DNA from: Xylanibacter rarus
Lineage (GTDB): Bacteria > Bacteroidota > Bacteroidia > Bacteroidales > Bacteroidaceae
DNA length: 64,000 bases
Assembly (NCBI RefSeq): GCF_001275135.1
Contig: NZ_LFQU01000010.1
Coordinates: forward strand, 1-64,000
Direction: 5' to 3'
In this document: one piece after another, positions 1-64,000 of the stretch
Numbering within the stretch: position 1 is the first letter of the stretch
How the letters are laid out: each line of letters starts with the position of its first letter
Notes under the pieces: model-generated
The model's database searches: none
Seen by the model: the letters and a program-made list of their open reading frames with translations, nothing else
Told to the model about the DNA's origin: nothing
Translations under genes and position numbers: made by a program

Positions 1-405
1 AAAAATATCAATGTGGAATTTATATGTATCCTCATCGTTCTTCACGCTGAACTCCACGTGCTTTCTGTCGCGTTTAGGCTGCGTTATCTTGAAGTCCTCT
101 GTCACGCCGCTGAAGTTGAGCCCCTTTCCGCCTCCGTAAGGCACGTTGTAAGCTCTGCCGAAGTAGGGCAGATACGACACCACGCTGTCGCCTTTAATCC
201 TCAGGTCGAAGTCTGCCGTCAGCTGTACCGACATGCTCCTCGTAGGGTGAGCTGTCTGCACGTTTATCTTGAAGTCGCGGTTGCACACCGCCCTGCTTAT
301 CATCTTGGCCTTCTCCTGTTTCTTCCTGTCATTCTGTTGCCTGTCCGTCGTGGCGCATGCCACAAGAATTATTGCCGCGGTTATTATAAATAAAATCCTT
401 TTCAT
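1..405 (-). CDS. DUF4251 family lipoprotein, 3' end outside window
   Basis: The frame is open from the ATG at 403-405 down to base 1, so only the first 135 codons are present. The N-terminus is a short hydrophobic signal ending in a lipobox-like ILVAC, so a lipidated periplasmic or outer-membrane protein is expected. The segment around residues 73-95 reads as LPYFGRAYNVPYGGGKGL, the characteristic PYFGRAY...YGG core of DUF4251 proteins of Bacteroidales. The family has no assigned function. The gene is transcribed away from the rest of the window, and its promoter would lie in the AT-rich stretch just above 405. Confidence 0.8.
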   Translation of the reverse strand, partial: MKRILFIITAAIILVACATTDRQQNDRKKQEKAKMISRAVCNRDFKINVQTAHPTRSMSVQLTADFDLRIKGDSVVSYLPYFGRAYNVPYGGGKGLNFSGVTEDFKITQPKRDRKHVEFSVKNDEDTYKFHIDIF

Positions 406-637
406 ATGTCACATCAAAAATAAATTTCTTTCATTCCGTTTCCTGTCGTTCGCCTCCTCACATCGTTTCCCGGCTATTAGCCGATGTTGCAAAATTAGCC
501 AATTTCTCATTAAGCCGCCATTCCTCTAAATCTTTTTAAGATAAATTGATTCAAGTTGTTCAAACAGTTGTTTAGCGTGGTTAAAATGTGTCATGAAAAC
601 TTTTGAATAAAACAATAATAATTATTATTAAAGATTA

Positions 638-668
638 TTTGTTCTTTACAAAAAAATATTTAACTTTA
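638..668 (+). promoter_or_regulatory. Bacteroidota-type promoter
   Basis: TTTG at 638-641 and TAACTTTA at 661-668 are separated by 19 bases, matching the TTTG-N19-TAnnTTTG layout of Bacteroidota housekeeping promoters with one mismatch in the last position. It would start a transcript near 675 running into the non-coding region before the 1087 operon. Confidence 0.55.
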
Positions 669-896
669 CCCCCGTTTTAGCACACGCCGATAACTTCATA
701 TGTGGAGTAATTAGGGTGGGTTGAGACACGACATGTAAAAAAGGCGTTTGCAAACGTCTTGTCTTTGACGTCTAAGAATCTCGCAAATTCAAACGATATT
801 GTCAGAGCGCAAGGCAACGTGAACGCCCCGGGATGTGAATTCATTTCGCACTCATTTGTATGCTTCGCAGAGAGTAAGCTGGATTATATTTGCATG

Positions 897-1015
897 ACAA
901 ATGTAGTGTGTATATTCATATCGGCGTGGGCTATAACGTTGTCCGTTCTTCAATATCGGGCAATGCGAGAGCCTTTAGACGTGGGACGGACGGCAGAAGT
1001 ACCCACGCTTTTTTT
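897..1015 (+). ncRNA. structured small RNA with own promoter and terminator
   Basis: A perfect TATATTTG -7 box lies at 885-892, so a transcript would begin near 898. The 3' part folds into nested stems: GCGTGGG (924-930) pairs with CCCACGC (1002-1008) and GTCCGT (941-946) with ACGGAC (986-991), followed by seven T at 1009-1015, a factor-independent terminator. No credible reading frame exists. A promoter of the alternate Bacteroidota type plus terminator fits the described Bacteroidales-1/6S-like RNA, which I suggest but cannot prove. It could instead be an attenuator for the 1087 operon, or the 3' end of a longer RNA started at the promoter at 638-668. tmRNA, RNase P RNA and SRP RNA hallmarks are absent. 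Confidence 0.5.
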
Positions 1016-1086
1016 GTGCCGTAAAAAATTTAATACCAAAAACTATCCGTTTGAGGGTGCTGGCGGTGACTTATTTTATTGCGGCT

Positions 1087-2460
1087 ATGAAAATGAAACC
1101 AAAATTAAAACTGCAGAATCTTTTGTTGGCTGTTTCGGGCTGTGTGGCCTTTATTTCATGTGTTAGTGGTAATACATATAATACATATGTACCAGAATCA
1201 ACAGAAGAATATTTTAAAGATATTGAAGATTTTGATGAAACGTATTTTAGACATGGTGGTGAGGATATAGATGACGAACTTGTACTTTATGTGGATTATT
1301 CTACGTGTAATGTGCTCGGACAGAACTCGCCGTTCTATCAAGCTTTGGTACCATCGTGGGTTGATGCGGCAGACGAATACTATTCAATAAAGGGTGCTCA
1401 GATAACTAAAGAAGAAGGCAATGTTTTTAGCCTGTTGAAGTCAATAACCAACTATGACTACGCTGATCTGAAGACAGCTGCCGAAAAGATGGCCGAGAGC
1501 CGCAACGAGTCGGTACTTCTTACCGACGGTGAGTATTTCCAGAAGTCAATAGCCCTCGGCAACGTCAACAACCCTTACCTTAAAGACGCCTTTACCAAAT
1601 GGCTGAAGAAAGGGCACGATATTTACATCTTTTCAGAGCCGTATCAAGAACCTTATAAAGGAGCAATATATAATAAGAAGCGCTTTTACATAATATTCAC
1701 AGACTCGAGGCTTGAAGGCAACATCTATGATAAAATAACCCAGACAGTGAAGCTTGAGGCCTATCCGCAGGTGGAGATGTTCCACCTTTCGGCAAGTCAC
1801 CCGGCATTGGCAGCAGAAAGCACGCATACTACGCCCAACGAAATGCTTAGCGCACAGGTGAAAGGCTTCGGCACGTTCGAGGCTCAGGAGTGGCAGGTTG
1901 ACTGGGAAGATGCCATTGAGCCTTACATCGTCAATGCCGTGTCAAACAGCACAGGGCAACCGTTGCCTGACGGGGCGGCATTCACCGGCAAGCTGAAAAT
2001 CGACCGCAACAGCTTCGGCGGCTACCGTATTACCGATGTGACGGTGCGTTCGTATGACATAAGCCAAGAATTCACAAATTTCTGCAACGCAAAGAACGCA
2101 GGGCAGAAGGTTGGCGGAAAGATAACACCGACTGAATACAAGAACTTTGTTAAGATAGACGAAAGCGAATTTAAGAAGCACGGTGTGATAGACCTGCATT
2201 TCGACACGCAGAACTTTGACCCGTCGATACTCACAGGCGCCCCATGCACTTATTTCAAGCTTGACATTTGCATATCAAGCACCGAAAACATCTTTAAACA
2301 GTATGAGGCGATGTTTACGTTCGACAGCATCGACCAGCCTGGACAAAAAAACGTCTCGTTGGCCGAGAGCATAAAGCAATGCCTTGCCGAGCCGTCAATC
2401 AAGGATATGATGGCCACCAGTCCCATTTACACAATTTACGTTAAAGCAAACAAACGATAA
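1087..2460 (+). CDS. lipoprotein, first gene of tubulin/actin/TerD operon
   Basis: The protein has 457 residues from the ATG at 1087. An in-frame start at 1051 would place extra residues before the signal peptide, so 1087 is preferred. Residues 1-25 form a signal ending FISC, a lipobox. The mature part is soluble, acidic at first and with no domain I recognise. It opens the long co-directional run; the next gene starts 20 bases after its stop. An envelope-exposed anchor or sensor for the system is a guess from position only. No clear Shine-Dalgarno is visible, as is usual in this phylum. Confidence 0.75.
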   Translation: MKMKPKLKLQNLLLAVSGCVAFISCVSGNTYNTYVPESTEEYFKDIEDFDETYFRHGGEDIDDELVLYVDYSTCNVLGQNSPFYQALVPSWVDAADEYYSIKGAQITKEEGNVFSLLKSITNYDYADLKTAAEKMAESRNESVLLTDGEYFQKSIALGNVNNPYLKDAFTKWLKKGHDIYIFSEPYQEPYKGAIYNKKRFYIIFTDSRLEGNIYDKITQTVKLEAYPQVEMFHLSASHPALAAESTHTTPNEMLSAQVKGFGTFEAQEWQVDWEDAIEPYIVNAVSNSTGQPLPDGAAFTGKLKIDRNSFGGYRITDVTVRSYDISQEFTNFCNAKNAGQKVGGKITPTEYKNFVKIDESEFKKHGVIDLHFDTQNFDPSILTGAPCTYFKLDICISSTENIFKQYEAMFTFDSIDQPGQKNVSLAESIKQCLAEPSIKDMMATSPIYTIYVKANKR

Positions 2461-2480
2461 TCAACTAAAAAACAATAATC

Positions 2481-2867
2481 ATGATACCTGTAACTAATTT
2501 ACAACAAGTAGAACAACTGATGGACAGCACGATGATTTACGCTGTCATAGTGTCAATAGTGGCCATCGCCTTGGCCTTCCTCGTAGCCAACCTTTTCCCG
2601 TGGGAAGGCGGCAACGACCGTTCATACATAAAACGCCGCATAGCATACATCATTATAGGCGTGGTGGCCGTGCTCGGCTTCTGGCTGTATAACGACCTCG
2701 TAGTGACCGACACCATACGCAACGTCGGCTTCCAGAGTATGTTCAAGGCCTGCAACACCAAGTGTCTTTTCATAAACCTCGGCATTTACGTCGTGGTAGG
2801 CGTGGCGTTGATGTTTGTGTTCCGCCGTACAAAGTTCGGCTCTATATTGGGCAAGGTAAAAAAATGA
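2481..2867 (+). CDS. small three-TM membrane protein
   Basis: This 128-residue protein has hydrophobic helices near residues 18-39, 52-69 and 97-115. The linker after helix 1 carries a WEGGNDRSYIKRR stretch, so basic charge sits between helices 1 and 2. No family is recognised. It lies between the lipoprotein gene (20 bases upstream) and the tubulin-like gene (7 bases downstream), so translational coupling is likely. A membrane anchor for the cytosolic tubulin-like and ATPase proteins is a reasonable inference without direct evidence. Confidence 0.7.
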   Translation: MIPVTNLQQVEQLMDSTMIYAVIVSIVAIALAFLVANLFPWEGGNDRSYIKRRIAYIIIGVVAVLGFWLYNDLVVTDTIRNVGFQSMFKACNTKCLFINLGIYVVVGVALMFVFRRTKFGSILGKVKK

Positions 2868-2874
2868 CAAGCGT

Positions 2875-4485
2875 ATGGCACGACAATATTTTGTTTTAGG
2901 AATAGGCGGCACAGGGATGAGGTGCATAGAGGCGCTCATCCACTTGTGTGCGATGGGGATGTTCGACGACACTGAAATACACCTCCTTGCGCTCGACACC
3001 GACAAGAACAACGGCAACTTCTCACGCCTCAAGGAACTGAAAGACGCTTACCTCGAGGCCAAAGGCCGTGACAAGGCAGCACGCACGGCGCTGAAAGACA
3101 CGTTCTTCTCAGCCAATATAAAGTATTATGAGTTCAGTCCCGATTACGAGAACAAAAGCAGCTTTAAGGCTGTGTTCGACTATGACACGACCCAATACAA
3201 CAATCGCGAGGAAGCCGATTTGGCCGACTTGGTGCTGACAAAACAGGTTGAGGACTTTAACCTGCGTCACGGCTACCGCGCCCAGACCCATCTCGGCTCG
3301 ATGATGATGTACCACTCAATCATTGAGGCGGCGCAGTCACAGGCCGGTAACGACATGAAAAACTTTCTCAGTGAACTGACGAAGGCCTCGCAAAACGGCA
3401 ACCCGCGCGTGTTCATCCTCGGTTCGGTGTTCGGCGGCACGGGGGCGTCGTCAATCCCAATCATACCGCAAGCCATAGCCAAGGCCGCCGAGATAATGAG
3501 CAACGGTGCGGCCAATGTGCTGCAAAGCGTGTATTTCGGCTCAACGCTGCTAACGGCTTACTTCAGTTTCAACACACCAAATTCCACCGAACTGGAAAAC
3601 CAGAAAGTGATAGCCACGAGCGACAAGTTCGCCCTCAACTCACAGGTGGCCATGATGTTTTACGACGACGACACAACCGTGAAACAGACCTACCAGAGGT
3701 TTTACATGATAGGCACCGACAATATGGCATGGAACCCGATGGCGCGTAAAGAAGGCAACGCGCAACAGACTATCACCGGAGGCTCGGAACAGAAGAACGA
3801 CTCACACTATATAGAACTTCTTGCCGCCTCGGCCGCCCTTGACTTCTATAACGCTGACGAAAGCAAGCTCGCAGAGAACAAGCGGCTGACCAACACCGAA
3901 TATCTCTACCGCGCCGTTGCCGACGACGGCCGCCTCGACTTTGCCGACTTTGTAGGCACTGAAAGGGAAAAGGAATTCTGCCAGAAGTTCGGTATGCTGA
4001 TAGTCTTCGCACTGTATTGCAACGGTGAAGACGATTTCGTGGAGAGTGTACGTTCAGGCAACCAGAAAGAAATACAAGAGTTTAAGGACATTGACGTCAA
4101 CCAGGTGGAAGCCCTGAAAAACTATTTCCGCCTGTTCTTCGTAAGGAAGACAGGTGGTGGCAGCCTCGAGGAAGGCTGGCTGAAGCAGGTGTACCGCTCG
4201 GCTGGCAGTGACGACAAGTTCCTGTTCAACACCTCACTGTTCAACCCAACATCTTACAAGGAACTGATGAAGATGGATTGGAACGACTCTTTATACCGTA
4301 ACGAAGGCACGGGCAAGGATAACAAGTTCAAGACCGGTCTGTTCGGCTCGAAGTTCAACTCGTTCAAGAAGGAATTCATCAGCGAGAGAGACAGCAACAA
4401 GTCGTGGCAAAACATCACAAACAAAGGCGAACAGCTTTATAAGTTGGTGTTTGACACGCTGGCAAAATTATATAAGTTTAAATAA
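2875..4485 (+). CDS. tubulin/FtsZ-like GTPase family protein
   Basis: This 536-residue protein begins with a strand and glycine loop, GIGGTGMR (residues 8-15), of the type seen at the nucleotide site of tubulin/FtsZ folds. A second glycine-rich loop, GSVFGGTGAS (residues 183-192), stands where FtsZ has its GGGTGSG signature. A LLALDTD segment near residue 38 fits the following strand. This pattern is typical of the prokaryotic 'tubulin-like' (Tubulin_2) group rather than the cell-division FtsZ. It is expected to be cytosolic and to bind GTP, possibly polymerising. It lies between a membrane protein and a large Hsp70/actin-type ATPase. Confidence 0.75.
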   Translation: MARQYFVLGIGGTGMRCIEALIHLCAMGMFDDTEIHLLALDTDKNNGNFSRLKELKDAYLEAKGRDKAARTALKDTFFSANIKYYEFSPDYENKSSFKAVFDYDTTQYNNREEADLADLVLTKQVEDFNLRHGYRAQTHLGSMMMYHSIIEAAQSQAGNDMKNFLSELTKASQNGNPRVFILGSVFGGTGASSIPIIPQAIAKAAEIMSNGAANVLQSVYFGSTLLTAYFSFNTPNSTELENQKVIATSDKFALNSQVAMMFYDDDTTVKQTYQRFYMIGTDNMAWNPMARKEGNAQQTITGGSEQKNDSHYIELLAASAALDFYNADESKLAENKRLTNTEYLYRAVADDGRLDFADFVGTEREKEFCQKFGMLIVFALYCNGEDDFVESVRSGNQKEIQEFKDIDVNQVEALKNYFRLFFVRKTGGGSLEEGWLKQVYRSAGSDDKFLFNTSLFNPTSYKELMKMDWNDSLYRNEGTGKDNKFKTGLFGSKFNSFKKEFISERDSNKSWQNITNKGEQLYKLVFDTLAKLYKFK

Positions 4486-4584
4486 AAAGAAAGGAAGGAG
4501 CAAGAGGGGTAAGAGTAATTGTATGTGTAAAAAAACATTTGTTCAACCTTCTTTAACTTCTTTAATTTCCAAAAAGAAAGAGCC

Positions 4585-7500
4585 ATGTCAAAAGCATTAT
4601 TGATAAAAAGTTACACAGACATAACCACGGGTGGTAAAGGCGTATGGAACGACCTTAACATGGCTGTGTCATACATACAAGGCATAGAGACGGGGAAAAT
4701 CCTTGAAGGCCTGACGGCAGAGAAGTTGGGCACCTTGATTTCAGGAGTGCCTACGCCATGGGCGAGGGCCAAGCTGTTCAAATTCGCCATGCAGACCTTG
4801 GCTGCGCCCGACCCTAACATCAACCAAGCCGGATTATGGCAGTTTTATGGCCTGTTGTACAACGAGTGGAAAGGACTCTTGGCCGTAATAGCCCTCTTCC
4901 CCGATCGCGTGCGCTTCTCCAATCCGTTGAAGATGAACGTCAAGGGAGACGATTACGACATCGCCTCGGCATTCGGGCGTATGCTCTTTGACGAAAAAGA
5001 CCTGTGGAACGACCAGGACGACCCCGACCCTGACCGCCAGCCATACATCCATCTTATATATTACCGCGACCACCTCGTAGGCGGCACCTCGCCGTTCACC
5101 GGCGTTTTCACCGGCGTTGATTACACAAATATAGGCCAGGACGCCAGCGACATATCATGGTACAGAGAAGGCAAGTTCGATGACCCAACGAAATTCCTCA
5201 CTCCAGACCAGTTGCAAAAGGTTTATCTCTTCGTGAAGAACATGAACTGCAACATCGACGCCTTTGAGAAAAAAATAAACTCACAGCGTGGTAACAAGAG
5301 ACCGGTCAGTATCGGCGGTTTCAAGAAAATGAGCCGCGACTGGGAGAACATACTGATGCAGCGCGGCGGAGGCAGGTTGAGGGACAAAGGTCCGATAGCC
5401 AAGTATCCAAACTTGGCCAATCCCTTCTCGCTGTTGTTTAAGAGCGACGTGCCCGTTTATATGAAGCCTGACTTCACTTTCACTTATTCTAACGACGGCG
5501 ATTACCAGAAAATAGGCGACATACAAAGCCTCTTGAGCGACGACAAATATGTGATTGGTTGGACAGAGGAAGCCAACGAACGCCCGAAGCTCGCCGACGG
5601 GTCGGTGTTTCTGCTCAGGGTGAAAGACATACAAAACGGTGACACAAATTATTTCTCGCTGCCGTTGTCAGAGCGCGGCGTTGAAATATTTAAGAACAGT
5701 TTATCAAGCCTTCTCGGATACATCGATGGAGGCAACACAAAACTTACCGCCCAGCTTACTGACTCGGGACAGCTGGCCGTGACTCTCGTAGTGGAAATAG
5801 ACGGACAGTCAGTGACACTGAACACGCGCGAGTATGAAATCGACTGGATGACAGACCTTGGTCACGTAATAATGTGGCCTGACTTCGTGTCAAATAAATG
5901 GAACAAGTATTACCTCTATTCCGAGTTCACTTCAGAAGCTAAGGAACGGTTTACCCCGATATTCAAGACAGCCGGCAAAGACGGGGATTTTGTCCACACT
6001 ATCGACGGCGATTTCTTTACTGGGGATTATGAGCTTAAGCCTGACGAGGAAAAGAAGGTGAAAGTGACAAGACTCCTGACATATCCGCCTGGACAAGGTG
6101 ACGAGCTGCCGAAGTATAACATAATATCGGCCGATGTGCCGATGGCCGGGCTGTCGGCTACGGTGAAAGATACGGGCAAGGATGTGCATGCAGGCTTCTT
6201 GATGTTCCGTCCGCAGGTGGTGAAAGACCTTTCAGATAAAGACCTTCGCGGTAAAGCTGTTGTTGGCATAGATTTCGGCAGCAACAACACTTGCGTGTAT
6301 TTCAAAGATGGGGACAGGAATGCCGAACCTGTGGCTTTCGAGAACAACCGCATGGTGCTCGTTGGCAAGGAAAACACCAATCCTCGTTCAGTGGCCGAAA
6401 TCAATGAACTGTTGTTCTTCAGTAACTATCCTTCAGCCAACGGCCAGTTGAAGTCATGGCTGCATGAGCATGACCCGAGGTATTATGATGCAGGTCAGGA
6501 AGGCGACGAAATAGTAGGAGGGGTGCCGGTGAACAGGCCTAACGTGCGTGTATGCGACATGGATGATTATGAGATAACCACTCAGGCCGGCAAGTTGCAT
6601 TACAACATGAAATGGCTTGACGACGACCGTGGCCGAAGGCGGAAAAGGGCTTTCATCAAGTCAGTGTGGCTTAATGTCTGCGCATACCTTTATAAGAAAA
6701 ACATCTGTCCTGTACGCATTGTATGGAGCTATCCCGGTTCGATGATGGAAGCCGACATATCCGAGATGACGAAAATATTTGAAGAAGCTTGGAAGATAAC
6801 ACCTATAGTTGGAACAAGTAAATTCATGCCCGATGACTATGAAATTCCAACTGAGGCGGAGGCTGTGTGCAGCTTTGCGTTGTCACAAGACTTCGGCCTG
6901 ACGCGCAACAAAATGTTCCTCGGCATCGACGTTGGAGGCAGCACAAGTGACATACTGCTTCTTGCCAACGATGTGAACAACGGCAACAAGCCGACGCTAT
7001 ACAGGGAAAGCTCTGTCCGCCTGGCGGCCGGGGTGTTCTTCAACGCCGTGATAAAGTCGAGACAGTTCCGCGAGGCTCTCTATAACTTCCATGAGAGCAA
7101 GAAGACCGACGTGTACGTCGCCAATATCAAGGAGATGCTCGATGAACCTAAAAAAGCCCCGTATTACCTGAACAGCATTTTCGACCAGCTCAAGAGTACG
7201 GACGACTATGAGGAGTTTTACACTTCGATAGACCAAGATGCCAAGTTCGTATTCACCATCCCGGCATACGTCACAGGCTTGCTTCTCTTTTATTCTGGAA
7301 TGCTCATAGGAAACACCGTTAAGGCCGAAAACTTGGACATCGACAGTGTTGACATATTGTCGTTCGGCAAGGGCGGGCGCCTGTTCCATTGGTTGCGCAA
7401 CTCAGCCGGCGGACGTGCTGCTTCGGAATATTATGCAGAATGTTTGAACGCCGGTGTAGGTCTTGTCATCGACAAGGAAATGAAAGTTAAATACCGTAGC

Positions 7501-7980
7501 GAAATCGAGGTAGACAACAAGGCCGAGGTGGCCAAGGGTTTGGTGGAAGAGTCCAAAGTTGAGAAAAAAGGTGCACATACAGACTCTGACATCTGTGGTG
7601 AAGAGAATGTGAGATATATTGACTCTGAAGGTACGCCGAAGGAGATACGCACCGAAACGGAGTTGACCGGTGATTATTTTGCCAACGACATGAGCAACTT
7701 CGACTTTTCTGGCGTGCCGAATTTCGAGAAGTTCATGAACATCTTCATCGACTTTGTAAGCCGCAGGACGCATCTATATCCGCAGGCCGACAAAGACCTT
7801 CGCGACGACATAGCCGACTTGCCGGCTAGCATTGCCGCTTACATAAAGAAATACGACACGGAGTACATGAAAGTGCGCAAGAACCAGGACAACGGCTTCA
7901 AGTACCACCAGCCGCTAATAATAGCAGAGGGCATCTGTTTCCTCAACAAAACATTGATACAAAAAGCATTCAACCAATAA
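4585..7980 (+). CDS. large protein with C-terminal Hsp70/actin-like ATPase domain
   Basis: This is a 1131-residue protein. Residues 1-550 are of unrecognised fold. From about residue 560 an ASKHA nucleotide-binding core can be followed: phosphate-1 loop GIDFGSNNTC (561-570), phosphate-2 loop GIDVGGSTSD (780-789), and a glycine motif SFGKGGR (926-932) in the place of the adenosine loop. It resembles the actin/Hsp70-like proteins of the SrfB or 'virulence factor' type more than true DnaK, and there is no substrate-binding domain. It is cytosolic. The gene follows the tubulin-like gene by 99 bases and precedes the coiled-coil gene by 8. Confidence 0.75.
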   Translation: MSKALLIKSYTDITTGGKGVWNDLNMAVSYIQGIETGKILEGLTAEKLGTLISGVPTPWARAKLFKFAMQTLAAPDPNINQAGLWQFYGLLYNEWKGLLAVIALFPDRVRFSNPLKMNVKGDDYDIASAFGRMLFDEKDLWNDQDDPDPDRQPYIHLIYYRDHLVGGTSPFTGVFTGVDYTNIGQDASDISWYREGKFDDPTKFLTPDQLQKVYLFVKNMNCNIDAFEKKINSQRGNKRPVSIGGFKKMSRDWENILMQRGGGRLRDKGPIAKYPNLANPFSLLFKSDVPVYMKPDFTFTYSNDGDYQKIGDIQSLLSDDKYVIGWTEEANERPKLADGSVFLLRVKDIQNGDTNYFSLPLSERGVEIFKNSLSSLLGYIDGGNTKLTAQLTDSGQLAVTLVVEIDGQSVTLNTREYEIDWMTDLGHVIMWPDFVSNKWNKYYLYSEFTSEAKERFTPIFKTAGKDGDFVHTIDGDFFTGDYELKPDEEKKVKVTRLLTYPPGQGDELPKYNIISADVPMAGLSATVKDTGKDVHAGFLMFRPQVVKDLSDKDLRGKAVVGIDFGSNNTCVYFKDGDRNAEPVAFENNRMVLVGKENTNPRSVAEINELLFFSNYPSANGQLKSWLHEHDPRYYDAGQEGDEIVGGVPVNRPNVRVCDMDDYEITTQAGKLHYNMKWLDDDRGRRRKRAFIKSVWLNVCAYLYKKNICPVRIVWSYPGSMMEADISEMTKIFEEAWKITPIVGTSKFMPDDYEIPTEAEAVCSFALSQDFGLTRNKMFLGIDVGGSTSDILLLANDVNNGNKPTLYRESSVRLAAGVFFNAVIKSRQFREALYNFHESKKTDVYVANIKEMLDEPKKAPYYLNSIFDQLKSTDDYEEFYTSIDQDAKFVFTIPAYVTGLLLFYSGMLIGNTVKAENLDIDSVDILSFGKGGRLFHWLRNSAGGRAASEYYAECLNAGVGLVIDKEMKVKYRSEIEVDNKAEVAKGLVEESKVEKKGAHTDSDICGEENVRYIDSEGTPKEIRTETELTGDYFANDMSNFDFSGVPNFEKFMNIFIDFVSRRTHLYPQADKDLRDDIADLPASIAAYIKKYDTEYMKVRKNQDNGFKYHQPLIIAEGICFLNKTLIQKAFNQ

Positions 7981-7988
7981 TGTGACGG

Positions 7989-10610
7989 ATGAAGGTTCTG
8001 ACACTATATGTAGATAAATGGTACATCACCGGGGCCGTGTGCTCCGATGGTGTGCCACGCATCGTGAAACCTCGCAGCCGGGACGACCGTTTTTGGCTGT
8101 ACTTTTATGAAGACACGGTTAATGACAAAGTAATATACGGCAAGAACAACAAGCCTCATTTTCATAACCGTGAGAATCATTATTACGGAGATGTCTTTTC
8201 CCTTATAGTGTACGATGAAAACACGTTCACTATATATAACATGAAAAAGACTATGGCTGACATCTTCAAGTTTTCGGGCATAATCGGCGAATTGAGAGAT
8301 GCCGTCGGAGCTGGTGACAATCAGACAGTCGATGTGTACCTCTCGTTCTCGAAAGATGTGTCGTATGCGGCAAGGCGAGTGTTCATAAATAAAGTGCTCG
8401 AACAAGAGAATTTCACAGTGAAAGAGTCGGCCGCCCACATAGAGCACTTAGCGTTGGAATATGCCGTGAGGCATAAACGGCTGGGTGACGAGGGTTGTTA
8501 CATCACTTTGAACGCTTGCAACGAGAACCTTGTCCACTCAATCTATGAGTACAAGGAAGGGCTGTTCAACAGACGGAGCGAAAAGAGCCTTGATGGCTTC
8601 GGCACCGACCTCCGCGGCAGGGCCATCCTTGAAAGTGTGGTGCACAGCATCAACAGGAGCGAACATTTCCTCCAAAGCATGGAGGATTTTGAGCGGGAGT
8701 ACATCCGTCTGGCACAATACGTTGACGACTGGGTTGTGCGTCTTAACAACGCAAAGCCAGGGCGGCCTGTGAAAATACCCGATGTCAGCCTGTCGGCCAA
8801 CATAGACAAAAAATACAGTCCTGTAATACTGAAAAAAGACATCGACGCCCGGACTTCTGTAAGCGTGGATAACATTATCAGGGAAATTGCCAACTCTGTT
8901 AAGGAAAACGACATTTCGGGAGAAGACATAAAAGGCATAGTGTTCATAGGCGACACATTTACAAATACCCAGTTCACCGAAGCGCTGAAAAGGAGATACA
9001 TCTTGCCTGAGAGTGGCTATGTGTTCTATAACACGGAGGATTTGCCCAATATCGTTTCGGTATATACCGTGATGGACTGCACCCAATTCTCTGTTGCTGC
9101 TAAAGATATGAGCGCCAAAGGCGATGCCGAGCTCAAGAGTACGCAAATGGCCAAGGAAGAAGCCCGCCGTAAGGAAGAGGCCGAGCGCCAGGCTAAAGAG
9201 CGTGAAGAGAAAGTACTGGCCGAACGTGAAAGGAAAATGCGCTATGAGAACGCGATGAACGAGGCTGACGACGCTTATAAGAAAGAAGATTACGTCGCTA
9301 TGCGAGACTGGGCCGACGAAGCCCTGAAAAACAATCCGGGCGATGCGGACGCGACAGAGAAAAAGGAAGAAGCCCTGAGGCTGATTGCCGAGCAGGAAAT
9401 GCGCCAGAAACAATATGCCGACGCAATAAAAAAAGCACAGGCAAGCCTGAAAGAAGGCCGGTGGCAAGACGCACTCTCGCAAAGCGAACAGGCTCTTGCT
9501 TGCATGAAAGATTCGGCAGAAGCTAAACGCATACAGACGGAGGCCAAGAAACAAATAACCTTGACTGGAAAGATAGATACAGGACTGTCGCGCGCTGACC
9601 TTCTGATGTCGCAGCGGCAGTATGCCAAGGCTCTCGAAGAACTGAAGGCCGTCGCAGTTTTGGACAAAGACAACGCCTTGGTAAAGGAGAAAACAGCCGA
9701 GGTCCAACGCCTGCTTGATGAAAGCCTGGCAACGGTAAAGACGTTGCGTGCGGCTTACGACAAGACCAAGGCCGCCGGCAACATGGAAGAGGCTATAAAC
9801 GCCTGCCGTATGCTTGCCGACGCCGACACCGGCAACCAGCAGCAATGGCTGGCCGAGGTCGAAAGCCTAAAGGCGGAGAAAGAAAAAGCCGAGGCTGCGG
9901 AGCGGCTGTGGAAGGAACTGTCTGACAAGGCTTGGGACGCCAACTTCAACGAACAGTGGGCCGACACTGTGAAATACGCCACGGCAGCATTGAAAATAAA
10001 GGAAGATGGAAAGTTGAAAACCTGTTTGGACAAAGCTAAGGAGAAACTTAGAAAACAAGAGGCCGAGCAAGCATATACGGGCGAAATAAACAAGGTTAAA
10101 GGCTTCATTGTAGACAAGAGGTTTGACGAGGCTAAACATCTTCTGTCGTCGTTGGAAAAGCAATATCCTGAACGCAAAGCAGAACTAAAAGAACTGTTCA
10201 GGCAGATATTCAAGGCGGAAAGTTCTGAAAGTTTCTTCGATACGCAGGAAACGCCGGAAGATGACGCTGTGAAAAAGCCCGTAGTGGTAAAAGGTTTCAC
10301 CAAGGACGGTGCTCAGAAGACGAAAAAGCCTTTGGACGACGACTTTTTCGGCAATACGCAAAAAGTTGAAAAGAAGACCGGCAACCCCACAAGGAAAAAG
10401 CCTGTGGGGAAACCGACTGAAACCGCGAAAGTAACAGCTGCTCCCGACTTCTTCAGCGAGCCGCTGAAGTCTGGGAATAAAGGCAGCGGGACTGTGCAGA
10501 AGAAGCCCGCGAGCACAGTGAAAAAAGCCGGACGCACGGGCGACGACTTCTTCGACAGCGACACATGGAGCGGCAAGCCCGGCGGCAAGAGCGGCGGCTT
10601 CGATTTCTGA
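7989..10610 (+). CDS. actin/Hsp70-like head, coiled coil, helical repeats and FF-motif tail
   Basis: This 873-residue protein has four parts. Residues 1-385 look like a degenerate Hsp70/actin fold: a VFIGDTFTNTQF segment near 320 sits where Hsp70 has its GG(S)SR loop, while phosphate loops are not recognisable. Residues 388-420 are a highly charged coiled coil rich in Lys, Glu and Arg. Residues 420-740 are TPR-like helical repeats. The tail (745-873) is low complexity, rich in Lys/Pro/Gly, with FF motifs at 749-750, 786-787, 821-822 and 854-855, each next to Asp or Ser. The protein looks like a scaffold. The gene starts 8 bases after the ATPase gene. Confidence 0.7.
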   Translation: MKVLTLYVDKWYITGAVCSDGVPRIVKPRSRDDRFWLYFYEDTVNDKVIYGKNNKPHFHNRENHYYGDVFSLIVYDENTFTIYNMKKTMADIFKFSGIIGELRDAVGAGDNQTVDVYLSFSKDVSYAARRVFINKVLEQENFTVKESAAHIEHLALEYAVRHKRLGDEGCYITLNACNENLVHSIYEYKEGLFNRRSEKSLDGFGTDLRGRAILESVVHSINRSEHFLQSMEDFEREYIRLAQYVDDWVVRLNNAKPGRPVKIPDVSLSANIDKKYSPVILKKDIDARTSVSVDNIIREIANSVKENDISGEDIKGIVFIGDTFTNTQFTEALKRRYILPESGYVFYNTEDLPNIVSVYTVMDCTQFSVAAKDMSAKGDAELKSTQMAKEEARRKEEAERQAKEREEKVLAERERKMRYENAMNEADDAYKKEDYVAMRDWADEALKNNPGDADATEKKEEALRLIAEQEMRQKQYADAIKKAQASLKEGRWQDALSQSEQALACMKDSAEAKRIQTEAKKQITLTGKIDTGLSRADLLMSQRQYAKALEELKAVAVLDKDNALVKEKTAEVQRLLDESLATVKTLRAAYDKTKAAGNMEEAINACRMLADADTGNQQQWLAEVESLKAEKEKAEAAERLWKELSDKAWDANFNEQWADTVKYATAALKIKEDGKLKTCLDKAKEKLRKQEAEQAYTGEINKVKGFIVDKRFDEAKHLLSSLEKQYPERKAELKELFRQIFKAESSESFFDTQETPEDDAVKKPVVVKGFTKDGAQKTKKPLDDDFFGNTQKVEKKTGNPTRKKPVGKPTETAKVTAAPDFFSEPLKSGNKGSGTVQKKPASTVKKAGRTGDDFFDSDTWSGKPGGKSGGFDF

Positions 10611-10749
10611 CTGTGGCCTGAAGCCTTGCAAAAAGATACCTGACGGTCTGCGGAAGGGCTCATGAACCACGACGGAAGGACACAAAGCGCAGGCAAAGCC
10701 TTAAAGGCTTAAGGATGAGGGCATTATTAACCAATAAAAAGATACGATT

Positions 10750-11328
10750 ATGGCTGAAGTGAAATTAAAAAAGAAAATTTGCCTTAAGCGCAAGGAAAAA
10801 CCGGCGGAGTTTGTCTTTACAAAATACCTTAAGATAAAGTTGCTTTGGAAGACTAAGACAGACCTCGACCTGTGTATTTTCTTCACGACGAAAGACGGAC
10901 AGGCTGGCGGTGTGTTCTCGTCGATGTTCCGCCAGAAGAAGAGCGACATGGGTTCGCTCGAAGAGTTCCCTTACATGGAGCATACGGGCGACAAGGCAGA
11001 GCCGTCTGAGGGAGGCGAAAGCGTGGAGCAAATCAACATCGCCAAGCTCGACGACATTGACACGGCCAACGTGGTGGTGCTCAACTACGGCAAGGCCATC
11101 GACGGCGAGGAGGTGAACTTCGCCCAAGACTCCGGCCGCGTGGAGATACAAAGCAGCGAGGGCGATTATTTCGAGGTGGCCATCGACGCCGACCAGCCTG
11201 GCCACGTCTACCATGTATGCTCAATAAAGAACCGCGACGGCAAGAACGGCGTGGTGAACGAGGGTGTTGTGATGGACCTCGGAACGGCTTTCGAGCGCAT
11301 ACCTGGCTTTTCGCTTATTTGTGAATAA
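10750..11328 (+). CDS. TerD-like domain protein, copy 1
   Basis: The 192-residue protein matches the TerD/TerA fold. It has the DLDLCIFF strand followed by KDG, then FPYMEHTGDKAEP, an EQINI strand, the GRVEIQSSEGDYFEV region and a YHVCSIKN strand, ending IPGFSLI. In characterised TerD proteins the acidic DLDL and DxxG regions bind Ca2+. The first residues, MAEVKLKKKICLKRK, are a basic lead repeated in the next two proteins. Ter-family genes are linked to stress, tellurite and phage responses elsewhere, but no terB, terC or TerY-type gene is seen here, so tellurite resistance should not be assumed. Confidence 0.75.
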   Translation: MAEVKLKKKICLKRKEKPAEFVFTKYLKIKLLWKTKTDLDLCIFFTTKDGQAGGVFSSMFRQKKSDMGSLEEFPYMEHTGDKAEPSEGGESVEQINIAKLDDIDTANVVVLNYGKAIDGEEVNFAQDSGRVEIQSSEGDYFEVAIDADQPGHVYHVCSIKNRDGKNGVVNEGVVMDLGTAFERIPGFSLICE

Positions 11329-11359
11329 CTTATTTATTAACTTTAAAAAAATTTGCTTT

Positions 11360-11935
11360 ATGGTTGAATTAAAAAAGAAAATCACTCTTCGTAAGAAGAA
11401 TGAGTCAGTGGCTTTCACATTCTCGGGAAAGCTGAAGGTGAAACTCTTGTGGACATCAGACACAGACCTTGACCTGTGTCTCTTTTTCAAGAAAAAGGAC
11501 GGAAACATAGGCGGGGTGTTCTCAAATGAATACCGAAATAAAAAGAGCGACCTTGGCGCGCTTGACAAATTCCCATATATGCTGCATCTTGGCGACGCAA
11601 AAGAACCGACGCCGGGCGGCGAAGAAAGTGAGCAAATCAACATCGCCAAGTTCGACGACATTGACACTGCTTACATCTGCATTGTAAATTACGGTGCGGC
11701 AATAGAAGGCGATGACGTGACATACGCCGACGAAGGCGGACGTGTTGAAATCCAAAGCGACTCAGGCGATTACCTTGAGGTGCCTGCTGACTCGAAAGAC
11801 GAAGGCCATGTTTATTGCGTATGCTCAATCAACAACAATAACGGCGAATTTGCATTGAAAAACGAAAGCCGTGTGATGAGTTTGGATGAAGCATACAAGC
11901 AGATACCTGGTTTTTCTCTTATAGTAGACGAATAG
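11360..11935 (+). CDS. TerD-like domain protein, copy 2
   Basis: The protein has 191 residues from the ATG at 11360. The longer frame from 11321 would overlap the previous gene, and alignment with copy 1 supports MVELKKKITLRKK as the true N-terminus. It follows copy 1 strand by strand: DLDLCLFFKKKDG, FPYMLHLGD, EQINIAKFDDIDTA, GRVEIQSDSGDYLEV, YCVCSINNNNG and IPGFSLI. The two are tandem duplicates that have diverged moderately. The stop is followed after one base by the next gene. Joint assembly with copy 1, and calcium binding, are inferred from the family. Confidence 0.75.
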   Translation: MVELKKKITLRKKNESVAFTFSGKLKVKLLWTSDTDLDLCLFFKKKDGNIGGVFSNEYRNKKSDLGALDKFPYMLHLGDAKEPTPGGEESEQINIAKFDDIDTAYICIVNYGAAIEGDDVTYADEGGRVEIQSDSGDYLEVPADSKDEGHVYCVCSINNNNGEFALKNESRVMSLDEAYKQIPGFSLIVDE

Positions 11936-11936
11936 T

Positions 11937-12623
11937 ATGGTAGAACTGAAAAAGAAAGTAACGTTGAAAGCCAAAACTCCAGGCATCGCCAATTCTGAAA
12001 GCCCTGCCGGCGAGAAGGTTACGCTGAAGAAAAAGACGCCCGGCACAGAGCCGGTTAGCCCGGCGGAGTCTACGCCCGGCGGTACGAAACCTGCTGGTGG
12101 CGGTAACCAAGGCGGCACGGACTTGACATCAGGCGGCAGCCAAGGAGGTGGCGCCGGCAAGTGGATTGCCATTATCGTGGTAATCCTTATAGTGGCCGGG
12201 CTGGCGTATTATTTCACGCATAAAGGCGACGGTGAAAGCACTCCGGCAAAGCCCGGAACGACGCTTGTGGCCGACAGCACACAAAACGCACAAGCTGACT
12301 CGACGACTGAAGCGGCCGACAGCACGCAAAGCGATGAAGCAACCGCAGGGGACGCCTCGGAAGAGAACGTTGAGGCTCCGGCTCCTGACGGTGCAGCCGA
12401 TGCGGCAGGTCAGCCCGCCAAGTCAGGTACGGCGAATGCCGGGCCGGCCGGAGTTGATGCCGCCCAGGCATCAACGGTGGGCGGAGACGTGGAAGAGCTG
12501 GCACGTGAAGTAATCCGCGGAAAGTACGGTAACGGTGAGGTGCGCAAGCAGCAACTCGGCGACCGCTATGCCGAAATCCAGGCCCGTGTCAACGAGATTT
12601 ACCGTAAAGGACTTGTAAAATGA
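11937..12623 (+). CDS. single-pass membrane protein with CPL-7-like C-terminus
   Basis: The 228-residue protein starts MVELKKKVTLKAK, the same basic lead as the TerD-like proteins, and repeats it as KVTLKKKTPG. A Gly/Pro/Thr-rich cytosolic linker follows, then one transmembrane helix (about residues 77-95), then an acidic Ala/Asp/Ser-rich extracytoplasmic stalk. The C-terminal ~40 residues, with VIRGKYGNGEVRKQQLG and IQARVNEIY, resemble the CPL-7/CW_7 cell-wall-binding repeat of phage lysozymes. It would physically connect the cytosolic TerD-like proteins to the peptidoglycan. That role is inferred. Confidence 0.7.
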   Translation: MVELKKKVTLKAKTPGIANSESPAGEKVTLKKKTPGTEPVSPAESTPGGTKPAGGGNQGGTDLTSGGSQGGGAGKWIAIIVVILIVAGLAYYFTHKGDGESTPAKPGTTLVADSTQNAQADSTTEAADSTQSDEATAGDASEENVEAPAPDGAADAAGQPAKSGTANAGPAGVDAAQASTVGGDVEELAREVIRGKYGNGEVRKQQLGDRYAEIQARVNEIYRKGLVK

Positions 12624-12628
12624 CTTTA

Positions 12629-12682
12629 AATATGGACAGGTTGCACTGCACCACGTTATGCGGGCGGCAGCCTGTCCATATT
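12629..12682 (+). promoter_or_regulatory. intercistronic RNA hairpin
   Basis: AATATGGACAGG (12629-12640) and CCTGTCCATATT (12671-12682) are a perfect 12-base inverted repeat with a 30-base loop, placed between the CPL-7-like gene and the 55-codon gene. No T-run follows on the plus strand, so it is more likely a processing or stability element within the operon mRNA than a terminator. Confidence 0.5.
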
Positions 12683-12697
12683 AAATAAAAATAAAGG

Positions 12698-12865
12698 ATG
12701 ATGGCAATATCAATCATTGTTGGCTTATGCGTATGGCTTGTCTTGCCAATCATGTTCGGCGGCCGTTTCAGAAAAAAGAAGAACAAGAAAGCATTTGCCA
12801 TGTTTTGTAAGATTGTCGGGATAGTTATCATTGCATTCGGTATAATTAATCACATTGTTTTCTGA
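12698..12865 (+). CDS. 55-residue two-TM membrane protein
   Basis: The ATG at 12698 (a second ATG follows at 12701) opens a 55-codon frame. It has hydrophobic stretches at residues 3-20 and 36-54 flanking a basic loop, GGRFRKKKNKK. An AAAGG purine run lies just before the start, and the stop is two bases before the next gene. Size, spacing and helix-loop-helix topology support a real small membrane protein. No family is recognised. It sits inside the operon and probably accompanies its membrane components. Confidence 0.6.
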   Translation: MMAISIIVGLCVWLVLPIMFGGRFRKKKNKKAFAMFCKIVGIVIIAFGIINHIVF

Positions 12866-12867
12866 GT

Positions 12868-13440
12868 ATGGAAAAGCTTTATCTGCTTATTTGCATGGCG
12901 GCGGTGTTGTTGTCGTGCTCGGGCAAGCCTGCCGGCGTATCCCGTGAACGCCAGGAATACACAGGGCAGCAAGAAGCGTTGTTGCAGCAGGGATGGACAG
13001 CCGGGCCTGTTGAGAATGGCGATTTGTCAGAGAAATACGGGTATGAGCCCAAGTTCGGCCTGCAAGACAATTATTTCGACATAACTATGGGTGAAGGCAG
13101 CAGTGTGGCCGTTAAGATAATGGATGTGGAGACCGACCGTTGCATAAGGTTTGTTTTCGTCAATGAGAACTCCACGGCCACAGTGTCACAAATACCACAA
13201 GGAAAATATTACCTGAAACTTGCTTACGGCAGAGACTGGATGCAGCATGACACCGACTCTGTGACCGTAGGCAAGTTCACTACGCACGTTTTTTATGAAA
13301 AGAGCCGCAACGTGTTTGATTTCGGCCGGAAGAACTCGTTGCGGGAAGTGAATTACGAATTGAAAATCAACGTCAGGAACGCCTCGGCCGAAAACAACTT
13401 CTCGACAGAGCCGATAAGCGAAAGTGAATTTAACTCATAA
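12868..13440 (+). CDS. lipoprotein of unknown function
   Basis: The 190-residue protein has signal MEKLYLLICMAAVLLSC with a clear lipobox, so it is a lipoprotein. The mature part contains a beta-rich stretch, roughly residues 70-150, with FVNENSTATVSQIPQGKYYLKL, suggestive of a small Ig- or transthyretin-like domain (Gly-Lys-Tyr-Tyr turn), but no named family can be given. It starts two bases after the small membrane protein gene and ends nine bases before the calcium pump gene, so it is part of the same transcription unit. Confidence 0.7.
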   Translation: MEKLYLLICMAAVLLSCSGKPAGVSRERQEYTGQQEALLQQGWTAGPVENGDLSEKYGYEPKFGLQDNYFDITMGEGSSVAVKIMDVETDRCIRFVFVNENSTATVSQIPQGKYYLKLAYGRDWMQHDTDSVTVGKFTTHVFYEKSRNVFDFGRKNSLREVNYELKINVRNASAENNFSTEPISESEFNS

Positions 13441-13449
13441 ATTAAAAAT

Positions 13450-16221
13450 ATGCAACAGAAACAACATTACACAGGCCTGACTGACAAGGAGGTGCTTGAA
13501 AGCCGGGCCAAGCATGGCGTGAACATACTCACACCGCCGGAAAAAGAGCCGTTATGGAAACAATTTCTTGAGAAGTTCAAAGACCCATTAATCATTATAT
13601 TGATGATTGCCGGTATCTTGTCTATCGGAATTTCATTTTATGAATATTTCGGTTTACATGAAGGTGGAGCTGTCTTTTTTGAGCCTATCGGTATATTTGT
13701 AGCGATTCTTTTGGCTACAGGATTAGCATTCTATTTTGAATTGAAAGCTGATAAAGAGTTTACTATCTTGAATCAGGTTAACGATGATGAGCCTGTGGAG
13801 GTTATCCGCAACGGCAATGCTACGAAAGTACCCAAGAGGGATATTGTTGTAGGTGATATTGTAATATTGTCGACAGGAGCTGAAATACCTGCTGATGGTG
13901 TGCTTCTCGAGAGTGTAAGTCTTAATGTTGACGAGTCTACTCTTACGGGTGAACCTTTGTGTCATAAGAGTGTCTGCGAAGGCGATTTTGACAATGATGC
14001 CACATATCCTACCAACAGTGTGAAAAAAGGCACGAAAGTAATGGAGGGACACGGCATATTTTGTGTGACTGAGGTAGGTGATAATACTGAAAACGGTAAA
14101 ATATTACTCTCTGTTCTTGGCAAGAAAGTCGATAGCAATGATACTAATTTGGATGAAAGGAAAATTGAGGCTGCACAGAAATTGGCTGAAAAGAATGAGA
14201 TTTCAAGCAGTGTGAAGACACCTCTCAACGAACAGCTTGACGGTCTGAGTGACCTTATCACGAAACTCAGTTATGGTTTTGCAGCTTTTGTCATAATAGG
14301 TCGCCTTATAGCCTATTTCTTTATAGGAGATAATTCTCTAGAATGGGCGCATATTACGGCTTATGTATTACAGACGCTGATGATTGCCGTGACGCTTATT
14401 GTTGTGGCCGTGCCAGAAGGTTTGCCAATGGCTGTAACCTTAAGTCTTGCTTACAGTATGCGGCGCATGCTTAAGACAAACAATCTTGTGCGCAAGATGC
14501 ATGCTTGCGAGACTATGGGTGCAACAACCGTTATCTGTACAGACAAGACGGGTACGCTTACACAAAACCAGATGAGCGTTAATGACATAAAGTTCTATGG
14601 TCTCAACAGCCAGATGCTAGGAGCTGACAAAAAAAGCGGAATAATAAAAGAGGGTATTGTTTTGAACTCCACTGCGACACTAGACCTGAAAAATCCCTCA
14701 CGTCCGTCAGTCCTCGGAAATCCTACAGAAGGTGCATTGTTACTTTGGCTTCACAATATGGGTATAAATTATATGAAGCTGAAGGACGCGGCAGAAGTTG
14801 TTGAGGAACTGCCTTTTTCGACAGAGCGTAAATATATGGCTACCGTCGTCAAGTCAGCCTTTATACAAGGCAAGAATATTCTCTACGTAAAAGGTGCTCC
14901 AGAGATTGTACGTTCTCTTTGTAAGCACGTTGACGGAGATGTAAGTGACGACACTATAACCCGACAATTGACAGAATATCAAAATAAGGCAATGCGCACG
15001 CTTGGCTTTGCGTACCAGGTGCTTGAGAATGGCGATAAGACAATAGAAAACGGTAAGGTAGTGGCAGAAAACATGACCTTCCTCGGTATTGTCGCGATAG
15101 CAGATCCTGTGCGTAAGGATGTTCCGGCCGCAGTCAAAGAATGTATAAACGCTGGAATAGATATAAAAATAGTAACAGGAGATACTCCTGGAACCGCAAA
15201 AGAGATTGGACGGCAAATTGGACTTTGGACAGTAAAAGATGGAGATGAAGCGATAATTACTGGTCCAGAATTTGCAGCTTTATCAGATAGTGAGCTTGAC
15301 AAGAAAGTTCTTGGCTTGAAGATTATTGCCCGAGCACGGCCTATGGATAAAAAACGTCTTGTTGAATCGTTGCAGCGCAACAGCCAAGTCGTTGCAGTAA
15401 CGGGTGATGGAACTAACGATGCTCCTGCTCTGAAAGCTGCACATGTAGGATTGTCAATGGGTGACGGAACTTCTGTGGCTAAGGAAGCATCTGACATAAC
15501 CATTATCGATAACTCGTTCAGCAGTATTGGCCGTGCAGTAATGTGGGGACGTTCACTTTATCAGAATATCCAACGTTTCTTATTGTTCCAGCTTACGGTA
15601 AATGTGGCGGCATGTTTTATTGTGCTTGTTGGAGCATTCATGGGTACAGAATCTCCACTTACAGTAACACAAATGCTTTGGGTCAATCTAATCATGGATA
15701 CATTTGGAGCAATGGCTCTTGCCTCGCTTCCGCCGTCTCGTTCTGTAATGTGTGATAAACCTCGTAATCGTAAGGCTTTCATCCTTACAAAGCCAATGAT
15801 GAAGGATATTCTTGGTGTGGGCGGTTTCTTTTTCTTGTTGCTCGTAATATTCCTTTATATCTTCCAGCATACGGAAATAACACAAATGACAGATCTTCTG
15901 CATTGTCAACTCGGCGAGGCTAATGGCCTGTCGCCGTATGAACAAACCTTACTGTTCTCTATATTCGTATGGACACATCTTTGGTATATGTTTAATACAC
16001 GCTCGTTTGAAACAGGTAAGAGTTTCTTCCAACTGAAGATGAGCAAGGAATTTTTCACAATTGTCGCAATTATTTTTATGGGACAAATTATTATTGTGGA
16101 AGTTCTGTTTGATTTCTTTAATTGTACTCCAATGAAATTTTTGGATTGGATAATAATTGTAGTGTTATCTTCTTTTGTACTTTGGATAAGGGAACTATGG
16201 CACTTTATTGTTAGAAGATAA
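13450..16221 (+). CDS. calcium-translocating P-type ATPase (PMCA-like)
   Basis: The 923-residue P2-type pump exports cations, most likely Ca2+, using ATP. Residues 25-110 include the first two helices. The actuator TGEP loop has its Glu at 168. The phosphorylation motif DKTGTLTQ has its Asp at 365, after the M4 PEGLP motif. The hinge TGDGTNDAPAL starts at 651, and C-terminal helices follow. The TLIVVAVPEGLPMAVTL region matches the Ca2+ site of SERCA/PMCA pumps. An extra ~25-residue charged insert lies near residues 218-250 compared with the paralogue at 31401. It is the last gene before a terminator. Its codons are more AT-rich than those of the upstream genes, which suggests a different history. 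Confidence 0.9.
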   Translation: MQQKQHYTGLTDKEVLESRAKHGVNILTPPEKEPLWKQFLEKFKDPLIIILMIAGILSIGISFYEYFGLHEGGAVFFEPIGIFVAILLATGLAFYFELKADKEFTILNQVNDDEPVEVIRNGNATKVPKRDIVVGDIVILSTGAEIPADGVLLESVSLNVDESTLTGEPLCHKSVCEGDFDNDATYPTNSVKKGTKVMEGHGIFCVTEVGDNTENGKILLSVLGKKVDSNDTNLDERKIEAAQKLAEKNEISSSVKTPLNEQLDGLSDLITKLSYGFAAFVIIGRLIAYFFIGDNSLEWAHITAYVLQTLMIAVTLIVVAVPEGLPMAVTLSLAYSMRRMLKTNNLVRKMHACETMGATTVICTDKTGTLTQNQMSVNDIKFYGLNSQMLGADKKSGIIKEGIVLNSTATLDLKNPSRPSVLGNPTEGALLLWLHNMGINYMKLKDAAEVVEELPFSTERKYMATVVKSAFIQGKNILYVKGAPEIVRSLCKHVDGDVSDDTITRQLTEYQNKAMRTLGFAYQVLENGDKTIENGKVVAENMTFLGIVAIADPVRKDVPAAVKECINAGIDIKIVTGDTPGTAKEIGRQIGLWTVKDGDEAIITGPEFAALSDSELDKKVLGLKIIARARPMDKKRLVESLQRNSQVVAVTGDGTNDAPALKAAHVGLSMGDGTSVAKEASDITIIDNSFSSIGRAVMWGRSLYQNIQRFLLFQLTVNVAACFIVLVGAFMGTESPLTVTQMLWVNLIMDTFGAMALASLPPSRSVMCDKPRNRKAFILTKPMMKDILGVGGFFFLLLVIFLYIFQHTEITQMTDLLHCQLGEANGLSPYEQTLLFSIFVWTHLWYMFNTRSFETGKSFFQLKMSKEFFTIVAIIFMGQIIIVEVLFDFFNCTPMKFLDWIIIVVLSSFVLWIRELWHFIVRR

Positions 16222-16225
16222 TTAT

Positions 16226-16277
16226 AAAAATCAGACTGAAGTTTTTGTTATTAATAGAAACTTTAGTCTGATTTTTT
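16226..16277. terminator. bidirectional terminator
   Basis: An 18-19 base stem (16226-16244 with 16258-16277, one mismatch) has A-runs on its left and a T-run on its right. It ends the pump operon on the plus strand and the small lipoprotein gene on the minus strand. Confidence 0.85.
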
Positions 16278-16284
16278 ACCTGTT

Positions 16285-16671
16285 TTATAAGTTCCAGTAT
16301 GTTGAATCTTCTTTGACTGTTTCAAAAACGCCATTAAGACTGCCTTTTAGCATTATAATTGCATCATGAATCTGTCTAGATGTAGTTTTTAAATTTTGTT
16401 TAAATAGATAAGCGGCACAGACCCCTTTTAAATAGCCGATTTTTTCTAATTCTTTATCAGTATATTCTGGTTTATATTTTTCTAATTCATTTTCTACATT
16501 GTTTAATCTTTCTGTTACAGTTAACCAATCTTCTTCATTATATGTATTACTATTGTTTTTTAGGTCAATACTTATTTCTTCTAATTCTCCAATTGGAGTC
16601 TCTTTGTCTTTACATGAATAAAAGCAAAAAAATATCAATACGATTAATAGAAATTTAGTTAAGTTATTCAT
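16285..16671 (-). CDS. small lipoprotein, helical
   Basis: The 128-residue protein has signal MNNLTKFLLIVLIFFCFYSC, a lipobox, then a Lys/Glu-rich helical region with NNVENELEKYKPEYT. This fits the small Bacteroidales lipoproteins of the DUF6565 type, though I assign it only as possible. It is monocistronic between the shared terminator at 16226-16277 and the promoter at 16708-16715. AT content is high. Confidence 0.65.
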   Translation of the reverse strand: MNNLTKFLLIVLIFFCFYSCKDKETPIGELEEISIDLKNNSNTYNEEDWLTVTERLNNVENELEKYKPEYTDKELEKIGYLKGVCAAYLFKQNLKTTSRQIHDAIIMLKGSLNGVFETVKEDSTYWNL

Positions 16672-16707
16672 AACATTAATAGTAATTTAAAACAGTAATA
16701 AATATTG

Positions 16708-16715
16708 CAAATATA
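16708..16715 (-). promoter_or_regulatory. -7 promoter box for the 16285-16671 gene
   Basis: Read on the minus strand this is TATATTTG, a perfect TAnnTTTG box 37-44 bases upstream of the lipoprotein start codon. Confidence 0.5.
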
Positions 16716-16795
16716 TAAAAAATATGATTACTATTGTATCGTTAATCAAAAAATAATAAATTATTGTGATAGAATATTTTAACGAGATACACTAT

Positions 16796-17047
16796 ATGGC
16801 GTTTAATCAGGCACACATGTATCTGTCTGTAGACGACTGCAGGCTTATGGCACAGGCCATGATTAACGTGCCAGAAGACGGACTTAGTCTGGATGTCTTT
16901 GCTAATTTCCTGCTTGCTACCTGCAATCTGCTCAACGATAATTATAACGACCTGATGAAGGTGGTCTATGAACGTAAGGTTGAGAGCAAGATGATATATA
17001 CAGAGCTGAATGCTGATGATGACGGTCAGGATATGTGCGTCAACTGA
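16796..17047 (+). CDS. small acidic protein of unknown function
   Basis: The protein has 83 residues from the ATG at 16796; a GTG at 16766 would add ten. It is soluble and helical, with SVDDCRLMAQAMINVPEDG and NDNYNDLMKVVYER segments. No family is recognised. Divergent from the lipoprotein gene at 16671. The downstream gene at 17227 has its own promoter, so the two need not be co-expressed. Confidence 0.5.
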   Translation: MAFNQAHMYLSVDDCRLMAQAMINVPEDGLSLDVFANFLLATCNLLNDNYNDLMKVVYERKVESKMIYTELNADDDGQDMCVN

Positions 17048-17064
17048 ACATCGGTTGAATGTAT

Positions 17065-17072
17065 TAACTTTG
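17065..17072 (+). promoter_or_regulatory. -7 promoter box for the 17227 gene
   Basis: TAACTTTG matches the Bacteroidota consensus and lies 155 bases before the ATG at 17227, leaving a leader of about 145 bases. No good -33 box is seen at the right distance. Confidence 0.4.
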
Positions 17073-17226
17073 TAAGGCGATATATGTGCTATTTGCGGGT
17101 TTGCGTGTGATGATGATAAATGCGGTTGATATAAATTGATTAACTTCGATTCTGCAGAATGTGCCTTTATGGGTGAAGATGCAGAAGGTGATAAAGGTGA
17201 AAACAAATTTTATAACAAAATAGACT

Positions 17227-17910
17227 ATGAAATTTAAGAAAATTGATAAGGATGAGCTGGTGGGCAATGTCGTTGTTGGAGGCGTTTTGGCTGGATTGGT
17301 ATTAAGCATTCCATTTGTAATGTTGGCAGATGGTGTAAAGAAGATTTATAACCGCATACCTGCCGTTGCAAGAAAGCGCGAGAGACTTAATGCCGAGATT
17401 CGTAAACTGGAGCAGATTCTCGGGCTTGAAGGCCGTGATGAAACCTGCGTGCAGTATGATCCTTATTTCTACAGAAATTTTTCACGCGACAGACTTCATT
17501 ATTATTATGCGCTGAAGAATAAAGTGGAGAGGGGATATAAGAGTCCGGACATTGTCTTGGCAATGAAAATAAAGAAACCTGAAATAAATTTCCTGGATAT
17601 GCTGGAATCACCTATTTGTCGTGCCAATTCAGGCCCGAGTAAATATATTGTTTATCTGATGGCAGACAAAGGCATTTATAACATCCCTGACGAAGCTGTG
17701 CAAAAGGTGCTGAAAGAAGATTTGGGAATGGAGTTGGTCGATAATGACTTTAAGTCTTTAGGTTTGGCTACATTGTCTGAATGCGGACGCCCCGGAGATT
17801 ATTTCATTATGTCTTCTCCCGGTGAATACCTCTATGAAGATGTTTCATACAAGAATGAGACGATAAAGAAACTTATTGAAGACTTTAGACAGAGAATTCA
17901 GAAGTTGTAA
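17227..17910 (+). CDS. membrane-anchored protein of unknown function
   Basis: The 227-residue protein has one N-terminal hydrophobic segment (about residues 15-36, NVVVGGVLAGLVLSIPFVM) after a charged start, then a basic coiled-coil-like stretch (RKRERLNAEIRKLEQIL, residues 50-67) and a soluble domain. It is likely anchored in the inner membrane with its bulk in the cytosol. I do not recognise the family. It is a single gene, followed by over 800 bases of repeat-bearing intergenic DNA. Confidence 0.6.
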   Translation: MKFKKIDKDELVGNVVVGGVLAGLVLSIPFVMLADGVKKIYNRIPAVARKRERLNAEIRKLEQILGLEGRDETCVQYDPYFYRNFSRDRLHYYYALKNKVERGYKSPDIVLAMKIKKPEINFLDMLESPICRANSGPSKYIVYLMADKGIYNIPDEAVQKVLKEDLGMELVDNDFKSLGLATLSECGRPGDYFIMSSPGEYLYEDVSYKNETIKKLIEDFRQRIQKL

Positions 17911-18747
17911 TGTTCTGCTTTGTTTATGGAATTGTGCCTTAATCTTAAGTCCAATACACAATTTTATTTTTTAGCATGAAGATGTGATTTTGCAATGTAG
18001 ACATATAATGTCTTGAAATAATATCGTTTTAGCAAAAGGCATCAAATGGCTTATTAAAACGTGCCCTTTTGCATGCTGAAAGGTCATGTTTTGCGGTGTA
18101 AAAGGTATGATTTTATATGTCAGCGTTTTGTTTTATACAGATTTAAATATAATGGCATTTATAACGTATGCTGCATATTCTTGTTGCAATGTTTATGTTC
18201 TTGTGTTGATGATACGGGCGAATATATTTTTAAAAGAAACTCGTCACTCGTCACATTGCAGCTTAACCTATTGTCGCTCAGCGTGTTATAGCGTGATGAG
18301 TTGCCGGCCCAACTCATCACATAACATGGAGACAGCCGATAGTGTGACGAGTTGGAAAGTCAACTCGTCGCATCGTAATGCATTGAATGTCAAGTCGTTA
18401 CATGCCGACGTGACGAGTGATGAGTTTCTTTAAAAACTTTTTAATGGTTTGTAAGATTGTGTCCTTTCCTGATCTCGGTTGACCTTAAACAGTCCTTTCC
18501 GTGATTAAAGTTGGCTTCGGTTAAATTTATAACTGTTATGGGTTGACGATATGTTTTAAATATAAACGCTGTTGAATTCTTGTTTGTCATTATTTATATG
18601 TAATTTTGGAATACTTTTCTTAGTGCCTTATACAAAGGACTTTGGGAGAATTACCCAATTTTGAGGTAATGACTTGGCAACTGTGCTATTTACTGCATTT
18701 TTCCACATTTTGCTTCAATGCAATAACTCGTGGTGCAAATATATGAT
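17911..18747. other. gene-free region with repeats
   Basis: No supported gene lies here. The stretch 18061-18105 contains CCTTTTGCATGCTGAAAGG-type hairpin sequence, also found near 57010 and 62345. The palindromic repeat 18228-18447 is listed separately. TTTCCTGATCTCGGTTGAC near 18461 recurs inverted near 62453. The rest is AT-rich with no recognisable signal and may contain the left end of the mobile element. Confidence 0.6.
18228..18447 (+). repeat. palindromic intergenic repeat, family A copy 1
   Basis: AAACTCGTCACTCGTCAC near the left end is inverted as GTGACGAGTGATGAGTTT near the right end, and inner arms (GATGAGTTG / CAACTCATC) nest inside. The right part, including AAAAACTTTTTA, recurs at 62497-62606. 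It is non-coding. Confidence 0.7.
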
Positions 18748-18780
18748 ATTGGGGTGGAAACTGCAAATATCCACCCCAAT
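18748..18780 (-). terminator. terminator of the DUF262 gene
   Basis: ATTGGGGTGGA (18748-18758) pairs perfectly with TCCACCCCAAT (18770-18780), 10 bases below the stop codon region of the minus-strand DUF262 gene. The T-run is weak. Confidence 0.65.
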
Positions 18781-18789
18781 AATTATCAG

Positions 18790-20706
18790 TTAAGGAAATA
18801 GTATATCCTCTTTTGATATATTCCAATTATCGAAACTAATTTTCCACCGTTCCTCCATAAATTTCAGCATCAACAAACCACGCTTCTTTATTTCATCCGG
18901 AGTCCATTCTTTGTGTTTAGAAACTTCAATTTCACTATACGAGCCATTATAGTATCCTATTTCTTTTCCGTCTTTGTTTAGCAGACATTTCTTTTTGTCA
19001 AAATCGTAATTCTGCAACTTTGAATTTTTAGAACGGCTTAATAGTAATAGATTCCCCAAGGAATTCAAATACTGACGTTTTTCTGAAGGTTTAAGATGCC
19101 CAAAACGATTTTTCCAATAAATATCATTAGGTGATTGTGGGTATATGTGTTCAATTGTATCCTCTTTCTTTCTCTTGTTAAAGTCCTCCCAAGAGACTTT
19201 CATATTAGCATTGTCTTGTAGGTACAATTCATATTCATAGAGAAAATACCTAAGTCCGCTCCATGAATAAAAGCCTTCTCTATCATTTTTTGAGAATAGT
19301 TCTTTTATATGATTTTTGAATCTTTCCAAATCAAACCATCCATAATAGTTTTCATCGTCTTCCCCATCCGTCAAAGAGTCAATATCTGCCGTAATTGTTT
19401 CTATATCAAACTGTCCCATATAATACTCTCTTGTCTTTCTGTAAAGATTGCTATTTTGCGTATTTGAAGAACGGTGTGATACAGCAAAAACCAAGAAATT
19501 GAATCTTTCACAAGCATCTAAAAAATTCCAAATTAAATCCTCATTGGTTTCTTTGGTAAATACAGCCATTATCATTGGAGGGAAAGCTCCCCATCCAACT
19601 CGTTCCAGCTTCTGAATGTGCTCTTTTATTCTATCTGAATGATTAGAATATTGAATGTTAAATATGTAGAACCATTGCTTTACACATTTAGATAGGCTGT
19701 CTATATAATTTTTTATCTCTTTAATTGAGATATTTCCACTTATTACATTTTTTGCGGTGAATTTTTTCTTGAGCAAGAATTCGGCATACACATCAGACTG
19801 ACTTCTATCGTATGTGAAATACATTATCCAATGATTAAACAAAAAGTCATCATCATCTAATGGATTATCCTTGTTTTTGCCTAAATATTCATATATGGTT
19901 TTCCATGTTTCATTAATATCTGTCCTTAATCGTCCTTTTGTTTCATCATCTTCATCTAATAAAGTGGATAAATATATTAGACGATTTTTTAGGAGTTCCA
20001 AATGGGACAAATCTTTGCCCCTGTTGTTCATTGTCTCAAATGTCACATATACATCTAATGAATCATCTATTTCATAATAATTGAATTTCAACCTGTTTGT
20101 AGCCTTATCAAAGATTGTCTCTCTATCCTCTTTGCTCAATGGCTTAAGCTTGTTTTTGAAATACTCTTTTGCAAACATAAGATTTGCTGTGTACAAGGTT
20201 TCGGGATACTTGTCTGCTGCAGAGGATTCCTGTTCTAAAATCTTTGTTTTGAAATACTCATCGCTTGGATTATCCTTTTCATATCCAAATACAAAAGATT
20301 TATATAGTTGGTTGTAGGAACGATACAAAAAACGGTCAATCCATTCACTCTTTTGCCCGTAATTAATACCTTCATTATCACTAAACGTACATAAAATCTC
20401 ATGTAATAAGATAATTAAAGTCGTCAATCTCTGCTGTCCATCTATTACATAATATGCGGACAGACCCTTTTTGAGAAGCCATAAATCATCTTTCCATTTT
20501 TCGATATTAGATACCTCATTTGCATTTACAGGTTCTACCGTCAATAATCCAATATAATGTATCTTATTGGGGCTAAGGTTTTGAATATCCTCCCAAAAGT
20601 CCTCTAACTGGCGTTCTTCCCAAGAATACCCACGTTGAAAATCGGGAATACGAAATATTTTATTGTTGAATATTTCTGATAATGATTGTAATTTAGAATC
20701 ACTCAT
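18790..20706 (-). CDS. DUF262/DUF1524 protein, GmrSD-type restriction nuclease
   Basis: The 638-residue protein has the DUF262 N-domain: IPDFQRGYSWEE near residue 17, then DGQQRLTTL near 90, the nucleotide-binding motif of the GmrS/ParB-like fold. A middle helical domain with TFETMNNRGKDLSHLELLKN follows. The C-terminal DUF1524 domain has IEHIYPQSPND and SLGNLLLLSRSKNS, the His-Asn HNH-like nuclease motif. Single-chain GmrSD proteins are type IV enzymes that cut modified phage DNA. The gene is cargo of the mobile element, 9 bases after an upstream lipoprotein gene. Substrate modification is not predictable from sequence. Confidence 0.8.
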   Translation of the reverse strand: MSDSKLQSLSEIFNNKIFRIPDFQRGYSWEERQLEDFWEDIQNLSPNKIHYIGLLTVEPVNANEVSNIEKWKDDLWLLKKGLSAYYVIDGQQRLTTLIILLHEILCTFSDNEGINYGQKSEWIDRFLYRSYNQLYKSFVFGYEKDNPSDEYFKTKILEQESSAADKYPETLYTANLMFAKEYFKNKLKPLSKEDRETIFDKATNRLKFNYYEIDDSLDVYVTFETMNNRGKDLSHLELLKNRLIYLSTLLDEDDETKGRLRTDINETWKTIYEYLGKNKDNPLDDDDFLFNHWIMYFTYDRSQSDVYAEFLLKKKFTAKNVISGNISIKEIKNYIDSLSKCVKQWFYIFNIQYSNHSDRIKEHIQKLERVGWGAFPPMIMAVFTKETNEDLIWNFLDACERFNFLVFAVSHRSSNTQNSNLYRKTREYYMGQFDIETITADIDSLTDGEDDENYYGWFDLERFKNHIKELFSKNDREGFYSWSGLRYFLYEYELYLQDNANMKVSWEDFNKRKKEDTIEHIYPQSPNDIYWKNRFGHLKPSEKRQYLNSLGNLLLLSRSKNSKLQNYDFDKKKCLLNKDGKEIGYYNGSYSEIEVSKHKEWTPDEIKKRGLLMLKFMEERWKISFDNWNISKEDILFP

Positions 20707-20715
20707 CTTTGTTGC

Positions 20716-21504
20716 TTATTGTGCGTATAAAAAATCAAGCGTAAGTGCTTGAGTTAATCTGTCAATGTACGCTTGTTCTTCTTTTGTTAGTTTATCTTTT
20801 GCAGCTTTAAATTCAGGCGCAATCATATCAACCCTTTTATTTGATTCTTTTTTTGAAATTTCTTTTTTATAATTTAGTTTAAGAGGCTCTATCGCTTTAT
20901 AGCTCAATTCTACAGCTTTCTTCATATTATCAGATAGAGTATCTCCCTTGGGCTCAGTATTAATATCAATGATAAAGAATTTGAATACAGGGTAACTATG
21001 CATCAAATCATCAGAATGCAAAGAGCTATAATGAGCTTCTCCATTCGCTTTTCTTCTAATAAATCCATCAAAATAAACGGTAGAGTAGTTGCTTAGATTC
21101 TTTATTGTTGTATATATTTTATCCGAATTTAAGCTATCTTTAGGTAATATGTAATCAACATCAAAAGTAACTTCTCTATATTTTTCTGGAGCATATTCTA
21201 ATTCAAATGATAAAGCAATGGAATTTCCTGTTTCTCGGCTATTTATATCTTGAATGCGTGCTTTCCAATTAACAAATAACTTTACAGAATCCATATATTC
21301 GCCAATTGCATACTTAACACTATCATTAAATTCTTTCTCTAATATCTTATTCCCTAAACGATAGGACTTTTCCTTATTATTTGCAAGCATATTGTCGAAA
21401 TTTTCCTGCTGTAAATTAGAGAATTTTTGATTTGCCCGATTCGCAGTTTCCACACAACTACACAATACAAGCAGAACAATAAGACTTAAACTTGTTTTTT
21501 TCAT
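20716..21504 (-). CDS. lipoprotein co-transcribed with DUF262 nuclease
   Basis: The 262-residue protein has the signal MKKTSLSLIVLLVLCSC with lipobox. The mature part is hydrophilic, rich in Lys/Asn/Ser, with no recognised domain; a C-terminal helix ALTLDFLYAQ closes it. It ends 9 bases before the DUF262 gene start, so the pair forms one operon. Whether it takes part in defence or is an unrelated cargo gene cannot be told. AT-rich composition marks the cargo as different from the mobilization genes. Confidence 0.65.
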   Translation of the reverse strand: MKKTSLSLIVLLVLCSCVETANRANQKFSNLQQENFDNMLANNKEKSYRLGNKILEKEFNDSVKYAIGEYMDSVKLFVNWKARIQDINSRETGNSIALSFELEYAPEKYREVTFDVDYILPKDSLNSDKIYTTIKNLSNYSTVYFDGFIRRKANGEAHYSSLHSDDLMHSYPVFKFFIIDINTEPKGDTLSDNMKKAVELSYKAIEPLKLNYKKEISKKESNKRVDMIAPEFKAAKDKLTKEEQAYIDRLTQALTLDFLYAQ

Positions 21505-21547
21505 CTTGATTATATATTATTAGTTTAACAATCATATAATTATGCAC

Positions 21548-21711
21548 GAAGCGTGAACCGTATGCCACACTCTTACTTGAAGGTCGTAGGAAACCTTGGA
21601 TACAGATGCAACAATAGCAGCCCACGCTATAGCGTGAGAACCACTATGCTATCCTTGTATCCAATTTGAAAATTTCCTACGTTTTCAAGTACAAGATAAG
21701 CATAACGCTTC
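21548..21711. repeat. 164 bp near-palindrome in the leader of the cargo operon
   Basis: Arms pair in strict nested order: GAAGCGT 21548 with ACGCTTC 21705; ACTTGA 21575 with TCAAGT 21685; CGTAGGAAA 21585 with TTTCCTACG 21673; TTGGATAC 21596 with GTATCCAA 21657; ATAGCA 21614 with TGCTAT 21647; and the central palindrome CACGCTATAGCGTG 21623-21636. It lies between the relaxase terminator and the lipoprotein gene. It could be a long RNA hairpin, a cruciform recombination site or a small non-autonomous insertion. Confidence 0.8.
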
Positions 21712-21756
21712 TTCTTTTTCTCGTATGTCTTTGGAAAGGGTTGCCCCAATCCACTG

Positions 21757-21764
21757 CAAAAGTA
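21757..21764 (-). promoter_or_regulatory. -7 promoter box for the cargo operon
   Basis: The minus strand reads TACTTTTG, a TAnnTTTG box. A transcript from here would run through the 164 bp palindrome before reaching the lipoprotein gene at 21504, giving a ~245-base structured leader. Confidence 0.45.
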
Positions 21765-21766
21765 CA

Positions 21767-21804
21767 AAAAATCCGTGATGTAACATTCTACTATCACGGA
21801 TTTT
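21767..21804 (-). terminator. terminator of the relaxase gene
   Basis: AAAATCCGTGAT (21767-21778) pairs with ATCACGGATTTT (21793-21804); the minus strand continues into a T-run. It follows the relaxase stop at 21813 and abuts the cargo promoter. Confidence 0.75.
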
Positions 21805-21812
21805 ATTATGAT

Positions 21813-23117
21813 CTACAAGTTAATACCCCGATTTTGTCTTCTCGTTTGTGGTCTCAGCTTCTCCATAAACTCCTCTTTCTTTCGTCTGAACCAACTGACA
21901 TGTGAAACTCCGTCTATGTGAAGATTATATTTCCCCTCCTTGTCCTCTTTTAGTGAACATACCGCTTTTTCAGCCTTAAAATGCTGGTTAAACTCGCAAG
22001 AATAGAGTTCCCCTTTGATTGAAACATCCTTGAATGTGCATAATTTCCGAATGACTGCATCACCAAAGTTCAGCGTATCACGTAGGAACTTGATGGTCGG
22101 CATCAGCTTCTCTACATACGGAAAGTAGCATTTGACAAAATCCACGAACTCGGACAGTTTGCGGTGTCGTTGTTCGTAAGCATCCGTTATCTCCTGTATG
22201 TGCTTCGCCTGTTGCTGTTCCCTTTGCCGTGCTTCTTCTTCAAGTTCAAGGATGCGGTCTTGCAAATCCTCATTCCTGCGTTCCAATGTCTTGACCTTGT
22301 TACTGCCGAAAAGAGAACCGACACTTTCAGCAATGTTGGTCGCAGCTGCGGTGGCTGCGCCTTTCAGTTTCTCGGTCTGTACTTCTTTCTTAGCTCGTCT
22401 GAGTTCCTGCTCTGCTTCGGTTTTCTGCTCCTGCAATTCCACCACTTCCGATTTCAAGCCGTCGGCAAGTTTCTGTATGTCCCGATAATACTGCTGCGTG
22501 GACTTGTGGCGAGCCTGTGAGCCGTCTATACCACGTTGCAGACCGTATTTTGCCATTGCTATGGCATAACTGTCTTGGTAGGATTTCAGTTTCAGCCGTG
22601 TCATGATGTCATCGGCACACAGCCTTACGGTGTCGGCTGGCTTCTTGCGGTAGCGTTTCTTTACCTGTTCCTCTTTTTTCTTGCGCTTGCGTTCTCCCTT
22701 GACAATCGGAACGAGTGTAATGTGAATGTGTGAAGTTTCCTCATCCCTGTGCAGATGTGCAGCCACGATATTTTCCTTACCGAACAGGTCGGCAAAGTAT
22801 TTTATATTGTCGGCACACCATTCGTCAAGTCTGCCCTCTCTTTCGATACGCTCCATATCCTCGTGCGTTCCCGACACGTTGATACGGATAGCCCGAACTT
22901 GGTTGTTCCCGATTTTGCGTGTCAGTCCTGCTTCCTTCAATCTTTTCTGAATGGCAGCCGTGCGGTCTTTTATTCCATCGGGGTATGTGATGAGTTTTCG
23001 GTTAAGGTGCGTGCGTGTGGGGTCTGCGTTCTTCGGTATGATGAAACGCTCGATGTGGGCAGTCGTTCCGCTGTCGGAACCGTGCGCCTTTTCCATGTGT
23101 AATACTACGAATCCCAT
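21813..23117 (-). CDS. MobV-type relaxase
   Basis: The 434-residue protein nicks the transfer origin and pilots the element's single strand to a recipient. The N-terminal relaxase domain (1-210) has the metal-binding signature HLHRDEETSHIHITLVPI at 121-138, the HxDE...HxH pattern of the Pre/MobV family, and IRINVSGTHEDM upstream. Residues 215-320 form a long Gln/Glu/Lys-rich coiled coil, and the C-terminal ~100 residues are of unknown fold. The upstream intergenic region holds the oriT-like repeats. The gene appears intact. Confidence 0.88.
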   Translation of the reverse strand: MGFVVLHMEKAHGSDSGTTAHIERFIIPKNADPTRTHLNRKLITYPDGIKDRTAAIQKRLKEAGLTRKIGNNQVRAIRINVSGTHEDMERIEREGRLDEWCADNIKYFADLFGKENIVAAHLHRDEETSHIHITLVPIVKGERKRKKKEEQVKKRYRKKPADTVRLCADDIMTRLKLKSYQDSYAIAMAKYGLQRGIDGSQARHKSTQQYYRDIQKLADGLKSEVVELQEQKTEAEQELRRAKKEVQTEKLKGAATAAATNIAESVGSLFGSNKVKTLERRNEDLQDRILELEEEARQREQQQAKHIQEITDAYEQRHRKLSEFVDFVKCYFPYVEKLMPTIKFLRDTLNFGDAVIRKLCTFKDVSIKGELYSCEFNQHFKAEKAVCSLKEDKEGKYNLHIDGVSHVSWFRRKKEEFMEKLRPQTRRQNRGINL

Positions 23118-23203
23118 ATATAATTCTTTTCTTATTCTGCTTGTGAAACATCGTTTGATTATTGCTTATGTACGGCTGTTGCCGTTGGTCTTGGAGAGTC
23201 CAG

Positions 23204-23280
23204 AGAGGTGCAACCTCTTTGGCTTATTGGGGAATTTTCAGCGTTGCTTGCAATGCGGCTCGGAAAATTCCCTAATAAGC
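23204..23280. other. candidate origin of transfer (oriT)
   Basis: Just upstream of the relaxase gene, GCTTATTGGGGAATTTTC (23222-23239) is repeated inverted at 23263-23280 with one mismatch across a 23-base spacer. A smaller inverted repeat, AGAGGT/ACCTCT (23204-23218), lies beside it. Inverted repeats next to MobV genes normally mark oriT. The nick site cannot be read directly. Confidence 0.6.
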
Positions 23281-23327
23281 TATGGTATTTTCCATCGGTA
23301 AATATCCGTGCCGCTGCAAGCATCCCC

Positions 23328-24293
23328 TTACATTTTCAGCCCTTTCTTTTTCGGTGGCTGTATCATCCGCCTTGCGGATTGGACTTGCTTCTTCTCTTTT
23401 ATCGGCTCAGCCGATTGGGACATGGGCTTGCCGCACAGGTAATCGTTCAGGTCTTTATGCCCGTTGTAGTTGTCGGAGAAGTCCCGGATACGACCGCTGA
23501 ACTCTCTTGCCAATTCCAAGTAGGCATTTCTTCCTGCCTCGTCATTGTCAAGCAGGCAGTGGATGCGATTGTACCTATGCAGCACATCTATGGCTTTGGG
23601 AACATTGGCAACCGAATTGAGGATAACGTAATCCTGCCCGTCAAGGTCAGGCATGGTCGGACAGTTCCTCATCCGCAACGTGAGGAATGACAAATAGTCC
23701 ATCATGCCCTCGAACACGAGACACTTCTCTCTCGGCTCTCCCTGCTGGCGTATATGGCTGATGTCTTTCGGCGCGATGCACCCCTTGAAGAAACGGTTGC
23801 GTACTTCAAATCCTCCTGCCACATTCGGGAAGCCGATGGCGAAATAGGGCTTGCCGTTATGGATGAAATGCAGTTCCTTACATTCCAGCCTTGCCAAGTC
23901 GGAGTTTATGCCCCTTTCCTGCAAATAACGGAGTAATGCAGGATGGGCAAGTTCTCCCACCTCCAAATGTTGGAAACTCGGTTCGGATGCTTGCTGGCGA
24001 AAAGAGAAAGATACGGGACGGATGTGCGGTACCCGCTCCGCTATCTTGTTGAGCAGATAAGGCACATAGTCGGTTGCGTATAGTTCCTCTGCCAATGCGA
24101 TAATGTTGCCGCCTTTGCCAAGTCCGAAATCGTACCACCTGTTAAGCTCGGTGTTTACCTAGAACGAGGCATCCTTTTCCTCTCTCAACGGTGATTTGTA
24201 CCAAAGGCTGTTGCCTTGTTGTTTGACGGGCGTGTAACCCAGACTTTGCAGATAGTCTGCAATGCGTATGTTCTTTACTTCCTGTATGTTCAT
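23328..24293 (-). pseudogene. CHC2/Toprim primase split by an in-frame amber codon
   Basis: The frame starts at the ATG 24291-24293 (MNIQEVKNIRIADYLQSLGY) and continues in the same phase to 23328, except for a TAG at 24159-24161. On both sides the sequence reads as one CHC2-like zinc-finger/primase N-domain: WYKSPLREEKDASF, stop, VNTELNRWYDFGLGKGGNI. AAG to TAG would be a one-base change. The C-terminal part is a Toprim domain with CLVFEGMMDYLSFL and HCLLDNDEAG near residue 200 of the downstream piece. The gene should make replication primers for the element and is probably inactive, unless the amber is suppressed or the downstream piece starts at an internal TTG. Confidence 0.75.
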
Positions 24294-24299
24294 GATTTT

Positions 24300-24560
24300 C
24301 CTATGGTTTGATGATGATTGTAAAACCGATGAATTGATGAATGTGTATGCCAAACTATTGGATAGCAATCTTATACGTTCTCATCATTGTTTCATCAAAG
24401 CACTTACCAAAAGAGAAAATCATCATTTGCCTTATAGTGCATGGTCTGCCTGACCCTTTTTCTCTTTTCATCAGTAAGTTGTTTTTGATGAGTGTTTGAT
24501 GAGAGTACAAACCTTTATCTATCAGTGTAGTTATATACTTATTCATCATTTCATCAAAAT
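24300..24560. repeat. TGATGA/TCATCA cluster between helicase and primase genes
   Basis: This 260-base AT-rich gap has at least ten copies of TGATGA or its complement, several as TTTGATGA or TTTCATCA, in both orientations. No convincing gene is present; a 64-codon minus-strand frame has no features. Such a cluster beside a helicase and a primase may be a replication origin with iteron-like sites. Confidence 0.45.
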
Positions 24561-24562
24561 AA

Positions 24563-25804
24563 TCAGAGTGCAGCCAATTGTTCTCTTGTTACGGTATAGA
24601 ACCGTCCGATTCTTCGTATGGGAGAATAGCGACACTCTCGGGTATAGTCCACTTGATAGGTGGTGTAAGTAAGTGTATTCGGTGCAGGGGTAAGTTTCCA
24701 ACACTCCTGCAATACCTTACGGACTTGGTGTTTCTCCACCTTTACCTGTGAGTGTACCAGCAAAAGAAGAAGGTCGTTGTAACAGAACGAGAAAGTGTCC
24801 GTGCCGACACTGTCCATGATGTCAAGGATAAGTTCTTGCATCTCTATCTCCAACCGGTTGCGATTACTGCGGATAATCTTCCGCAAGGCTTCGGTTTGCA
24901 ACAACGAGGGTGCAAACCACATACGGCTTTCTTTTTCGGTGGATAGCTGTCTGTGTTGCAGAAAATGGAGAAAGGCGGGTATCTCCGCTTTCAACTTTTG
25001 TAGGAAGTCAGTGTCATCGGACTGCAAGCGGTCTATCTTGCGCACCCAATAGCGTGTTTCTCCTGCATCTATGATTACAGGCAGGTACTCGTTGTTGGAG
25101 CATAGCACGAACTTGGCAAAGAACGCAATCTCGTCACGGTCTTTGCCTTTGGCTTCCACCTTATAGGATAGGGTTGTACTGAGGTTCTTCAACCTCTCGC
25201 TGTCCTCCCTGCGGTTGAGCAGCACCTCATCCACCACGATAAGGAGCTTTCCTGCCCAATCGGAATTGAACTGGCTGCGGAAATCTTCGTTGGTATTGAA
25301 CGTGACATTGTTCTGAAAGAGGGCTTTCAGAAAGTTCAGGAATGTACTCTTGCCTGTGTTGCGTTCTTCAGATACCAGCAGCAGGATGGGCAGTTTCTGT
25401 ACGGGTTGCAGGTAGAGCAGTTGCAGATAGTCCATCCCCAACTCGTATTGCTCCCCGAAGATGTGCCGTACCAATGATTGGATGTGAGAGAAATCCCCTT
25501 CCTTTGGTTGGTGGTCTATCGGTTCATAGAGGTTAAGAAACTTGCCGACTACGGGGCGGTAGCCGATGTGTTCGGGTATGGTGCAGAAACCGTCATACTT
25601 GGGAACGCTGCCGATGTAGTCCTTGCCATAGTCTTGGCGCAGGGTCTCGTTGTTCCAAGGGATGCGTTTCTTTACATACCCTCCGTTCAGTCTTGGCTGC
25701 TCCACAATCTTGTAGAGCGTTGTTCCCACTCGGATGAACTCTTCTTTTGCCACACTGCCATCTGATGGCGGTTTGTGGCTGTTTTGTTGTTTTTTAGCTG
25801 ACAT
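24563..25804 (-). CDS. SF3-type (D5/DUF5906-like) helicase of the mobile element
   Basis: The 413-residue protein starts MSAKKQQNS at 25804; a TTG two codons upstream is a less likely start. Walker A reads SEERNTGKSTFLN near residue 148, Walker B LLIVVDEV near 195, and sensor-like FVLCSNNEYLPV near 237. This is the superfamily 3 helicase order seen in phage and plasmid replication proteins. The C-terminal ~130 residues are winged-helix-like. It should unwind the element during replication with the adjacent primase. The promoter box is at 25840-25847. Confidence 0.8.
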   Translation of the reverse strand: MSAKKQQNSHKPPSDGSVAKEEFIRVGTTLYKIVEQPRLNGGYVKKRIPWNNETLRQDYGKDYIGSVPKYDGFCTIPEHIGYRPVVGKFLNLYEPIDHQPKEGDFSHIQSLVRHIFGEQYELGMDYLQLLYLQPVQKLPILLLVSEERNTGKSTFLNFLKALFQNNVTFNTNEDFRSQFNSDWAGKLLIVVDEVLLNRREDSERLKNLSTTLSYKVEAKGKDRDEIAFFAKFVLCSNNEYLPVIIDAGETRYWVRKIDRLQSDDTDFLQKLKAEIPAFLHFLQHRQLSTEKESRMWFAPSLLQTEALRKIIRSNRNRLEIEMQELILDIMDSVGTDTFSFCYNDLLLLLVHSQVKVEKHQVRKVLQECWKLTPAPNTLTYTTYQVDYTRECRYSPIRRIGRFYTVTREQLAAL

Positions 25805-25839
25805 AATCAAATGGTTTTAAGATCGGAAAATACCAGCTA

Positions 25840-25847
25840 CAAAAGTA
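25840..25847 (-). promoter_or_regulatory. -7 promoter box for the helicase operon
   Basis: The minus strand reads TACTTTTG, 36-43 bases upstream of the helicase ATG. Confidence 0.5.
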
Positions 25848-25962
25848 TAAGTGTTTAATGGATAAGTTGTTACGCAAAATATAGCAGAATATAGAAAAAA
25901 GCCCCTCGGAACAAAAACTTTCAATGGCTGGGCAATGGAATCGGATTGAAAAGACGAAAAAA

Positions 25963-26007
25963 CTCCCGAAAAGCGAATGGTTGGATAACGCTTTTCGGGA
26001 GAAAAAA
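25963..26007. terminator. bidirectional terminator below the wHTH gene
   Basis: CTCCCGAAAAGCG (25963-25975) pairs perfectly with CGCTTTTCGGGAG (25989-26001); A-runs on both flanks give T-runs on both strands. It ends the integrase-wHTH transcript. Confidence 0.85.
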
Positions 26008-26080
26008 TCAGAGTATCTGTCGTATTGTTGTACTGACTTGCGGATTTAATGACTGCATTACGTCAGTCCCTCATCCCAAT

Positions 26081-26464
26081 CTACGAGAGGTATTTGGTCT
26101 TTCCTGCATCGGCACTGCCCAGCGAAAAGAAGATGGCTTGTTTCTCTTTTCGCAAGTATAACCTTTTCAGAACGGCATTGCGCATTTGCATCGCTCCGAA
26201 TGTACCGATGTGGAAAGCGAGGGCGATTATCGCTTCAAGGTTGTAAAACTCCATACCGCACTTGTCGGATAGGCGTATGGTACGCTTTATCTCGTACTCC
26301 CTTAACACGTCACTCTTGCAAAGAGCCCTTATCCCTGCCCGAATGGTCGGGGCGGTGACACCGAACAAATCCAACAACTCGGCTTCGTTCATCCAAACAT
26401 TGGTTATGTCATTCGGTAAAATTACATTGCCAAACTCGTCTATTCTTATAATGTTTCTTTCCAT
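26081..26464 (-). CDS. winged-helix accessory protein next to integrase
   Basis: The protein has 127 residues from the ATG at 26464 (MERNIIRIDEFGN). The core, MNEAELLDLFGVTAPTIRAGIRAL, is a helix-turn-helix, and the C-terminal half resembles the RhuM-like regulators found on Bacteroides mobilizable elements. It begins four bases after the integrase stop, so integrase and this protein share a message. A role in excision or in controlling replication is inferred from position. Confidence 0.65.
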   Translation of the reverse strand: MERNIIRIDEFGNVILPNDITNVWMNEAELLDLFGVTAPTIRAGIRALCKSDVLREYEIKRTIRLSDKCGMEFYNLEAIIALAFHIGTFGAMQMRNAVLKRLYLRKEKQAIFFSLGSADAGKTKYLS

Positions 26465-26468
26465 AGTC

Positions 26469-27692
26469 CTATGCCATTGTTGTATTTCCAAAAGACTGGT
26501 TCAGTTTGTCACCGAACATCGTAAGGTCGTGGTCTATCTTCTGCGTTGTTATCTTCGCATAGAGTTGGGTTGTAACGATGTTCGTATGCCCCAACACACG
26601 GCTGACACTTTCAATCGGCATACCTTTACTTAGTGCGAGGGTGGCGAACCCATGCCTTGCACAATGGAATGAGATGTCCTTTGTGATTCCGCACTCTTTT
26701 ATCATCTTTTTCAATGGCTTGCATATAGACCAATAGTTCAGATTCGGGAAAATAGACTTGTCCGTTTGAAATTCCTCGTAACGCCTAATAATCTGCAAAG
26801 GGATGTCAAGCAGTTTCACTTGGAACGGAACTTTGGTCTTGTGCCGTTTGGATAATATCCACTTCTCACCGTTCACCTCCACTATATCATCAGTAGTCAG
26901 TTCCTTAACGTCCACGAATGAAAGTGCGGTGAAGCTGGCGAAAACAAAGATGTCACGGATGTAGGAAAGTTTGGCATCCGCAAATTCGTGTGTCATCAAT
27001 GTTTTCAGTTCTTCTTCCGTCAGATACTCACGTTCCTTGATGTTCGGACTGATATGGAATTGCGCAAACGGATTTCTCGGTATAAGTCCGTTGAAGTGCG
27101 CACGCATGACCACACCTTTCAGCCACATGCAGTTAGTCCAGATGCTGCCGTTCTGCAATCCTCTGTCGGTGGAAAGGAAAACGGCAAACTCCTTGATGAA
27201 GTCGGGTGTCAGTTCAAGCATAGACAGGTCGCTTCGCTTGTAGTTCGCCTTGATGAATGCCGCCACATGGTTTCTTGCACGAACCCTTGCCATGTAAGTT
27301 CCTTTTACACGGTCAGTACCCACACGCTTTTGAAATGTGGCATTGTCCTTGTCAAACGCTCCGAGCAATGTCTCATACTCGCAGCCGATTCCTTGATAGG
27401 CATTGCGCACCATTTCCGCCGTAACATACGCTTCACGGTCTGAAATGCGCTGGTAATGCTTGATGATTTGTGCCTTGATGTTATCTAAGGCGTGGTTGAT
27501 GTCCCTTGCTTCAATGCTCTTGCCTTTGGCTCGGTTGCCTTTCGCATCCCAAAGCGTTTTCGGGATGGTCTGCTTGCAACTGAACTGCGCCACAGAACCG
27601 TTGATTGTCACTCGTCCCATGATGGGGACAATACCGTTTCTCTCCTTGCTGCCGTTCACGTAGAACAGCACTTTGAATGTACTTCTTGCCAT
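26469..27692 (-). CDS. tyrosine recombinase, IntDOT-like integrase
   Basis: The 407-residue protein integrates and excises the element. Residues 1-100 are the arm-binding Arm-DNA-bind domain, 130-215 the SAM-like core-binding domain and 225-395 the catalytic domain. Catalytic residues seen: His343 and Arg346 (HCARH), His369 (LGHTN), Tyr378 (QLYAKI). Box I reads FASFTALSF (251-259), where other recombinases have Arg, so this position is Ser as in the IntDOT group. A promoter box lies at 27709-27716, giving an extremely short leader. Upstream, AAACGGTG repeats near 27744-27763 may be arm sites. Confidence 0.9.
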   Translation of the reverse strand: MARSTFKVLFYVNGSKERNGIVPIMGRVTINGSVAQFSCKQTIPKTLWDAKGNRAKGKSIEARDINHALDNIKAQIIKHYQRISDREAYVTAEMVRNAYQGIGCEYETLLGAFDKDNATFQKRVGTDRVKGTYMARVRARNHVAAFIKANYKRSDLSMLELTPDFIKEFAVFLSTDRGLQNGSIWTNCMWLKGVVMRAHFNGLIPRNPFAQFHISPNIKEREYLTEEELKTLMTHEFADAKLSYIRDIFVFASFTALSFVDVKELTTDDIVEVNGEKWILSKRHKTKVPFQVKLLDIPLQIIRRYEEFQTDKSIFPNLNYWSICKPLKKMIKECGITKDISFHCARHGFATLALSKGMPIESVSRVLGHTNIVTTQLYAKITTQKIDHDLTMFGDKLNQSFGNTTMA

Positions 27693-27708
27693 ACTCGTTT
27701 TTTGTTTG

Positions 27709-27716
27709 CAAAGTTA
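27709..27716 (-). promoter_or_regulatory. -7 promoter box for the integrase
   Basis: The minus strand reads TAACTTTG, ending only 17 bases before the ATG, so the 5' leader would be about ten bases. Confidence 0.55.
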
Positions 27717-27974
27717 AATATCAACGAGTTAAACCTTGATACGCAAAACGGTGACAAACGGTGCAATAGCGTCCTACATGTGTTAAATCTTACATCTTCT
27801 TGGGTAATGATTTGCAAACCGTTCTCCTGCTATATTCTGCTTTTCTTTGCATTTTCCGCTTTTTCGATTTGTTCTCATCTGACACCGTAACGACTTTGAT
27901 GTTAAGTCATTTAGCGTCATTTCTCCCATTTCCCGAGGTTATTCCAGCATTTATTTGTAATTTTGTTGCTAGCA

Positions 27975-28004
27975 AAAACACGAATATGCTTGATAAATGG
28001 AGAC
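27975..28004 (+). repeat. 30 bp direct repeat before immunity-like genes, copy 1
   Basis: This sequence around TTGATAAATGGAGAC recurs at 29300-29329 with 28 of 30 bases identical. Each copy lies shortly upstream of a gene of the immunity-like array. Confidence 0.8.
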
Positions 28005-28031
28005 TGTTTAACATAAAAAGGAAATAGATCT

Positions 28032-28598
28032 ATGGACAAGAAAAATGAAAAAGTAATTGCGAAATATCTGTCAGGAAAGGATGCTGAATATATGTATGAA
28101 ACATGTGAAGAAACACCGGGCACATGTCCAGTATGCAACAACAGGTTAGAAGACGTGATAAATATGTCTTATAAAATAAGAAAGAAAAAAGGGGATTTAT
28201 TTTATACCTATGATCTTTTTTGTATAGTGACAGAAACCTTCAAAAGATTTTGCGAAGAAAACAATTATCCTGATTTGACTTTCATACAAATAACGACATC
28301 ACCGGGATTTTATTATTTTATGCCTGAGGGAATATTTAAAGTGGATGACGTACGCAGCAAAGTTAAATTTATGAACAAGAGAGAGTGCTGCGATTCTTAT
28401 GATGAGATTATTTGTTCAAGACCTTTTTATAAAAGCCCCGACTTCATTCTACAAACAGATGATTTCATCCTTCGCACTAATCATAGATTCGGTTCATTTC
28501 AAATGAAAACACAATTAGTAATCATTGGACTCAAAACCATGAGAAAAATGCAAGACTATGGAATTAAAGGTATATATTTCCACAATGTATACGAGTAA
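28032..28598 (+). CDS. immunity-like protein, intact
   Basis: This is a 188-residue soluble protein without signal or membrane segment. It has a TCPVCNNRL zinc-knuckle-like Cys pair near residue 37, and the C-terminal IIGLKTMRKMQDYGIKGIYFHNVYE pattern (residues 160-188) that I associate with small cytosolic proteins of Bacteroidales polymorphic-toxin immunity arrays. Family membership is not certain. It is the first gene of the array and reads away from the integrase. Confidence 0.55.
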   Translation: MDKKNEKVIAKYLSGKDAEYMYETCEETPGTCPVCNNRLEDVINMSYKIRKKKGDLFYTYDLFCIVTETFKRFCEENNYPDLTFIQITTSPGFYYFMPEGIFKVDDVRSKVKFMNKRECCDSYDEIICSRPFYKSPDFILQTDDFILRTNHRFGSFQMKTQLVIIGLKTMRKMQDYGIKGIYFHNVYE

Positions 28599-28730
28599 AT
28601 GCCAAAATTCCGGGCGAAAAGATTAGATTTATATGAACATACCAGAAATGGTTTACAACTTTTTTGCCCGTTAAGTTTACATTATTATTTATTCTCAAAA
28701 ATCTTATCGAACACCAGCAAATAAAGAATT

Positions 28731-29219
28731 ATGGCAAAACGAATAGTAACAAAAATCGGATATGTCTTTTGTGTGGAGATAGACAACAAGTATAAATGTT
28801 TTTTTCAATATGTGGCAAATGACATGACACAACTGAACAGCTCGGTGATACGAGTATTCAAAAAACATTATCCTATGGATTACGAGCCGGATATTGAGGA
28901 AATCGTGAAAGACGATATATATTTTTGTGCCCATACAATACTTAAATTAGGTATTCTGGATAATGTATGGTACAAAGTCGGTAAAAGCAAAAATCTCGGC
29001 GAGCCGGATAAGATAATGTTCAGGCTGTTCAGTGAAGGAGATTTTAGCAAAATGACGAAATCATATAACTGGTATGTATGGCAGATTAATAAAGAACATA
29101 TACGTATCGGTGAACTGACTGGTAAATACAGACACTACAATCTCGGATGGGTGTTTCCATACCATAGTATTATATGCAAAATTAAAACAGACAAATTTGC
29201 AATACGGGAATTAGATTAA
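28731..29219 (+). CDS. Imm26-like immunity protein, intact
   Basis: The 162-residue soluble protein starts MAKRIVTKIGYVFCVEID, the KIGdvF...y pattern of the Imm26 group of immunity proteins, followed by YKCFFQYVAND. The middle has DNVWYKVGKSKNLGEPD. These proteins neutralise nuclease toxins of type VI and other contact systems. No cognate toxin gene lies in the window. The first 28 bases of the gene region are copied at 29233-29261. Confidence 0.5.
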   Translation: MAKRIVTKIGYVFCVEIDNKYKCFFQYVANDMTQLNSSVIRVFKKHYPMDYEPDIEEIVKDDIYFCAHTILKLGILDNVWYKVGKSKNLGEPDKIMFRLFSEGDFSKMTKSYNWYVWQINKEHIRIGELTGKYRHYNLGWVFPYHSIICKIKTDKFAIRELD

Positions 29220-29235
29220 CAACAAAGACAGGATT

Positions 29236-29271
29236 ATGGCAAAACGAATAGTAACAAAAAACAGATTATAA
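29236..29271 (+). pseudogene. truncated copy of the Imm26-like gene start
   Basis: ATGGCAAAACGAATAGTAAC and the next bases are identical to the start of the gene at 28731, but the frame stops after 11 codons. This is a remnant of a duplicated or deleted immunity gene. Confidence 0.7.
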
Positions 29272-29299
29272 GTGTGTACATAAATAATATTTATTCATT

Positions 29300-29329
29300 A
29301 AAACACAAATATACTTGATAAATGGAGAC
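29300..29329 (+). repeat. 30 bp direct repeat before immunity-like genes, copy 2
   Basis: It matches 27975-28004 at 28 of 30 positions and lies 38 bases before the lipoprotein remnant at 29367. Confidence 0.8.
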
Positions 29330-29366
29330 CTGAAATTGTATAGAATATAATTAAATTTATGTTGAC

Positions 29367-29823
29367 ATGATTAAAATCACAAAAAAAGCACTTTATACTC
29401 TTGTTGCATTATTTTTATTAAACAGTTGCTATATGGATTACGTATATAAGCATACGAGTTATAAATTACACGGATAAAAATTACGTGACATACGACTCGT
29501 ATTATGATTCTTTAGGGGCTTATTGTGACAGTTTGAATTCTAAATTTTACAAAGGATATGACGAAAACAAGAGCAATATCATCGGACTGAATGGTCATTA
29601 TATAAATAGAAAAGATAACGGACGATTTTCATATCCTGCAAAAAGTATTGAAGGCGTTTTCAGTTACAGCCCGGACGGAAAGATACGCTTTTATTTTATC
29701 ACAGATTCCGTATTCTTTAACAATCCTTGGGACACAATCGTTAAATATCAGATGTATGACAAGAAACTGACATATACAGCAAAGGAACTTAAATTGTCAG
29801 ATGGAATTATTGAAGTCAGATAA
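29367..29823 (+). pseudogene. frameshifted lipoprotein, paralogue of 29839 gene
   Basis: The ATG at 29367 opens a lipoprotein signal MIKITKKALYTLVALFLLNSC, but the frame stops at 29475-29477. Sequence in another frame then carries the rest: VINYTDKNYVTYDSYYDSLG aligns to INFTDSDIICFYTSSDTMG of the neighbour, and both end in NNPWDTIVKYQMYD. So one frameshift, somewhere near 29440-29470, separates the signal from the domain. Function is unknown. Confidence 0.65.
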
Positions 29824-29838
29824 AAACATGAATAAAAT

Positions 29839-30342
29839 ATGGATAGGATAGCAAAGCTCATTTTAGGTTTATTATTCGGACCGTTATTAGTATTGATTCT
29901 TGTTTTGTTTGTCTTTTTACCAATAAGCCATGACCCAAATTATGATTCTGCCGTAACGTATTTCAGTGGCAATGACATAACAATAATAAACTTCACTGAC
30001 AGTGACATAATATGTTTTTATACATCCTCTGACACAATGGGTGTGCATGGTGACAGCACAAATATAAGAATCATAAAATCATTTGACAAAGAAAAAGAAA
30101 AAATAAAGCAACAAAAAGACTTCTATCTCCATGCACATTCTCACCGGACGTACCGTCAAGGCAATATAACAGAACGTTTCTTCAGTCAGAGCTATGACGG
30201 CAAAATGCGTTTTTACATAATATCAACTTCCGTATTCTATAATAATCCTTGGGACACAATCGTTAAATACCAAATGTATGACAGAAAAATGACATACACC
30301 GCTAAAGAACTTGATTCTGTTATATATGTAAAAATAAAATAA
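29839..30342 (+). CDS. membrane-anchored paralogue of the broken lipoprotein
   Basis: The 167-residue protein has one N-terminal hydrophobic helix (residues 7-29, signal-anchor like). The C-terminal ~60 residues, with YIISTSVFYNNPWDTIVKYQMYD, are almost the same as in the preceding pseudogene. The gene is intact. It belongs to a small Bacteroidales family often found in tandem; whether it confers immunity to a periplasmic or membrane toxin is a guess from context. Confidence 0.6.
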   Translation: MDRIAKLILGLLFGPLLVLILVLFVFLPISHDPNYDSAVTYFSGNDITIINFTDSDIICFYTSSDTMGVHGDSTNIRIIKSFDKEKEKIKQQKDFYLHAHSHRTYRQGNITERFFSQSYDGKMRFYIISTSVFYNNPWDTIVKYQMYDRKMTYTAKELDSVIYVKIK

Positions 30343-30435
30343 TGAAAGTTCATCTGGCATAAAAAACACATGGTCTTGTCGAAACACAAAAATATAAAAT
30401 AAATGAAAATATAAATGCAATAAACTCATATAAAT

Positions 30436-30821
30436 ATGAGAAATATAAGAACTATAGAAGGAGCATTGAATCTTTTTGAGAAAAATGCTATCATACAAGG
30501 AGAAGCTATTATTTCTGGCAATTACAAAATTTGTAATAAAACTCATGACATTATAACGAAATGTATAAACTTTCTCAAGAAAAAAATAAAATGGATTTGC
30601 TGTTGCCCTATTTAGAACACAAAAATGTCTCTGTCAGATATATAGCCGCATCTGCTTTACTTCCATTATACACAAAAGAAAGTAAAAAGACTCTGAAATG
30701 GATAAGGAAAAAGGATAAAAGCATAATCGGACTGAATGCAGAAATAACATTAGATGAGTGGAGAAAAGAAAAATGGATGAAAATCATAAAGAAGTTATGG
30801 CCAGAACCCTGTGTACTATGA
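30436..30821 (+). pseudogene. frameshifted DUF2019 protein
   Basis: The ATG at 30436 encodes MRNIRTIEGALNLFEKNAII, continuing GNYKICNKTHDII, the N-half of a DUF2019 protein. After the A-rich run near 30577-30592 this frame ends in ICCCPI, whereas the next frame reads MDLLLPYLEHKNVSVRYIAA and LNAEITLDEW, the C-half with the VR..AA helix and the terminal LDEWRK typical of the family. A one-base indel in the A-run explains it, either a real mutation or a read error. Confidence 0.7.
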
Positions 30822-30879
30822 AAATATAAGATAGAGAACTTTGACAATGTTTATAATGATTTTAGCTGAAAAATAAATT

Positions 30880-30981
30880 ATGGGAAAAATAAAAAACATA
30901 GAGGAAACGTTAGTAATATTTGAGGATTGTGCAATTAAACGTGGATTTGCGATTGATGAAGGTTGCTATAAAAAGGCATAG
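30880..30981 (+). pseudogene. truncated second DUF2019 gene
   Basis: The 33-codon frame MGKIKNIEETLVIFEDCAI resembles the N-terminus of the DUF2019 gene at 30436 (both have an NI.TIE/EET...FE..AI pattern), then stops 25 bases before the terminator. It is an end-truncated paralogue at the edge of the array. Confidence 0.55.
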
Positions 30982-31005
30982 TATAAATTCTGATATATAC
31001 AACAA

Positions 31006-31036
31006 AAAACAGGAAAGCATTTTGCTTTCCTGTTTT
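31006..31036. terminator. terminator below the tRNA and the array
   Basis: AAAACAGGAAAGCA pairs with TGCTTTCCTGTTTT around a three-base loop. T-runs on both strands let it stop the tRNA transcript (minus) and readthrough from the array (plus). Confidence 0.8.
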
Positions 31037-31039
31037 CGG

Positions 31040-31113
31040 TGGGCCATCCAGGGCTTGAACCTGGGACCTCCAGATTATGAGTCTGTTGCTCTAACCAACT
31101 GAGCTAAAAGCCC
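31040..31113 (-). tRNA. tRNA-Met (anticodon CAT), 74 nt without CCA
   Basis: On the minus strand the cloverleaf is GGGCTTT acceptor, GCTC/GAGC D-arm, loop CTCATAA with anticodon CAT, CCAGG/CCTGG T-arm with TTCAAGC loop, and discriminator A followed by CC but then GA, so CCA is not fully encoded. Two non-pairs are present: T-T in the acceptor and A-G at the base of the anticodon stem. CAT may be elongator Met or, after lysidine modification, Ile2. A promoter box lies at 31146-31153. Confidence 0.85.
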
Positions 31114-31145
31114 TCTTAAACCTTGCGGTGTTAAGTTTTCGTGTG

Positions 31146-31153
31146 CAAAGGTA
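31146..31153 (-). promoter_or_regulatory. -7 promoter box for the tRNA
   Basis: The minus strand reads TACCTTTG, 33-40 bases upstream of the tRNA 5' end. Confidence 0.55.
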
Positions 31154-31265
31154 TAGCTATTTATTTAAATAACCAAATATTTTTTGCAAAATATGCTTTA
31201 AATGACGAAGAAAAGTTGTTTTGCGGTAAAATATTCGTTAAAAAACCATGATTGTGGGCGTCTCG

Positions 31266-31297
31266 TTGATACAATTCAGCGAATTATGTTAACTTTG
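31266..31297 (+). promoter_or_regulatory. promoter of the second calcium pump
   Basis: TTG at 31266-31268 and TAACTTTG at 31290-31297 are 21 bases apart, fitting the Bacteroidota -33/-7 arrangement. The leader to the ATG at 31401 would be about 97 bases. Confidence 0.6.
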
Positions 31298-31400
31298 CAG
31301 AATGTAAAATTAACGGACTCATAATGAGGCTTACGGGTCTTGACGGGTCTGTGATGTTCAAGTCGGATTATAATATCAATTCATTATTTATACGTCTTAA

Positions 31401-34013
31401 ATGAGTAACGAATTTAACCCATTATTCACCAATCAGCCCGGGCTGACGGATAATGAAGTGGAAAAGAGCCGTTCGGCGCATGGCGAGAATGTGCTTACAC
31501 CCCCGGAGAGGACACCCTTGTGGAAACTTTATCTTGAAAAATACAAGGATCCGATAATCAAAATCTTACTTTTTGCAGCTGTTATCTCGCTCGGTCTTGC
31601 CGTAATCGAGAACAACTACATTGAGTCTATCGGCATTATCCTTGCCATAATCCTTGCCACCACCATCGGCTTTTACTTCGAGATGGACGCAGCCAAGAAG
31701 TTTAATGTGCTTACGGCTCTAGGCGAGGAGTCGCCCGTAAAGGTGCGCCGTAACGGCAAGGTGGTGCAGGTGGCACGCAAGGACATTGTCGTGGGCGACA
31801 TTGTTATAATAGAAGTCGGCGACGAGATACCTGCCGACGGAACGCTTATCGAGTCGACCGACCTGCAGATTGATGAGTCGTCGCTCACCGGTGAACCTAT
31901 AATAACAAAGCATGCCGACCCCGACAAGAACGACAAGGAGGCCACTTATCCCTCGTCGAAGGTGCTGCGCAGCACTATGGTGATGAACGGCCGCGGCGTG
32001 TATCAGGTTACTGAGGTTGGCGATGCTACTGAAATAGGCAAGGTGGCACGCTCAAGTACGGAGATGACTTCGGTTAAGACTCCGCTGAACATGCAGCTCG
32101 ACAAGCTTGCCAAGATGATAAGCAAGTTTGGTGTGGGCATATCAGTGGCAGCATTTGTGATATTCCTCGGCCGCGACATACTGACCGATCCGCACAACCT
32201 GTGGCATTCGGACAACTATCTCGGCATGGTGAAGGTGGTGCTCGAATACTTCATGATGGCCGTTACGCTCATCGTGATGTCTGTGCCCGAGGGTATGCCT
32301 ATGGCCGTTACGCTCAGCTTGGCTCTCAACATGCGCCGCATGCTCAAGAACAACAACCTTGTGCGCAAGCTGCATGCCTGCGAGACAATGGGTGCTGTTA
32401 CGGTGATATGCACCGACAAGACGGGTACGCTGACGCAAAACAAGATGCAGGTGGCCGACATGGCAATGTATGCCGACGACGCAGCTCTGTTTAACGAAGC
32501 CATAGCATACAACACAACCGCACATCTCGACGAAGAAGGAGGCAAGGGCATTGGTAACCCGACGGAGGTTGCCCTGCTGCTGTGGCTCGAGAAGAACAAG
32601 ACTGACTATAAGGCGCTGCGCCAGGCAGACAACATAGAGCATCAGCTGCCGTTCTCTACCGAACGCAAGTATATGGCAACCATAGTTAAACGCGGCTCTG
32701 AGCGAGTGCTCTTCGTGAAGGGTGCGCCCGAGATTGTTGCCAAGTTCTGCGACATAGACGACGCGCGCCGCAACGAGATACGCGAGCGCCTTACGGGATA
32801 TCAGAACCAGGCCATGCGTACACTGGCGTTTGCATATAAGGTGCTCGGCAACGGCGACGACATCGACACTGCCAAGCTGACGCCCGACGCCCACCTTACG
32901 TTCCAGGCCGTGGCTGCCATAAGCGACCCGATACGTCCCGACGTGCCCGCAGCCGTGAAGGAATGTATCGACGCAGGTATAACCGTTAAGATAGTAACCG
33001 GCGACACATCTGCCACTGCTATCGAGATAGCCCGCCAGATAGGCATCTGGGATGCCGATACGCCTGCCGAGGCTCAGATAACAGGTCCCGACTTTGCCGC
33101 TTTGAGCGACGATGAGGCTTTCAACCGCGTTATGAAGCTGAAAGTGATGAGCCGTGCAAGGCCGACCGACAAGCAGCGCCTTGTGAACCTGTTGCAGAAG
33201 CACGACGCCGTGGTGGCCGTTACAGGCGACGGAACCAACGATGCTCCTGCGCTCAATCACGCCCATGTGGGTCTGTCGCTCGGTTCGGGAACGTCGGTTG
33301 CCAAGGAGGCCAGCGACATGACGCTGATAGACGACTCGTTCCGCAGCATTGTCAACGCCGTTATGTGGGGCCGCTCGCTCTACCGCAACATACAGCGCTT
33401 CCTGTTCTTCCAGCTCGTAGTAAACGTTACGGCTCTGCTGCTCGTGCTTTGCGGCTCAGTGATAGGAACAGAAATGCCGCTCACCGTTACACAGATATTG
33501 TGGGTGAACATCATAATGGACACCTTTGCCGCACTGGCTCTGGCATCTCTGCCGCCGTCGGAGGAGGTGATGAAGGAGAAACCGCGCAAGCGCACCGACT
33601 TTATCATCACACGCGGCATGGCCAAGGGCATCGTGTTCTGCGGCCTGGCATTCTTTGCCGTGCTGTTCGCATTGCTCTTGCACAGTCTGTCGAGCGGTGC
33701 CGACCTTCATATACATGAACTCTCGATATTCTTCACCACGTTCGTCATGCTGCAGTTCTGGAATCTGTTCAACGCCAAGTCGTTCGGCTCTAACCATTCG
33801 GCATTCCACGACTTCAAGCACGACAACGGTCTGCTGCTCGTCCTGCTGTTCATCCTTGCGGGCCAGTGGCTCATCGTAACCTTCGGCGGCAAGATGTTCC
33901 GTACGGAACCGCTGTCGGCCATGGAATGGATAACCATAATCGGCGCAACATCCATAGTAATGTGGGTAGGTGAGATATGGCGCGGAATAAAGAGGCTGAG
34001 ATGCAAGAAATAA
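31401..34013 (+). CDS. calcium-translocating P-type ATPase, second copy
   Basis: This 870-residue paralogue of the pump at 13450 exports cations, most likely Ca2+. It has the same helical plan, the VPEGMP motif in M4, DKTGTLTQ with Asp at 339, KGAPE in the nucleotide domain and TGDGTNDAPAL. It lacks the charged insert in the actuator region of the other copy and is GC-rich like its neighbours. It leads a run with the HAD hydrolase gene, whose start overlaps its last 13 bases, and ribF. Confidence 0.9.
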   Translation: MSNEFNPLFTNQPGLTDNEVEKSRSAHGENVLTPPERTPLWKLYLEKYKDPIIKILLFAAVISLGLAVIENNYIESIGIILAIILATTIGFYFEMDAAKKFNVLTALGEESPVKVRRNGKVVQVARKDIVVGDIVIIEVGDEIPADGTLIESTDLQIDESSLTGEPIITKHADPDKNDKEATYPSSKVLRSTMVMNGRGVYQVTEVGDATEIGKVARSSTEMTSVKTPLNMQLDKLAKMISKFGVGISVAAFVIFLGRDILTDPHNLWHSDNYLGMVKVVLEYFMMAVTLIVMSVPEGMPMAVTLSLALNMRRMLKNNNLVRKLHACETMGAVTVICTDKTGTLTQNKMQVADMAMYADDAALFNEAIAYNTTAHLDEEGGKGIGNPTEVALLLWLEKNKTDYKALRQADNIEHQLPFSTERKYMATIVKRGSERVLFVKGAPEIVAKFCDIDDARRNEIRERLTGYQNQAMRTLAFAYKVLGNGDDIDTAKLTPDAHLTFQAVAAISDPIRPDVPAAVKECIDAGITVKIVTGDTSATAIEIARQIGIWDADTPAEAQITGPDFAALSDDEAFNRVMKLKVMSRARPTDKQRLVNLLQKHDAVVAVTGDGTNDAPALNHAHVGLSLGSGTSVAKEASDMTLIDDSFRSIVNAVMWGRSLYRNIQRFLFFQLVVNVTALLLVLCGSVIGTEMPLTVTQILWVNIIMDTFAALALASLPPSEEVMKEKPRKRTDFIITRGMAKGIVFCGLAFFAVLFALLLHSLSSGADLHIHELSIFFTTFVMLQFWNLFNAKSFGSNHSAFHDFKHDNGLLLVLLFILAGQWLIVTFGGKMFRTEPLSAMEWITIIGATSIVMWVGEIWRGIKRLRCKK

Positions 34014-34609
34014 AGAACATAATATTCGACTTCGGCGGCGTGCTTGTCAATCTTGACAAGCATCGCTGCATCGAGGCTTTCGACAAGATTGGAGCACACG
34101 AGATAGTAAGGTACGTTGACGAGTGCCGTCAGGAAGACCTGTTTCACGACCTTGAGGTGGGCAACACCGGCGTTGAGGAGTTCTGCAACGAGGTGAGATG
34201 CATCTGCACCGGCTGTAATGCTGACGATGCAGACATCTGCGAGGCATGGAACGCACTGCTGACAGACATACCCCGCCAGCGGCTCGAAAAACTGGCAAGC
34301 CTCAGGGGGCGCTACCGCATGGTGCTGCTGAGCAACACCAACCCCATACACTGGCAGAAGGCCCTGGACGGCATGTTCAGGAATGACGGCATGGATGTTG
34401 ACGACTATTTTGAGAAAACATATCTGTCGTACCGCATGCACATGCTGAAGCCCGACCCGCAGATATTCGGCAAGGTGCTCATGGACTCGGGCATGGCGGC
34501 CTACGAGACGTTGTTTATCGATGACTCGCCCGTAAACTGTGCTGCTGCCAGCCAGCTGGGCATGATGAGCCTTAACCTTACGGGCGACGAATGGCTCGAC
34601 CGTGTGTGA
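34001..34609 (+). CDS. HAD-family phosphatase
   Basis: The protein has 202 residues from the ATG at 34001; a GTG-type earlier start would add eight residues inside the pump gene. HAD motif I is DFGGVLVNLD, motif II LLSNTNP, motif III KPDPQIF with Lys, motif IV IDDSPVN. A helical cap lies between I and II. It resembles YihX/epoxide-hydrolase-N-type phosphatases acting on sugar phosphates or nucleotides. With ribF next, it may dephosphorylate the riboflavin precursor 5-amino-6-ribitylamino-uracil phosphate, a step done by HAD enzymes; this is inference. Confidence 0.85.
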   Translation: MQEIKNIIFDFGGVLVNLDKHRCIEAFDKIGAHEIVRYVDECRQEDLFHDLEVGNTGVEEFCNEVRCICTGCNADDADICEAWNALLTDIPRQRLEKLASLRGRYRMVLLSNTNPIHWQKALDGMFRNDGMDVDDYFEKTYLSYRMHMLKPDPQIFGKVLMDSGMAAYETLFIDDSPVNCAAASQLGMMSLNLTGDEWLDRV

Positions 34610-34631
34610 AATAATAACCGTAAAGTAGCTT

Positions 34632-35570
34632 ATGAGAACTATATTTACAGATACCGACAGCGCTGAGATGGCGCCCTGCGTGGCCACCATCGGATTCTTC
34701 GACGGCGTTCACCGCGGACACCGGTATCTCATAAAGTCTGTAACCGACTGCGCGGCGGCCAGCCCTGAACTGCAGTCGACGGTGATAACCTTCGACCGCC
34801 ATCCGCGCCAGGTGCTCAACATGGACTTTCAGCCCAAGCTGCTGTCTACGCTCGACGAGAAGCTGGCACTGCTGTCAAAGACCGGTGCCGACAACTGCGT
34901 AGTGCTCCACTTCGACCGCGACATGGCTGCCATGACGGCCTACGACTTTATGCGCGACGTGCTGCGCGACCGCCTGAACGTAAGAAAACTCATCATGGGC
35001 TACGACAACCGCTTCGGCCACAGCCGCACAGAAGGCTTTGACGACTATGTGGGCTATGGCCGCGAGATAGGCATCGAGGTGGTGCGCGGCAATGCTTTCG
35101 TGCTCAACGGCGTCAACGTAAGCTCCTCGGTTATACGCACATTCCTTTCCGGAGGCGAGGCCGACATGGCTGCCATGTGCCTTGGCTATCCTTACTTCTT
35201 TTCAGGTAAGGTGAAGGGCGGCTACCGTGAGGGACGCAAACTGGGCTTTCCCACGGCCAACATTGAGGTGGACGATGCGCAGAAACTGATACCCGAGCAT
35301 GGCGTTTATGCCGTGAAAGTAAGGGTGGAGGGATGTGGCGGTCTGCTCAACGGCATGATGAACATCGGCACAAGGCCAACCTTTGACGGTCATGAAACCA
35401 CGCTCGAGGTTAACATCTTCGACTTTGAGGAAGATATCTACGGCCGGCAGGTAGACGTGCTGTTCTATCACCGCCTGCGCGACGAGCAGAAGTTCTGCTC
35501 AATCAAAAAGCTCGTAGACCAGCTGTGGCTCGACCGCGAAGCTGCCGAAAAGATACTCGAAAGGGCGTGA
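34632..35570 (+). CDS. ribF: bifunctional riboflavin kinase / FAD synthetase
   Basis: The 312-residue enzyme makes FMN from riboflavin and ATP and then FAD. The N-terminal nucleotidyltransferase has GFFDGVHRGHR (residues 22-32) and, further on, SSSVIR near 160. The C-terminal kinase domain begins near 190 with GGYREGRKLGFPTANIE, and has the NIGTRPTF motif near 240. Normal length for the family. Starts 22 bases after the HAD gene. Confidence 0.95.
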   Translation: MRTIFTDTDSAEMAPCVATIGFFDGVHRGHRYLIKSVTDCAAASPELQSTVITFDRHPRQVLNMDFQPKLLSTLDEKLALLSKTGADNCVVLHFDRDMAAMTAYDFMRDVLRDRLNVRKLIMGYDNRFGHSRTEGFDDYVGYGREIGIEVVRGNAFVLNGVNVSSSVIRTFLSGGEADMAAMCLGYPYFFSGKVKGGYREGRKLGFPTANIEVDDAQKLIPEHGVYAVKVRVEGCGGLLNGMMNIGTRPTFDGHETTLEVNIFDFEEDIYGRQVDVLFYHRLRDEQKFCSIKKLVDQLWLDREAAEKILERA

Positions 35571-35643
35571 TTGCTAAGTGCGATGCGTCCATTCGCACAT
35601 ATTTTTCCTGTTAAAACATAGTTTTATCACATAAATTCAAGAA

Positions 35644-36450
35644 ATGAAGAAAGCATTATTATATCTGTTTGCATTCATCTGCATACAGTATTTCGTGTCG
35701 TGGGCGGTGTTTGCCGTGTGGCTTCTCGCCGCCGGCCATTCCTCGTCAGACGTGCTCGCCGTGCTTAATGGTCAGAAGCTTGAGCTGATAACCGCCCCCA
35801 TGCAGATACTTTCGTGCGCCGTTTACAGTGCCCTCACGCTTGCGCTGTTTGTCTGGCGCAAGTGGGCCGTGCTCTCGCCTGCCTATCTGCGTTCAGGCAA
35901 GTGGGGCATATTCTTCTGGAGCGGCATAGCCTCGCTCGGCACTCTGCTGCCTTCGGTGTGGCTTCAGAGCCTTATGCCTGACCTGGCCAACACGTCAGAA
36001 GAAACATTCCGCCAGCTCATGAGCAGCCAGTATGGCTATTTTGTGCTCTGCCTGCTGGTTCCGTTTGTTGAGGAGACCGTGTTCCGCGGCGCCATCCTCA
36101 AGTCGCTCCTCGGCAGCTTCTCGCGTCCGTGGGTGGCCATATTGATATCAGCCGCCGTGTTTGCTGTCATCCATCTAAATCCTGCCCAGATGCCCCATGC
36201 CTTCCTCATTGGTCTGTTGCTCGGCTGGATGTATTACCGCACGGGGAGCATCCTGCCCGGTGTGGCCGTCCATTGGGTCAACAACACCGTGGTGTACGTC
36301 TTGTGCACGCTGTTCCCGCATATAGCCTCGATGAGCAGTCTCGACGGACTTTTCGGCGGCAATCAGAAGAGTGTGGTGCTGTCGCTGATATTCTCTATGT
36401 TCATATTCCTGCCCGCCATCTATCAGCTCAACATGCGGATGAAAAAGTAA
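35644..36450 (+). CDS. CPBP-family intramembrane metalloprotease
   Basis: The 268-residue membrane protein has about eight helices. The CPBP motifs are visible: FVEETVFRG near residue 143 with the EExxxR pattern, an FAVIHLN segment near 175, and HWVNNT near 220. These Abi/CAAX-type proteases have unknown substrates in most bacteria. It is 73 bases after ribF and may be co-transcribed. Confidence 0.85.
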   Translation: MKKALLYLFAFICIQYFVSWAVFAVWLLAAGHSSSDVLAVLNGQKLELITAPMQILSCAVYSALTLALFVWRKWAVLSPAYLRSGKWGIFFWSGIASLGTLLPSVWLQSLMPDLANTSEETFRQLMSSQYGYFVLCLLVPFVEETVFRGAILKSLLGSFSRPWVAILISAAVFAVIHLNPAQMPHAFLIGLLLGWMYYRTGSILPGVAVHWVNNTVVYVLCTLFPHIASMSSLDGLFGGNQKSVVLSLIFSMFIFLPAIYQLNMRMKK

Positions 36451-36462
36451 AGAAAACTGATA

Positions 36463-36840
36463 ATTTCCGTACGTTTAACGCTCTCAGAATGGCGATGCCG
36501 GCGGCAAAGCCGTAAGTCGGCGCAAAAAGCGCGAAAAATTGCATGTTTTGTTATGTGCTTTATTATCAGTGCTTTACGCCGTTTCTAGGATGCGGGCGCA
36601 ATGGTTAAAATATATTACTATGCCGTTTATGGTGCAAAAGTGGCCGCTTTACACATCGTAAAGCGGTCACTTTTGCTTCAGAAATGCACTTTTTTGCCCG
36701 TAAAATCCTTCTTCTGCCATCATAATATGAGTTTGATAGTAAACAGATGTTAATGGGTGCCGGTCTTTTATCTGTAAAATTTAACATCTGTTGTACTTTG
36801 TGATTCTAGAACGGAAAATATTTTTGTCATAAGTTTTTAC
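36463..36840 (+). repeat. ~380 bp dispersed intergenic repeat, copy 1
   Basis: One end carries GACGCTCTCAGA-like sequence (here AACGCTCTCAGA) with GGCAAAGCC; the other ends GAACGGAAAATATTTTTGTC. Between them is GGTGCAAAAGTGGCC and an inner hairpin (GGCCGCTTTAC / GTAAAGCGGTC). Further copies lie at 44486-44870 (inverted) and 56790-57190. It is non-coding. Confidence 0.8.
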
Positions 36841-37091
36841 TGCCTTCAAATTGTCCATGACAGTCTGCTTTAGTAGTCTCAAATATCGCATAATCTTGAG
36901 CTGCCGTTGCTCTGCATATAGTTTTGTCCGGCAGTGGCATTTGTGCATTCTGTTGGCATTTGTCGCTTCTTTTATGCCGTCAGCCATCTGCTCTTTTCAT
37001 GTGGACAGCCATGCCTGTGGCGGAAGCTGGCAGTCGAGGCTATATGTAGGGTTAAACCGATGGATAATGCTTACTTCTTGGTTATAATTAT

Positions 37092-37127
37092 AAAAAAAGA
37101 GCCGTGCGCATCTGTGCGCAGCGGCTC
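37092..37127 (-). terminator. terminator below amtB
   Basis: GAGCCG-TGCGCA and TGCGCA-G-CGGCTC form a GC-rich stem at 37099-37127. The minus strand continues into seven T. It lies 205 bases past the amtB stop and probably ends the glnB-amtB transcript; nothing else is seen in that gap. Confidence 0.7.
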
Positions 37128-37331
37128 CTCTCGTCAACAAAAGATATTATGCAACCGATGTCGCATCGTTAAATAATAATGATACACTAATACTCTATTG
37201 TTCGTGGTCAACAAGGTTGGCTGGCTGTTTGCAGGTCTTTTAGTAAGGAATATATGATTATCCCATTCCTCTGAACGGGACAGATCATAATTCCTGCGCA
37301 TCATTTATCCTGAAAAACATTCATCTTTTTA

Positions 37332-38591
37332 TCAGTTATATGCCGATTCGCCGTGCTCGTAGATGTCGAGGCCCTCTTCCTCTACACGTTTGTCTACACG
37401 CAGTCCGGCAATCTTCTTTATTGCATAGAACATCAGGCAACCTGAGGCGGCAGCCCAGGTGTCTATGCATATAATGCCCATGCACTGGGCCCCAAGCAAA
37501 CTCAAGTCTCCGCTGTACATCAGTCCTCTGTCAACGGCTAGCAGTCCTGTCATCAGCGTGCCCAATATGCCGCATACGCCATGCACGGAGCTTGCGCCCA
37601 CGGGGTCGTCTATGTGGAGCCTGGTGTCTATAAATTCAATGGCAAATACAAGTACGGTTCCGCATACAAGGCCTATGACTACTGCACCTGCAGGCGACAC
37701 AATGTCGCATCCGGCTGTTATGCCCACAAGTCCTGCCAGTATGCCGTTAAGAGTGAGCGAGAACGAGGGCTTGCCGTATTTAATCCAGCTTACGCACATA
37801 GTGGCTATGCCTCCGGCTACGGCTGCAAGGTTTGTCGTGAGAAAAACGTGAGATACCGCCGTGCGGTCGGCCGCTGTGGCTACGGCAAGCTGCGAGCCGG
37901 GGTTGAATCCGAACCATCCGAACCACAGGATGAACACCCCGAGGGCTGCTAGCGTAAGGTTGTGTCCCGGTATGGCCTTGCTTTTGTTGTTCTTGTCGTA
38001 TTTTCCTATGCGCGGTCCGAGGATGAATGCCCCTGTGAAAGCCAATACACCTCCTACGGAATGCACTACGGCAGACCCGGCAAAGTCGTGGAAACTATGT
38101 CCGAAAGTACGCATCATGAAGGAGTCTCCGCTGCCGTCCATGAGCCATCCTCCTCCCCATGTCCAGTGGCCTTCTACCGGATAAATTATTAGTGAGATTA
38201 AAATTGAATAAATAACGTACATGCTGAACTTCGTGCGCTCTGCCATTGCTCCTGACACTATCGTTGCTGATGTTGCGCAGAACACCGTCTGAAACATAAG
38301 AAAGCCCTCGGTGGGCAGTCCGGCCGGGTGAGTGTAGAACGAAAGGTCGCAGAAGTTTGGCGCTCCGATGAAGCCTTCGCCACCGCTGCCGAACATGAAG
38401 CCAAAGCCGACGAACCAGAACAGCAATGAGCCGACCATGAAGTCGACAAAGTTCTTGAACAATATGTTCACTGTGTTCTTGCTCCTGGTGAATCCTGCCT
38501 CGCAGAAGGCAAATCCAGGCTGCATGAAGAATACGAGCATTGCGGCAAGGAGCATCCATACCGTATTTAATCCTATTGTCAAATCTGTCAT
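37332..38591 (-). CDS. amtB: ammonium transporter
   Basis: The protein has 419 residues from MTDLTIGLNTVW at 38591; the open frame extends 18 codons further but without signal character. It carries eleven helices, the ammonium transporter signature (GSGGEGFIGAPNF and FAGSAVVHSVGG, with the channel His in both the AVVHSVGG and SVHGVCGILGT segments). It moves ammonium/ammonia across the inner membrane. It follows glnB by 165 bases on the same strand, the usual glnK-amtB order in bacteria, and would be blocked by PII when nitrogen is plentiful. Confidence 0.95.
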   Translation of the reverse strand: MTDLTIGLNTVWMLLAAMLVFFMQPGFAFCEAGFTRSKNTVNILFKNFVDFMVGSLLFWFVGFGFMFGSGGEGFIGAPNFCDLSFYTHPAGLPTEGFLMFQTVFCATSATIVSGAMAERTKFSMYVIYSILISLIIYPVEGHWTWGGGWLMDGSGDSFMMRTFGHSFHDFAGSAVVHSVGGVLAFTGAFILGPRIGKYDKNNKSKAIPGHNLTLAALGVFILWFGWFGFNPGSQLAVATAADRTAVSHVFLTTNLAAVAGGIATMCVSWIKYGKPSFSLTLNGILAGLVGITAGCDIVSPAGAVVIGLVCGTVLVFAIEFIDTRLHIDDPVGASSVHGVCGILGTLMTGLLAVDRGLMYSGDLSLLGAQCMGIICIDTWAAASGCLMFYAIKKIAGLRVDKRVEEEGLDIYEHGESAYN

Positions 38592-38632
38592 AATCCTAAA
38601 AACTTTAAATGCAAATAACTTTACCTTGATAA

Positions 38633-38665
38633 ACATTCCTGTCATGCCGTCGTTGGCAGGAATGT
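38633..38665 (-). promoter_or_regulatory. hairpin in the amtB leader
   Basis: ACATTCCTGTCA (38633-38644) pairs with TGGCAGGAATGT (38654-38665) with one mismatch. It lies between glnB and amtB. A partial terminator or processing site setting the glnB to amtB ratio is possible. Confidence 0.45.
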
Positions 38666-38756
38666 CTTATTATATGTAACAAAATACCACTTTTGGTCTA
38701 GATGAAGATATTGTTGTCCTTAACGGCATAGACGGCTTTTGCCGAAGAAGCAGCAG

Positions 38757-39113
38757 CTATTTTTCCTGCTCCGCATTATATAGGGCGATGTCTCCCTGCT
38801 CGCCTGTGCGTATGCGTATGGCATTTTCAATTGGTATCACGAATATCCTTCCGTCGCCAATCTCTCCTGTGTATGCAGCCTTCTGTATTGCTGCAATCGT
38901 CTTTTCGACATTCTTTTCTCTTACCACTATGCTGATTAGAGTGCGTTCTATGCAGCTCGTGTCATACATTACGCCGCGATAGATACGTGCCTGGCGCGTT
39001 TTTCCTTCGCCCCTTACGTCATAGTAAGAAAACCATTCAATGTCTGCCGCAAGCAAAGCCTCCTTCACTTCCTCAAATTTTGTCTTGCGGATAATTGCTT
39101 CAATTTTCTTCAT
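38757..39113 (-). CDS. glnB: nitrogen regulatory protein PII
   Basis: The 118-residue PII protein senses ATP/ADP and 2-oxoglutarate. Conserved parts: MKKIEAIIRKTKFEEVKEAL, the T-loop with IYRGVMY (Tyr51 equivalent kept), TGEIGDGRIFV and IRIRTGEQGD. In the distal T-loop the usual LPK is IER, so Lys58 is replaced by Arg, which may alter partner contacts. Upstream of amtB on the same strand; promoter box at 39175-39182. glnK is an equally fair name. Confidence 0.93.
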   Translation of the reverse strand: MKKIEAIIRKTKFEEVKEALLAADIEWFSYYDVRGEGKTRQARIYRGVMYDTSCIERTLISIVVREKNVEKTIAAIQKAAYTGEIGDGRIFVIPIENAIRIRTGEQGDIALYNAEQEK

Positions 39114-39174
39114 GATTAGTTGCTTTTTGATAATTAATAACGGTTTTATCTTTTCGTTTTGTAATTTATGTCTG

Positions 39175-39182
39175 CAAAATTA
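39175..39182 (-). promoter_or_regulatory. -7 promoter box for glnB-amtB
   Basis: The minus strand reads TAATTTTG, 62-69 bases upstream of the glnB start. The 456-base divergent region 39114-39569 holds this box and that for dapF; the rest is AT-rich with nothing else recognised. Confidence 0.5.
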
Positions 39183-39512
39183 TGTCAATATGTGCGTAAA
39201 TACAAATGTATTATGTCGTTATGTTTGTTGGAATGTAATTTTCTTTTAAAATGTAATCAAAATAAAGTTTTATTGTTATAAATTGTAAGTATAATAGTTT
39301 TATATAGAACAAAATGTAGTAAGAGTGACGCCGTGATGAAAATTGTTGAATTATTATATATGGATATCGGTTTGAGTGATAATTATTAATTTATATGTCT
39401 ATATATGTTTTAATCTATTATTAAATTGATGTGTTTGAGAGTTAAATGTAATTTTTAGTTTAAAGTTGTGTAATAATTCGACAAAAATAGGAAAATGTTT
39501 CACAAGATGTTG

Positions 39513-39520
39513 TAAATTTG
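39513..39520 (+). promoter_or_regulatory. -7 promoter box for dapF-dapL
   Basis: TAAATTTG matches the consensus, 50-57 bases before the dapF ATG. Confidence 0.5.
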
Positions 39521-39569
39521 CATTGAAAATCATGCAAAAAGAAAACATTAACGTGAAAAGATAATCATA

Positions 39570-40424
39570 ATGACACCAACAATGATTAGATTTACGAAGA
39601 TGCACGGAGCCGGGAATGATTATATTTATGTTAATACGTTGCTGTATAATATTCCTTCTCCTGTTGAGGCTGCCATAAAGTGGAGTTCGCGCCATAAGGG
39701 CATAGGCAGCGACGGACTGGTGCTGATAGGGCGTCCTGTGTCTGCCGATGCCGATTTTTCCATGCGCATATTCAATGCCGACGGTTCTGAAGCAATGATG
39801 TGCGGCAATGCCTCAAGGTGCATTGGAAAGTATCTTTATGAAAAAGGCATGACGTCGAGTCGTACTATACGCCTCGAAACTCTTTCAGGAATAAAGACTC
39901 TGAACCTGCATGTCTGCGGACAGAAGGTTGACAGCGTAACCGTAGATATGCTTGAGCCGCGCTTTGATGTGGCCGGACAGTTTGTGCCTAGGACAGACGC
40001 CGAGGCGGGAGGCATGCTTGAAGCCGGCGGAAAACTCTTTAAAGGCACGTTCGTGTCGATGGGTAATCCGCATTTCGTGATATTCACGGACGCTGAAGGC
40101 CTTGCCGACGTAGAGACCTACGGGCGCTTGCTGGAGCATCACGAGGCTTTTCCTGCACGCTGTAATATAGAGTTTGCCCATCTCGTTGAGAAAGACACGC
40201 TGCGTACAAGGGTGTGGGAGCGTGGAAGCGGCATAACGATGGCATGCGGCACCGGGGCATGTGCCACGGCTGTTGCGGCGGCAAAGCTCGGAGTGGCAGG
40301 CTGCAGCAGTAAGGTCGTGATGGACGGAGGCACGCTCGAAATTGAATGGAGAGAAACTGACAATCATGTTTATCTTACTGGCGGTGCCGAATTTGTGTTT
40401 GACGGTGAGATACCGCTTCCCTGA
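39570..40424 (+). CDS. dapF: diaminopimelate epimerase
   Basis: The 284-residue PLP-independent racemase converts LL- to meso-diaminopimelate. The two catalytic Cys are in MMCGNASRC and [21 protein letters not shown] opens the protein. The second ATG, 12 bases inside, gives the more usual MIRFTKMHG start and is an alternative. It is directly upstream of dapL, the two acting on consecutive steps. Confidence 0.95.
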
Positions 40425-40574
40425 TAAGGTTGCGGATATAAGCATAAATCAGATTAGGTGAGTTTTTTAAAGACAAAAGATTGTATCAGGAATTTTTAGA
40501 AACAGGCAGAGGCCGGAATTAGGAACAGTCACAACATAGAAAAGAAAATAACTTAAACATCAATAAAAATAAAT

Positions 40575-41810
40575 ATGGCATTAATAAACGAACATTATCT
40601 AAAACTGACAAAAAACTATCTGTTTGCCGACATTGCGAAAAAGGTGAATGCCTTTAAGGTGTCGCATCAGAAGGCCAACGTGATAAGCCTTGGCATCGGC
40701 GACGTTACGCGTCCGCTGTGTCCTGCTGTTATCAAGGCCATGCACAAGGCCGTTGACGAGATGAGCACCAGGGAAGGCTTTCACGGATACGGTCCTGAAC
40801 AGGGATACATGTTCCTGCGTGAGGCTATCGTGAAGAACGACTATCTTTCGCGCGGCATACATATCGACCCGAGTGAGGTGTTCGTCAACGACGGTGCAAA
40901 GAGCGACACGGGCAACATTGGCGAGCTGGTGCGCTGGGACAACAACTTCGGCGTTACCGATCCGGTATATCCCGTATATGTCGACTCAAACGTGATGTGC
41001 GGCAGGGCTGGTGCGCTTGTTGACGGCAAGTGGAGCAACGTTACCTACATACCATGCACGGAAGAGAACAACTTTGTGCCACAGATACCCGACCAGCGTG
41101 TCGACATAATATACCTGTGTTATCCGAACAACCCTACGGGAACCGTTATAACGAAGGAAGAACTGCGCAAGTGGGTGAACTATGCGCTGAAAAACGACAC
41201 TCTGATATTCTATGACGCTGCATACGAGGCTTATATTCAGGACGACGACATTCCCCATTCAATCTATGAGATAAAAGGGGCGCGCAAGGTTGCTATAGAG
41301 TTCAGAAGTTTCTCGAAGACGGCAGGATTCACCGGCGTGAGATGCGGCTATACGGTTGTGCCCAAGGAACTTACGGCTGCCAGCATAGACGGCAAGGAGC
41401 GCTATCCGCTGAATCCGATGTGGTATCGCAGGCAGTGCACCAAGTTTAACGGCACAAGCTATATAAGCCAGCGCGCAGCCGAGGCTATATATACCCCCGA
41501 AGGCAAGGAGCAGGTAAGGGAGACTATAAAATACTATATGGACAACGCCAAGATAATGCGCGAGACGCTGACATCTTTAGGACTGAAGGTGTATGGCGGC
41601 GTAAACGCTCCGTATCTCTGGGTGAAGACTCCGGGCAACATTGACAGCTGGAAGTTCTTTGAGCAGATGCTCTATGGAGCGCAGGTGGTATGCACGCCGG
41701 GCGTAGGCTTCGGTCCGAGCGGCGAAGGCTTCGTAAGGCTTACAGCCTTCGGTGAGCGTGAAGACTGCAAGGAGGCCATGCGCCGCATAAGTCTGTGGAT
41801 GCAGAAGTAG
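40575..41810 (+). CDS. dapL: LL-diaminopimelate aminotransferase
   Basis: The 411-residue PLP enzyme makes LL-DAP from tetrahydrodipicolinate and glutamate in one step, bypassing succinylation. Its PLP lysine is in FRSFSKTAGF (Lys248). YPNNPTGTV near 182 and YDAAYEAYI near 213 are the substrate and cofactor motifs; length fits the DapL class. It lies 150 bases after dapF and 281 before glnN. Confidence 0.95.
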   Translation: MALINEHYLKLTKNYLFADIAKKVNAFKVSHQKANVISLGIGDVTRPLCPAVIKAMHKAVDEMSTREGFHGYGPEQGYMFLREAIVKNDYLSRGIHIDPSEVFVNDGAKSDTGNIGELVRWDNNFGVTDPVYPVYVDSNVMCGRAGALVDGKWSNVTYIPCTEENNFVPQIPDQRVDIIYLCYPNNPTGTVITKEELRKWVNYALKNDTLIFYDAAYEAYIQDDDIPHSIYEIKGARKVAIEFRSFSKTAGFTGVRCGYTVVPKELTAASIDGKERYPLNPMWYRRQCTKFNGTSYISQRAAEAIYTPEGKEQVRETIKYYMDNAKIMRETLTSLGLKVYGGVNAPYLWVKTPGNIDSWKFFEQMLYGAQVVCTPGVGFGPSGEGFVRLTAFGEREDCKEAMRRISLWMQK

Positions 41811-42028
41811 AATGCGGCAGGACGCCGGGCCGTAAGGTTTCTGCTTGACGGGCGTAAGTACACACCGGGCGACGTGGCGTCAATGACATGTGGGTGAGTG
41901 GTGGCGTGTGGCGCATGCTATGCCAATTTAAGTCTGCGAAAGACTTACTTTGTATTATAAATTGCGCTATGAATGTAAAAAAAAGCAACATTTATCTCAT
42001 AAAAAGGTGTCATAATGAAATTTAGCAT

Positions 42029-42036
42029 TATCTTTG
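42029..42036 (+). promoter_or_regulatory. -7 promoter box for glnN
   Basis: TATCTTTG matches TAnnTTTG and lies 56-63 bases before the glnN ATG, so glnN can be transcribed independently of dapL. Confidence 0.55.
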
Positions 42037-42091
42037 CATATGTTTTCAGATAAAGAATAGGCATAAGTATAATAAATAAAACTTTTTAACA

Positions 42092-44281
42092 ATGACAAAC
42101 TTAAGATTTCAGGTTGTTGAAGAGGCTTTCAAGAAAAAGCCGCTGGAAGTAATGGTTCCGCTGGAACGCCCGTCTGAATACTTCGGCAAGTATGTCTTCA
42201 ATAGGGCAAAGATGTATAAGTACCTGCCTGCAGATGTATATGACAAGCTCATTGATGTCATTGATAACGGTTCGCGACTCGACCGCTCTATAGCCGATGC
42301 AGTGGCTGCCGGCATGAAGCAGTGGGCCGAGGAGAACGGCGTTACACACTACACTCACTGGTTTCAGCCGCTTACAGAAGGCACTGCCGAGAAGCACGAC
42401 GCCTTCATAGAGCACGACGGCAAGGGCGGCATGATAGAGGAGTTCTCGGGCAAGCTGCTCGTACAGCAGGAGCCTGACGCAAGCTCGTTCCCCAACGGCG
42501 GTATCAGAAACACCTTCGAGGCACGCGGATATTCAGCCTGGGATCCCACATCACCCGTGTTCATCATGGACGACACGCTGTGTATTCCTACTATCTTCAT
42601 CTCTTACACCGGCGAGGCTCTCGACTACAAGGCTCCGCTGCTGCGTGCCCTTCACGCTGTGAACACTGCCGCAACTGAGGTTTGTCATTATTTCGATCAG
42701 AGAGTAAAAAAGGTTACATGCAACCTTGGATGGGAGCAGGAGTATTTCCTCGTTGACGAGGGACTCTACAGCGCACGTCCCGACCTGATGCTTACAGGAC
42801 GCACCCTGATGGGCCACGACTCTGCCAAGAACCAGCAGATGGACGACCACTACTTTGGCACCATCCCCGACCGCGTACAGGCCTTCATGAAAGACCTTGA
42901 GGTGCAGGCTCTCGAGCTGTCGATCCCCTGTAAGACACGCCATAACGAGGTTGCCCCCAACCAGTTTGAGATAGCTCCTATATTCGAGGAGACCAACCTG
43001 GCCATCGACCACAACATGCTGCTCATGTCGCTCATGAAGAAAGTGGCACGCAAGCACGGCTTCCGCGTACTGCTGCATGAGAAGCCCTTCGCAGGCATCA
43101 ACGGTTCGGGCAAGCACAACAACTGGAGCTTGTCTACCGACACCGGCGTGCTGCTGCATGCACCTGGCAAGACTCCTGAAGACAACCTGCGCTTCGTTAC
43201 CTTCATCGTTGAGACTCTCATGGGCGTATACAGACACAACGGACTGATCAAGGCTTCTATCATGAGCGCTACCAACGCCCATCGTCTGGGAGCCAATGAG
43301 GCACCTCCGGCAATCATATCTTCGTTCCTCGGCAAGCAGCTGTCAGAACTGCTCGACCATATAGAGAACAGCAACAGCAAGGACCTGTTCAACGTGGCAG
43401 GCAAGCAGGGCATGACGCTCGACATACCTGAGATACCCGAACTGCTCATAGATAACACCGACCGCAACCGTACAAGTCCGTTTGCCTTTACAGGTAACCG
43501 CTTCGAGTTCCGTGCCGTGGGCAGCGAGGCCAACTGTGCTTCGGCCATGATAGCCCTCAACACTGCCGTGGCTGAGGCTCTGACCGACTTCAAGAAACGC
43601 GTTGACGCCCTCATCGAGAAGGGACAAGACCAGACCAGCGCCATCATCGACGTGCTGCGCGAGGACATCAAGACCTGCAAGCCCATACGCTTCGACGGAA
43701 ACGGATATTCTGACGAGTGGGTTGAGGAGGCAAAGCGCCGCGGACTCGACTGCGAGACAAGCTGTCCGCTTATCTTCGACAACTACCTGAGCAAGGAGTC
43801 GATAAAGATGTTTGAAGACATGAACGTGATGAGCGAGAAAGAGCTTGCTGCCCGCAACGAGGTTAAATGGGACACCTACACCAAGCGCATACAGATTGAG
43901 GCACGTGTAATGGGCGACCTGTCGATGAACCACATCATACCTGTGGCAACCCATTATCAGAGCCAGCTGGCCAAGAACGTTCAGAACATGCTGCAGATAT
44001 TCTCTAAGGAGAAGGTTGAGAAGCTCTGCTCGCGCAACATCAAGATTATTGAGGAGATTGCCGAGCGCACGCAGATCATAGAGAACGGCGTTGACGAGCT
44101 TATCAACGCGCGCAAGGTGGCCAACAAGATTGAGAGCGAGCGTGAGAAAGCCATAGCATATCACGACACGGTGGCTCCAAAGATGGAGGAGATACGCTAC
44201 CACATAGACAAGCTCGAGCTTATCGTTGCCGACGAGCTCTGGACTCTGCCTAAGTATCGTGAGCTGCTCTTCATAAGATAA
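42092..44281 (+). CDS. glnN: glutamine synthetase type III
   Basis: The 729-residue enzyme condenses ammonium and glutamate using ATP. Its length identifies the GSIII class typical of Bacteroidota, not the ~450-residue GSI. Recognisable segments: HYTHWFQPLTEGTAEKHDAF (residues 85-104), GWEQEYFLVD near 214, NQFEIAPIFEE near 292, GINGSGKHNNWS near 335, and FTGNRFEFRAVGSEANCA near 468. No adenylylation system is seen. It forms a nitrogen cluster with glnB-amtB. Confidence 0.95.
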   Translation: MTNLRFQVVEEAFKKKPLEVMVPLERPSEYFGKYVFNRAKMYKYLPADVYDKLIDVIDNGSRLDRSIADAVAAGMKQWAEENGVTHYTHWFQPLTEGTAEKHDAFIEHDGKGGMIEEFSGKLLVQQEPDASSFPNGGIRNTFEARGYSAWDPTSPVFIMDDTLCIPTIFISYTGEALDYKAPLLRALHAVNTAATEVCHYFDQRVKKVTCNLGWEQEYFLVDEGLYSARPDLMLTGRTLMGHDSAKNQQMDDHYFGTIPDRVQAFMKDLEVQALELSIPCKTRHNEVAPNQFEIAPIFEETNLAIDHNMLLMSLMKKVARKHGFRVLLHEKPFAGINGSGKHNNWSLSTDTGVLLHAPGKTPEDNLRFVTFIVETLMGVYRHNGLIKASIMSATNAHRLGANEAPPAIISSFLGKQLSELLDHIENSNSKDLFNVAGKQGMTLDIPEIPELLIDNTDRNRTSPFAFTGNRFEFRAVGSEANCASAMIALNTAVAEALTDFKKRVDALIEKGQDQTSAIIDVLREDIKTCKPIRFDGNGYSDEWVEEAKRRGLDCETSCPLIFDNYLSKESIKMFEDMNVMSEKELAARNEVKWDTYTKRIQIEARVMGDLSMNHIIPVATHYQSQLAKNVQNMLQIFSKEKVEKLCSRNIKIIEEIAERTQIIENGVDELINARKVANKIESEREKAIAYHDTVAPKMEEIRYHIDKLELIVADELWTLPKYRELLFIR

Positions 44282-44403
44282 TAGCCAGACATTATCAATA
44301 TAAAGACTGACGGCAGTGGGGCTGATGTGCCCCGTGTGTGCCGCCGAACATATAATTTTAACGTGACAATCTATTTCTTTTATTGATTGTTTTAAGTTAA
44401 CTG

Positions 44404-44440
44404 ACGGGAAGTCTCTGTGAAGAGGCCTCCCGTTTTATTT
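44404..44440 (+). terminator. glnN terminator
   Basis: ACGGGA and TCCCGT plus inner CTC/GAG pairs make a stem ending in a T-rich run, about 120 bases after the glnN stop. Confidence 0.7.
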
Positions 44441-44485
44441 TGTGTCTTATCATGTTTTCCGCCCTGCTCATGGGCTTTGCTACGT

Positions 44486-44870
44486 GGTAAAAACTTATGA
44501 CAAAAATATTTTCCGTTCTGGAAAATGAAAATATAACGGATGTTAATTTTATTGGATAAAAATGTTGTATGGTTAACATACGTTTACTTTTATCATACTA
44601 TTAAAGGAATAAAAGCATGGTTTTTTGAGTCTGAAAGCATGCTTTACGGACGAAAATCGGGCATGTTTTGCAGCGTAAGTGGCCCACTTTTGCACCGTAA
44701 ACGGCAGAGTAATATTTTTTAACCATTGCAGTTTTGTCTCTTCTTGGGCATAAAGTGCTGATAATAAGGAAGATGACAAAACTGCAATGTTTTTCGTGTT
44801 TTTTGCGCCAAACTATGGCTTTGCCACGGGCATCGCTGTTCTGAGAGCGTCAAACGGACGGAATTTATCC
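44486..44870 (-). repeat. ~380 bp dispersed intergenic repeat, copy 2 (inverted)
   Basis: It begins with the complement of the GGAAAATATTTTTGTCATAA end and finishes at CTGAGAGCGTC, the complement of the GACGCTCTCAG end. The inner GCAGTTTTGTC / GACAAAACTGC arms form a large hairpin (about 44728-44786). Confidence 0.8.
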
Positions 44871-44944
44871 GATTATTTTACAAAACGGCATTCCGGGCAG
44901 CATTGCCTTTTGCTGCCCTTGAGTGCATCGGCTCTGTCCCGGCG

Positions 44945-47185
44945 TCATGCATACGAGTGCATTCCGCCAAGAAAATAGTTCACGCCGAAGTATGTCATCA
45001 GTATTGTGGCAAAGGCTGCCACCATAAACACGTGCCACGGCATGGGCCTGCGCATCATCGGGAGCGACGTCCCGTGTGCAGCCGCGGCATACACCATGAA
45101 GGTTATCATCGCCCACACCTCCTTGGCGTCCCAGCTCCAGTAGGCGCCCCACGACACGTTGGCCCACACCGCGCCTACGAATATGCCTACGGCCAGGGCT
45201 GCCATGGCAGGATAGTAGAACAGCTGCGACAGGGCGCGCAGGGCTGCAAGCTGAGCGGCGAGCACCTCTGCACAGCTGCCCCTCATGGCGCGCAGCAGCA
45301 GGGCCGTGATGCCGCAGATGAAGGTGAGCGAGAGCAGGGCGAAGGCCGTCATTATCACCGATACGTGGATGCTGAGCAGGGGCGACTGCAGCACCGGCAT
45401 GATGTGGGTTATCTGTGGATCCATCTGGCTTATGTGCGACACGAGCAGGAAGAAGCCAGACATGATGAAGCCGAAGGTGAGCACTATGGCGAAGCGGCGG
45501 CACAGCAGCAGCGACGCCGCCATGATTATCCATGCCATGAGCAGCATCGTCTCGTAGCCGTTTGCCATGGGTGCGGTGCCCCTTATCAGCCAGCGCAGAG
45601 CCACGCAGAGAGTGAGCGCCGCGAAAGAAAGCAGCATGACAGCTACTGCAATCTTCATTAGCATGCTGCCGCGCAAGGTGCGCCTTGTGGGGCGTGTCAT
45701 AAGCCAGAGAACGGCAAACAGCGTGGCGAAGCCCATGCCGAGGTTGAGCATGAAGAGGATGGTGGCAAAGGGCACGGCGTTATACAGCCGTTCGGCCCGC
45801 GTCTGCATGCCCGAAGGCAGCGAGCTGCCGCCGTTCTTGTGCTGATAGCGCAGCATCTTGTCGGCAATGTTGCCCACAGAAGCCATGTTGCCTGCCAGCG
45901 CCTCCTGATATATCAGCGAAAATACGTTCTGCATATACTGTCTGTCGGCCGGGGCTACGGCAGAGTCGGGCATGATGTCTGTTGGGGCATACCATGTGGT
46001 GTTGCCGTTGACGGTATACGGAAACACCTTCAGCAGCTTGCCGCGCCGCAGGTCCATCACGAGCTGTATGCGCGCGTCTACGTCGGCCACCTGGCGGTGA
46101 AACTCGTCATCGTGCCCGTTGTAGTATTCGTTCAGGTAGGGGCCAATGATGTATCCGCCCATCATGTCGTTGAAGAAGGTGTTTATGGCGCAGTGGCGGG
46201 GCAGCTGCAGCCTGTCGCGCAGGGCGCCGCCCTTCAGTCTGAGCAGCGGCTCGCGGCTCCACTCGTCGGGCCACATCACGAAGCCCATCAGCACCTGTTC
46301 TGCCGTGTAGCCGCCGTAGCTTGCGCTGCCGCACAGTTTCTTCGTGAAGTCTATGGCGAGAGTCTGCAGCGGGCATACGCGGTTGTTGTAGAGAACATAC
46401 AGCCGTCCGAACTTGTCGGCCGTCTCCTTAGGCAGCGTCGTTGCGCCGTGAGCCATAAACGTAGTGGCGACAAGCAGCGCAAAGGTCATCATTCCCTTTC
46501 TCACGATGTCGCTGCGCAGCAGGCGGCGGTAAGGCCCCTTGGGGTCGATGAGCATCCACGCCATGGCAATAAAGAGCAGGGCGTAGCCGCAGTAGGTTAC
46601 GGGTATGCCCCACGGGTCGCGGTTGACCGAGAGCACGCTGCCGCGCATGTCGGGGTCGTAAGACATCTGATAGAGCCTTACAGACTTGTAGCTGAATATG
46701 TTGTTCATCGAAACAAGTGCCTCTGTGGTCTTGTCGCCGTCGGTAACGGTGAGCCTTGTTACATAGTCGGCCGCGGCTTTTGTGCCGTCGTGATAGTGTA
46801 TGTCGAACGACTTCAGCCTTAACTTGAACGGCAGCGTGTGCCGTATGTCGCCGTCTTTCGTGCTGACCACATACGTGTCGGTTGTCTCGCCGAGCCGTAG
46901 TCTGACCGTGCCTTGCGATGCCGATATATGGGTGAGCAGGGCGCCGAGCAGTATCACGAAGAACGAGCCGTGGAGCAGCAGCACAGACGTGCGCCTTACG
47001 CGCCTCTTCACGATATACGCCACGCCCGCTGCCGCCAGCAGTGCCCACATGGCGGCAAACCACCATGAGCCGTATATGGTGTCGGCAACATAGTAGCTGC
47101 CCATGTATTTCTCTGTTATCGTGGCCGCAGCCATTATCGTTATGATGCTCACGTAAAGAGCAAGGAGGGAACGGGAAAGGGTCAT
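44945..47185 (-). CDS. cytochrome c biogenesis protein, ResB-CcsA fusion
   Basis: The 746-residue membrane protein acts in system II haem delivery and attachment to apocytochrome c. The N-terminal half (1-290) has early helices and a periplasmic ResB-like domain; the C-terminal part (500-746) is CcsA/CcsB with six or more helices and the haem-binding WWD region WGAYWSWDAKEVW near 689. His residues HVSV and HGTS flank it as axial ligands. It lies on the same strand downstream of a di-haem cytochrome gene and an imelysin gene. Confidence 0.88.
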   Translation of the reverse strand: MTLSRSLLALYVSIITIMAAATITEKYMGSYYVADTIYGSWWFAAMWALLAAAGVAYIVKRRVRRTSVLLLHGSFFVILLGALLTHISASQGTVRLRLGETTDTYVVSTKDGDIRHTLPFKLRLKSFDIHYHDGTKAAADYVTRLTVTDGDKTTEALVSMNNIFSYKSVRLYQMSYDPDMRGSVLSVNRDPWGIPVTYCGYALLFIAMAWMLIDPKGPYRRLLRSDIVRKGMMTFALLVATTFMAHGATTLPKETADKFGRLYVLYNNRVCPLQTLAIDFTKKLCGSASYGGYTAEQVLMGFVMWPDEWSREPLLRLKGGALRDRLQLPRHCAINTFFNDMMGGYIIGPYLNEYYNGHDDEFHRQVADVDARIQLVMDLRRGKLLKVFPYTVNGNTTWYAPTDIMPDSAVAPADRQYMQNVFSLIYQEALAGNMASVGNIADKMLRYQHKNGGSSLPSGMQTRAERLYNAVPFATILFMLNLGMGFATLFAVLWLMTRPTRRTLRGSMLMKIAVAVMLLSFAALTLCVALRWLIRGTAPMANGYETMLLMAWIIMAASLLLCRRFAIVLTFGFIMSGFFLLVSHISQMDPQITHIMPVLQSPLLSIHVSVIMTAFALLSLTFICGITALLLRAMRGSCAEVLAAQLAALRALSQLFYYPAMAALAVGIFVGAVWANVSWGAYWSWDAKEVWAMITFMVYAAAAHGTSLPMMRRPMPWHVFMVAAFATILMTYFGVNYFLGGMHSYA

Positions 47186-47191
47186 GTGTTT

Positions 47192-47478
47192 TTAGGAGTT
47201 AAAGGAGTTAGAGTAGTTATCGCCAACAAGTTGGCTAGGAGTTAAAGTCAATAGCCTTGTTGCTTCTTATCAACCACTACGTATTTGGATTTTTCACTTT
47301 TAGTTTTTCTCTTTCGCAAGACGGGAGTTAGAGTAGTTAAAGTAGTTAAAGTCAATAGCCTTGCTCTTTAGAAGTTAAGCAAAAATATTTATTGAATTAC
47401 TTATTCACAATATTCAAAAGGAGTAAAGCCACAAGACATATGACTTTAACTCCTTTAACTACTCTAACTCCTTTAACT
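47192..47478. repeat. GGAGTTA-type microrepeats and inverted copy
   Basis: Runs built from GGAGTTAAA, GGAGTTAGA and GTAGTTAAA units lie at 47192-47216 and 47327-47350, and the inverted TTTAACTCC-type run at 47443-47478. GTTAAAGTCAATAGCCTTG occurs at 47241-47259 and again at 47346-47364. The 301-base gap between the two genes contains nothing else I recognise. Confidence 0.75.
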
Positions 47479-47486
47479 ACAAAAAA

Positions 47487-49196
47487 TCATATCGCCTGCA
47501 GGAACTTCACCACGGCGTCGCGGTCGGCCTTGCTGAGGTTATAGAACTTTGCTGCCGAGGCGTATGCGTCGCTCTCCTTGCTGTAGGCATGCCACATTAT
47601 GGCCTCTATCTCGTTGCGTGCGCGGCAGTCGTGCAGACGGTCTTGTGCACCGGTGTTAATCAGCGACAGACCGCGGCCCCATAGCGGTGTGGTGCGGCAC
47701 CATGAGCCGTGAATGTCGTTGATCATGTGCAGACGGTGCTGCACGAAGTCTGAGTAAGGATAAATCTTCTGGCGCGGATACTTAGGCAGCGGCTTGCCCT
47801 TTATCACGTCGGGCGTCCAGTAGTTGTCGTCGCCCGTTGTCCACGACGGACGGTGGCATGTGGCGCAGCCCATCTCCATAAACAACTTCTTGCCGCGCTG
47901 CACATCAGGGTCGTTAAGGTTGCGGGCGCGAGGTATGGCCAGTCCGCGGTGCCACACCATGAAGGCGTAGAAGTTGTCGTTGCTCATCTCCGGCTCAAAG
48001 TTGTGCCACTGGTTGTCAAACTGGTTGGTGCTTGGCGACAGCAGATTTCTCACCGCGTCGGCAATACCGCTGTCAGTTCCGTCGGCATAATACGGCGACG
48101 TAGGGTCGCTCTTTATCGCAGCTATCACGTCCTGGTTCTTCGACATTGCCAGGGCCCATGCGTCGGTGGTGTAGAGCTTCGGGCGGTCAGGGCGGCTCAC
48201 GTTCGGAATGTTCCACATGGCGTTGGCTCCGGCGCCGTCCTGCAGACTGGCACGTGTCAGCGCATAGGTGTAGCGCTTTATCATCCCCGTGACGGGAGTG
48301 CCGTCGGCCAGCGCGCCCGGCGAAGTCCAGTTGGTATAGTAGGCCGTAGATGCCCAGTCGTTGGCGGCCTTGTCCCACATGGCAGGGTTGAGCTCTATGT
48401 ATTTAGCCTCCTCCTGATACTGCTTCTTGAGCGAGTCCTCGGGTATGGCGTCAATGAGTCCCGTGCCCATTATGCCTATTGTCGACTCCAGTCGCACGGC
48501 AATGTTGGTTGGCTTCGGGTCGGTGTTGAACGCATCCTGCGAAATGGTCACTTCGGGATATATGAGCTGATATTTCTCGCCGTCGGGAAACTCCGTTGCC
48601 GACAGTCCGCTCGGCATTGTGCCCTCTACGGTTTTCCATGTCATGCTGATTTTGTCCTCGTCAACGGGTGGAAGAAACGGCGACACGGCCTGTGTCTGCG
48701 GCATGCCCGTAACCTCGCTGATGTAGGGACCGTCGTTGCTGTTGGCTCCGTCTTCGGGATGATATATCACGAGCAGGTAGCCGTTGCCGAAGCCTGCTTT
48801 GTACGACTCCTGCCGCTTGCCGTGCCCGTAGCCCGGATGGCAGTCGATGCACGACTTTCTGACCGATGCCGGCCCTAGGCCGTTGAACGGCGGAGTGCTC
48901 GTGTTGAAGTTGCGCTCAAAGAGCACCTCGCCGAGATGAAACTCACTTAGCAGTCCCATTTCGTCTACTATAGGGGCGTCGTCTTCATAGCAGCCTGCGC
49001 CTACGTTTTCGGTAGTGCCGAGCTTGCCGCCCGGATACCATTCGTCGGCCGAGAAGTTGCCCACATCCTGTCCAACATACTCAATGTCGCCCGTGTTCTC
49101 CGGCAGACGCTCATCGTCAGTGCAGGCCTGAAACGACAGGCAGGCACACGCCGCGAGGGCGGCAACATGACAGTTTCTGATACTTATAAATTTCAT
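47487..49196 (-). CDS. di-haem cytochrome c oxidoreductase (DHOR, DUF1111-like)
   Basis: The 569-residue protein has an export signal ending in a lipobox-like SFQAC. Two CxxCH haem sites are seen, CIDCH near residue 115 and CATCH near 440. NGLGPASVRKSCIDCHPG and the C-terminal thiol-oxidoreductase-like domain fit the DUF1111/DHOR group, which in many bacteria accompanies imelysin genes. It is the only clear CxxCH cytochrome in the window, next to the haem-attachment gene. Periplasmic or surface lipoprotein. Confidence 0.88.
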   Translation of the reverse strand: MKFISIRNCHVAALAACACLSFQACTDDERLPENTGDIEYVGQDVGNFSADEWYPGGKLGTTENVGAGCYEDDAPIVDEMGLLSEFHLGEVLFERNFNTSTPPFNGLGPASVRKSCIDCHPGYGHGKRQESYKAGFGNGYLLVIYHPEDGANSNDGPYISEVTGMPQTQAVSPFLPPVDEDKISMTWKTVEGTMPSGLSATEFPDGEKYQLIYPEVTISQDAFNTDPKPTNIAVRLESTIGIMGTGLIDAIPEDSLKKQYQEEAKYIELNPAMWDKAANDWASTAYYTNWTSPGALADGTPVTGMIKRYTYALTRASLQDGAGANAMWNIPNVSRPDRPKLYTTDAWALAMSKNQDVIAAIKSDPTSPYYADGTDSGIADAVRNLLSPSTNQFDNQWHNFEPEMSNDNFYAFMVWHRGLAIPRARNLNDPDVQRGKKLFMEMGCATCHRPSWTTGDDNYWTPDVIKGKPLPKYPRQKIYPYSDFVQHRLHMINDIHGSWCRTTPLWGRGLSLINTGAQDRLHDCRARNEIEAIMWHAYSKESDAYASAAKFYNLSKADRDAVVKFLQAI

Positions 49197-49339
49197 AATA
49201 TGCTGTTTTAAGATTACTTTGTCTTTGCTTTCTTTATCGGTTCAGCGATTGCTCTTGCCTTTCAGGCGTAAAGTTACGCCACGCAGACCGTGTGACGGCT
49301 TGCCGTGGCATAACTTCTAATAACCTTTAAAAAGTATTG

Positions 49340-50602
<1,263 letters not shown>

Positions 50603-50669
50603 TTACTTTGTTTTTATATAATACTTGTATCGTTTCTTCTATACATTCAGGGTGTCCGGCTTAGTCGTC

Positions 50670-51986
50670 TTACAGGAAGAATCCCTGATATGCCACGCCT
50701 ATCGACACCGAAGGCTCGTCGTTGTATTTTGATTTGAGGAATCTCTTTGAGTATTCGCCCTTCACGACAATCTGCGGAACAGGGTAGTAGTTGAGGCCTA
50801 CGGCCATGCGGTTGCGGTCGGTATATTCGTAGTCGGCCTGGTCGGCGGCAGGAATGTATGAGTCGTAGTACTCATATCTGCCAAAGGCATACAGCTTTTG
50901 GTTTTTGTTTCTGAGCTTGGGTATCTGTGAGAAAATGTCGTATCCGGCCTCGATGCCTGCCGCTACGGCATTCTTGCCCACGGGCGACTTCTTATAAGGC
51001 GCGCCGCTCGACACGAGGTTGCGCTTTATTGCGCTTATCTTCGATGCATCGCTCACATATCCGTAGTCGGCGTTACCTCTTACAATCCAGTTGTGGCCCG
51101 AGTAGGTGAAATCGAAAGCTCCGATATATACGTTGCCCTTAACCTTGTCGTTGGCCTTGCCTTCGCCTTCCATGTCGTGCGGATAGGTGTTGTGCATCGA
51201 CTGTCCGTAGTATCCGCTAAGACCGATGCGCAGGCCCGGAATGGTGTAGTTGTCGATGCGCGCGGCAAAGCCATACTTGTTGGCCACCTTAAATTCGAAT
51301 GGCGAACCGGCACCGTTCTGCACCCAGTTGTCGCGGTCGAACATGAAGGCGTCGAGTCCGGCGATGAACTGCAGCTCATAACGGAAGTCTCCCGAGCGGC
51401 CCCAAAAGCTGATGCCTGTGTCGTGCCATGTGCATGGAAGAATGGTAGATTCGCCTTCGGGGCGGTAGACTGTAAAGAAGTTGAGCGGCTCATGATGGGC
51501 GTTGGTGAGGCCTACGGGCACTACTATGTGTCCGATACGGATATTTGCCCAGCGTGCGAACGACTTCTGAATCCAGAACTGCTCCAACTCCACCTCGCCG
51601 CCTTTCTCGGTTTCCTGTTCCCATTCGCCGGCCTCTTCAAACTCTTTCTCAACGGCACCGCCTGCTCCGCCGTGCTCAAACTCAATCTCGCTCGACATGC
51701 TCCAGCCTTTTCCGAAGTCGTAGCTTATGTATATCACGGCATGCGGAATGTCGAAGCGTCCGTGGCTCGGATCGTTCTTATACTGGCTTGCGTTAGAATA
51801 ACGATAAACGTTGTCGCTGTAGAAGTTGCGCGTCAGTGCCACCTCGCCATATCCGCCGATGCTCAGGCGGTTTCCCTTGGCGTGCTGATACACGCTGTCG
51901 GCAGCCGAATGTTGTGCCTGCATCTGTGCGGAAGTGAACAGAATGGCTGCGGCACATGTCAGAAAAGTTTTTCCCGTTAAGTTCAT
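50670..51986 (-). CDS. outer-membrane beta-barrel porin (phosphate-porin-like)
   Basis: The 438-residue protein has a signal peptide ending QMQA and amphipathic strands throughout, with GGYGEVALTRNFYSD at the first strand and the C-terminal SVSIGVAYQGFFL ending in Leu after aromatic Phe residues. This fits the OprO/P-like porin families of Bacteroidota. Upstream of imelysin on the same strand, it may admit the ligand of the iron-linked system. Promoter box at 52015-52022. Confidence 0.8.
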   Translation of the reverse strand: MNLTGKTFLTCAAAILFTSAQMQAQHSAADSVYQHAKGNRLSIGGYGEVALTRNFYSDNVYRYSNASQYKNDPSHGRFDIPHAVIYISYDFGKGWSMSSEIEFEHGGAGGAVEKEFEEAGEWEQETEKGGEVELEQFWIQKSFARWANIRIGHIVVPVGLTNAHHEPLNFFTVYRPEGESTILPCTWHDTGISFWGRSGDFRYELQFIAGLDAFMFDRDNWVQNGAGSPFEFKVANKYGFAARIDNYTIPGLRIGLSGYYGQSMHNTYPHDMEGEGKANDKVKGNVYIGAFDFTYSGHNWIVRGNADYGYVSDASKISAIKRNLVSSGAPYKKSPVGKNAVAAGIEAGYDIFSQIPKLRNKNQKLYAFGRYEYYDSYIPAADQADYEYTDRNRMAVGLNYYPVPQIVVKGEYSKRFLKSKYNDEPSVSIGVAYQGFFL

Positions 51987-52014
51987 TTATGTCTTATTTT
52001 TTGATTTTTCGATG

Positions 52015-52022
52015 CAAAGGTA
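52015..52022 (-). promoter_or_regulatory. -7 promoter box for the porin cluster
   Basis: The minus strand reads TACCTTTG, 29-36 bases upstream of the porin ATG. No Fur-box-like palindrome was obvious beside it. Confidence 0.55.
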
Positions 52023-52186
52023 ATGGCTCGTAAAAATGTTTACAATACTTAAAAATCGGTAAAATAAGATTAAATGAATGTGCGTCTCTAATCACCAAAA
52101 AGGGTGATGGCCGGCCTGTTTTCATGCCTTGCACGGCACGATGAGCCATGTTTGGCAGCGTTAAGTGTGCTGGGGTGTGAAAACAG

Positions 52187-52224
52187 AGCGCCGCATATAC
52201 CTATTTGCAGGTATATGCGGCGCT
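52187..52224 (-). terminator. strong terminator below the phosphatase gene
   Basis: A perfect 16-base GC-rich stem (AGCGCCGCATATACCT with its complement, six-base loop) separates the phosphatase gene from the porin promoter. On the minus strand it is followed by CTGTTTT. Confidence 0.8.
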
Positions 52225-52282
52225 AATAATAAATGGGTATGCTGTCAGCCTTGCTATGGCTTAGGCATTGCTTGTCAGAGCA

Positions 52283-52774
52283 TTACAGCTGTTTTTCGAG
52301 CCATGCAATGATGCCGTCGCAGGCATCTTCGATAAGGTCGAGAGCCAGCTCGAAGTCGGCATCGCCTCCGTAATAGGGGTCGGGCACGGTGTCGTATTGC
52401 GGATGACGGCTCATGAAGTCTGCCGTACACATTATCTTCTTGCGGTCGTCGTCGTTGCGTGCCACGCGGTTAAGGTCGGCCACGTTCTGATGATCCATCG
52501 CGAAAACATAGTCGAAGCGGCTGAAGTCGGCAGGCTTAATCTGTCTTGCCCTGCTGCTCAGGTCGTATCCACGGCTTGCTCCGTGGCTTCTCATGCGGCG
52601 GTCGGGCAGCTGCCCTTCGTGCCATGAACCGATGCCGGCAGAGTCTACCTCAATGCGTCCTGCCAGGCACTTGTTGTCTTCGAGCTTATATTTCAGTATT
52701 GCCTCGGCAGCCGGAGAGCGGCATATATTGCCGAGACACACAAAGAGAAGAGACTTCTTGTCAACTGGTTTCAT
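52283..52774 (-). CDS. low-molecular-weight protein tyrosine phosphatase
   Basis: The 163-residue enzyme has the CLGNICRS P-loop at residues 13-20 (CxxxxxR) and the general acid in DPYYGG near 137. It is likely to remove phosphate from tyrosine kinases that govern capsule or exopolysaccharide synthesis; two sugar acetyltransferase-like genes precede it on the same strand, but no kinase gene is in the window. Confidence 0.93.
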   Translation of the reverse strand: MKPVDKKSLLFVCLGNICRSPAAEAILKYKLEDNKCLAGRIEVDSAGIGSWHEGQLPDRRMRSHGASRGYDLSSRARQIKPADFSRFDYVFAMDHQNVADLNRVARNDDDRKKIMCTADFMSRHPQYDTVPDPYYGGDADFELALDLIEDACDGIIAWLEKQL

Positions 52775-52828
52775 AATCAGAAAATAATCTTTGTTGTTGT
52801 ATAGTGATGAAGATGGGCCGCGCGTGGA

Positions 52829-53389
52829 TTATTTGTCAACCACCGGGCGGCGCTTTACCACTGCCGGATTGCCTGCCGCGAGCGAGTCGTCGGGTATGTC
52901 TTTAGTAACCACGCTGCCGGCAGCAATGATGCATCGCTTGCCTATAGTTACGCCCGGACACACGATAACACTGCCGCAGAGCCATGTGTCCTCGCCTATG
53001 GTTACAGGATAAGCCGTCTCTATCGTACCGCGGCGCGGCACGTAGTCCATCGGATGCTGCGGCGTGTATATCTGGCAGTTGGGGCCTATAAGCACGTTGT
53101 CGCCTATGGTAATGCGTCCTCCGTCGAGCATCACGCAGTTGTAGTTTACGAACACGTTGCGCCCCATGGTTATACCGTTGCCGTGGTCGCAGTGGAACGG
53201 CGGGCACACCACGCTGTCCTCCGGTATGCCGGGTATGAGGTCTTCTATCATCTCACGGTAGCAGTCGTCTGTTATGGTGACTGTCTGCAGCCTGGCACAC
53301 AGCTTCTTTGCGTGGTCAAGACTCTTGAATATCTCCGGGTCGGAGAAGTTGTAGAGCTGGCTGCTGCGCATTTTCTCAAATTCGGTCAT
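52829..53389 (-). CDS. sugar O-acetyltransferase, maltose/galactoside type
   Basis: The 186-residue protein has the Mac domain at the N-terminus and left-handed beta-helix hexapeptide repeats from ~75: NGITMGRNVFVNYNC, RITIGDNVLIGPNC, VTIGEDTWLCGSV, VTIGKRCIIAAGS. QIYTPQHPMD has the catalytic His of this family. It transfers acetyl from acetyl-CoA to sugars. It is 19 bases after the serine acetyltransferase-like gene. Confidence 0.9.
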   Translation of the reverse strand: MTEFEKMRSSQLYNFSDPEIFKSLDHAKKLCARLQTVTITDDCYREMIEDLIPGIPEDSVVCPPFHCDHGNGITMGRNVFVNYNCVMLDGGRITIGDNVLIGPNCQIYTPQHPMDYVPRRGTIETAYPVTIGEDTWLCGSVIVCPGVTIGKRCIIAAGSVVTKDIPDDSLAAGNPAVVKRRPVVDK

Positions 53390-53408
53390 GTGTCTTGTTG
53401 ATATTTTG

Positions 53409-53984
53409 TTATAATGGAATATTCACTTTCTTGCCGTCCTTCTTTACTATAACGGCCGGATTGCCCACCACGGTGCAGTTGTCGGGCACATCCTTATATA
53501 TAACTGTGGCGGCGCCAATCCTGACGTTGTTGCCAATCTTTACCTTGCCGAACACCATCGAACCTGTGTATATGCTTACGTTGTCGCCTATGGTGGGGCG
53601 TCCGTCCTTGCCGTTGCCGAGCGTAACGAGGTGCAGGCAATAGAAGTTGCGGCCTATGCTGTCGGCGTTGAGATAGGTTGAATATGAATGCTCTAGATGG
53701 CATCCTTCGCCTATCGACGGGCACGTTATGTGGAGCGACTTGTCCTCGGGCATGAGCCACTTGATGAACACGGAGCGGTATTCGCCAAGGCGATAATAAA
53801 ACAAGTTGCGGAACACCTTCTGCCGTGTGCACACCTTAATAAAGGTAAGTATGCCGCCCTTGCCTTCTCCGTAAGGCTCAAGGTCGGCGTCAATGGTCTT
53901 CCTGAAGCGCAGATATAGCAGTATGTGCGGCAACATTCTCAACGTTGAGGCCGAGAGCAGGGCGCATTGTGTGTAAGGGTTCAT
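53409..53984 (-). CDS. serine acetyltransferase-like hexapeptide transferase
   Basis: The 191-residue protein has a helical N-terminus and hexapeptide repeats near the end: PTIGDNVSIYTGS, VKIGNNVRIGAAT and VYKDVPDN, then GNPAVIVKK. It resembles the CysE-like transferases in polysaccharide loci more than true CysE, whose longer N-domain is missing. Substrate unknown; the neighbours suggest a role in surface sugar decoration. Confidence 0.75.
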   Translation of the reverse strand: MNPYTQCALLSASTLRMLPHILLYLRFRKTIDADLEPYGEGKGGILTFIKVCTRQKVFRNLFYYRLGEYRSVFIKWLMPEDKSLHITCPSIGEGCHLEHSYSTYLNADSIGRNFYCLHLVTLGNGKDGRPTIGDNVSIYTGSMVFGKVKIGNNVRIGAATVIYKDVPDNCTVVGNPAVIVKKDGKKVNIPL

Positions 53985-54063
53985 GATGTTTCAGGTTGAT
54001 GTTTTTATAACTTTTTATGCCGTCATGCCGGCTTATTTGTATGCCTGCATTGCAGACGCGGGG

Positions 54064-54537
54064 CTATTTTCGTCCGAAGTCGGCCGGAATGTCTCCCCAT
54101 TTGCGCGTGTCCCACTGGATGAGTTCCGTGCGGAACGTGTGCGTGCGCAGCCAGTTTTCGGCTCTTGCTATGACGTTATACAGCTGTGCGGTCTTGGCCG
54201 TGCGTTCCAGTTTTGTCTTGCACTGCATCTTCCTTACCCATGTTATGGCCGTGAAGCTGTCGCTGTATATAGTCTTCTTGATGCCTTTCTGCTCCATAAG
54301 CGCCAGTGCATGCACGATGGCAAGGAATTCGCCAATGTTGTTCGTTCCGAACACCGGACCGTAATGAAACACCACAGCGCCCGTAGTGAGGTCGATGCCC
54401 CTGTACTCCATCTGTCCCGGATTGCCGCTGCATGCCGCGTCAACAGCCCATGCGTCAGCCTTAACTTCCATAGGCAATGGCAACACAGTATCGTTTCTGT
54501 AATCAGGCGGATTGCAGTTGTTTAATTCATAATTCAT
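54064..54537 (-). CDS. ribonuclease H-like protein
   Basis: The protein has 157 residues from MNYELNN at 54537; the frame is open further upstream but 54537 is the natural start. WAVDAACSGNPGQMEYRG carries the first catalytic Asp, GTNNIGEFLAIVHAL the Glu, and TIYSDSFTAITWV the second Asp. This is the RNase HI fold without a separate hybrid-binding domain. The last acidic residue is not obvious (WDTRKWGDIP may supply it). It likely degrades RNA in RNA-DNA hybrids. Confidence 0.75.
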   Translation of the reverse strand: MNYELNNCNPPDYRNDTVLPLPMEVKADAWAVDAACSGNPGQMEYRGIDLTTGAVVFHYGPVFGTNNIGEFLAIVHALALMEQKGIKKTIYSDSFTAITWVRKMQCKTKLERTAKTAQLYNVIARAENWLRTHTFRTELIQWDTRKWGDIPADFGRK

Positions 54538-54616
54538 AATAACTGGTATTTTGTGGAGCAGTTTATATTGAGCACCTTGGCTGATGAAATAAGATAAGTT
54601 GATATCATGAAAGATA

Positions 54617-54722
54617 AAGGAGTTAGAGCAGTTGAACAAAACTAAAATCACGCCTTGAAGGCATTTGACTTTAACTACTAAGCTCACACCGTGAGCGATA
54701 ACTACTTTAACTACTCTAACTC
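54617..54722. repeat. GGAGTTA microrepeats, second locus
   Basis: GGAGTTAGAGCAGTT (54617-54631) and the inverted TTTAACTACTCTAACTCC (about 54703-54720) repeat the units seen at 47192-47478. CTCACACCGTGAG lies between them. Confidence 0.65.
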
Positions 54723-54733
54723 CTCAACAATTA

Positions 54734-56551
54734 TTACATTCGTTCCGGCATTTCGATTCCGAGCAGGCGCATGCCGTTCTTCAGAGTCTTGGCCACGTTC
54801 TTGGCGATGAGCAGGCGCAGAGCCTTCTCGTCGTCAGTGTCGGCGCCGAGGATGCTGAAGTCATGATAGAACTGGTTGAACTCCTTGGTCAGCTCGTAGC
54901 AATAGTTGGCTATGCCGCTCGGGCTGTAGTCTATGCCGGCCTGGCGCACGGCAGCCTCATATTCGTTCATCTTCTGTATCAGTTCTGTCTCCTTGACGCT
55001 CAGGTTTACGTTGCCGCTGAATGCCTCGGGCACTGCTATGCCCTGAGCCTCGGCCTTGCGCAGAATGCTGCGTATGCGGGCATAAGTGTACTGAATGAAC
55101 GGACCTGTGTTGCCGTTGAAGTCGATTGACTCTTCAGGATTGAACAGCATGTTCTTGCGGGCGTCAACCTTCAGGATGAAGTATTTGAGTGCACCCATAC
55201 CAACCATGCGCGAAACCTCGGCACGCTCCTCGTCGCTCATGTCGGCAAACTTGCCCAGTTCCTCGCTTGTGCGGCGTGCGTCGTCTATCATTGCTGCTAT
55301 CAGGTCGTCGGCGTCAACCACCGTTCCCTCGCGGCTCTTCATCTTGCCGTTAGGCAATTCCACCATGCCGTAAGAGAAGTGGACAAGCTCCTTGCCCCAC
55401 TTGAAGCCGAGGCGGTCGAGCAATATTGACAGCACCTGGAAGTGATAGTTCTGCTCGTTGCCCACAACATATATCATCTTGTCTATAGGATAGTCGTTGA
55501 AGCGCATCTCTGCCGTACCGATGTCCTGAGTCATATACACCGACGTGCCGTCAGAGCGGAGCAGCAGTTTCTGGTCGAGGCCCTCGTCAGAGAGGTCAGC
55601 CCATACGCTGTTGTCGTCCTTGCGGAAGAAGAGTCCCTTCTCGAGTCCTTCCTCCACCTTTGCCTTTCCCTTCAGATAAGTCTGCGACTCATAGTATATC
55701 TTGTCGAAGCCTACGCCCAGAGCCTTGTAAGTCTCGTCGAATCCGGCGTAAACCCATGAGTTCATCTTCTCCCACAGTGCGCGCACCTCGGGGTCGTTGG
55801 CTTCCCATTTCACGAGCATGTCGTGAGCCTCCTTTATCAGCGGAGCCTCGTCCTTGGCCTTCTTCTCGGCCTCCTCGTCGGTCATGCCCTCAGCCTTAAA
55901 CTTAGCCTCAAGCTCCTTAACCTCCTCGCGGTAGTGCTTGTCGAAGGCCACATAGTAGTCGCCAATCAGGTGGTCGCCCTTCTTTCCGCTTGTCTCGGGT
56001 GTTTCGCCGTTGCCCCATTTCAGCCATGCCAGCATCGACTTGCAGATGTGTATTCCGCGGTCGTTCACGATGTTGGTCTTGACAACACGGTTGCCGTTGG
56101 CCTCCATAATCTGCGCAAGGCTCCAGCCCAGCAGGTTGTTGCGCACGTGTCCCAGGTGGAGCGGCTTGTTGGTGTTGGGCGATGAGTATTCTATCATCAC
56201 CAGCGGAGCGTCGGCTCCTGCCTTGCGCTCGCCGTAGTGCTCGTCGGCGCTGATGGCGTTGAGCAGCTTGATCCATGACTGCTGTGCCAGCACGAGGTTA
56301 AGAAATCCCTTGACCACGTTGAAGCGCTCAACGTGCTCGCAGTTTTCAACCAGCCAGTTGCCAATGGCCTCGGCCGTAGCTTCGGGCTTCTGTCTTGATA
56401 TCTTTAAGAACGGAAAAACCACCAGGGTAAGGCTACCCTCAAACTCGCGTTTTGTCTTCTGCAGCTGAACCATGTTCTCTGTGATGTTGGCTCCGTAAAG
56501 CTCCTTCACGGCCTTTATCACGCTGCTGCTAATCTCACCTGCTATATTCAT
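54734..56551 (-). CDS. argS: arginyl-tRNA synthetase
   Basis: The 605-residue class I synthetase loads tRNA-Arg. The HIGH motif is HLGHVRNN at ~137, the KMSKS region KMKSREGTV near 415, and the C-terminal anticodon-binding DALR domain contains YSPSGIANYCYEL. Length is normal. Promoter box upstream at 56591-56598. Confidence 0.95.
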   Translation of the reverse strand: MNIAGEISSSVIKAVKELYGANITENMVQLQKTKREFEGSLTLVVFPFLKISRQKPEATAEAIGNWLVENCEHVERFNVVKGFLNLVLAQQSWIKLLNAISADEHYGERKAGADAPLVMIEYSSPNTNKPLHLGHVRNNLLGWSLAQIMEANGNRVVKTNIVNDRGIHICKSMLAWLKWGNGETPETSGKKGDHLIGDYYVAFDKHYREEVKELEAKFKAEGMTDEEAEKKAKDEAPLIKEAHDMLVKWEANDPEVRALWEKMNSWVYAGFDETYKALGVGFDKIYYESQTYLKGKAKVEEGLEKGLFFRKDDNSVWADLSDEGLDQKLLLRSDGTSVYMTQDIGTAEMRFNDYPIDKMIYVVGNEQNYHFQVLSILLDRLGFKWGKELVHFSYGMVELPNGKMKSREGTVVDADDLIAAMIDDARRTSEELGKFADMSDEERAEVSRMVGMGALKYFILKVDARKNMLFNPEESIDFNGNTGPFIQYTYARIRSILRKAEAQGIAVPEAFSGNVNLSVKETELIQKMNEYEAAVRQAGIDYSPSGIANYCYELTKEFNQFYHDFSILGADTDDEKALRLLIAKNVAKTLKNGMRLLGIEMPERM

Positions 56552-56590
56552 TTCTTTAGTTTGTTATTTCTCTTTCATCTTTTTGCTTTG

Positions 56591-56598
56591 CAAAGGTA
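56591..56598 (-). promoter_or_regulatory. -7 promoter box for argS
   Basis: The minus strand reads TACCTTTG, 40-47 bases upstream of the argS ATG. Confidence 0.55.
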
Positions 56599-56789
56599 AG
56601 CAATTTGTTTGAAAATAAGAACTATACGCGGCATGAACAATAAAAAATAAGGGCAAACCGTTTGCCGCGTGAGCCGAAATCTGCCGCACGGCATACAAAA
56701 TACGCTCTGATGTTGCCGCCGGCCATGGCGTTCGGGCGTCAGGGCGCAGACCGGTTATGCACCTGTTGTTATGCTGCGGCTTGACGTGA

Positions 56790-57190
56790 TGTGTAAAATA
56801 ATTTTACCGTTCGCCGTCCGTTTGACGCTCTCAGAGCAGCGGTGCTCTCCGCTGCAGCGTGGTTTTGCCGTAAAAATAGCGAAAAATGAACGTTTTGTGT
56901 AATGTGTTGATATACCGTGATTTACGCCGGTTGCGTGCCGCCTTGCGGTTTTCTGCTTGCCGTTATACGGCTGTTTGCGCTGCAAAAGGTGCCCTTTTAC
57001 AGTGCGAAAACATGCCTTTTGCATGCTGAAAGGCATGCTTTTGGCTGCCGAAATCATAAGTTTCGGCGGCTAAAAACTGTCGGAAAGTAAAGAAAAGTTA
57101 ATTTATTGCATGGTATAACGTATGCCTGTTAACATACATTATACTTTGTTTTTCTGGATTGAAAAATAATTTTGTCCTGACTTTTTACCG
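56790..57190 (+). repeat. ~380 bp dispersed intergenic repeat, copy 3
   Basis: CCGTTTGACGCTCTCAGA at one end and an AAAAATAATTTTGTC plus CTTTTTAC end match the termini of copies 1 and 2, but the middle is more diverged and holds several small hairpins, including CTTTTGCATGCTGAAAGG. Confidence 0.65.
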
Positions 57191-57321
57191 TTTCCCGTAT
57201 GCCTTAATCTCCGCTCATGGCATGCAGGATTGCCCATATAACACTTTCTGTGAGTCATATTTCCAACGCGTGTCATGGCCATTGGCATACCGTGAAGCCA
57301 TATCGTGGCGGATGGTATGGC

Positions 57322-57786
57322 TTAAAACTCCTCACAGTCGAGACACTCTCTTATTATGTCCATGTCGAAGCCGCGGCCCATGGCAAACCTTATCAGTTTG
57401 GCGTTAAGCTCATATTCGCTTGCCGCCTTTATCGTCTTGCGCTTGCTCTGCAGCAGGGGGCGCAGCACGGCGATGTATTCTTCGGCGTCAACCTCACCGA
57501 GCGCGCCTGATATTATGTCGCGCGGTATACGCTTCATCATCAGCGCCTGTTCCACCTTTCGGCGTCCCCATTTGTTATACCGTATCTTGTCGCGCACGAA
57601 GAAGCGGCAGTAGCGCTCCTCGTCGATATACTTTTCGTCAACAAGCCGCTGCATTATGCGTTCCTGCATGTCGTCGGGCAGCTGCCAGCGCGCCATCTTC
57701 TCGCTCATCTCGTGGCGGCAGTGCTCTGCTGCGGCGCACATGGCCGACAGCTTGAAGAATGCCTCCTGTTCTGTTATCTGTTTCAT
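57322..57786 (-). CDS. recX: RecX-family regulatory protein
   Basis: The protein has 154 residues from the ATG at 57786. It has the three-helix repeats of RecX, with LVDEKYIDEERYCRFFVRDKI (residues 48-68) and KWGRRKVEQAL. RecX binds RecA filaments and limits recombination. recA is not next to it. It follows prmC on the same strand by 73 bases. Confidence 0.88.
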   Translation of the reverse strand: MKQITEQEAFFKLSAMCAAAEHCRHEMSEKMARWQLPDDMQERIMQRLVDEKYIDEERYCRFFVRDKIRYNKWGRRKVEQALMMKRIPRDIISGALGEVDAEEYIAVLRPLLQSKRKTIKAASEYELNAKLIRFAMGRGFDMDIIRECLDCEEF

Positions 57787-57859
57787 CTCTTTGTCATGTT
57801 GTGCCGGCACTGCCGGCTATGTGTATGTTGCCGTGTTGTCTGTTTGCTCTGTTTTGTCG

Positions 57860-58693
57860 TTATGCCTTTACGCCCTTTGCCATGCGTTGCTTGCCGTACA
57901 TGTCGCTTCGCAGCTCTACTGCCGTCATGCCTTCGGCCCGCATCATGCGGCAGGTGTCGTCGGCATATATCGGGTTAATCTCAAAATACAGCCGTCCGCC
58001 CTTGCTAAGCGTCTGCACTGCAAGGCGCGTAATGGCACGGTAGAACAGCAGCGGGTCGGCGTCGGGCACGAAGAGAGCCGTGTGAGGCTCATGTTCCAGC
58101 ACGTTGACGGCCATATCCTTTTTCTCTTTTTCGCAGATATATGGCGGATTGCTCACTATCACGTCCCATTCGCCTTCAGGCTTTGCGTTGAGCGCATCCT
58201 GCTTTACGAAGTTTACGTTGGCGCCTAGTTGTTGTGCGTTCTCGCGTGCCACGTCGAGCGCATCGGCTGAAATGTCCCACGCCGTAACCTTACTTTCCGG
58301 CATGTCGAGCTGCAGCGTTATGGCTATGCAGCCGCTTCCCGTGCCGATGTCGAGCACCTTCGGACTGGCCGAAGCCTTGCTGTCGGCTGTTATCCACGCG
58401 CAAAGCTCCTCGGTCTCGGGGCGGGGTATGAGCACACCGGGGCGCACATTGAACCACCGGCCGCTGAATTCGGCACGCCCGAGCACATACTGCACAGGCT
58501 CGCCCTCAGTCAGACGCCCGAATATCTTGTTCAGTTCTGCCGTCTTTTCTGCCGTCATCTCTTCAACGGCTCCGCACAGGATGTCGGCCTTCGACAGTCC
58601 GAAGCATACATCCAGCACATAGTCGGTAACGGCACGCGCCTCTCCGTTGCCATACAGCGGTTCGAGTGTGCGCCACAGTTCACGGTATGTCAT
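57860..58693 (-). CDS. prmC: release factor glutamine methyltransferase
   Basis: The 277-residue SAM enzyme methylates the GGQ glutamine of peptide release factors. SAM motif LDIGTGSGCIAI is near 120, the NPPY substrate motif in VSNPPYI near 186, and the N-terminal helical domain ends RPETEEL. The start overlaps the stop of the Arc-like gene by four bases (ATGA), so the two are coupled. Confidence 0.95.
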   Translation of the reverse strand: MTYRELWRTLEPLYGNGEARAVTDYVLDVCFGLSKADILCGAVEEMTAEKTAELNKIFGRLTEGEPVQYVLGRAEFSGRWFNVRPGVLIPRPETEELCAWITADSKASASPKVLDIGTGSGCIAITLQLDMPESKVTAWDISADALDVARENAQQLGANVNFVKQDALNAKPEGEWDVIVSNPPYICEKEKKDMAVNVLEHEPHTALFVPDADPLLFYRAITRLAVQTLSKGGRLYFEINPIYADDTCRMMRAEGMTAVELRSDMYGKQRMAKGVKA

Positions 58694-58893
58694 TCTTCAT
58701 TCTCCTTTCCTTCATCTTTGCGTGCGCGCTTTTTCTTCGGCAGTCGTCCGCTCTTGCGCAGCGCCTCCGATATTATCCATTGCAGCTGTCCGTTGGTGGA
58801 ACGGAACTCGTCGGCAGCCCATTTCTCTATGGCTGCCATCGTCTCTGAGTCCACACGCAGGACAAAGCTCTTGGTGTTGTTGTCTTTCTTCAT
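58690..58893 (-). CDS. small Arc/ribbon-helix-helix-like protein
   Basis: The 67-residue protein has SFVLRVDSETMAAIEKWAA (residues 9-27), a short strand and two helices like Arc/MetJ ribbon-helix-helix proteins, then a very basic-acidic tail (RLPKKKRARKDEGKENEE). It probably binds DNA. It overlaps prmC and follows the paralogous membrane proteins. Similar small genes accompany SPFH genes in Bacteroidales, which supports one unit with the gene at 60125. Confidence 0.75.
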   Translation of the reverse strand: MKKDNNTKSFVLRVDSETMAAIEKWAADEFRSTNGQLQWIISEALRKSGRLPKKKRARKDEGKENEE

Positions 58894-58942
58894 CTTCTAT
58901 GTTTGCGGGTTTGCGTCCGGCGGCCTTACGGCTTGCTGCCGT

Positions 58943-59476
58943 TTATGCCCGTATTGTGTCTTTATCTTTGTTCAGCGAAGCCCTGTATTCGGGCGAGCGG
59001 TAGTACAGATAATAGCTCATGTAAGAATGAAACACTTTGTATATGAGCAGAATCAGCAGTGAGAACCAGTCGTTCATCTTCTTTATCATCACAGAAATCA
59101 TGCCTTCATAGCCGTTGGAAATCAGCGATACAATCATTATAGTGACGGCAAATCCTGCCAGGCTGGTGATTATGCCTGCCGTGATAAACAGCCATCTGCT
59201 GCGCAGATACAGTCTGTTGGACCATGAGCCGAGCGTAATCTCGCGTTTCAGCGGCTTTCCGCGCAGCCATGTGAAATAAGCCCCATAGCCTAAGATGCCT
59301 ATGGCTATCAGACTCATAATAATCAAAATCATCGGCTCCGGCATTCCTTCAATGGCTATACATGCAAGGGTGAACAGCACAACGAGCAGCCCTATGCCGA
59401 TATGTATTTTGCCATAAAGCCTTGCGCTGCAGCTGTATTTCGTTATGCTTATGCTGCTTAGATATTGTTTAATCAT
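58943..59476 (-). CDS. four-TM membrane protein, tandem paralogue A
   Basis: The 177-residue protein has helices near residues 25-45, 49-69, 92-118 and 135-155. LGSWSNRLYLRSRWLF and YKVFHSYMSYYLYYRSPE are shared with paralogue B. Function unknown. Inside the minus-strand unit from the SPFH gene to recX. Confidence 0.65.
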   Translation of the reverse strand: MIKQYLSSISITKYSCSARLYGKIHIGIGLLVVLFTLACIAIEGMPEPMILIIMSLIAIGILGYGAYFTWLRGKPLKREITLGSWSNRLYLRSRWLFITAGIITSLAGFAVTIMIVSLISNGYEGMISVMIKKMNDWFSLLILLIYKVFHSYMSYYLYYRSPEYRASLNKDKDTIRA

Positions 59477-59510
59477 GTTTCATTCCTCTTTGTTTGCCGT
59501 ATAATCAATA

Positions 59511-60023
59511 TCAGTCGACCTTCTTCCGCGATGCTTCGGGTGAGCGGTAATATTCGTAGAAGTCGACGTATGACTTCAGAACTTTATACAAAACCAGGAT
59601 AAACATCCAACCGAAAGTGGCCAGTTCTTCAGATAATCTCTGGATGGTAAGTCCGTCAATGCCGTCGTCTATGAATGTTAGTAGCGCCGTGAAGACAAAT
59701 ATCAGCAGAAAGCCTGCCGCAATGCCAACCGGCATATACAGTTGTCTGTAGCGCAGGTACATGCGGTTGCTGAAGCCTCCAAGCGTAACCGTGTCGCTTA
59801 TGGCACCCTTGCGGAATGCCCAGCGGTAGATGCCCGTGCCCACCATCAGTAGGAGTACGATGTATGAAAGTATCGTTGTGCCGTTATACCAGCAGTCAAT
59901 CTTCCAGCAGCGCAGCAGCCAAAGGGCTGTCAGCGGCAGGCCGAGACATACATTGACCTTGCCCGACAGCTTTGGCGAACGGCTGAATTCCATTTGTTGT
60001 TTCTTGCTTTTCTTCTTTAGCAT
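59511..60023 (-). CDS. four-TM membrane protein, tandem paralogue B
   Basis: The 170-residue protein aligns with paralogue A: LGGFSNRMYLRYRQLY and YKVLKSYVDFYEYYRSPE match LGSWSNRLYLRSRWLF and YKVFHSYMSYYLYYRSPE. The N-terminus is strongly basic (MLKKKSKKQQ). The pair arose by tandem duplication. The family is not known to me; SPFH proximity may mean partners in a membrane microdomain. Confidence 0.65.
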   Translation of the reverse strand: MLKKKSKKQQMEFSRSPKLSGKVNVCLGLPLTALWLLRCWKIDCWYNGTTILSYIVLLLMVGTGIYRWAFRKGAISDTVTLGGFSNRMYLRYRQLYMPVGIAAGFLLIFVFTALLTFIDDGIDGLTIQRLSEELATFGWMFILVLYKVLKSYVDFYEYYRSPEASRKKVD

Positions 60024-60124
60024 GTGATGGGTGTTATGGGAGATATGGGAGTTATGGGAGCTATGCCGTCGGCATGACAGCGCGCTCCCAATTATGAATT
60101 CTTAATTGTGAATTATGAATTATA

Positions 60125-61066
60125 TCAGTGGTTCAGCGTTCCGGTGTTGATTACGGGCTGTGCCGTATCGTCGCCGCAGAGCACAACGAGCAGGTTGCTC
60201 ACCATGGCTGCCTTCTTCTCCTCGTCGAGTTCCACTATCTCCTCGTCCGAAAGCTTGTCGAGAGCCATCTTCACCATCGACACGGCACCCTCCACAATCT
60301 TCTCGCGTGCGGCAATGACTGCCGTGGCCTGCTGGCGGCGCAGCATAACGGCCGCAATCTCGGGAGCGTAGGCAAGATAGTTGATGCGGGCCTCTATGAC
60401 CTCAATTCCGGCCATGGCCAGGCGCTCGTCAATCTTGGCTTCAAGTTCCTTGTTTATCTCGTCGCTGCCGTCGCGCAGGGTAAGTTCGCCGTTGTCCTGC
60501 TCTCCGTCGTCGTAGGCATACTGTCCTGCCACCTGTCGCAGGGCGGCGTCGGCTTGTATTCGTACAAACTTCTCGAAGGCGTTCATTATGTTGGCCGTCT
60601 TTGCACTTGCAGCAGCGGCGTCGCCGGCTGCCTTCGATTCCGCCATGGTCTGCGCGTCAATCTCGAACATAGCCTTGTATGTATCTTTCAGTTTCCACAC
60701 CAGTACCATACCGATCATCACCGGGTTGCCCGTCTTGTCGTTCACCTTTATAGGTTCGGCGTCGAGGTTGCGTGCGCGCATCGACAGCTTCTTGGTGGTG
60801 ATAAACGGATTAATCCAGTGGTAGCCGGGCGTGTTGAACGTACCGCGGTACTTGCCGAAGAACATCATCACGCGCGCCTCGCCCGGCTCAACCTTCACGA
60901 AACCGCAGCTGACGATGATATTGACAATGAACAGTATGCCGCCTGCCACGCCTGAAGCTATGGCCGTGGCGCCACTGAATATCGTGGGCGAAAGAGCAAT
61001 CAGACCTACCGACGCAATGTAGAGAAACAGGTTGAGAACGAGCATGCCGATGCCGTTGAGTGTCAT
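60125..61066 (-). CDS. SPFH/band 7 domain protein
   Basis: The 313-residue protein has two N-terminal helices (residues 6-27 and 33-54), then the SPFH domain with VKVEPGEARVMMFFGKYRG and RARNLDAEPIKVNDKTGNP, and an Ala/Glu-rich helical C-terminus. It is a membrane scaffold like flotillins or the HflK group, anchored in the inner membrane and oligomeric. It heads the minus-strand unit that includes the two paralogues and the Arc-like gene. Confidence 0.88.
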   Translation of the reverse strand: MTLNGIGMLVLNLFLYIASVGLIALSPTIFSGATAIASGVAGGILFIVNIIVSCGFVKVEPGEARVMMFFGKYRGTFNTPGYHWINPFITTKKLSMRARNLDAEPIKVNDKTGNPVMIGMVLVWKLKDTYKAMFEIDAQTMAESKAAGDAAAASAKTANIMNAFEKFVRIQADAALRQVAGQYAYDDGEQDNGELTLRDGSDEINKELEAKIDERLAMAGIEVIEARINYLAYAPEIAAVMLRRQQATAVIAAREKIVEGAVSMVKMALDKLSDEEIVELDEEKKAAMVSNLLVVLCGDDTAQPVINTGTLNH

Positions 61067-61300
61067 ACCTTTGAAAATGAATTCCTTGTTTCCATAATAA
61101 GGTGTTTTTTGTTATAAATAAGAGTTTATTATGATATTAAAATGATATTAAAATGATATTACAAAGATAAGCGTTTTTGGTCTTATGTCGTATAGAAAGA
61201 ACTGTATTTTTAAGATTTTTTTATAAACCTGCAGTGCCTCAGGAGTGAAGTAAAGGAAGAATCTTGTGCCGGTAAATTTCTGTTTCTCGTTCACTTGAAG

Positions 61301-61308
61301 TATATTTG
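61301..61308 (+). promoter_or_regulatory. -7 promoter box at the ribD start
   Basis: TATATTTG ends five bases before the preferred ATG (61313), so a transcript from it would be leaderless or nearly so. Confidence 0.4.
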
Positions 61309-61312
61309 CAGC

Positions 61313-62281
61313 ATGGAACAGACTGAAAAAGACAAAATGTATATGCGCCGGTGCCTTCAACTGGCACGCTGCGGACAGCTTACGGCAAGGCCCAACCCTA
61401 TGGTGGGGGCTGTTATTGTGAGCGAAGAAGGCCGCATAATAGGCGAGGGATATCATATAAGATGCGGCGAAGGCCACGCCGAAGTGAACGCCTTTGCGTC
61501 GGTAAAGCCGCAGGATGGGGCACTGCTCAGCAAGTCGACCATGTATGTTAGCCTCGAGCCATGCTCTCATTACGGCCGCACGCCGCCGTGCGCCGACCTC
61601 ATTGTGAGCAAGGGCGTAAGGCGTGTGGTGGTAGGATGCGTAGACCCCTTTGCCAAGGTGAAGGGCCGGGGCATACAGAGGTTGCGCGACGCAGGCATAG
61701 AGGTTACGGTGGGCGTGCTTGAGAAAGAATGTCTTGAGCTGAACAGCCGTTTCATGACGTTCAACACTCACAATCGTCCTTATGTGACGCTGAAATGGTG
61801 TCAGACGGCAAACGGGTTTATCGACGACAACTTCAGGCCTGTGGCATTGTCAACGCCGTTCACCCAGATGCTCGTGCATAAGCTCAGGGCGGAGAACGAC
61901 GCCATACTCGTGGGCCGTGTTACGGCGGAGCGCGACAAGCCGCAGCTTAACGTAAGACTGTGGGCGGGACGTGACCCGATGCGCATAGTAATCGACCGCA
62001 ACAGGCCGTTTGCGCCCGAAGCCGACTTTAGCAAGCCCATTGTGCCGCAGCTGATGAAATGGCTTTACGGTCAGGGCGTTCAGTCGCTGCTGGTTGAAGG
62101 CGGAGCCGAAACCCACCGGAGTTTCCTCGCCGAGAACGGATGCTGGGACGAACTGCGCGTAGAAATATCGCCGCGCACCGTCGGCGGAGGCACTGCCGCA
62201 CCGCAGATACCTGCCTCGGCAGAGCTGTGCGACCGCAAGGAATACGACGGGAATATAATTCTTACATACAGGCATGTTTAG
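61313..62281 (+). CDS. ribD: riboflavin biosynthesis deaminase/reductase
   Basis: The protein has 322 residues from the ATG at 61313 (MEQTEKDK); six more codons upstream are in frame but would begin before the promoter box. The deaminase domain has GHAEVNAF and EPCSHYGRTPPCADL, the zinc-binding HAE and PCxxxxxxxxC motifs. The reductase domain starts ~145 with RPYVTLKWCQTANGFI. The two steps give 5-amino-6-ribitylamino-uracil phosphate. ribF is about 26 kb away in this window. Confidence 0.95.
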   Translation: MEQTEKDKMYMRRCLQLARCGQLTARPNPMVGAVIVSEEGRIIGEGYHIRCGEGHAEVNAFASVKPQDGALLSKSTMYVSLEPCSHYGRTPPCADLIVSKGVRRVVVGCVDPFAKVKGRGIQRLRDAGIEVTVGVLEKECLELNSRFMTFNTHNRPYVTLKWCQTANGFIDDNFRPVALSTPFTQMLVHKLRAENDAILVGRVTAERDKPQLNVRLWAGRDPMRIVIDRNRPFAPEADFSKPIVPQLMKWLYGQGVQSLLVEGGAETHRSFLAENGCWDELRVEISPRTVGGGTAAPQIPASAELCDRKEYDGNIILTYRHV

Positions 62282-62295
62282 AGCCGGTTTCTGAT

Positions 62296-62378
62296 ATGTG
62301 GTCTTTTACAAGCTAAAAGGCCACATATTGTATTCTGAAAGGTGTCCTTTTGCATGATGAAAGGATACCTTTCAGAAT
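62296..62378. other. two tandem hairpins after ribD
   Basis: ATGTGGTCTTTT pairs with AAAAGGCCACAT (62296-62326), and ATTCTGAAAGGT...CCTTT with AAAGGATACCTTTCAGAAT (62332-62378). No T-run closes the first, so they may be mRNA 3' structures rather than classical terminators. CTTTTGCATGATGAAAGG resembles the motif near 18066 and 57010. Confidence 0.5.
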
Positions 62379-62496
62379 TTGTTTTAGGTCAACCGAACTG
62401 AGAAGTGCACACCATGCAGAAGTCAACTCTAATCAGGAGAAGGCCTGCTTGAAGTCAACCTAAATCAGGAAAGTACAAAAATATGGTGTAGAAGCG

Positions 62497-62606
62497 GTGT
62501 GTGATGAGTTGAAAAAACAACTCGTCACATCGTATGTCTCTGTATATCATGTAGATATGTCGAGATGTGACGAGTGACGAGTTTTTTGAAAAAACTTTTT
62601 TATGTT
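62497..62606 (+). repeat. palindromic intergenic repeat, family A copy 2
   Basis: GATGAGTTG...CAACTCGTCACAT and GTGACGAGTGACGAGTTTTT, ending AAAAAACTTTTT, recur in the same order at 18296-18447. The sequence between 62607 and 62850 shows no gene; part is diverged repeat-like DNA. Confidence 0.7.
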
Positions 62607-62850
62607 TAACCCCTATTTTTCTGTTTGGTCCAAATCGGTCATTTTGTTTCGGCCGTATCGCTGTTTCGTCCTGAACGGATGAAAGCATAGGTTTGCTCGT
62701 ATAGTTAGACCTTATGCGGCTTAATGGCCGATTGGAAATTAGTTTTAGTGGCCTCGGTCAGCATTGTTCTTGTTGTGATGTTCCTGCCGGGGCGGCCGCC
62801 TTAATGCGGCTTCGTCTGCCTTATGCAGCCGTTGTCTTGCACGACATGCA

Positions 62851-64000
62851 TCAGAATGTCATTCTCAGGGCTGCATATACGTTGCGTCCCGGAGCGTTGA
62901 TGCCCGACGAGAACACGCGGTACTGGGTGTCGAGGATGTTCTCAACGCCGGCCTGCAGCGTCAGACTCTTGTTAAGGTTGTAGCTGCCCTTTACGTTGAG
63001 GGTGAACCATGCCGGCATGCCTTCGCCGTCGGCACCTTTCACGGTGGCGTAGTCGATGTTGTCCTCGCCGTCCATGTTGTAGTCGTCAACCGACTTCTTG
63101 CCGTTGTAGAGGGCGTACATGTCGAAGCGTCCCTTGCCGTCGGCGGTCAGAAATGCTGCTCCCACGCGTCCGTAGATTGGCGGAATGTGGTCGAGCGGCT
63201 GCTTCTTCTCGCCGCTCAGAATGCGGCCGTAGGTATAGTTGAACGAAGCATAAAGCTCGGTCTGTCTTGTAGGTGTGGCGGTCAGGCTCGACGAAAATCC
63301 CCACAATACGGCCGTCTTGGCGTTGGTGTATGTGTAGACGTCGCACATCTCGCCCTGATATTCCATCTGGCTTTCGCCCATGAATGTGCCGCGCGCCGTG
63401 GTTATGGCGTCGAAGTAGTAGGTGCCGTATACAACGTTCTCCCATGTCAGCACATTGTCGATATGCTTTGTTATGTTGAGGTCAACCGACACGGTCTTCT
63501 CCGGTCTGATGTCCTTGTTGGGTATTGTAACGGTGCTTACCTTAGAGTCGAACACCTTTGACGTGTTGTCGATGTTGGGCACGCGGTAAGCTGTCGATGC
63601 AGAGAGGGCTATTTTCCATGTCTTTGTGGGCAGCCAGTTCATGCCTATCGCCGCGCTGTATGTAAGGTTGTTCTTGCGCAGACTGTCGCCGCCGAAGAAG
63701 GGGAACTCGTCAACGTTGAGCACGCTCGAATAAGTGGTGGCGTAGCCGAGGCGCACTCCGTCGTGCATACTCCACTTCGGACTGATGTTCCACACGTGTG
63801 TGGCAAATGCCTCGATGGTGTGCATGCTGTTGCTGCCGTCGGGATAGCGTGTGGTGTTGTATGATGTTTCGCCTGTCAGCACGTTCTCGGTGTTGGCGGT
63901 AGACTTGAGGAAGCTCAGCGTTCCGTCTATTCCGAGGTGCAGCTTGTGGTTGTCCATAAACTTAATCCAGTCGGTATTGAGCGACACGATGTTCACGTTC
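62851..64000 (-). CDS. TonB-dependent receptor, C-terminal part (N-terminus outside window)
   Basis: The frame runs open through base 64000, so the start and plug domain are missing. The 383 visible codons are beta-barrel strands. ASTAYRVPNIDN is the LSxGFRxPs-like TonB receptor segment, LQAGVENILDTQYRVFSSG near the C-terminus the NL.D..Y motif, and the protein ends NVYAALRMTF with a terminal Phe. The ligand (siderophore, haem, sugar or vitamin) cannot be told. 570 bases separate it from ribD, convergent. Confidence 0.9.
   Translation of the reverse strand, partial: NVNIVSLNTDWIKFMDNHKLHLGIDGTLSFLKSTANTENVLTGETSYNTTRYPDGSNSMHTIEAFATHVWNISPKWSMHDGVRLGYATTYSSVLNVDEFPFFGGDSLRKNNLTYSAAIGMNWLPTKTWKIALSASTAYRVPNIDNTSKVFDSKVSTVTIPNKDIRPEKTVSVDLNITKHIDNVLTWENVVYGTYYFDAITTARGTFMGESQMEYQGEMCDVYTYTNAKTAVLWGFSSSLTATPTRQTELYASFNYTYGRILSGEKKQPLDHIPPIYGRVGAAFLTADGKGRFDMYALYNGKKSVDDYNMDGEDNIDYATVKGADGEGMPAWFTLNVKGSYNLNKSLTLQAGVENILDTQYRVFSSGINAPGRNVYAALRMTF

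Follow-up and report, generated by a model that had tools for sequence, protein, structure and literature searches.

A Bacteroidota operon joining tubulin-like, Hsp70-like and TerD-like proteins to a calcium pump, with a TerD peptide shared by a wall-binding membrane protein

Gene content and organization of the locus

The window analysed, a stretch of 64,000 nucleotides from Xylanibacter rarus, contains 11 co-directional genes, called here A to J and S, on the forward strand at positions 1087..16221, all verified as open reading frames. Gene A (1087..2460) encodes a lipoprotein in which motif conservation and hhalign indicate a possible vWA-like domain (DxS...TDG), and B (2481..2867) a small membrane protein with three TM-like segments, the family of which is present in 61 of 85 related loci. 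They are followed by C (2875..4485), for a tubulin/FtsZ-like GTPase-domain protein (Tubulin_2/FtsZl1-like) by Pfam and family conservation, and D (4585..7980), for a protein of 1131 amino acids with ASKHA (Hsp70/actin-like) motifs in its C-terminal part. E (7989..10610) encodes a putative scaffold with a degenerate Hsp70-like head, a middle part rich in repeats, which are of the TPR type in some relatives, and an acidic C-terminal tail, the last 220 amino acids (9948..10610) carrying DDFF-type peptides. The two TerD-like proteins F (10750..11328) and G (11360..11935) have the N-terminal peptides VKLKK and ICLKR, and VELKK and ITLRK, respectively. H (11937..12623) is a predicted single-pass membrane protein with a TM-like segment at residues 76-94, a CW_7 domain at residues 186-221 and a TerD-type peptide in its N-terminal tail. 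Just 3' of H lies a strong terminator- or attenuator-like hairpin (12629..12682, + strand), identified by its folding energy; a search of positions 1-17000 against Rfam gave no match at gathering scores. The remaining genes are S (12698..12865), an ORF of 55 amino acids with two TM-like segments (family in 15/85 loci), I (12868..13440), encoding a lipoprotein (family in 11/85 loci), and J (13450..16221), encoding a PMCA-type calcium-translocating P-type ATPase.

The first-pass annotation had listed ten genes, all at the positions found here, and had overlooked S. Its two long gaps, of 99 and 139 nt, were correct and the others are 20, 7, 8, 31, 1, 74, 2 and 9 nt; if S is ignored, the gap after H is 244 nt, outside the 2-20 bases that it gave for most gaps.

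Conservation of the operon and its tubulin-like and Hsp70-like core

Relatives of the tubulin-like gene C were collected in a genome scan, from which the best 80 of 141 were kept, 76 of these 80 being titled Bacteroidota. Counts refer to 85 loci (L-numbers) unless otherwise stated, and the pump comparison to 83 loci. In many genera the genes follow each other as lipoprotein–TM–tubulin–ASKHA–scaffold–TerD–wall-binding protein, an order that is therefore not due to chance; it is kept beyond the strain itself, as had been proposed, and a strain-specific operon was rejected. The operon is carried by Prevotella and other Bacteroidota, including the named isolates Phocaeicola sartorii (L039) and Segatella copri (L086). 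The occurrence is patchy: D was matched in 7 of 198 genomes of the order and in 7 of 251 genomes of the family, its own genome included each time, and 4 of the latter 7 matches were remote (E 3.5e-4 to 1.5e-6).

The C protein of the window matched PF13809 (Tubulin_2) with E 1e-4 and 22.2 bits, under the Pfam cut-off of 27, and PF00091 (Tubulin) with E 1.5e-3 and 19.3 bits, under the cut-off of 33; both models were matched by 6 of 8 family members at E 0.01. The glycine-rich loops IGGTGMR and GSVFGGTGASSIP, which we take to be the T1 and T4 nucleotide loops, were invariant among the 8 C-family sequences. A whole-genome search with PF13809 gave 0 matches and a PDB sequence search with the C profile none. 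In D, residues of three motifs were invariant in 42 sequences (G561, D563, G565, N568; D782, G784, G785, S786, T787, D789; G928, K929, G930), presumably the phosphate-1, phosphate-2 and adenosine motifs of ASKHA proteins. Searched against the PDB, the D profile gave weak rows (best E 0.019); 11 of 13 came from the Hsp70/actin family, and in none of the 11 did any single stretch pass by itself. Pfam matched nothing in the D of the window and gave no consistent family among D-family members. The profile of the E head found Hsp70/DnaK in 27 of 28 PDB rows (best E 2.8e-4); hhalign detected no relation between this head and D. The TPR model matched at most 12 of 31 E members, and the E of the window was unmatched at E 0.1. 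At the sequence level C thus holds as tubulin-like, D as ASKHA-like and E as a putative scaffold with a degenerate Hsp70-like head, the first two weakly by profile.

Among 38 sequences of the A family, D70, D147 and W172 were invariant and S72 and T146 near-invariant. A weak hhalign match to vWA (E 0.0011, probability 20 %; 13 of 24 fetched vWA domains) was collinear at both motifs, and five other families gave E 0.084-0.58. Pfam matched nothing in the A of the window, and neither a consistent family nor a vWA model in the 38 members; a PDB sequence search with A gave none. A may possibly carry a vWA-like domain.

A diverged tubulin-like protein, a vWA protein (here possibly vWA-like) and membrane/peptidoglycan-binding proteins are likewise combined in one operon in the FtsZl1/vWA system, for which the available passages of Makarova and Koonin 2010 (PMC2875224) propose a membrane-remodelling or vesicle role and name a Bacteroides caccae sequence in an alignment legend. 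That system frequently, though not always, includes a protein kinase or a diverged P-loop GTPase, whereas Pfam found neither among ten proteins of the window cluster; most H proteins have CW_7 instead of OmpA, and the available text mentions neither TerD nor a Ca2+ pump nor a partner of the Hsp70 type. The present operon could encode such a membrane-remodelling or vesicle machine, with TerD and the pump as accessories, given that the Tubulin_2-like core and the vWA-like and OmpA/CW_7 membrane partners resemble those components. This would leave the sharing of the TerD peptide and the linkage of TerD to the pump, both described below, unaccounted for, and we consider it very improbable.

The available part of Kaur et al. 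2020 (PMC7159879) mentions a class in which GTPases occur together with homologues of tubulin and with an HSP70 protein, so the pairing of tubulin and HSP70 is not new in itself. The GAP1-N2 neighbourhoods treated there in detail, most of them from actinobacteria and firmicutes, follow either a tubulin theme or an HSP70 theme, and the two do not overlap. These DO-GTPase/GAP1 systems, as far as that part goes, share with the present operon tubulin- and HSP70-type proteins, membrane and wall-binding parts and, if the vWA-like call on A is right, vWA. Unlike them, the operon unites tubulin and Hsp70 types in one Bacteroidota unit, has TerD in place of the DO-GTPase and GAP1 pair (absent by Pfam from the ten window proteins) and adds a PMCA-type pump. 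The core is therefore of a kind already known (FtsZl1/vWA and GTPase/tubulin/HSP70), and the earlier remark that no such system had been described applies only to the TerD/Ca2+-pump version, as far as the literature searched shows. No description was found there of a TerD/tubulin-like operon in Bacteroidetes or of an operon joining calcium-binding TerD to a P-type ATPase, and in this respect the TerD–pump–peptide module is new.

TerD-type proteins

Of the 85 loci, 32 have TerD-type genes, and in 30 of these 32 the genes lie in the interval from E to H; in L058 TerD is placed 3' of H and the E motif is absent. TerD does not belong to the invariant core: among 83 loci counted, 51 show none, some of them because the contig ends. 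Canonical TerD fills the slot of F and G in 15 relatives, where PF02342 was matched by 23 of 23 proteins tested. The same model gave no match in F or G, nor anywhere in the whole genome, and at E 0.1 it matched 0 of 25 members of the F/G family; no Pfam TerD model recognises the type found in the window. Aligned with hhalign, the F/G family matched canonical TerD with a probability of 93.8 and E 1.7e-7 over 107 columns within residues 1-115, part of the similarity being the N-terminal peptide region itself. Run against PDB sequences, the profile of the TerD-like family returned only two rows, at chance level. The profile–profile match and the canonical TerD in the same slot support F and G as TerD-like despite the missing Pfam match, and the possibility that the call was mistaken was rejected. 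Characterised TerD domains bind Ca2+. In the F/G family D38 and D40 are near-invariant within a DLDLC stretch.

Loci of different TerD type were compared in 8 pairs in which C and D match over their whole length; in all 8 the TerD gene found no counterpart at the DNA level, whereas in 10 of 11 pairs of equal type the DNA match covered 77-100 %. The gene has therefore been replaced and has not merely diverged. In the pairs L037/L039 and L047/L049, C is 91-95 % identical and TerD 25-30 %.

The wall-binding protein H and the shared TerD peptide

The CW_7 domain of H scored 52.9 bits against a cut-off of 25 (E 3e-14), in agreement with the CPL-7-like wall-binding domain assigned to it previously; OmpA replaces CW_7 in L058, L102 and L108. 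One TM-like segment together with CW_7 or OmpA fits the envelope-spanning layout proposed earlier.

In 29 of 31 cases the N-terminal peptide of TerD occurs 1–3 times in the predicted cytosolic tail of H, in the version that belongs to the TerD of its own operon. The 31 tails hold 52 copies, compared with a mean of 2.9 and a maximum of 10 in 2000 same-composition shuffles, for a pattern picked only after the sequences had been seen. The type of the H tail was that of TerD in all V-type loci (17 of 17) and all F-type loci (14 of 14), with L039, which has the odd DADFDK type, assigned by hand. A DDF motif was found in the E tail in 13 of 17 V-type vs 0 of 15 F-type loci. On the tree of C, supported branches account for a minimum of 4 switches of TerD type. 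The H tail switches type as well in all 4 independent pairs and the E tail in an average of 3.7 of them, although with only 4 such pairs the sign test gives p 0.125 and one pair depends on the hand assignment of L039. TerD type, H-tail type and the acidic-tail motif of scaffold E thus change jointly.

This sharing might have no physical meaning, if peptides arose in K-rich H tails and the E tail, TerD and H tail changed together as neighbours on the DNA. The three are contiguous, so that linkage could move them jointly, and DNA similarity stops at about residues 529-560 of E and returns in the last part of H in 3 of the 4 pairs first examined. The E and H tails also evolve fast anyway, since DNA similarity is lost there in many same-type pairs; for this reason the placing of swapped-cassette junctions inside E and H was withdrawn, and only replacement of the TerD gene is demonstrated. 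The small number of independent pairs also suits this explanation. Against it stand the excess of copies over shuffled tails, the repetition of copies within single tails, the occurrence of DADFDK in both TerD and H of L039 and the agreement of H-tail and TerD type in 31 of 31 loci, and we regard it as improbable.

The calcium pump and the hairpin

J scored 628.1 bits with TIGR01517 (PMCA-type equivalog; cut-off 507.05), as expected of the P-type Ca2+ pump first annotated. A PMCA-type pump adjoins 18 of 32 TerD loci vs 2 of 51 others (p 7.6e-8), and TerD and pump genes are also adjacent in L137-L139, outside this operon type; J as an unrelated neighbour was therefore rejected. In L035 the pump is upstream, and in the TerD loci L032, L058, L097 and L107 there is none nearby although flank is present.

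The hairpin after H has a folding energy of -32.8 kcal/mol (z -6.5), and when the same place was folded in 31 loci the longest paired run was at least 12 in 22 of them, a count without shuffle control. The hairpin argues against the pump being simply the tail of one transcript and suggests that J is transcribed partly apart from the genes 5' of it. Of the earlier interpretation, the order, the assignments and the pump as a recurrent neighbour of TerD loci stand, whereas the novelty is confined to the TerD/Ca2+-pump version and a pump carried simply on the same transcript is made doubtful by the hairpin.

Ter (tellurite/stress) systems, said to have been described by Anantharaman et al. 2012, reportedly contain TerD and TerB. 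The present loci resemble them in the canonical TerD, in TerB-like genes (8 loci) and in the TerD–pump neighbourhoods elsewhere. They differ in that TerD is joined to a tubulin/ASKHA core and its peptide is repeated in a wall-binding membrane protein, and in that Pfam found no TerC or TelA in the ten window cluster proteins. Anantharaman et al. 2012 is cited for Ter systems in the available parts of PMC7159879 and PMC7824862.

Exchange of the genes 3' of the scaffold gene

Ten loci have other genes 3' of E, and TerD was found in 0 of the ten. Zn-ribbon GTPase genes occur there in L079, L080, L082, L085, L087 and L098, and all of these except L098 also have GAP1-like genes, as in DO-GTPase/GAP1 systems; in L082, the sole one of these scanned, DO-GTPase1 scored 38.1 bits, above the cut-off of 27, and GAP1-N2 17.8, below the cut-off of 24. 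PP2C or kinase genes occur in L068, L070, L073 and L089, kinases being recognised by the scan in L068 and L089. A recombinase homologue lies 237-597 nt 5' of A in L009, L037, L039, L042 and L053. L009 was rejected as a virus; carrying a relaxase and a tyrosine recombinase, it looks like an integrative or mobilisable element. The tRNA-Met region of the window (30950-31150) was found to share no exact repeat of at least 14 bases with the remainder of the window on the + strand.

The operon may be related to the conflict systems that Kaur et al. 2020 treat and work as an anti-phage or stress switch with an NTP threshold; TerD would then read a nucleotide-like signal, the membrane parts would be effectors and Ca2+ would be secondary. 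The exchangeable signalling genes, the recombinase homologues and the patchy occurrence agree with this, as does the citing of TerD as a possible reader of specialised nucleotide derivatives in the available part of PMC7159879. However, PADLOC run on A, C, D, E, F, H, I and J matched only H, weakly (E 6.7e-5), Pfam found no nuclease or toxin domain in ten cluster proteins, and the linkage of TerD to the pump is left unexplained. We consider this switch unlikely, though less so than the two alternatives above.

Proposed function of the operon

The reading that we put forward, with about an even chance of being right, is a Ca2+-responsive, NTP-driven envelope assembly tied to membrane and wall via the TerD peptide. 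With E as their scaffold, the tubulin-like C and Hsp70-like D would make up a switch or polymer in the cytosol, and the TerD proteins a Ca2+-sensing adaptor layer, reading a Ca2+ level set by the PMCA-type pump J. H would be the single-pass anchor, its periplasmic CW_7 (or OmpA) domain gripping peptidoglycan and its cytosolic tail displaying copies of the TerD N-terminal peptide; because of these copies, the tail may bind directly into TerD assemblies, or else into the receptor used by TerD. Lipoprotein A (vWA-like) and membrane protein B would be additional membrane parts. The part 3' of E would be exchangeable, holding either of two unrelated-looking TerD types, a DO-GTPase/GAP1-like pair, or kinase/phosphatase genes. 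Such a system probably serves envelope stress or conflict signalling.

More tentatively, the TerD N-terminal peptide could be a homotypic tag copied by H (and by GYF_2-type proteins in two relatives), through which a Ca2+-gated TerD lattice plugs into peptidoglycan-bound H; TerD type, H tail and E tail would then be a swappable specificity module, with which huge Bacteroidaceae phages carrying TerD and a Ca2+ pump may interfere. The main text available for the huge 'Jug' phages of Bacteroides/Phocaeicola (PMC12363816) has no tubulin or vWA, and it does not link the two modules to any host operon. If the homotypic tag is real, it would connect a switch of the tubulin/Hsp70 type to the cell wall under the control of Ca2+.

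The role of TerD proteins is, to our knowledge, a long-standing question. A peptide common to TerD and its wall-binding neighbour offers a direct, testable hypothesis for how TerD is recruited and points to a possible way of anchoring the assembly in the cell envelope, in a conserved Bacteroidota unit that brings together tubulin-like, Hsp70-like and Ca2+-handling proteins. The L037/L039 and L047/L049 pairs are natural swap pairs for the specificity of the module.

Operon layout and transcription

The operon in the window contains 11 genes reading in one direction from 1087 to 16221. They encode, in order, a lipoprotein (A), a protein with three transmembrane (TM) segments (B), a tubulin-like protein (C), a protein with motifs of Hsp70/actin-like ASKHA ATPases (D), a scaffold (E), two TerD-like proteins (F and G), a membrane protein with the CW_7 wall-binding domain (H), a protein of 55 aa (S), a lipoprotein (I) and a Ca2+ pump (J). 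The co-directional cluster had been correctly recognised in the first-pass annotation, which counted ten genes and overlooked S. The intergenic gaps from A to J are 20, 7, 99, 8, 139, 31, 1, 74, 2 and 9 nt.

A strong hairpin is predicted 3' of H at 12629-12682 (-32.8 kcal/mol, z -6.5, better than all of 200 shuffles), so that A to H may form the main unit, with S, I and J either read through or transcribed separately. The hairpin resembles a terminator or attenuator and has a counterpart after H in relatives. When the 95 nt 3' of H were folded in 31 loci (L009 being excluded as too short), the longest paired run, given as raw length without shuffle control, was at least 12 in 22 and at least 11 in 25 loci.

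Identities of the encoded proteins

C scored 22.2 bits against Tubulin_2 (cut-off 27) and 19.3 bits against Tubulin (cut-off 33), below both cut-offs. Six of eight members of its family match both models, and the glycine-rich loops of the family are invariant. Since a PF13809 search of the whole genome gave no match, C is regarded as a diverged member of the tubulin family. Residues of the three ASKHA motifs are invariant among 42 sequences of D. Comparison of the D profile with the PDB gave weak matches (best E 0.019), 11 of 13 to the Hsp70 or actin family and two to SYG-2, with no single stretch passing alone. With a profile of the first 390 residues of E, 27 of 28 PDB matches were to Hsp70/DnaK (best 2.8e-4). 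Of 31 full-length E members no more than 12 match a TPR model, and no TPR was found in the window's own E at E 0.1.

PF02342, the canonical TerD model, matched neither F nor G of the window, nor any of the 25 members of their family. The F/G profile aligns with canonical TerD over residues 1-115 (E 1.7e-7), the aligned part including an N-terminal peptide described below. J is a calcium-translocating P-type ATPase of the PMCA type and passes the equivalog cut-off; a further Ca2+-type P-ATPase gene lies at 31401-34013, its product 52-56% identical to J in the matched pieces. From profile comparison A is possibly vWA-like (E 0.0011, probability 20%, against 13 of 24 retrieved vWA loci); comparison with five other families gave E 0.084 to 0.58. 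PADLOC, run on eight window proteins, returned a single weak match, of H to PD-T4-6 (E 6.7e-5).

Conservation of the gene set

D was used as query against 198 genomes of the order and 251 of the family, and 7 genomes in each set had a match, the own genome counted in both; four of the matches in the family were remote (E 3.5e-4 to 1.5e-6). A search of genome_contigs with the C alignment gave 348 stretches fitting a pattern, 141 of which encode a C relative, and the best 80 of these 141 were kept (L029-L108). Among these best 80, 76 carry titles of Bacteroidota taxa; the titles of the other four (L034, L040, L058 and L095) name Eubacteriales, Clostridia, Chlorobiaceae and Saccharibacteria MAGs, and the C of L095 is identical to that of the Bacteroidales locus L096.

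Genes were called and assigned to families by iterative HMM in 85 loci (the window, L009, L029-L108 and L026-L028). The core families were found in 61 (A), 61 (B), 83 (C), 76 (D) and 46 (E) loci, and the later ones in 17 (window-type TerD), 33 (H), 15 (S), 11 (I) and 20 (J). The order A-B-C-D-E-TerD-H-(S-I)-J recurs among the loci examined, and the gene order of the first-pass annotation is thus kept beyond this strain: the operon is a real, conserved system. The remote tubulin-like/ASKHA gene pair of L026, L027 and L028 lies in another context common to all three, with neither TerD nor pump nearby.

TerD and the calcium pump

A second, canonical TerD type occurs in 15 more loci (25 proteins), all 23 scanned proteins matching PF02342. 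TerD sits between E and H in 30 of 32 TerD loci; the exceptions are L058, where it follows H, and L092, where a search past TerD turned up no H. One more TerD copy lies 3' of H in L031. TerB-like proteins are found in eight loci, every one with TerD; the single one scanned scored 24.6 bits, barely above the TerB cut-off of 24.4.

Over the 83 loci with labelled C, 18 of 32 TerD loci have a same-strand pump homologue no more than 1.6 kb away, versus 2 of 51 non-TerD loci (Fisher 7.6e-8). Without loci lacking both a pump and 1.6 kb downstream, a filter biased toward pump-positive loci, the counts are 18 of 22 versus 2 of 30 (2.6e-8); as the loci are related, these p-values overstate independence. 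The two non-TerD loci with a pump, L036 and L044, both end before the TerD position. The pump is absent despite 1.6 kb of sequence in the TerD loci L032, L058, L097 and L107, and for L047 the contig holds just its first 41 residues.

Outside the tubulin operon a TerD cluster adjoins a Ca2+-ATPase gene in L137 (2235-7458; viral_contigs) and in L138 and L139 (the latter at 1-2480), 'Bacteriophage sp.' records that are perhaps bacterial DNA. These represent one of five viral_contigs TerD loci and both of the two records opened among 10 phage records with TerD, one of the two having been picked for its pump match.

A peptide shared by TerD and H

A short peptide, [FIVY]x[LIMF]x[KR], a pattern composed after the sequences had been inspected, lies at the TerD N-terminus, usually in two copies: within the first 24 residues, 49 of 50 proteins have at least one and 42 have two. 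The same peptide is found in the H tail before the TM segment, with 52 copies in 31 proteins (at least one in 29, at least two in 15); 2000 shuffles gave 2.9 copies on average and never more than 10. L039 and L057 are without a strict match. In the first 60 residues of the other proteins it is rarer (C 1/83, D 6/76, B 3/62, I 0/11, A 12/60, E 14/47). The H tail is of the VxLKK type in all 17 loci with window-type TerD (V-type) and of the FxLxK or DADFDK type in all 14 with canonical TerD and H (F-type), L039 being assigned by hand. In L058, L102 and L108 the C-terminal domain of H is OmpA. GYF_2-type proteins of L102 and L108, one of them scanned, start with similar peptides.

Joint change of TerD, H tail and E tail

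DDF[FLDNI]-type peptides occur in the last 220 residues of E in 13 of 17 window-type loci versus none of 15 canonical TerD loci (Fisher 7e-6); of 14 loci that have E but no TerD, one carries them. The copies number 32 (extra L035 ORFs left out), against a shuffle mean of 0.65 and maximum of 4; the V-type loci without the peptide are L030, L031, L057 and L058. A quick C tree of 32 loci contains 5 TerD-type changes, no fewer than 4 of them on branches with good support. In 4 of 4 independent pairs the H-tail type changes with the TerD type; for the E tail, scored with a looser pattern, the average is 3.7 of 4. With just four pairs a sign test cannot fall below 0.125.

In four different-type pairs C is 82-95% and D 75-91% identical, whereas the best TerD identity is 22-30%. 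At the DNA level these pairs are similar (71-81%) across C and D and on into E; over TerD the similarity is missing, and it returns in the last part of H. In control comparisons the TerD gene was without DNA match in 8 of 8 different-type pairs, C and D matching throughout, while in 10 of 11 same-type pairs it was covered over 77-100% (the exception, L102/L108, 13-23%). The idea that loss of DNA similarity marks the borders of a swapped cassette within E and H was considered and dropped, since many same-type pairs also show no such similarity in the E and H tails. The swap is therefore established for TerD alone, and the control takes as much strength from the evidence for a linked block as from that for a cassette.

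Proposed working and relation to described systems

Composition, gene order, TerD-pump linkage, the shared peptide and the joint change were observed directly. Characterised TerD proteins bind Ca2+. The Ca2+-responsive envelope assembly proposed in the first-pass annotation might be pictured as TerD proteins that would assemble under Ca2+ control, with C, D and E supplying nucleotide-driven switching. H, with its K-rich tail, one TM-like segment (residues 76-94) and the wall-binding domain at the opposite end, would be oriented N-in, so that the peptide in its tail would be cytosolic and might plug into the TerD assembly or use the receptor of TerD. In V-type systems the acidic E-tail peptides could pair with the basic peptides of TerD and H.

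The operon core is of a known kind, and the shared TerD/H peptide and the TerD/Ca2+ module are a new variation on it. FtsZl1 has been described as a partner of vWA, GTPase, kinase and OmpA proteins, membrane remodelling being proposed (Makarova and Koonin 2010, PMC2875224), and GTPase-centred conflict systems include tubulin and HSP70 components, with TerD cited as one of the proteins that might read nucleotide derivatives (Kaur et al. 2020, PMC7159879). Ter systems are summarised in a jumbo-phage overview (PMC7824862). Two modules of the window operon are also reported from the Jug phages, huge phages of Bacteroides/Phocaeicola: they have terD genes as well as a P-type ATPase that translocates Ca2+ (PMC12363816). 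No description of TerD combined with tubulin, an Hsp70-like protein and a Ca2+ pump was found in the literature searched, a limited collection represented by excerpts.

Alternative modules and mobility

Zn-ribbon GTPase genes lie 3' of E in L079, L080, L082, L085, L087 and L098, the first five of these also having GAP1-like genes; in L082, which was scanned, DO-GTPase1 was above its cut-off and GAP1-N2 below. PP2C or kinase genes lie downstream in L068, L070, L073 and L089 (the last without labelled E). TerD was found in none of these GTPase, PP2C or kinase loci. By eye L083 resembles the GTPase/GAP1 loci. A GAP1-like protein encoded at 18716-21376 of L098 matches the H profile, which suggests that GAP1 is joined there to a wall-binding domain.

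In L009, L037, L039, L042 and L053, A is preceded at a distance of 237-597 nt by a homologue of the L009 tyrosine recombinase, which points to mobile, accessory use of the operon. Genes for GmrSD (DUF262), a Mob_Pre relaxase, DUF5906 and a tyrosine recombinase lie 3' of the window operon in a region (18790-31113) that has a tRNA-Met at its far end and resembles an integrative mobilisable element; no exact repeat of at least 14 bases of the tRNA-Met region was found elsewhere in the window on the + strand. Paired similar direct repeats at 28715-30312 (141 nt at 78% and 47 nt at 87%) suggest local duplications.
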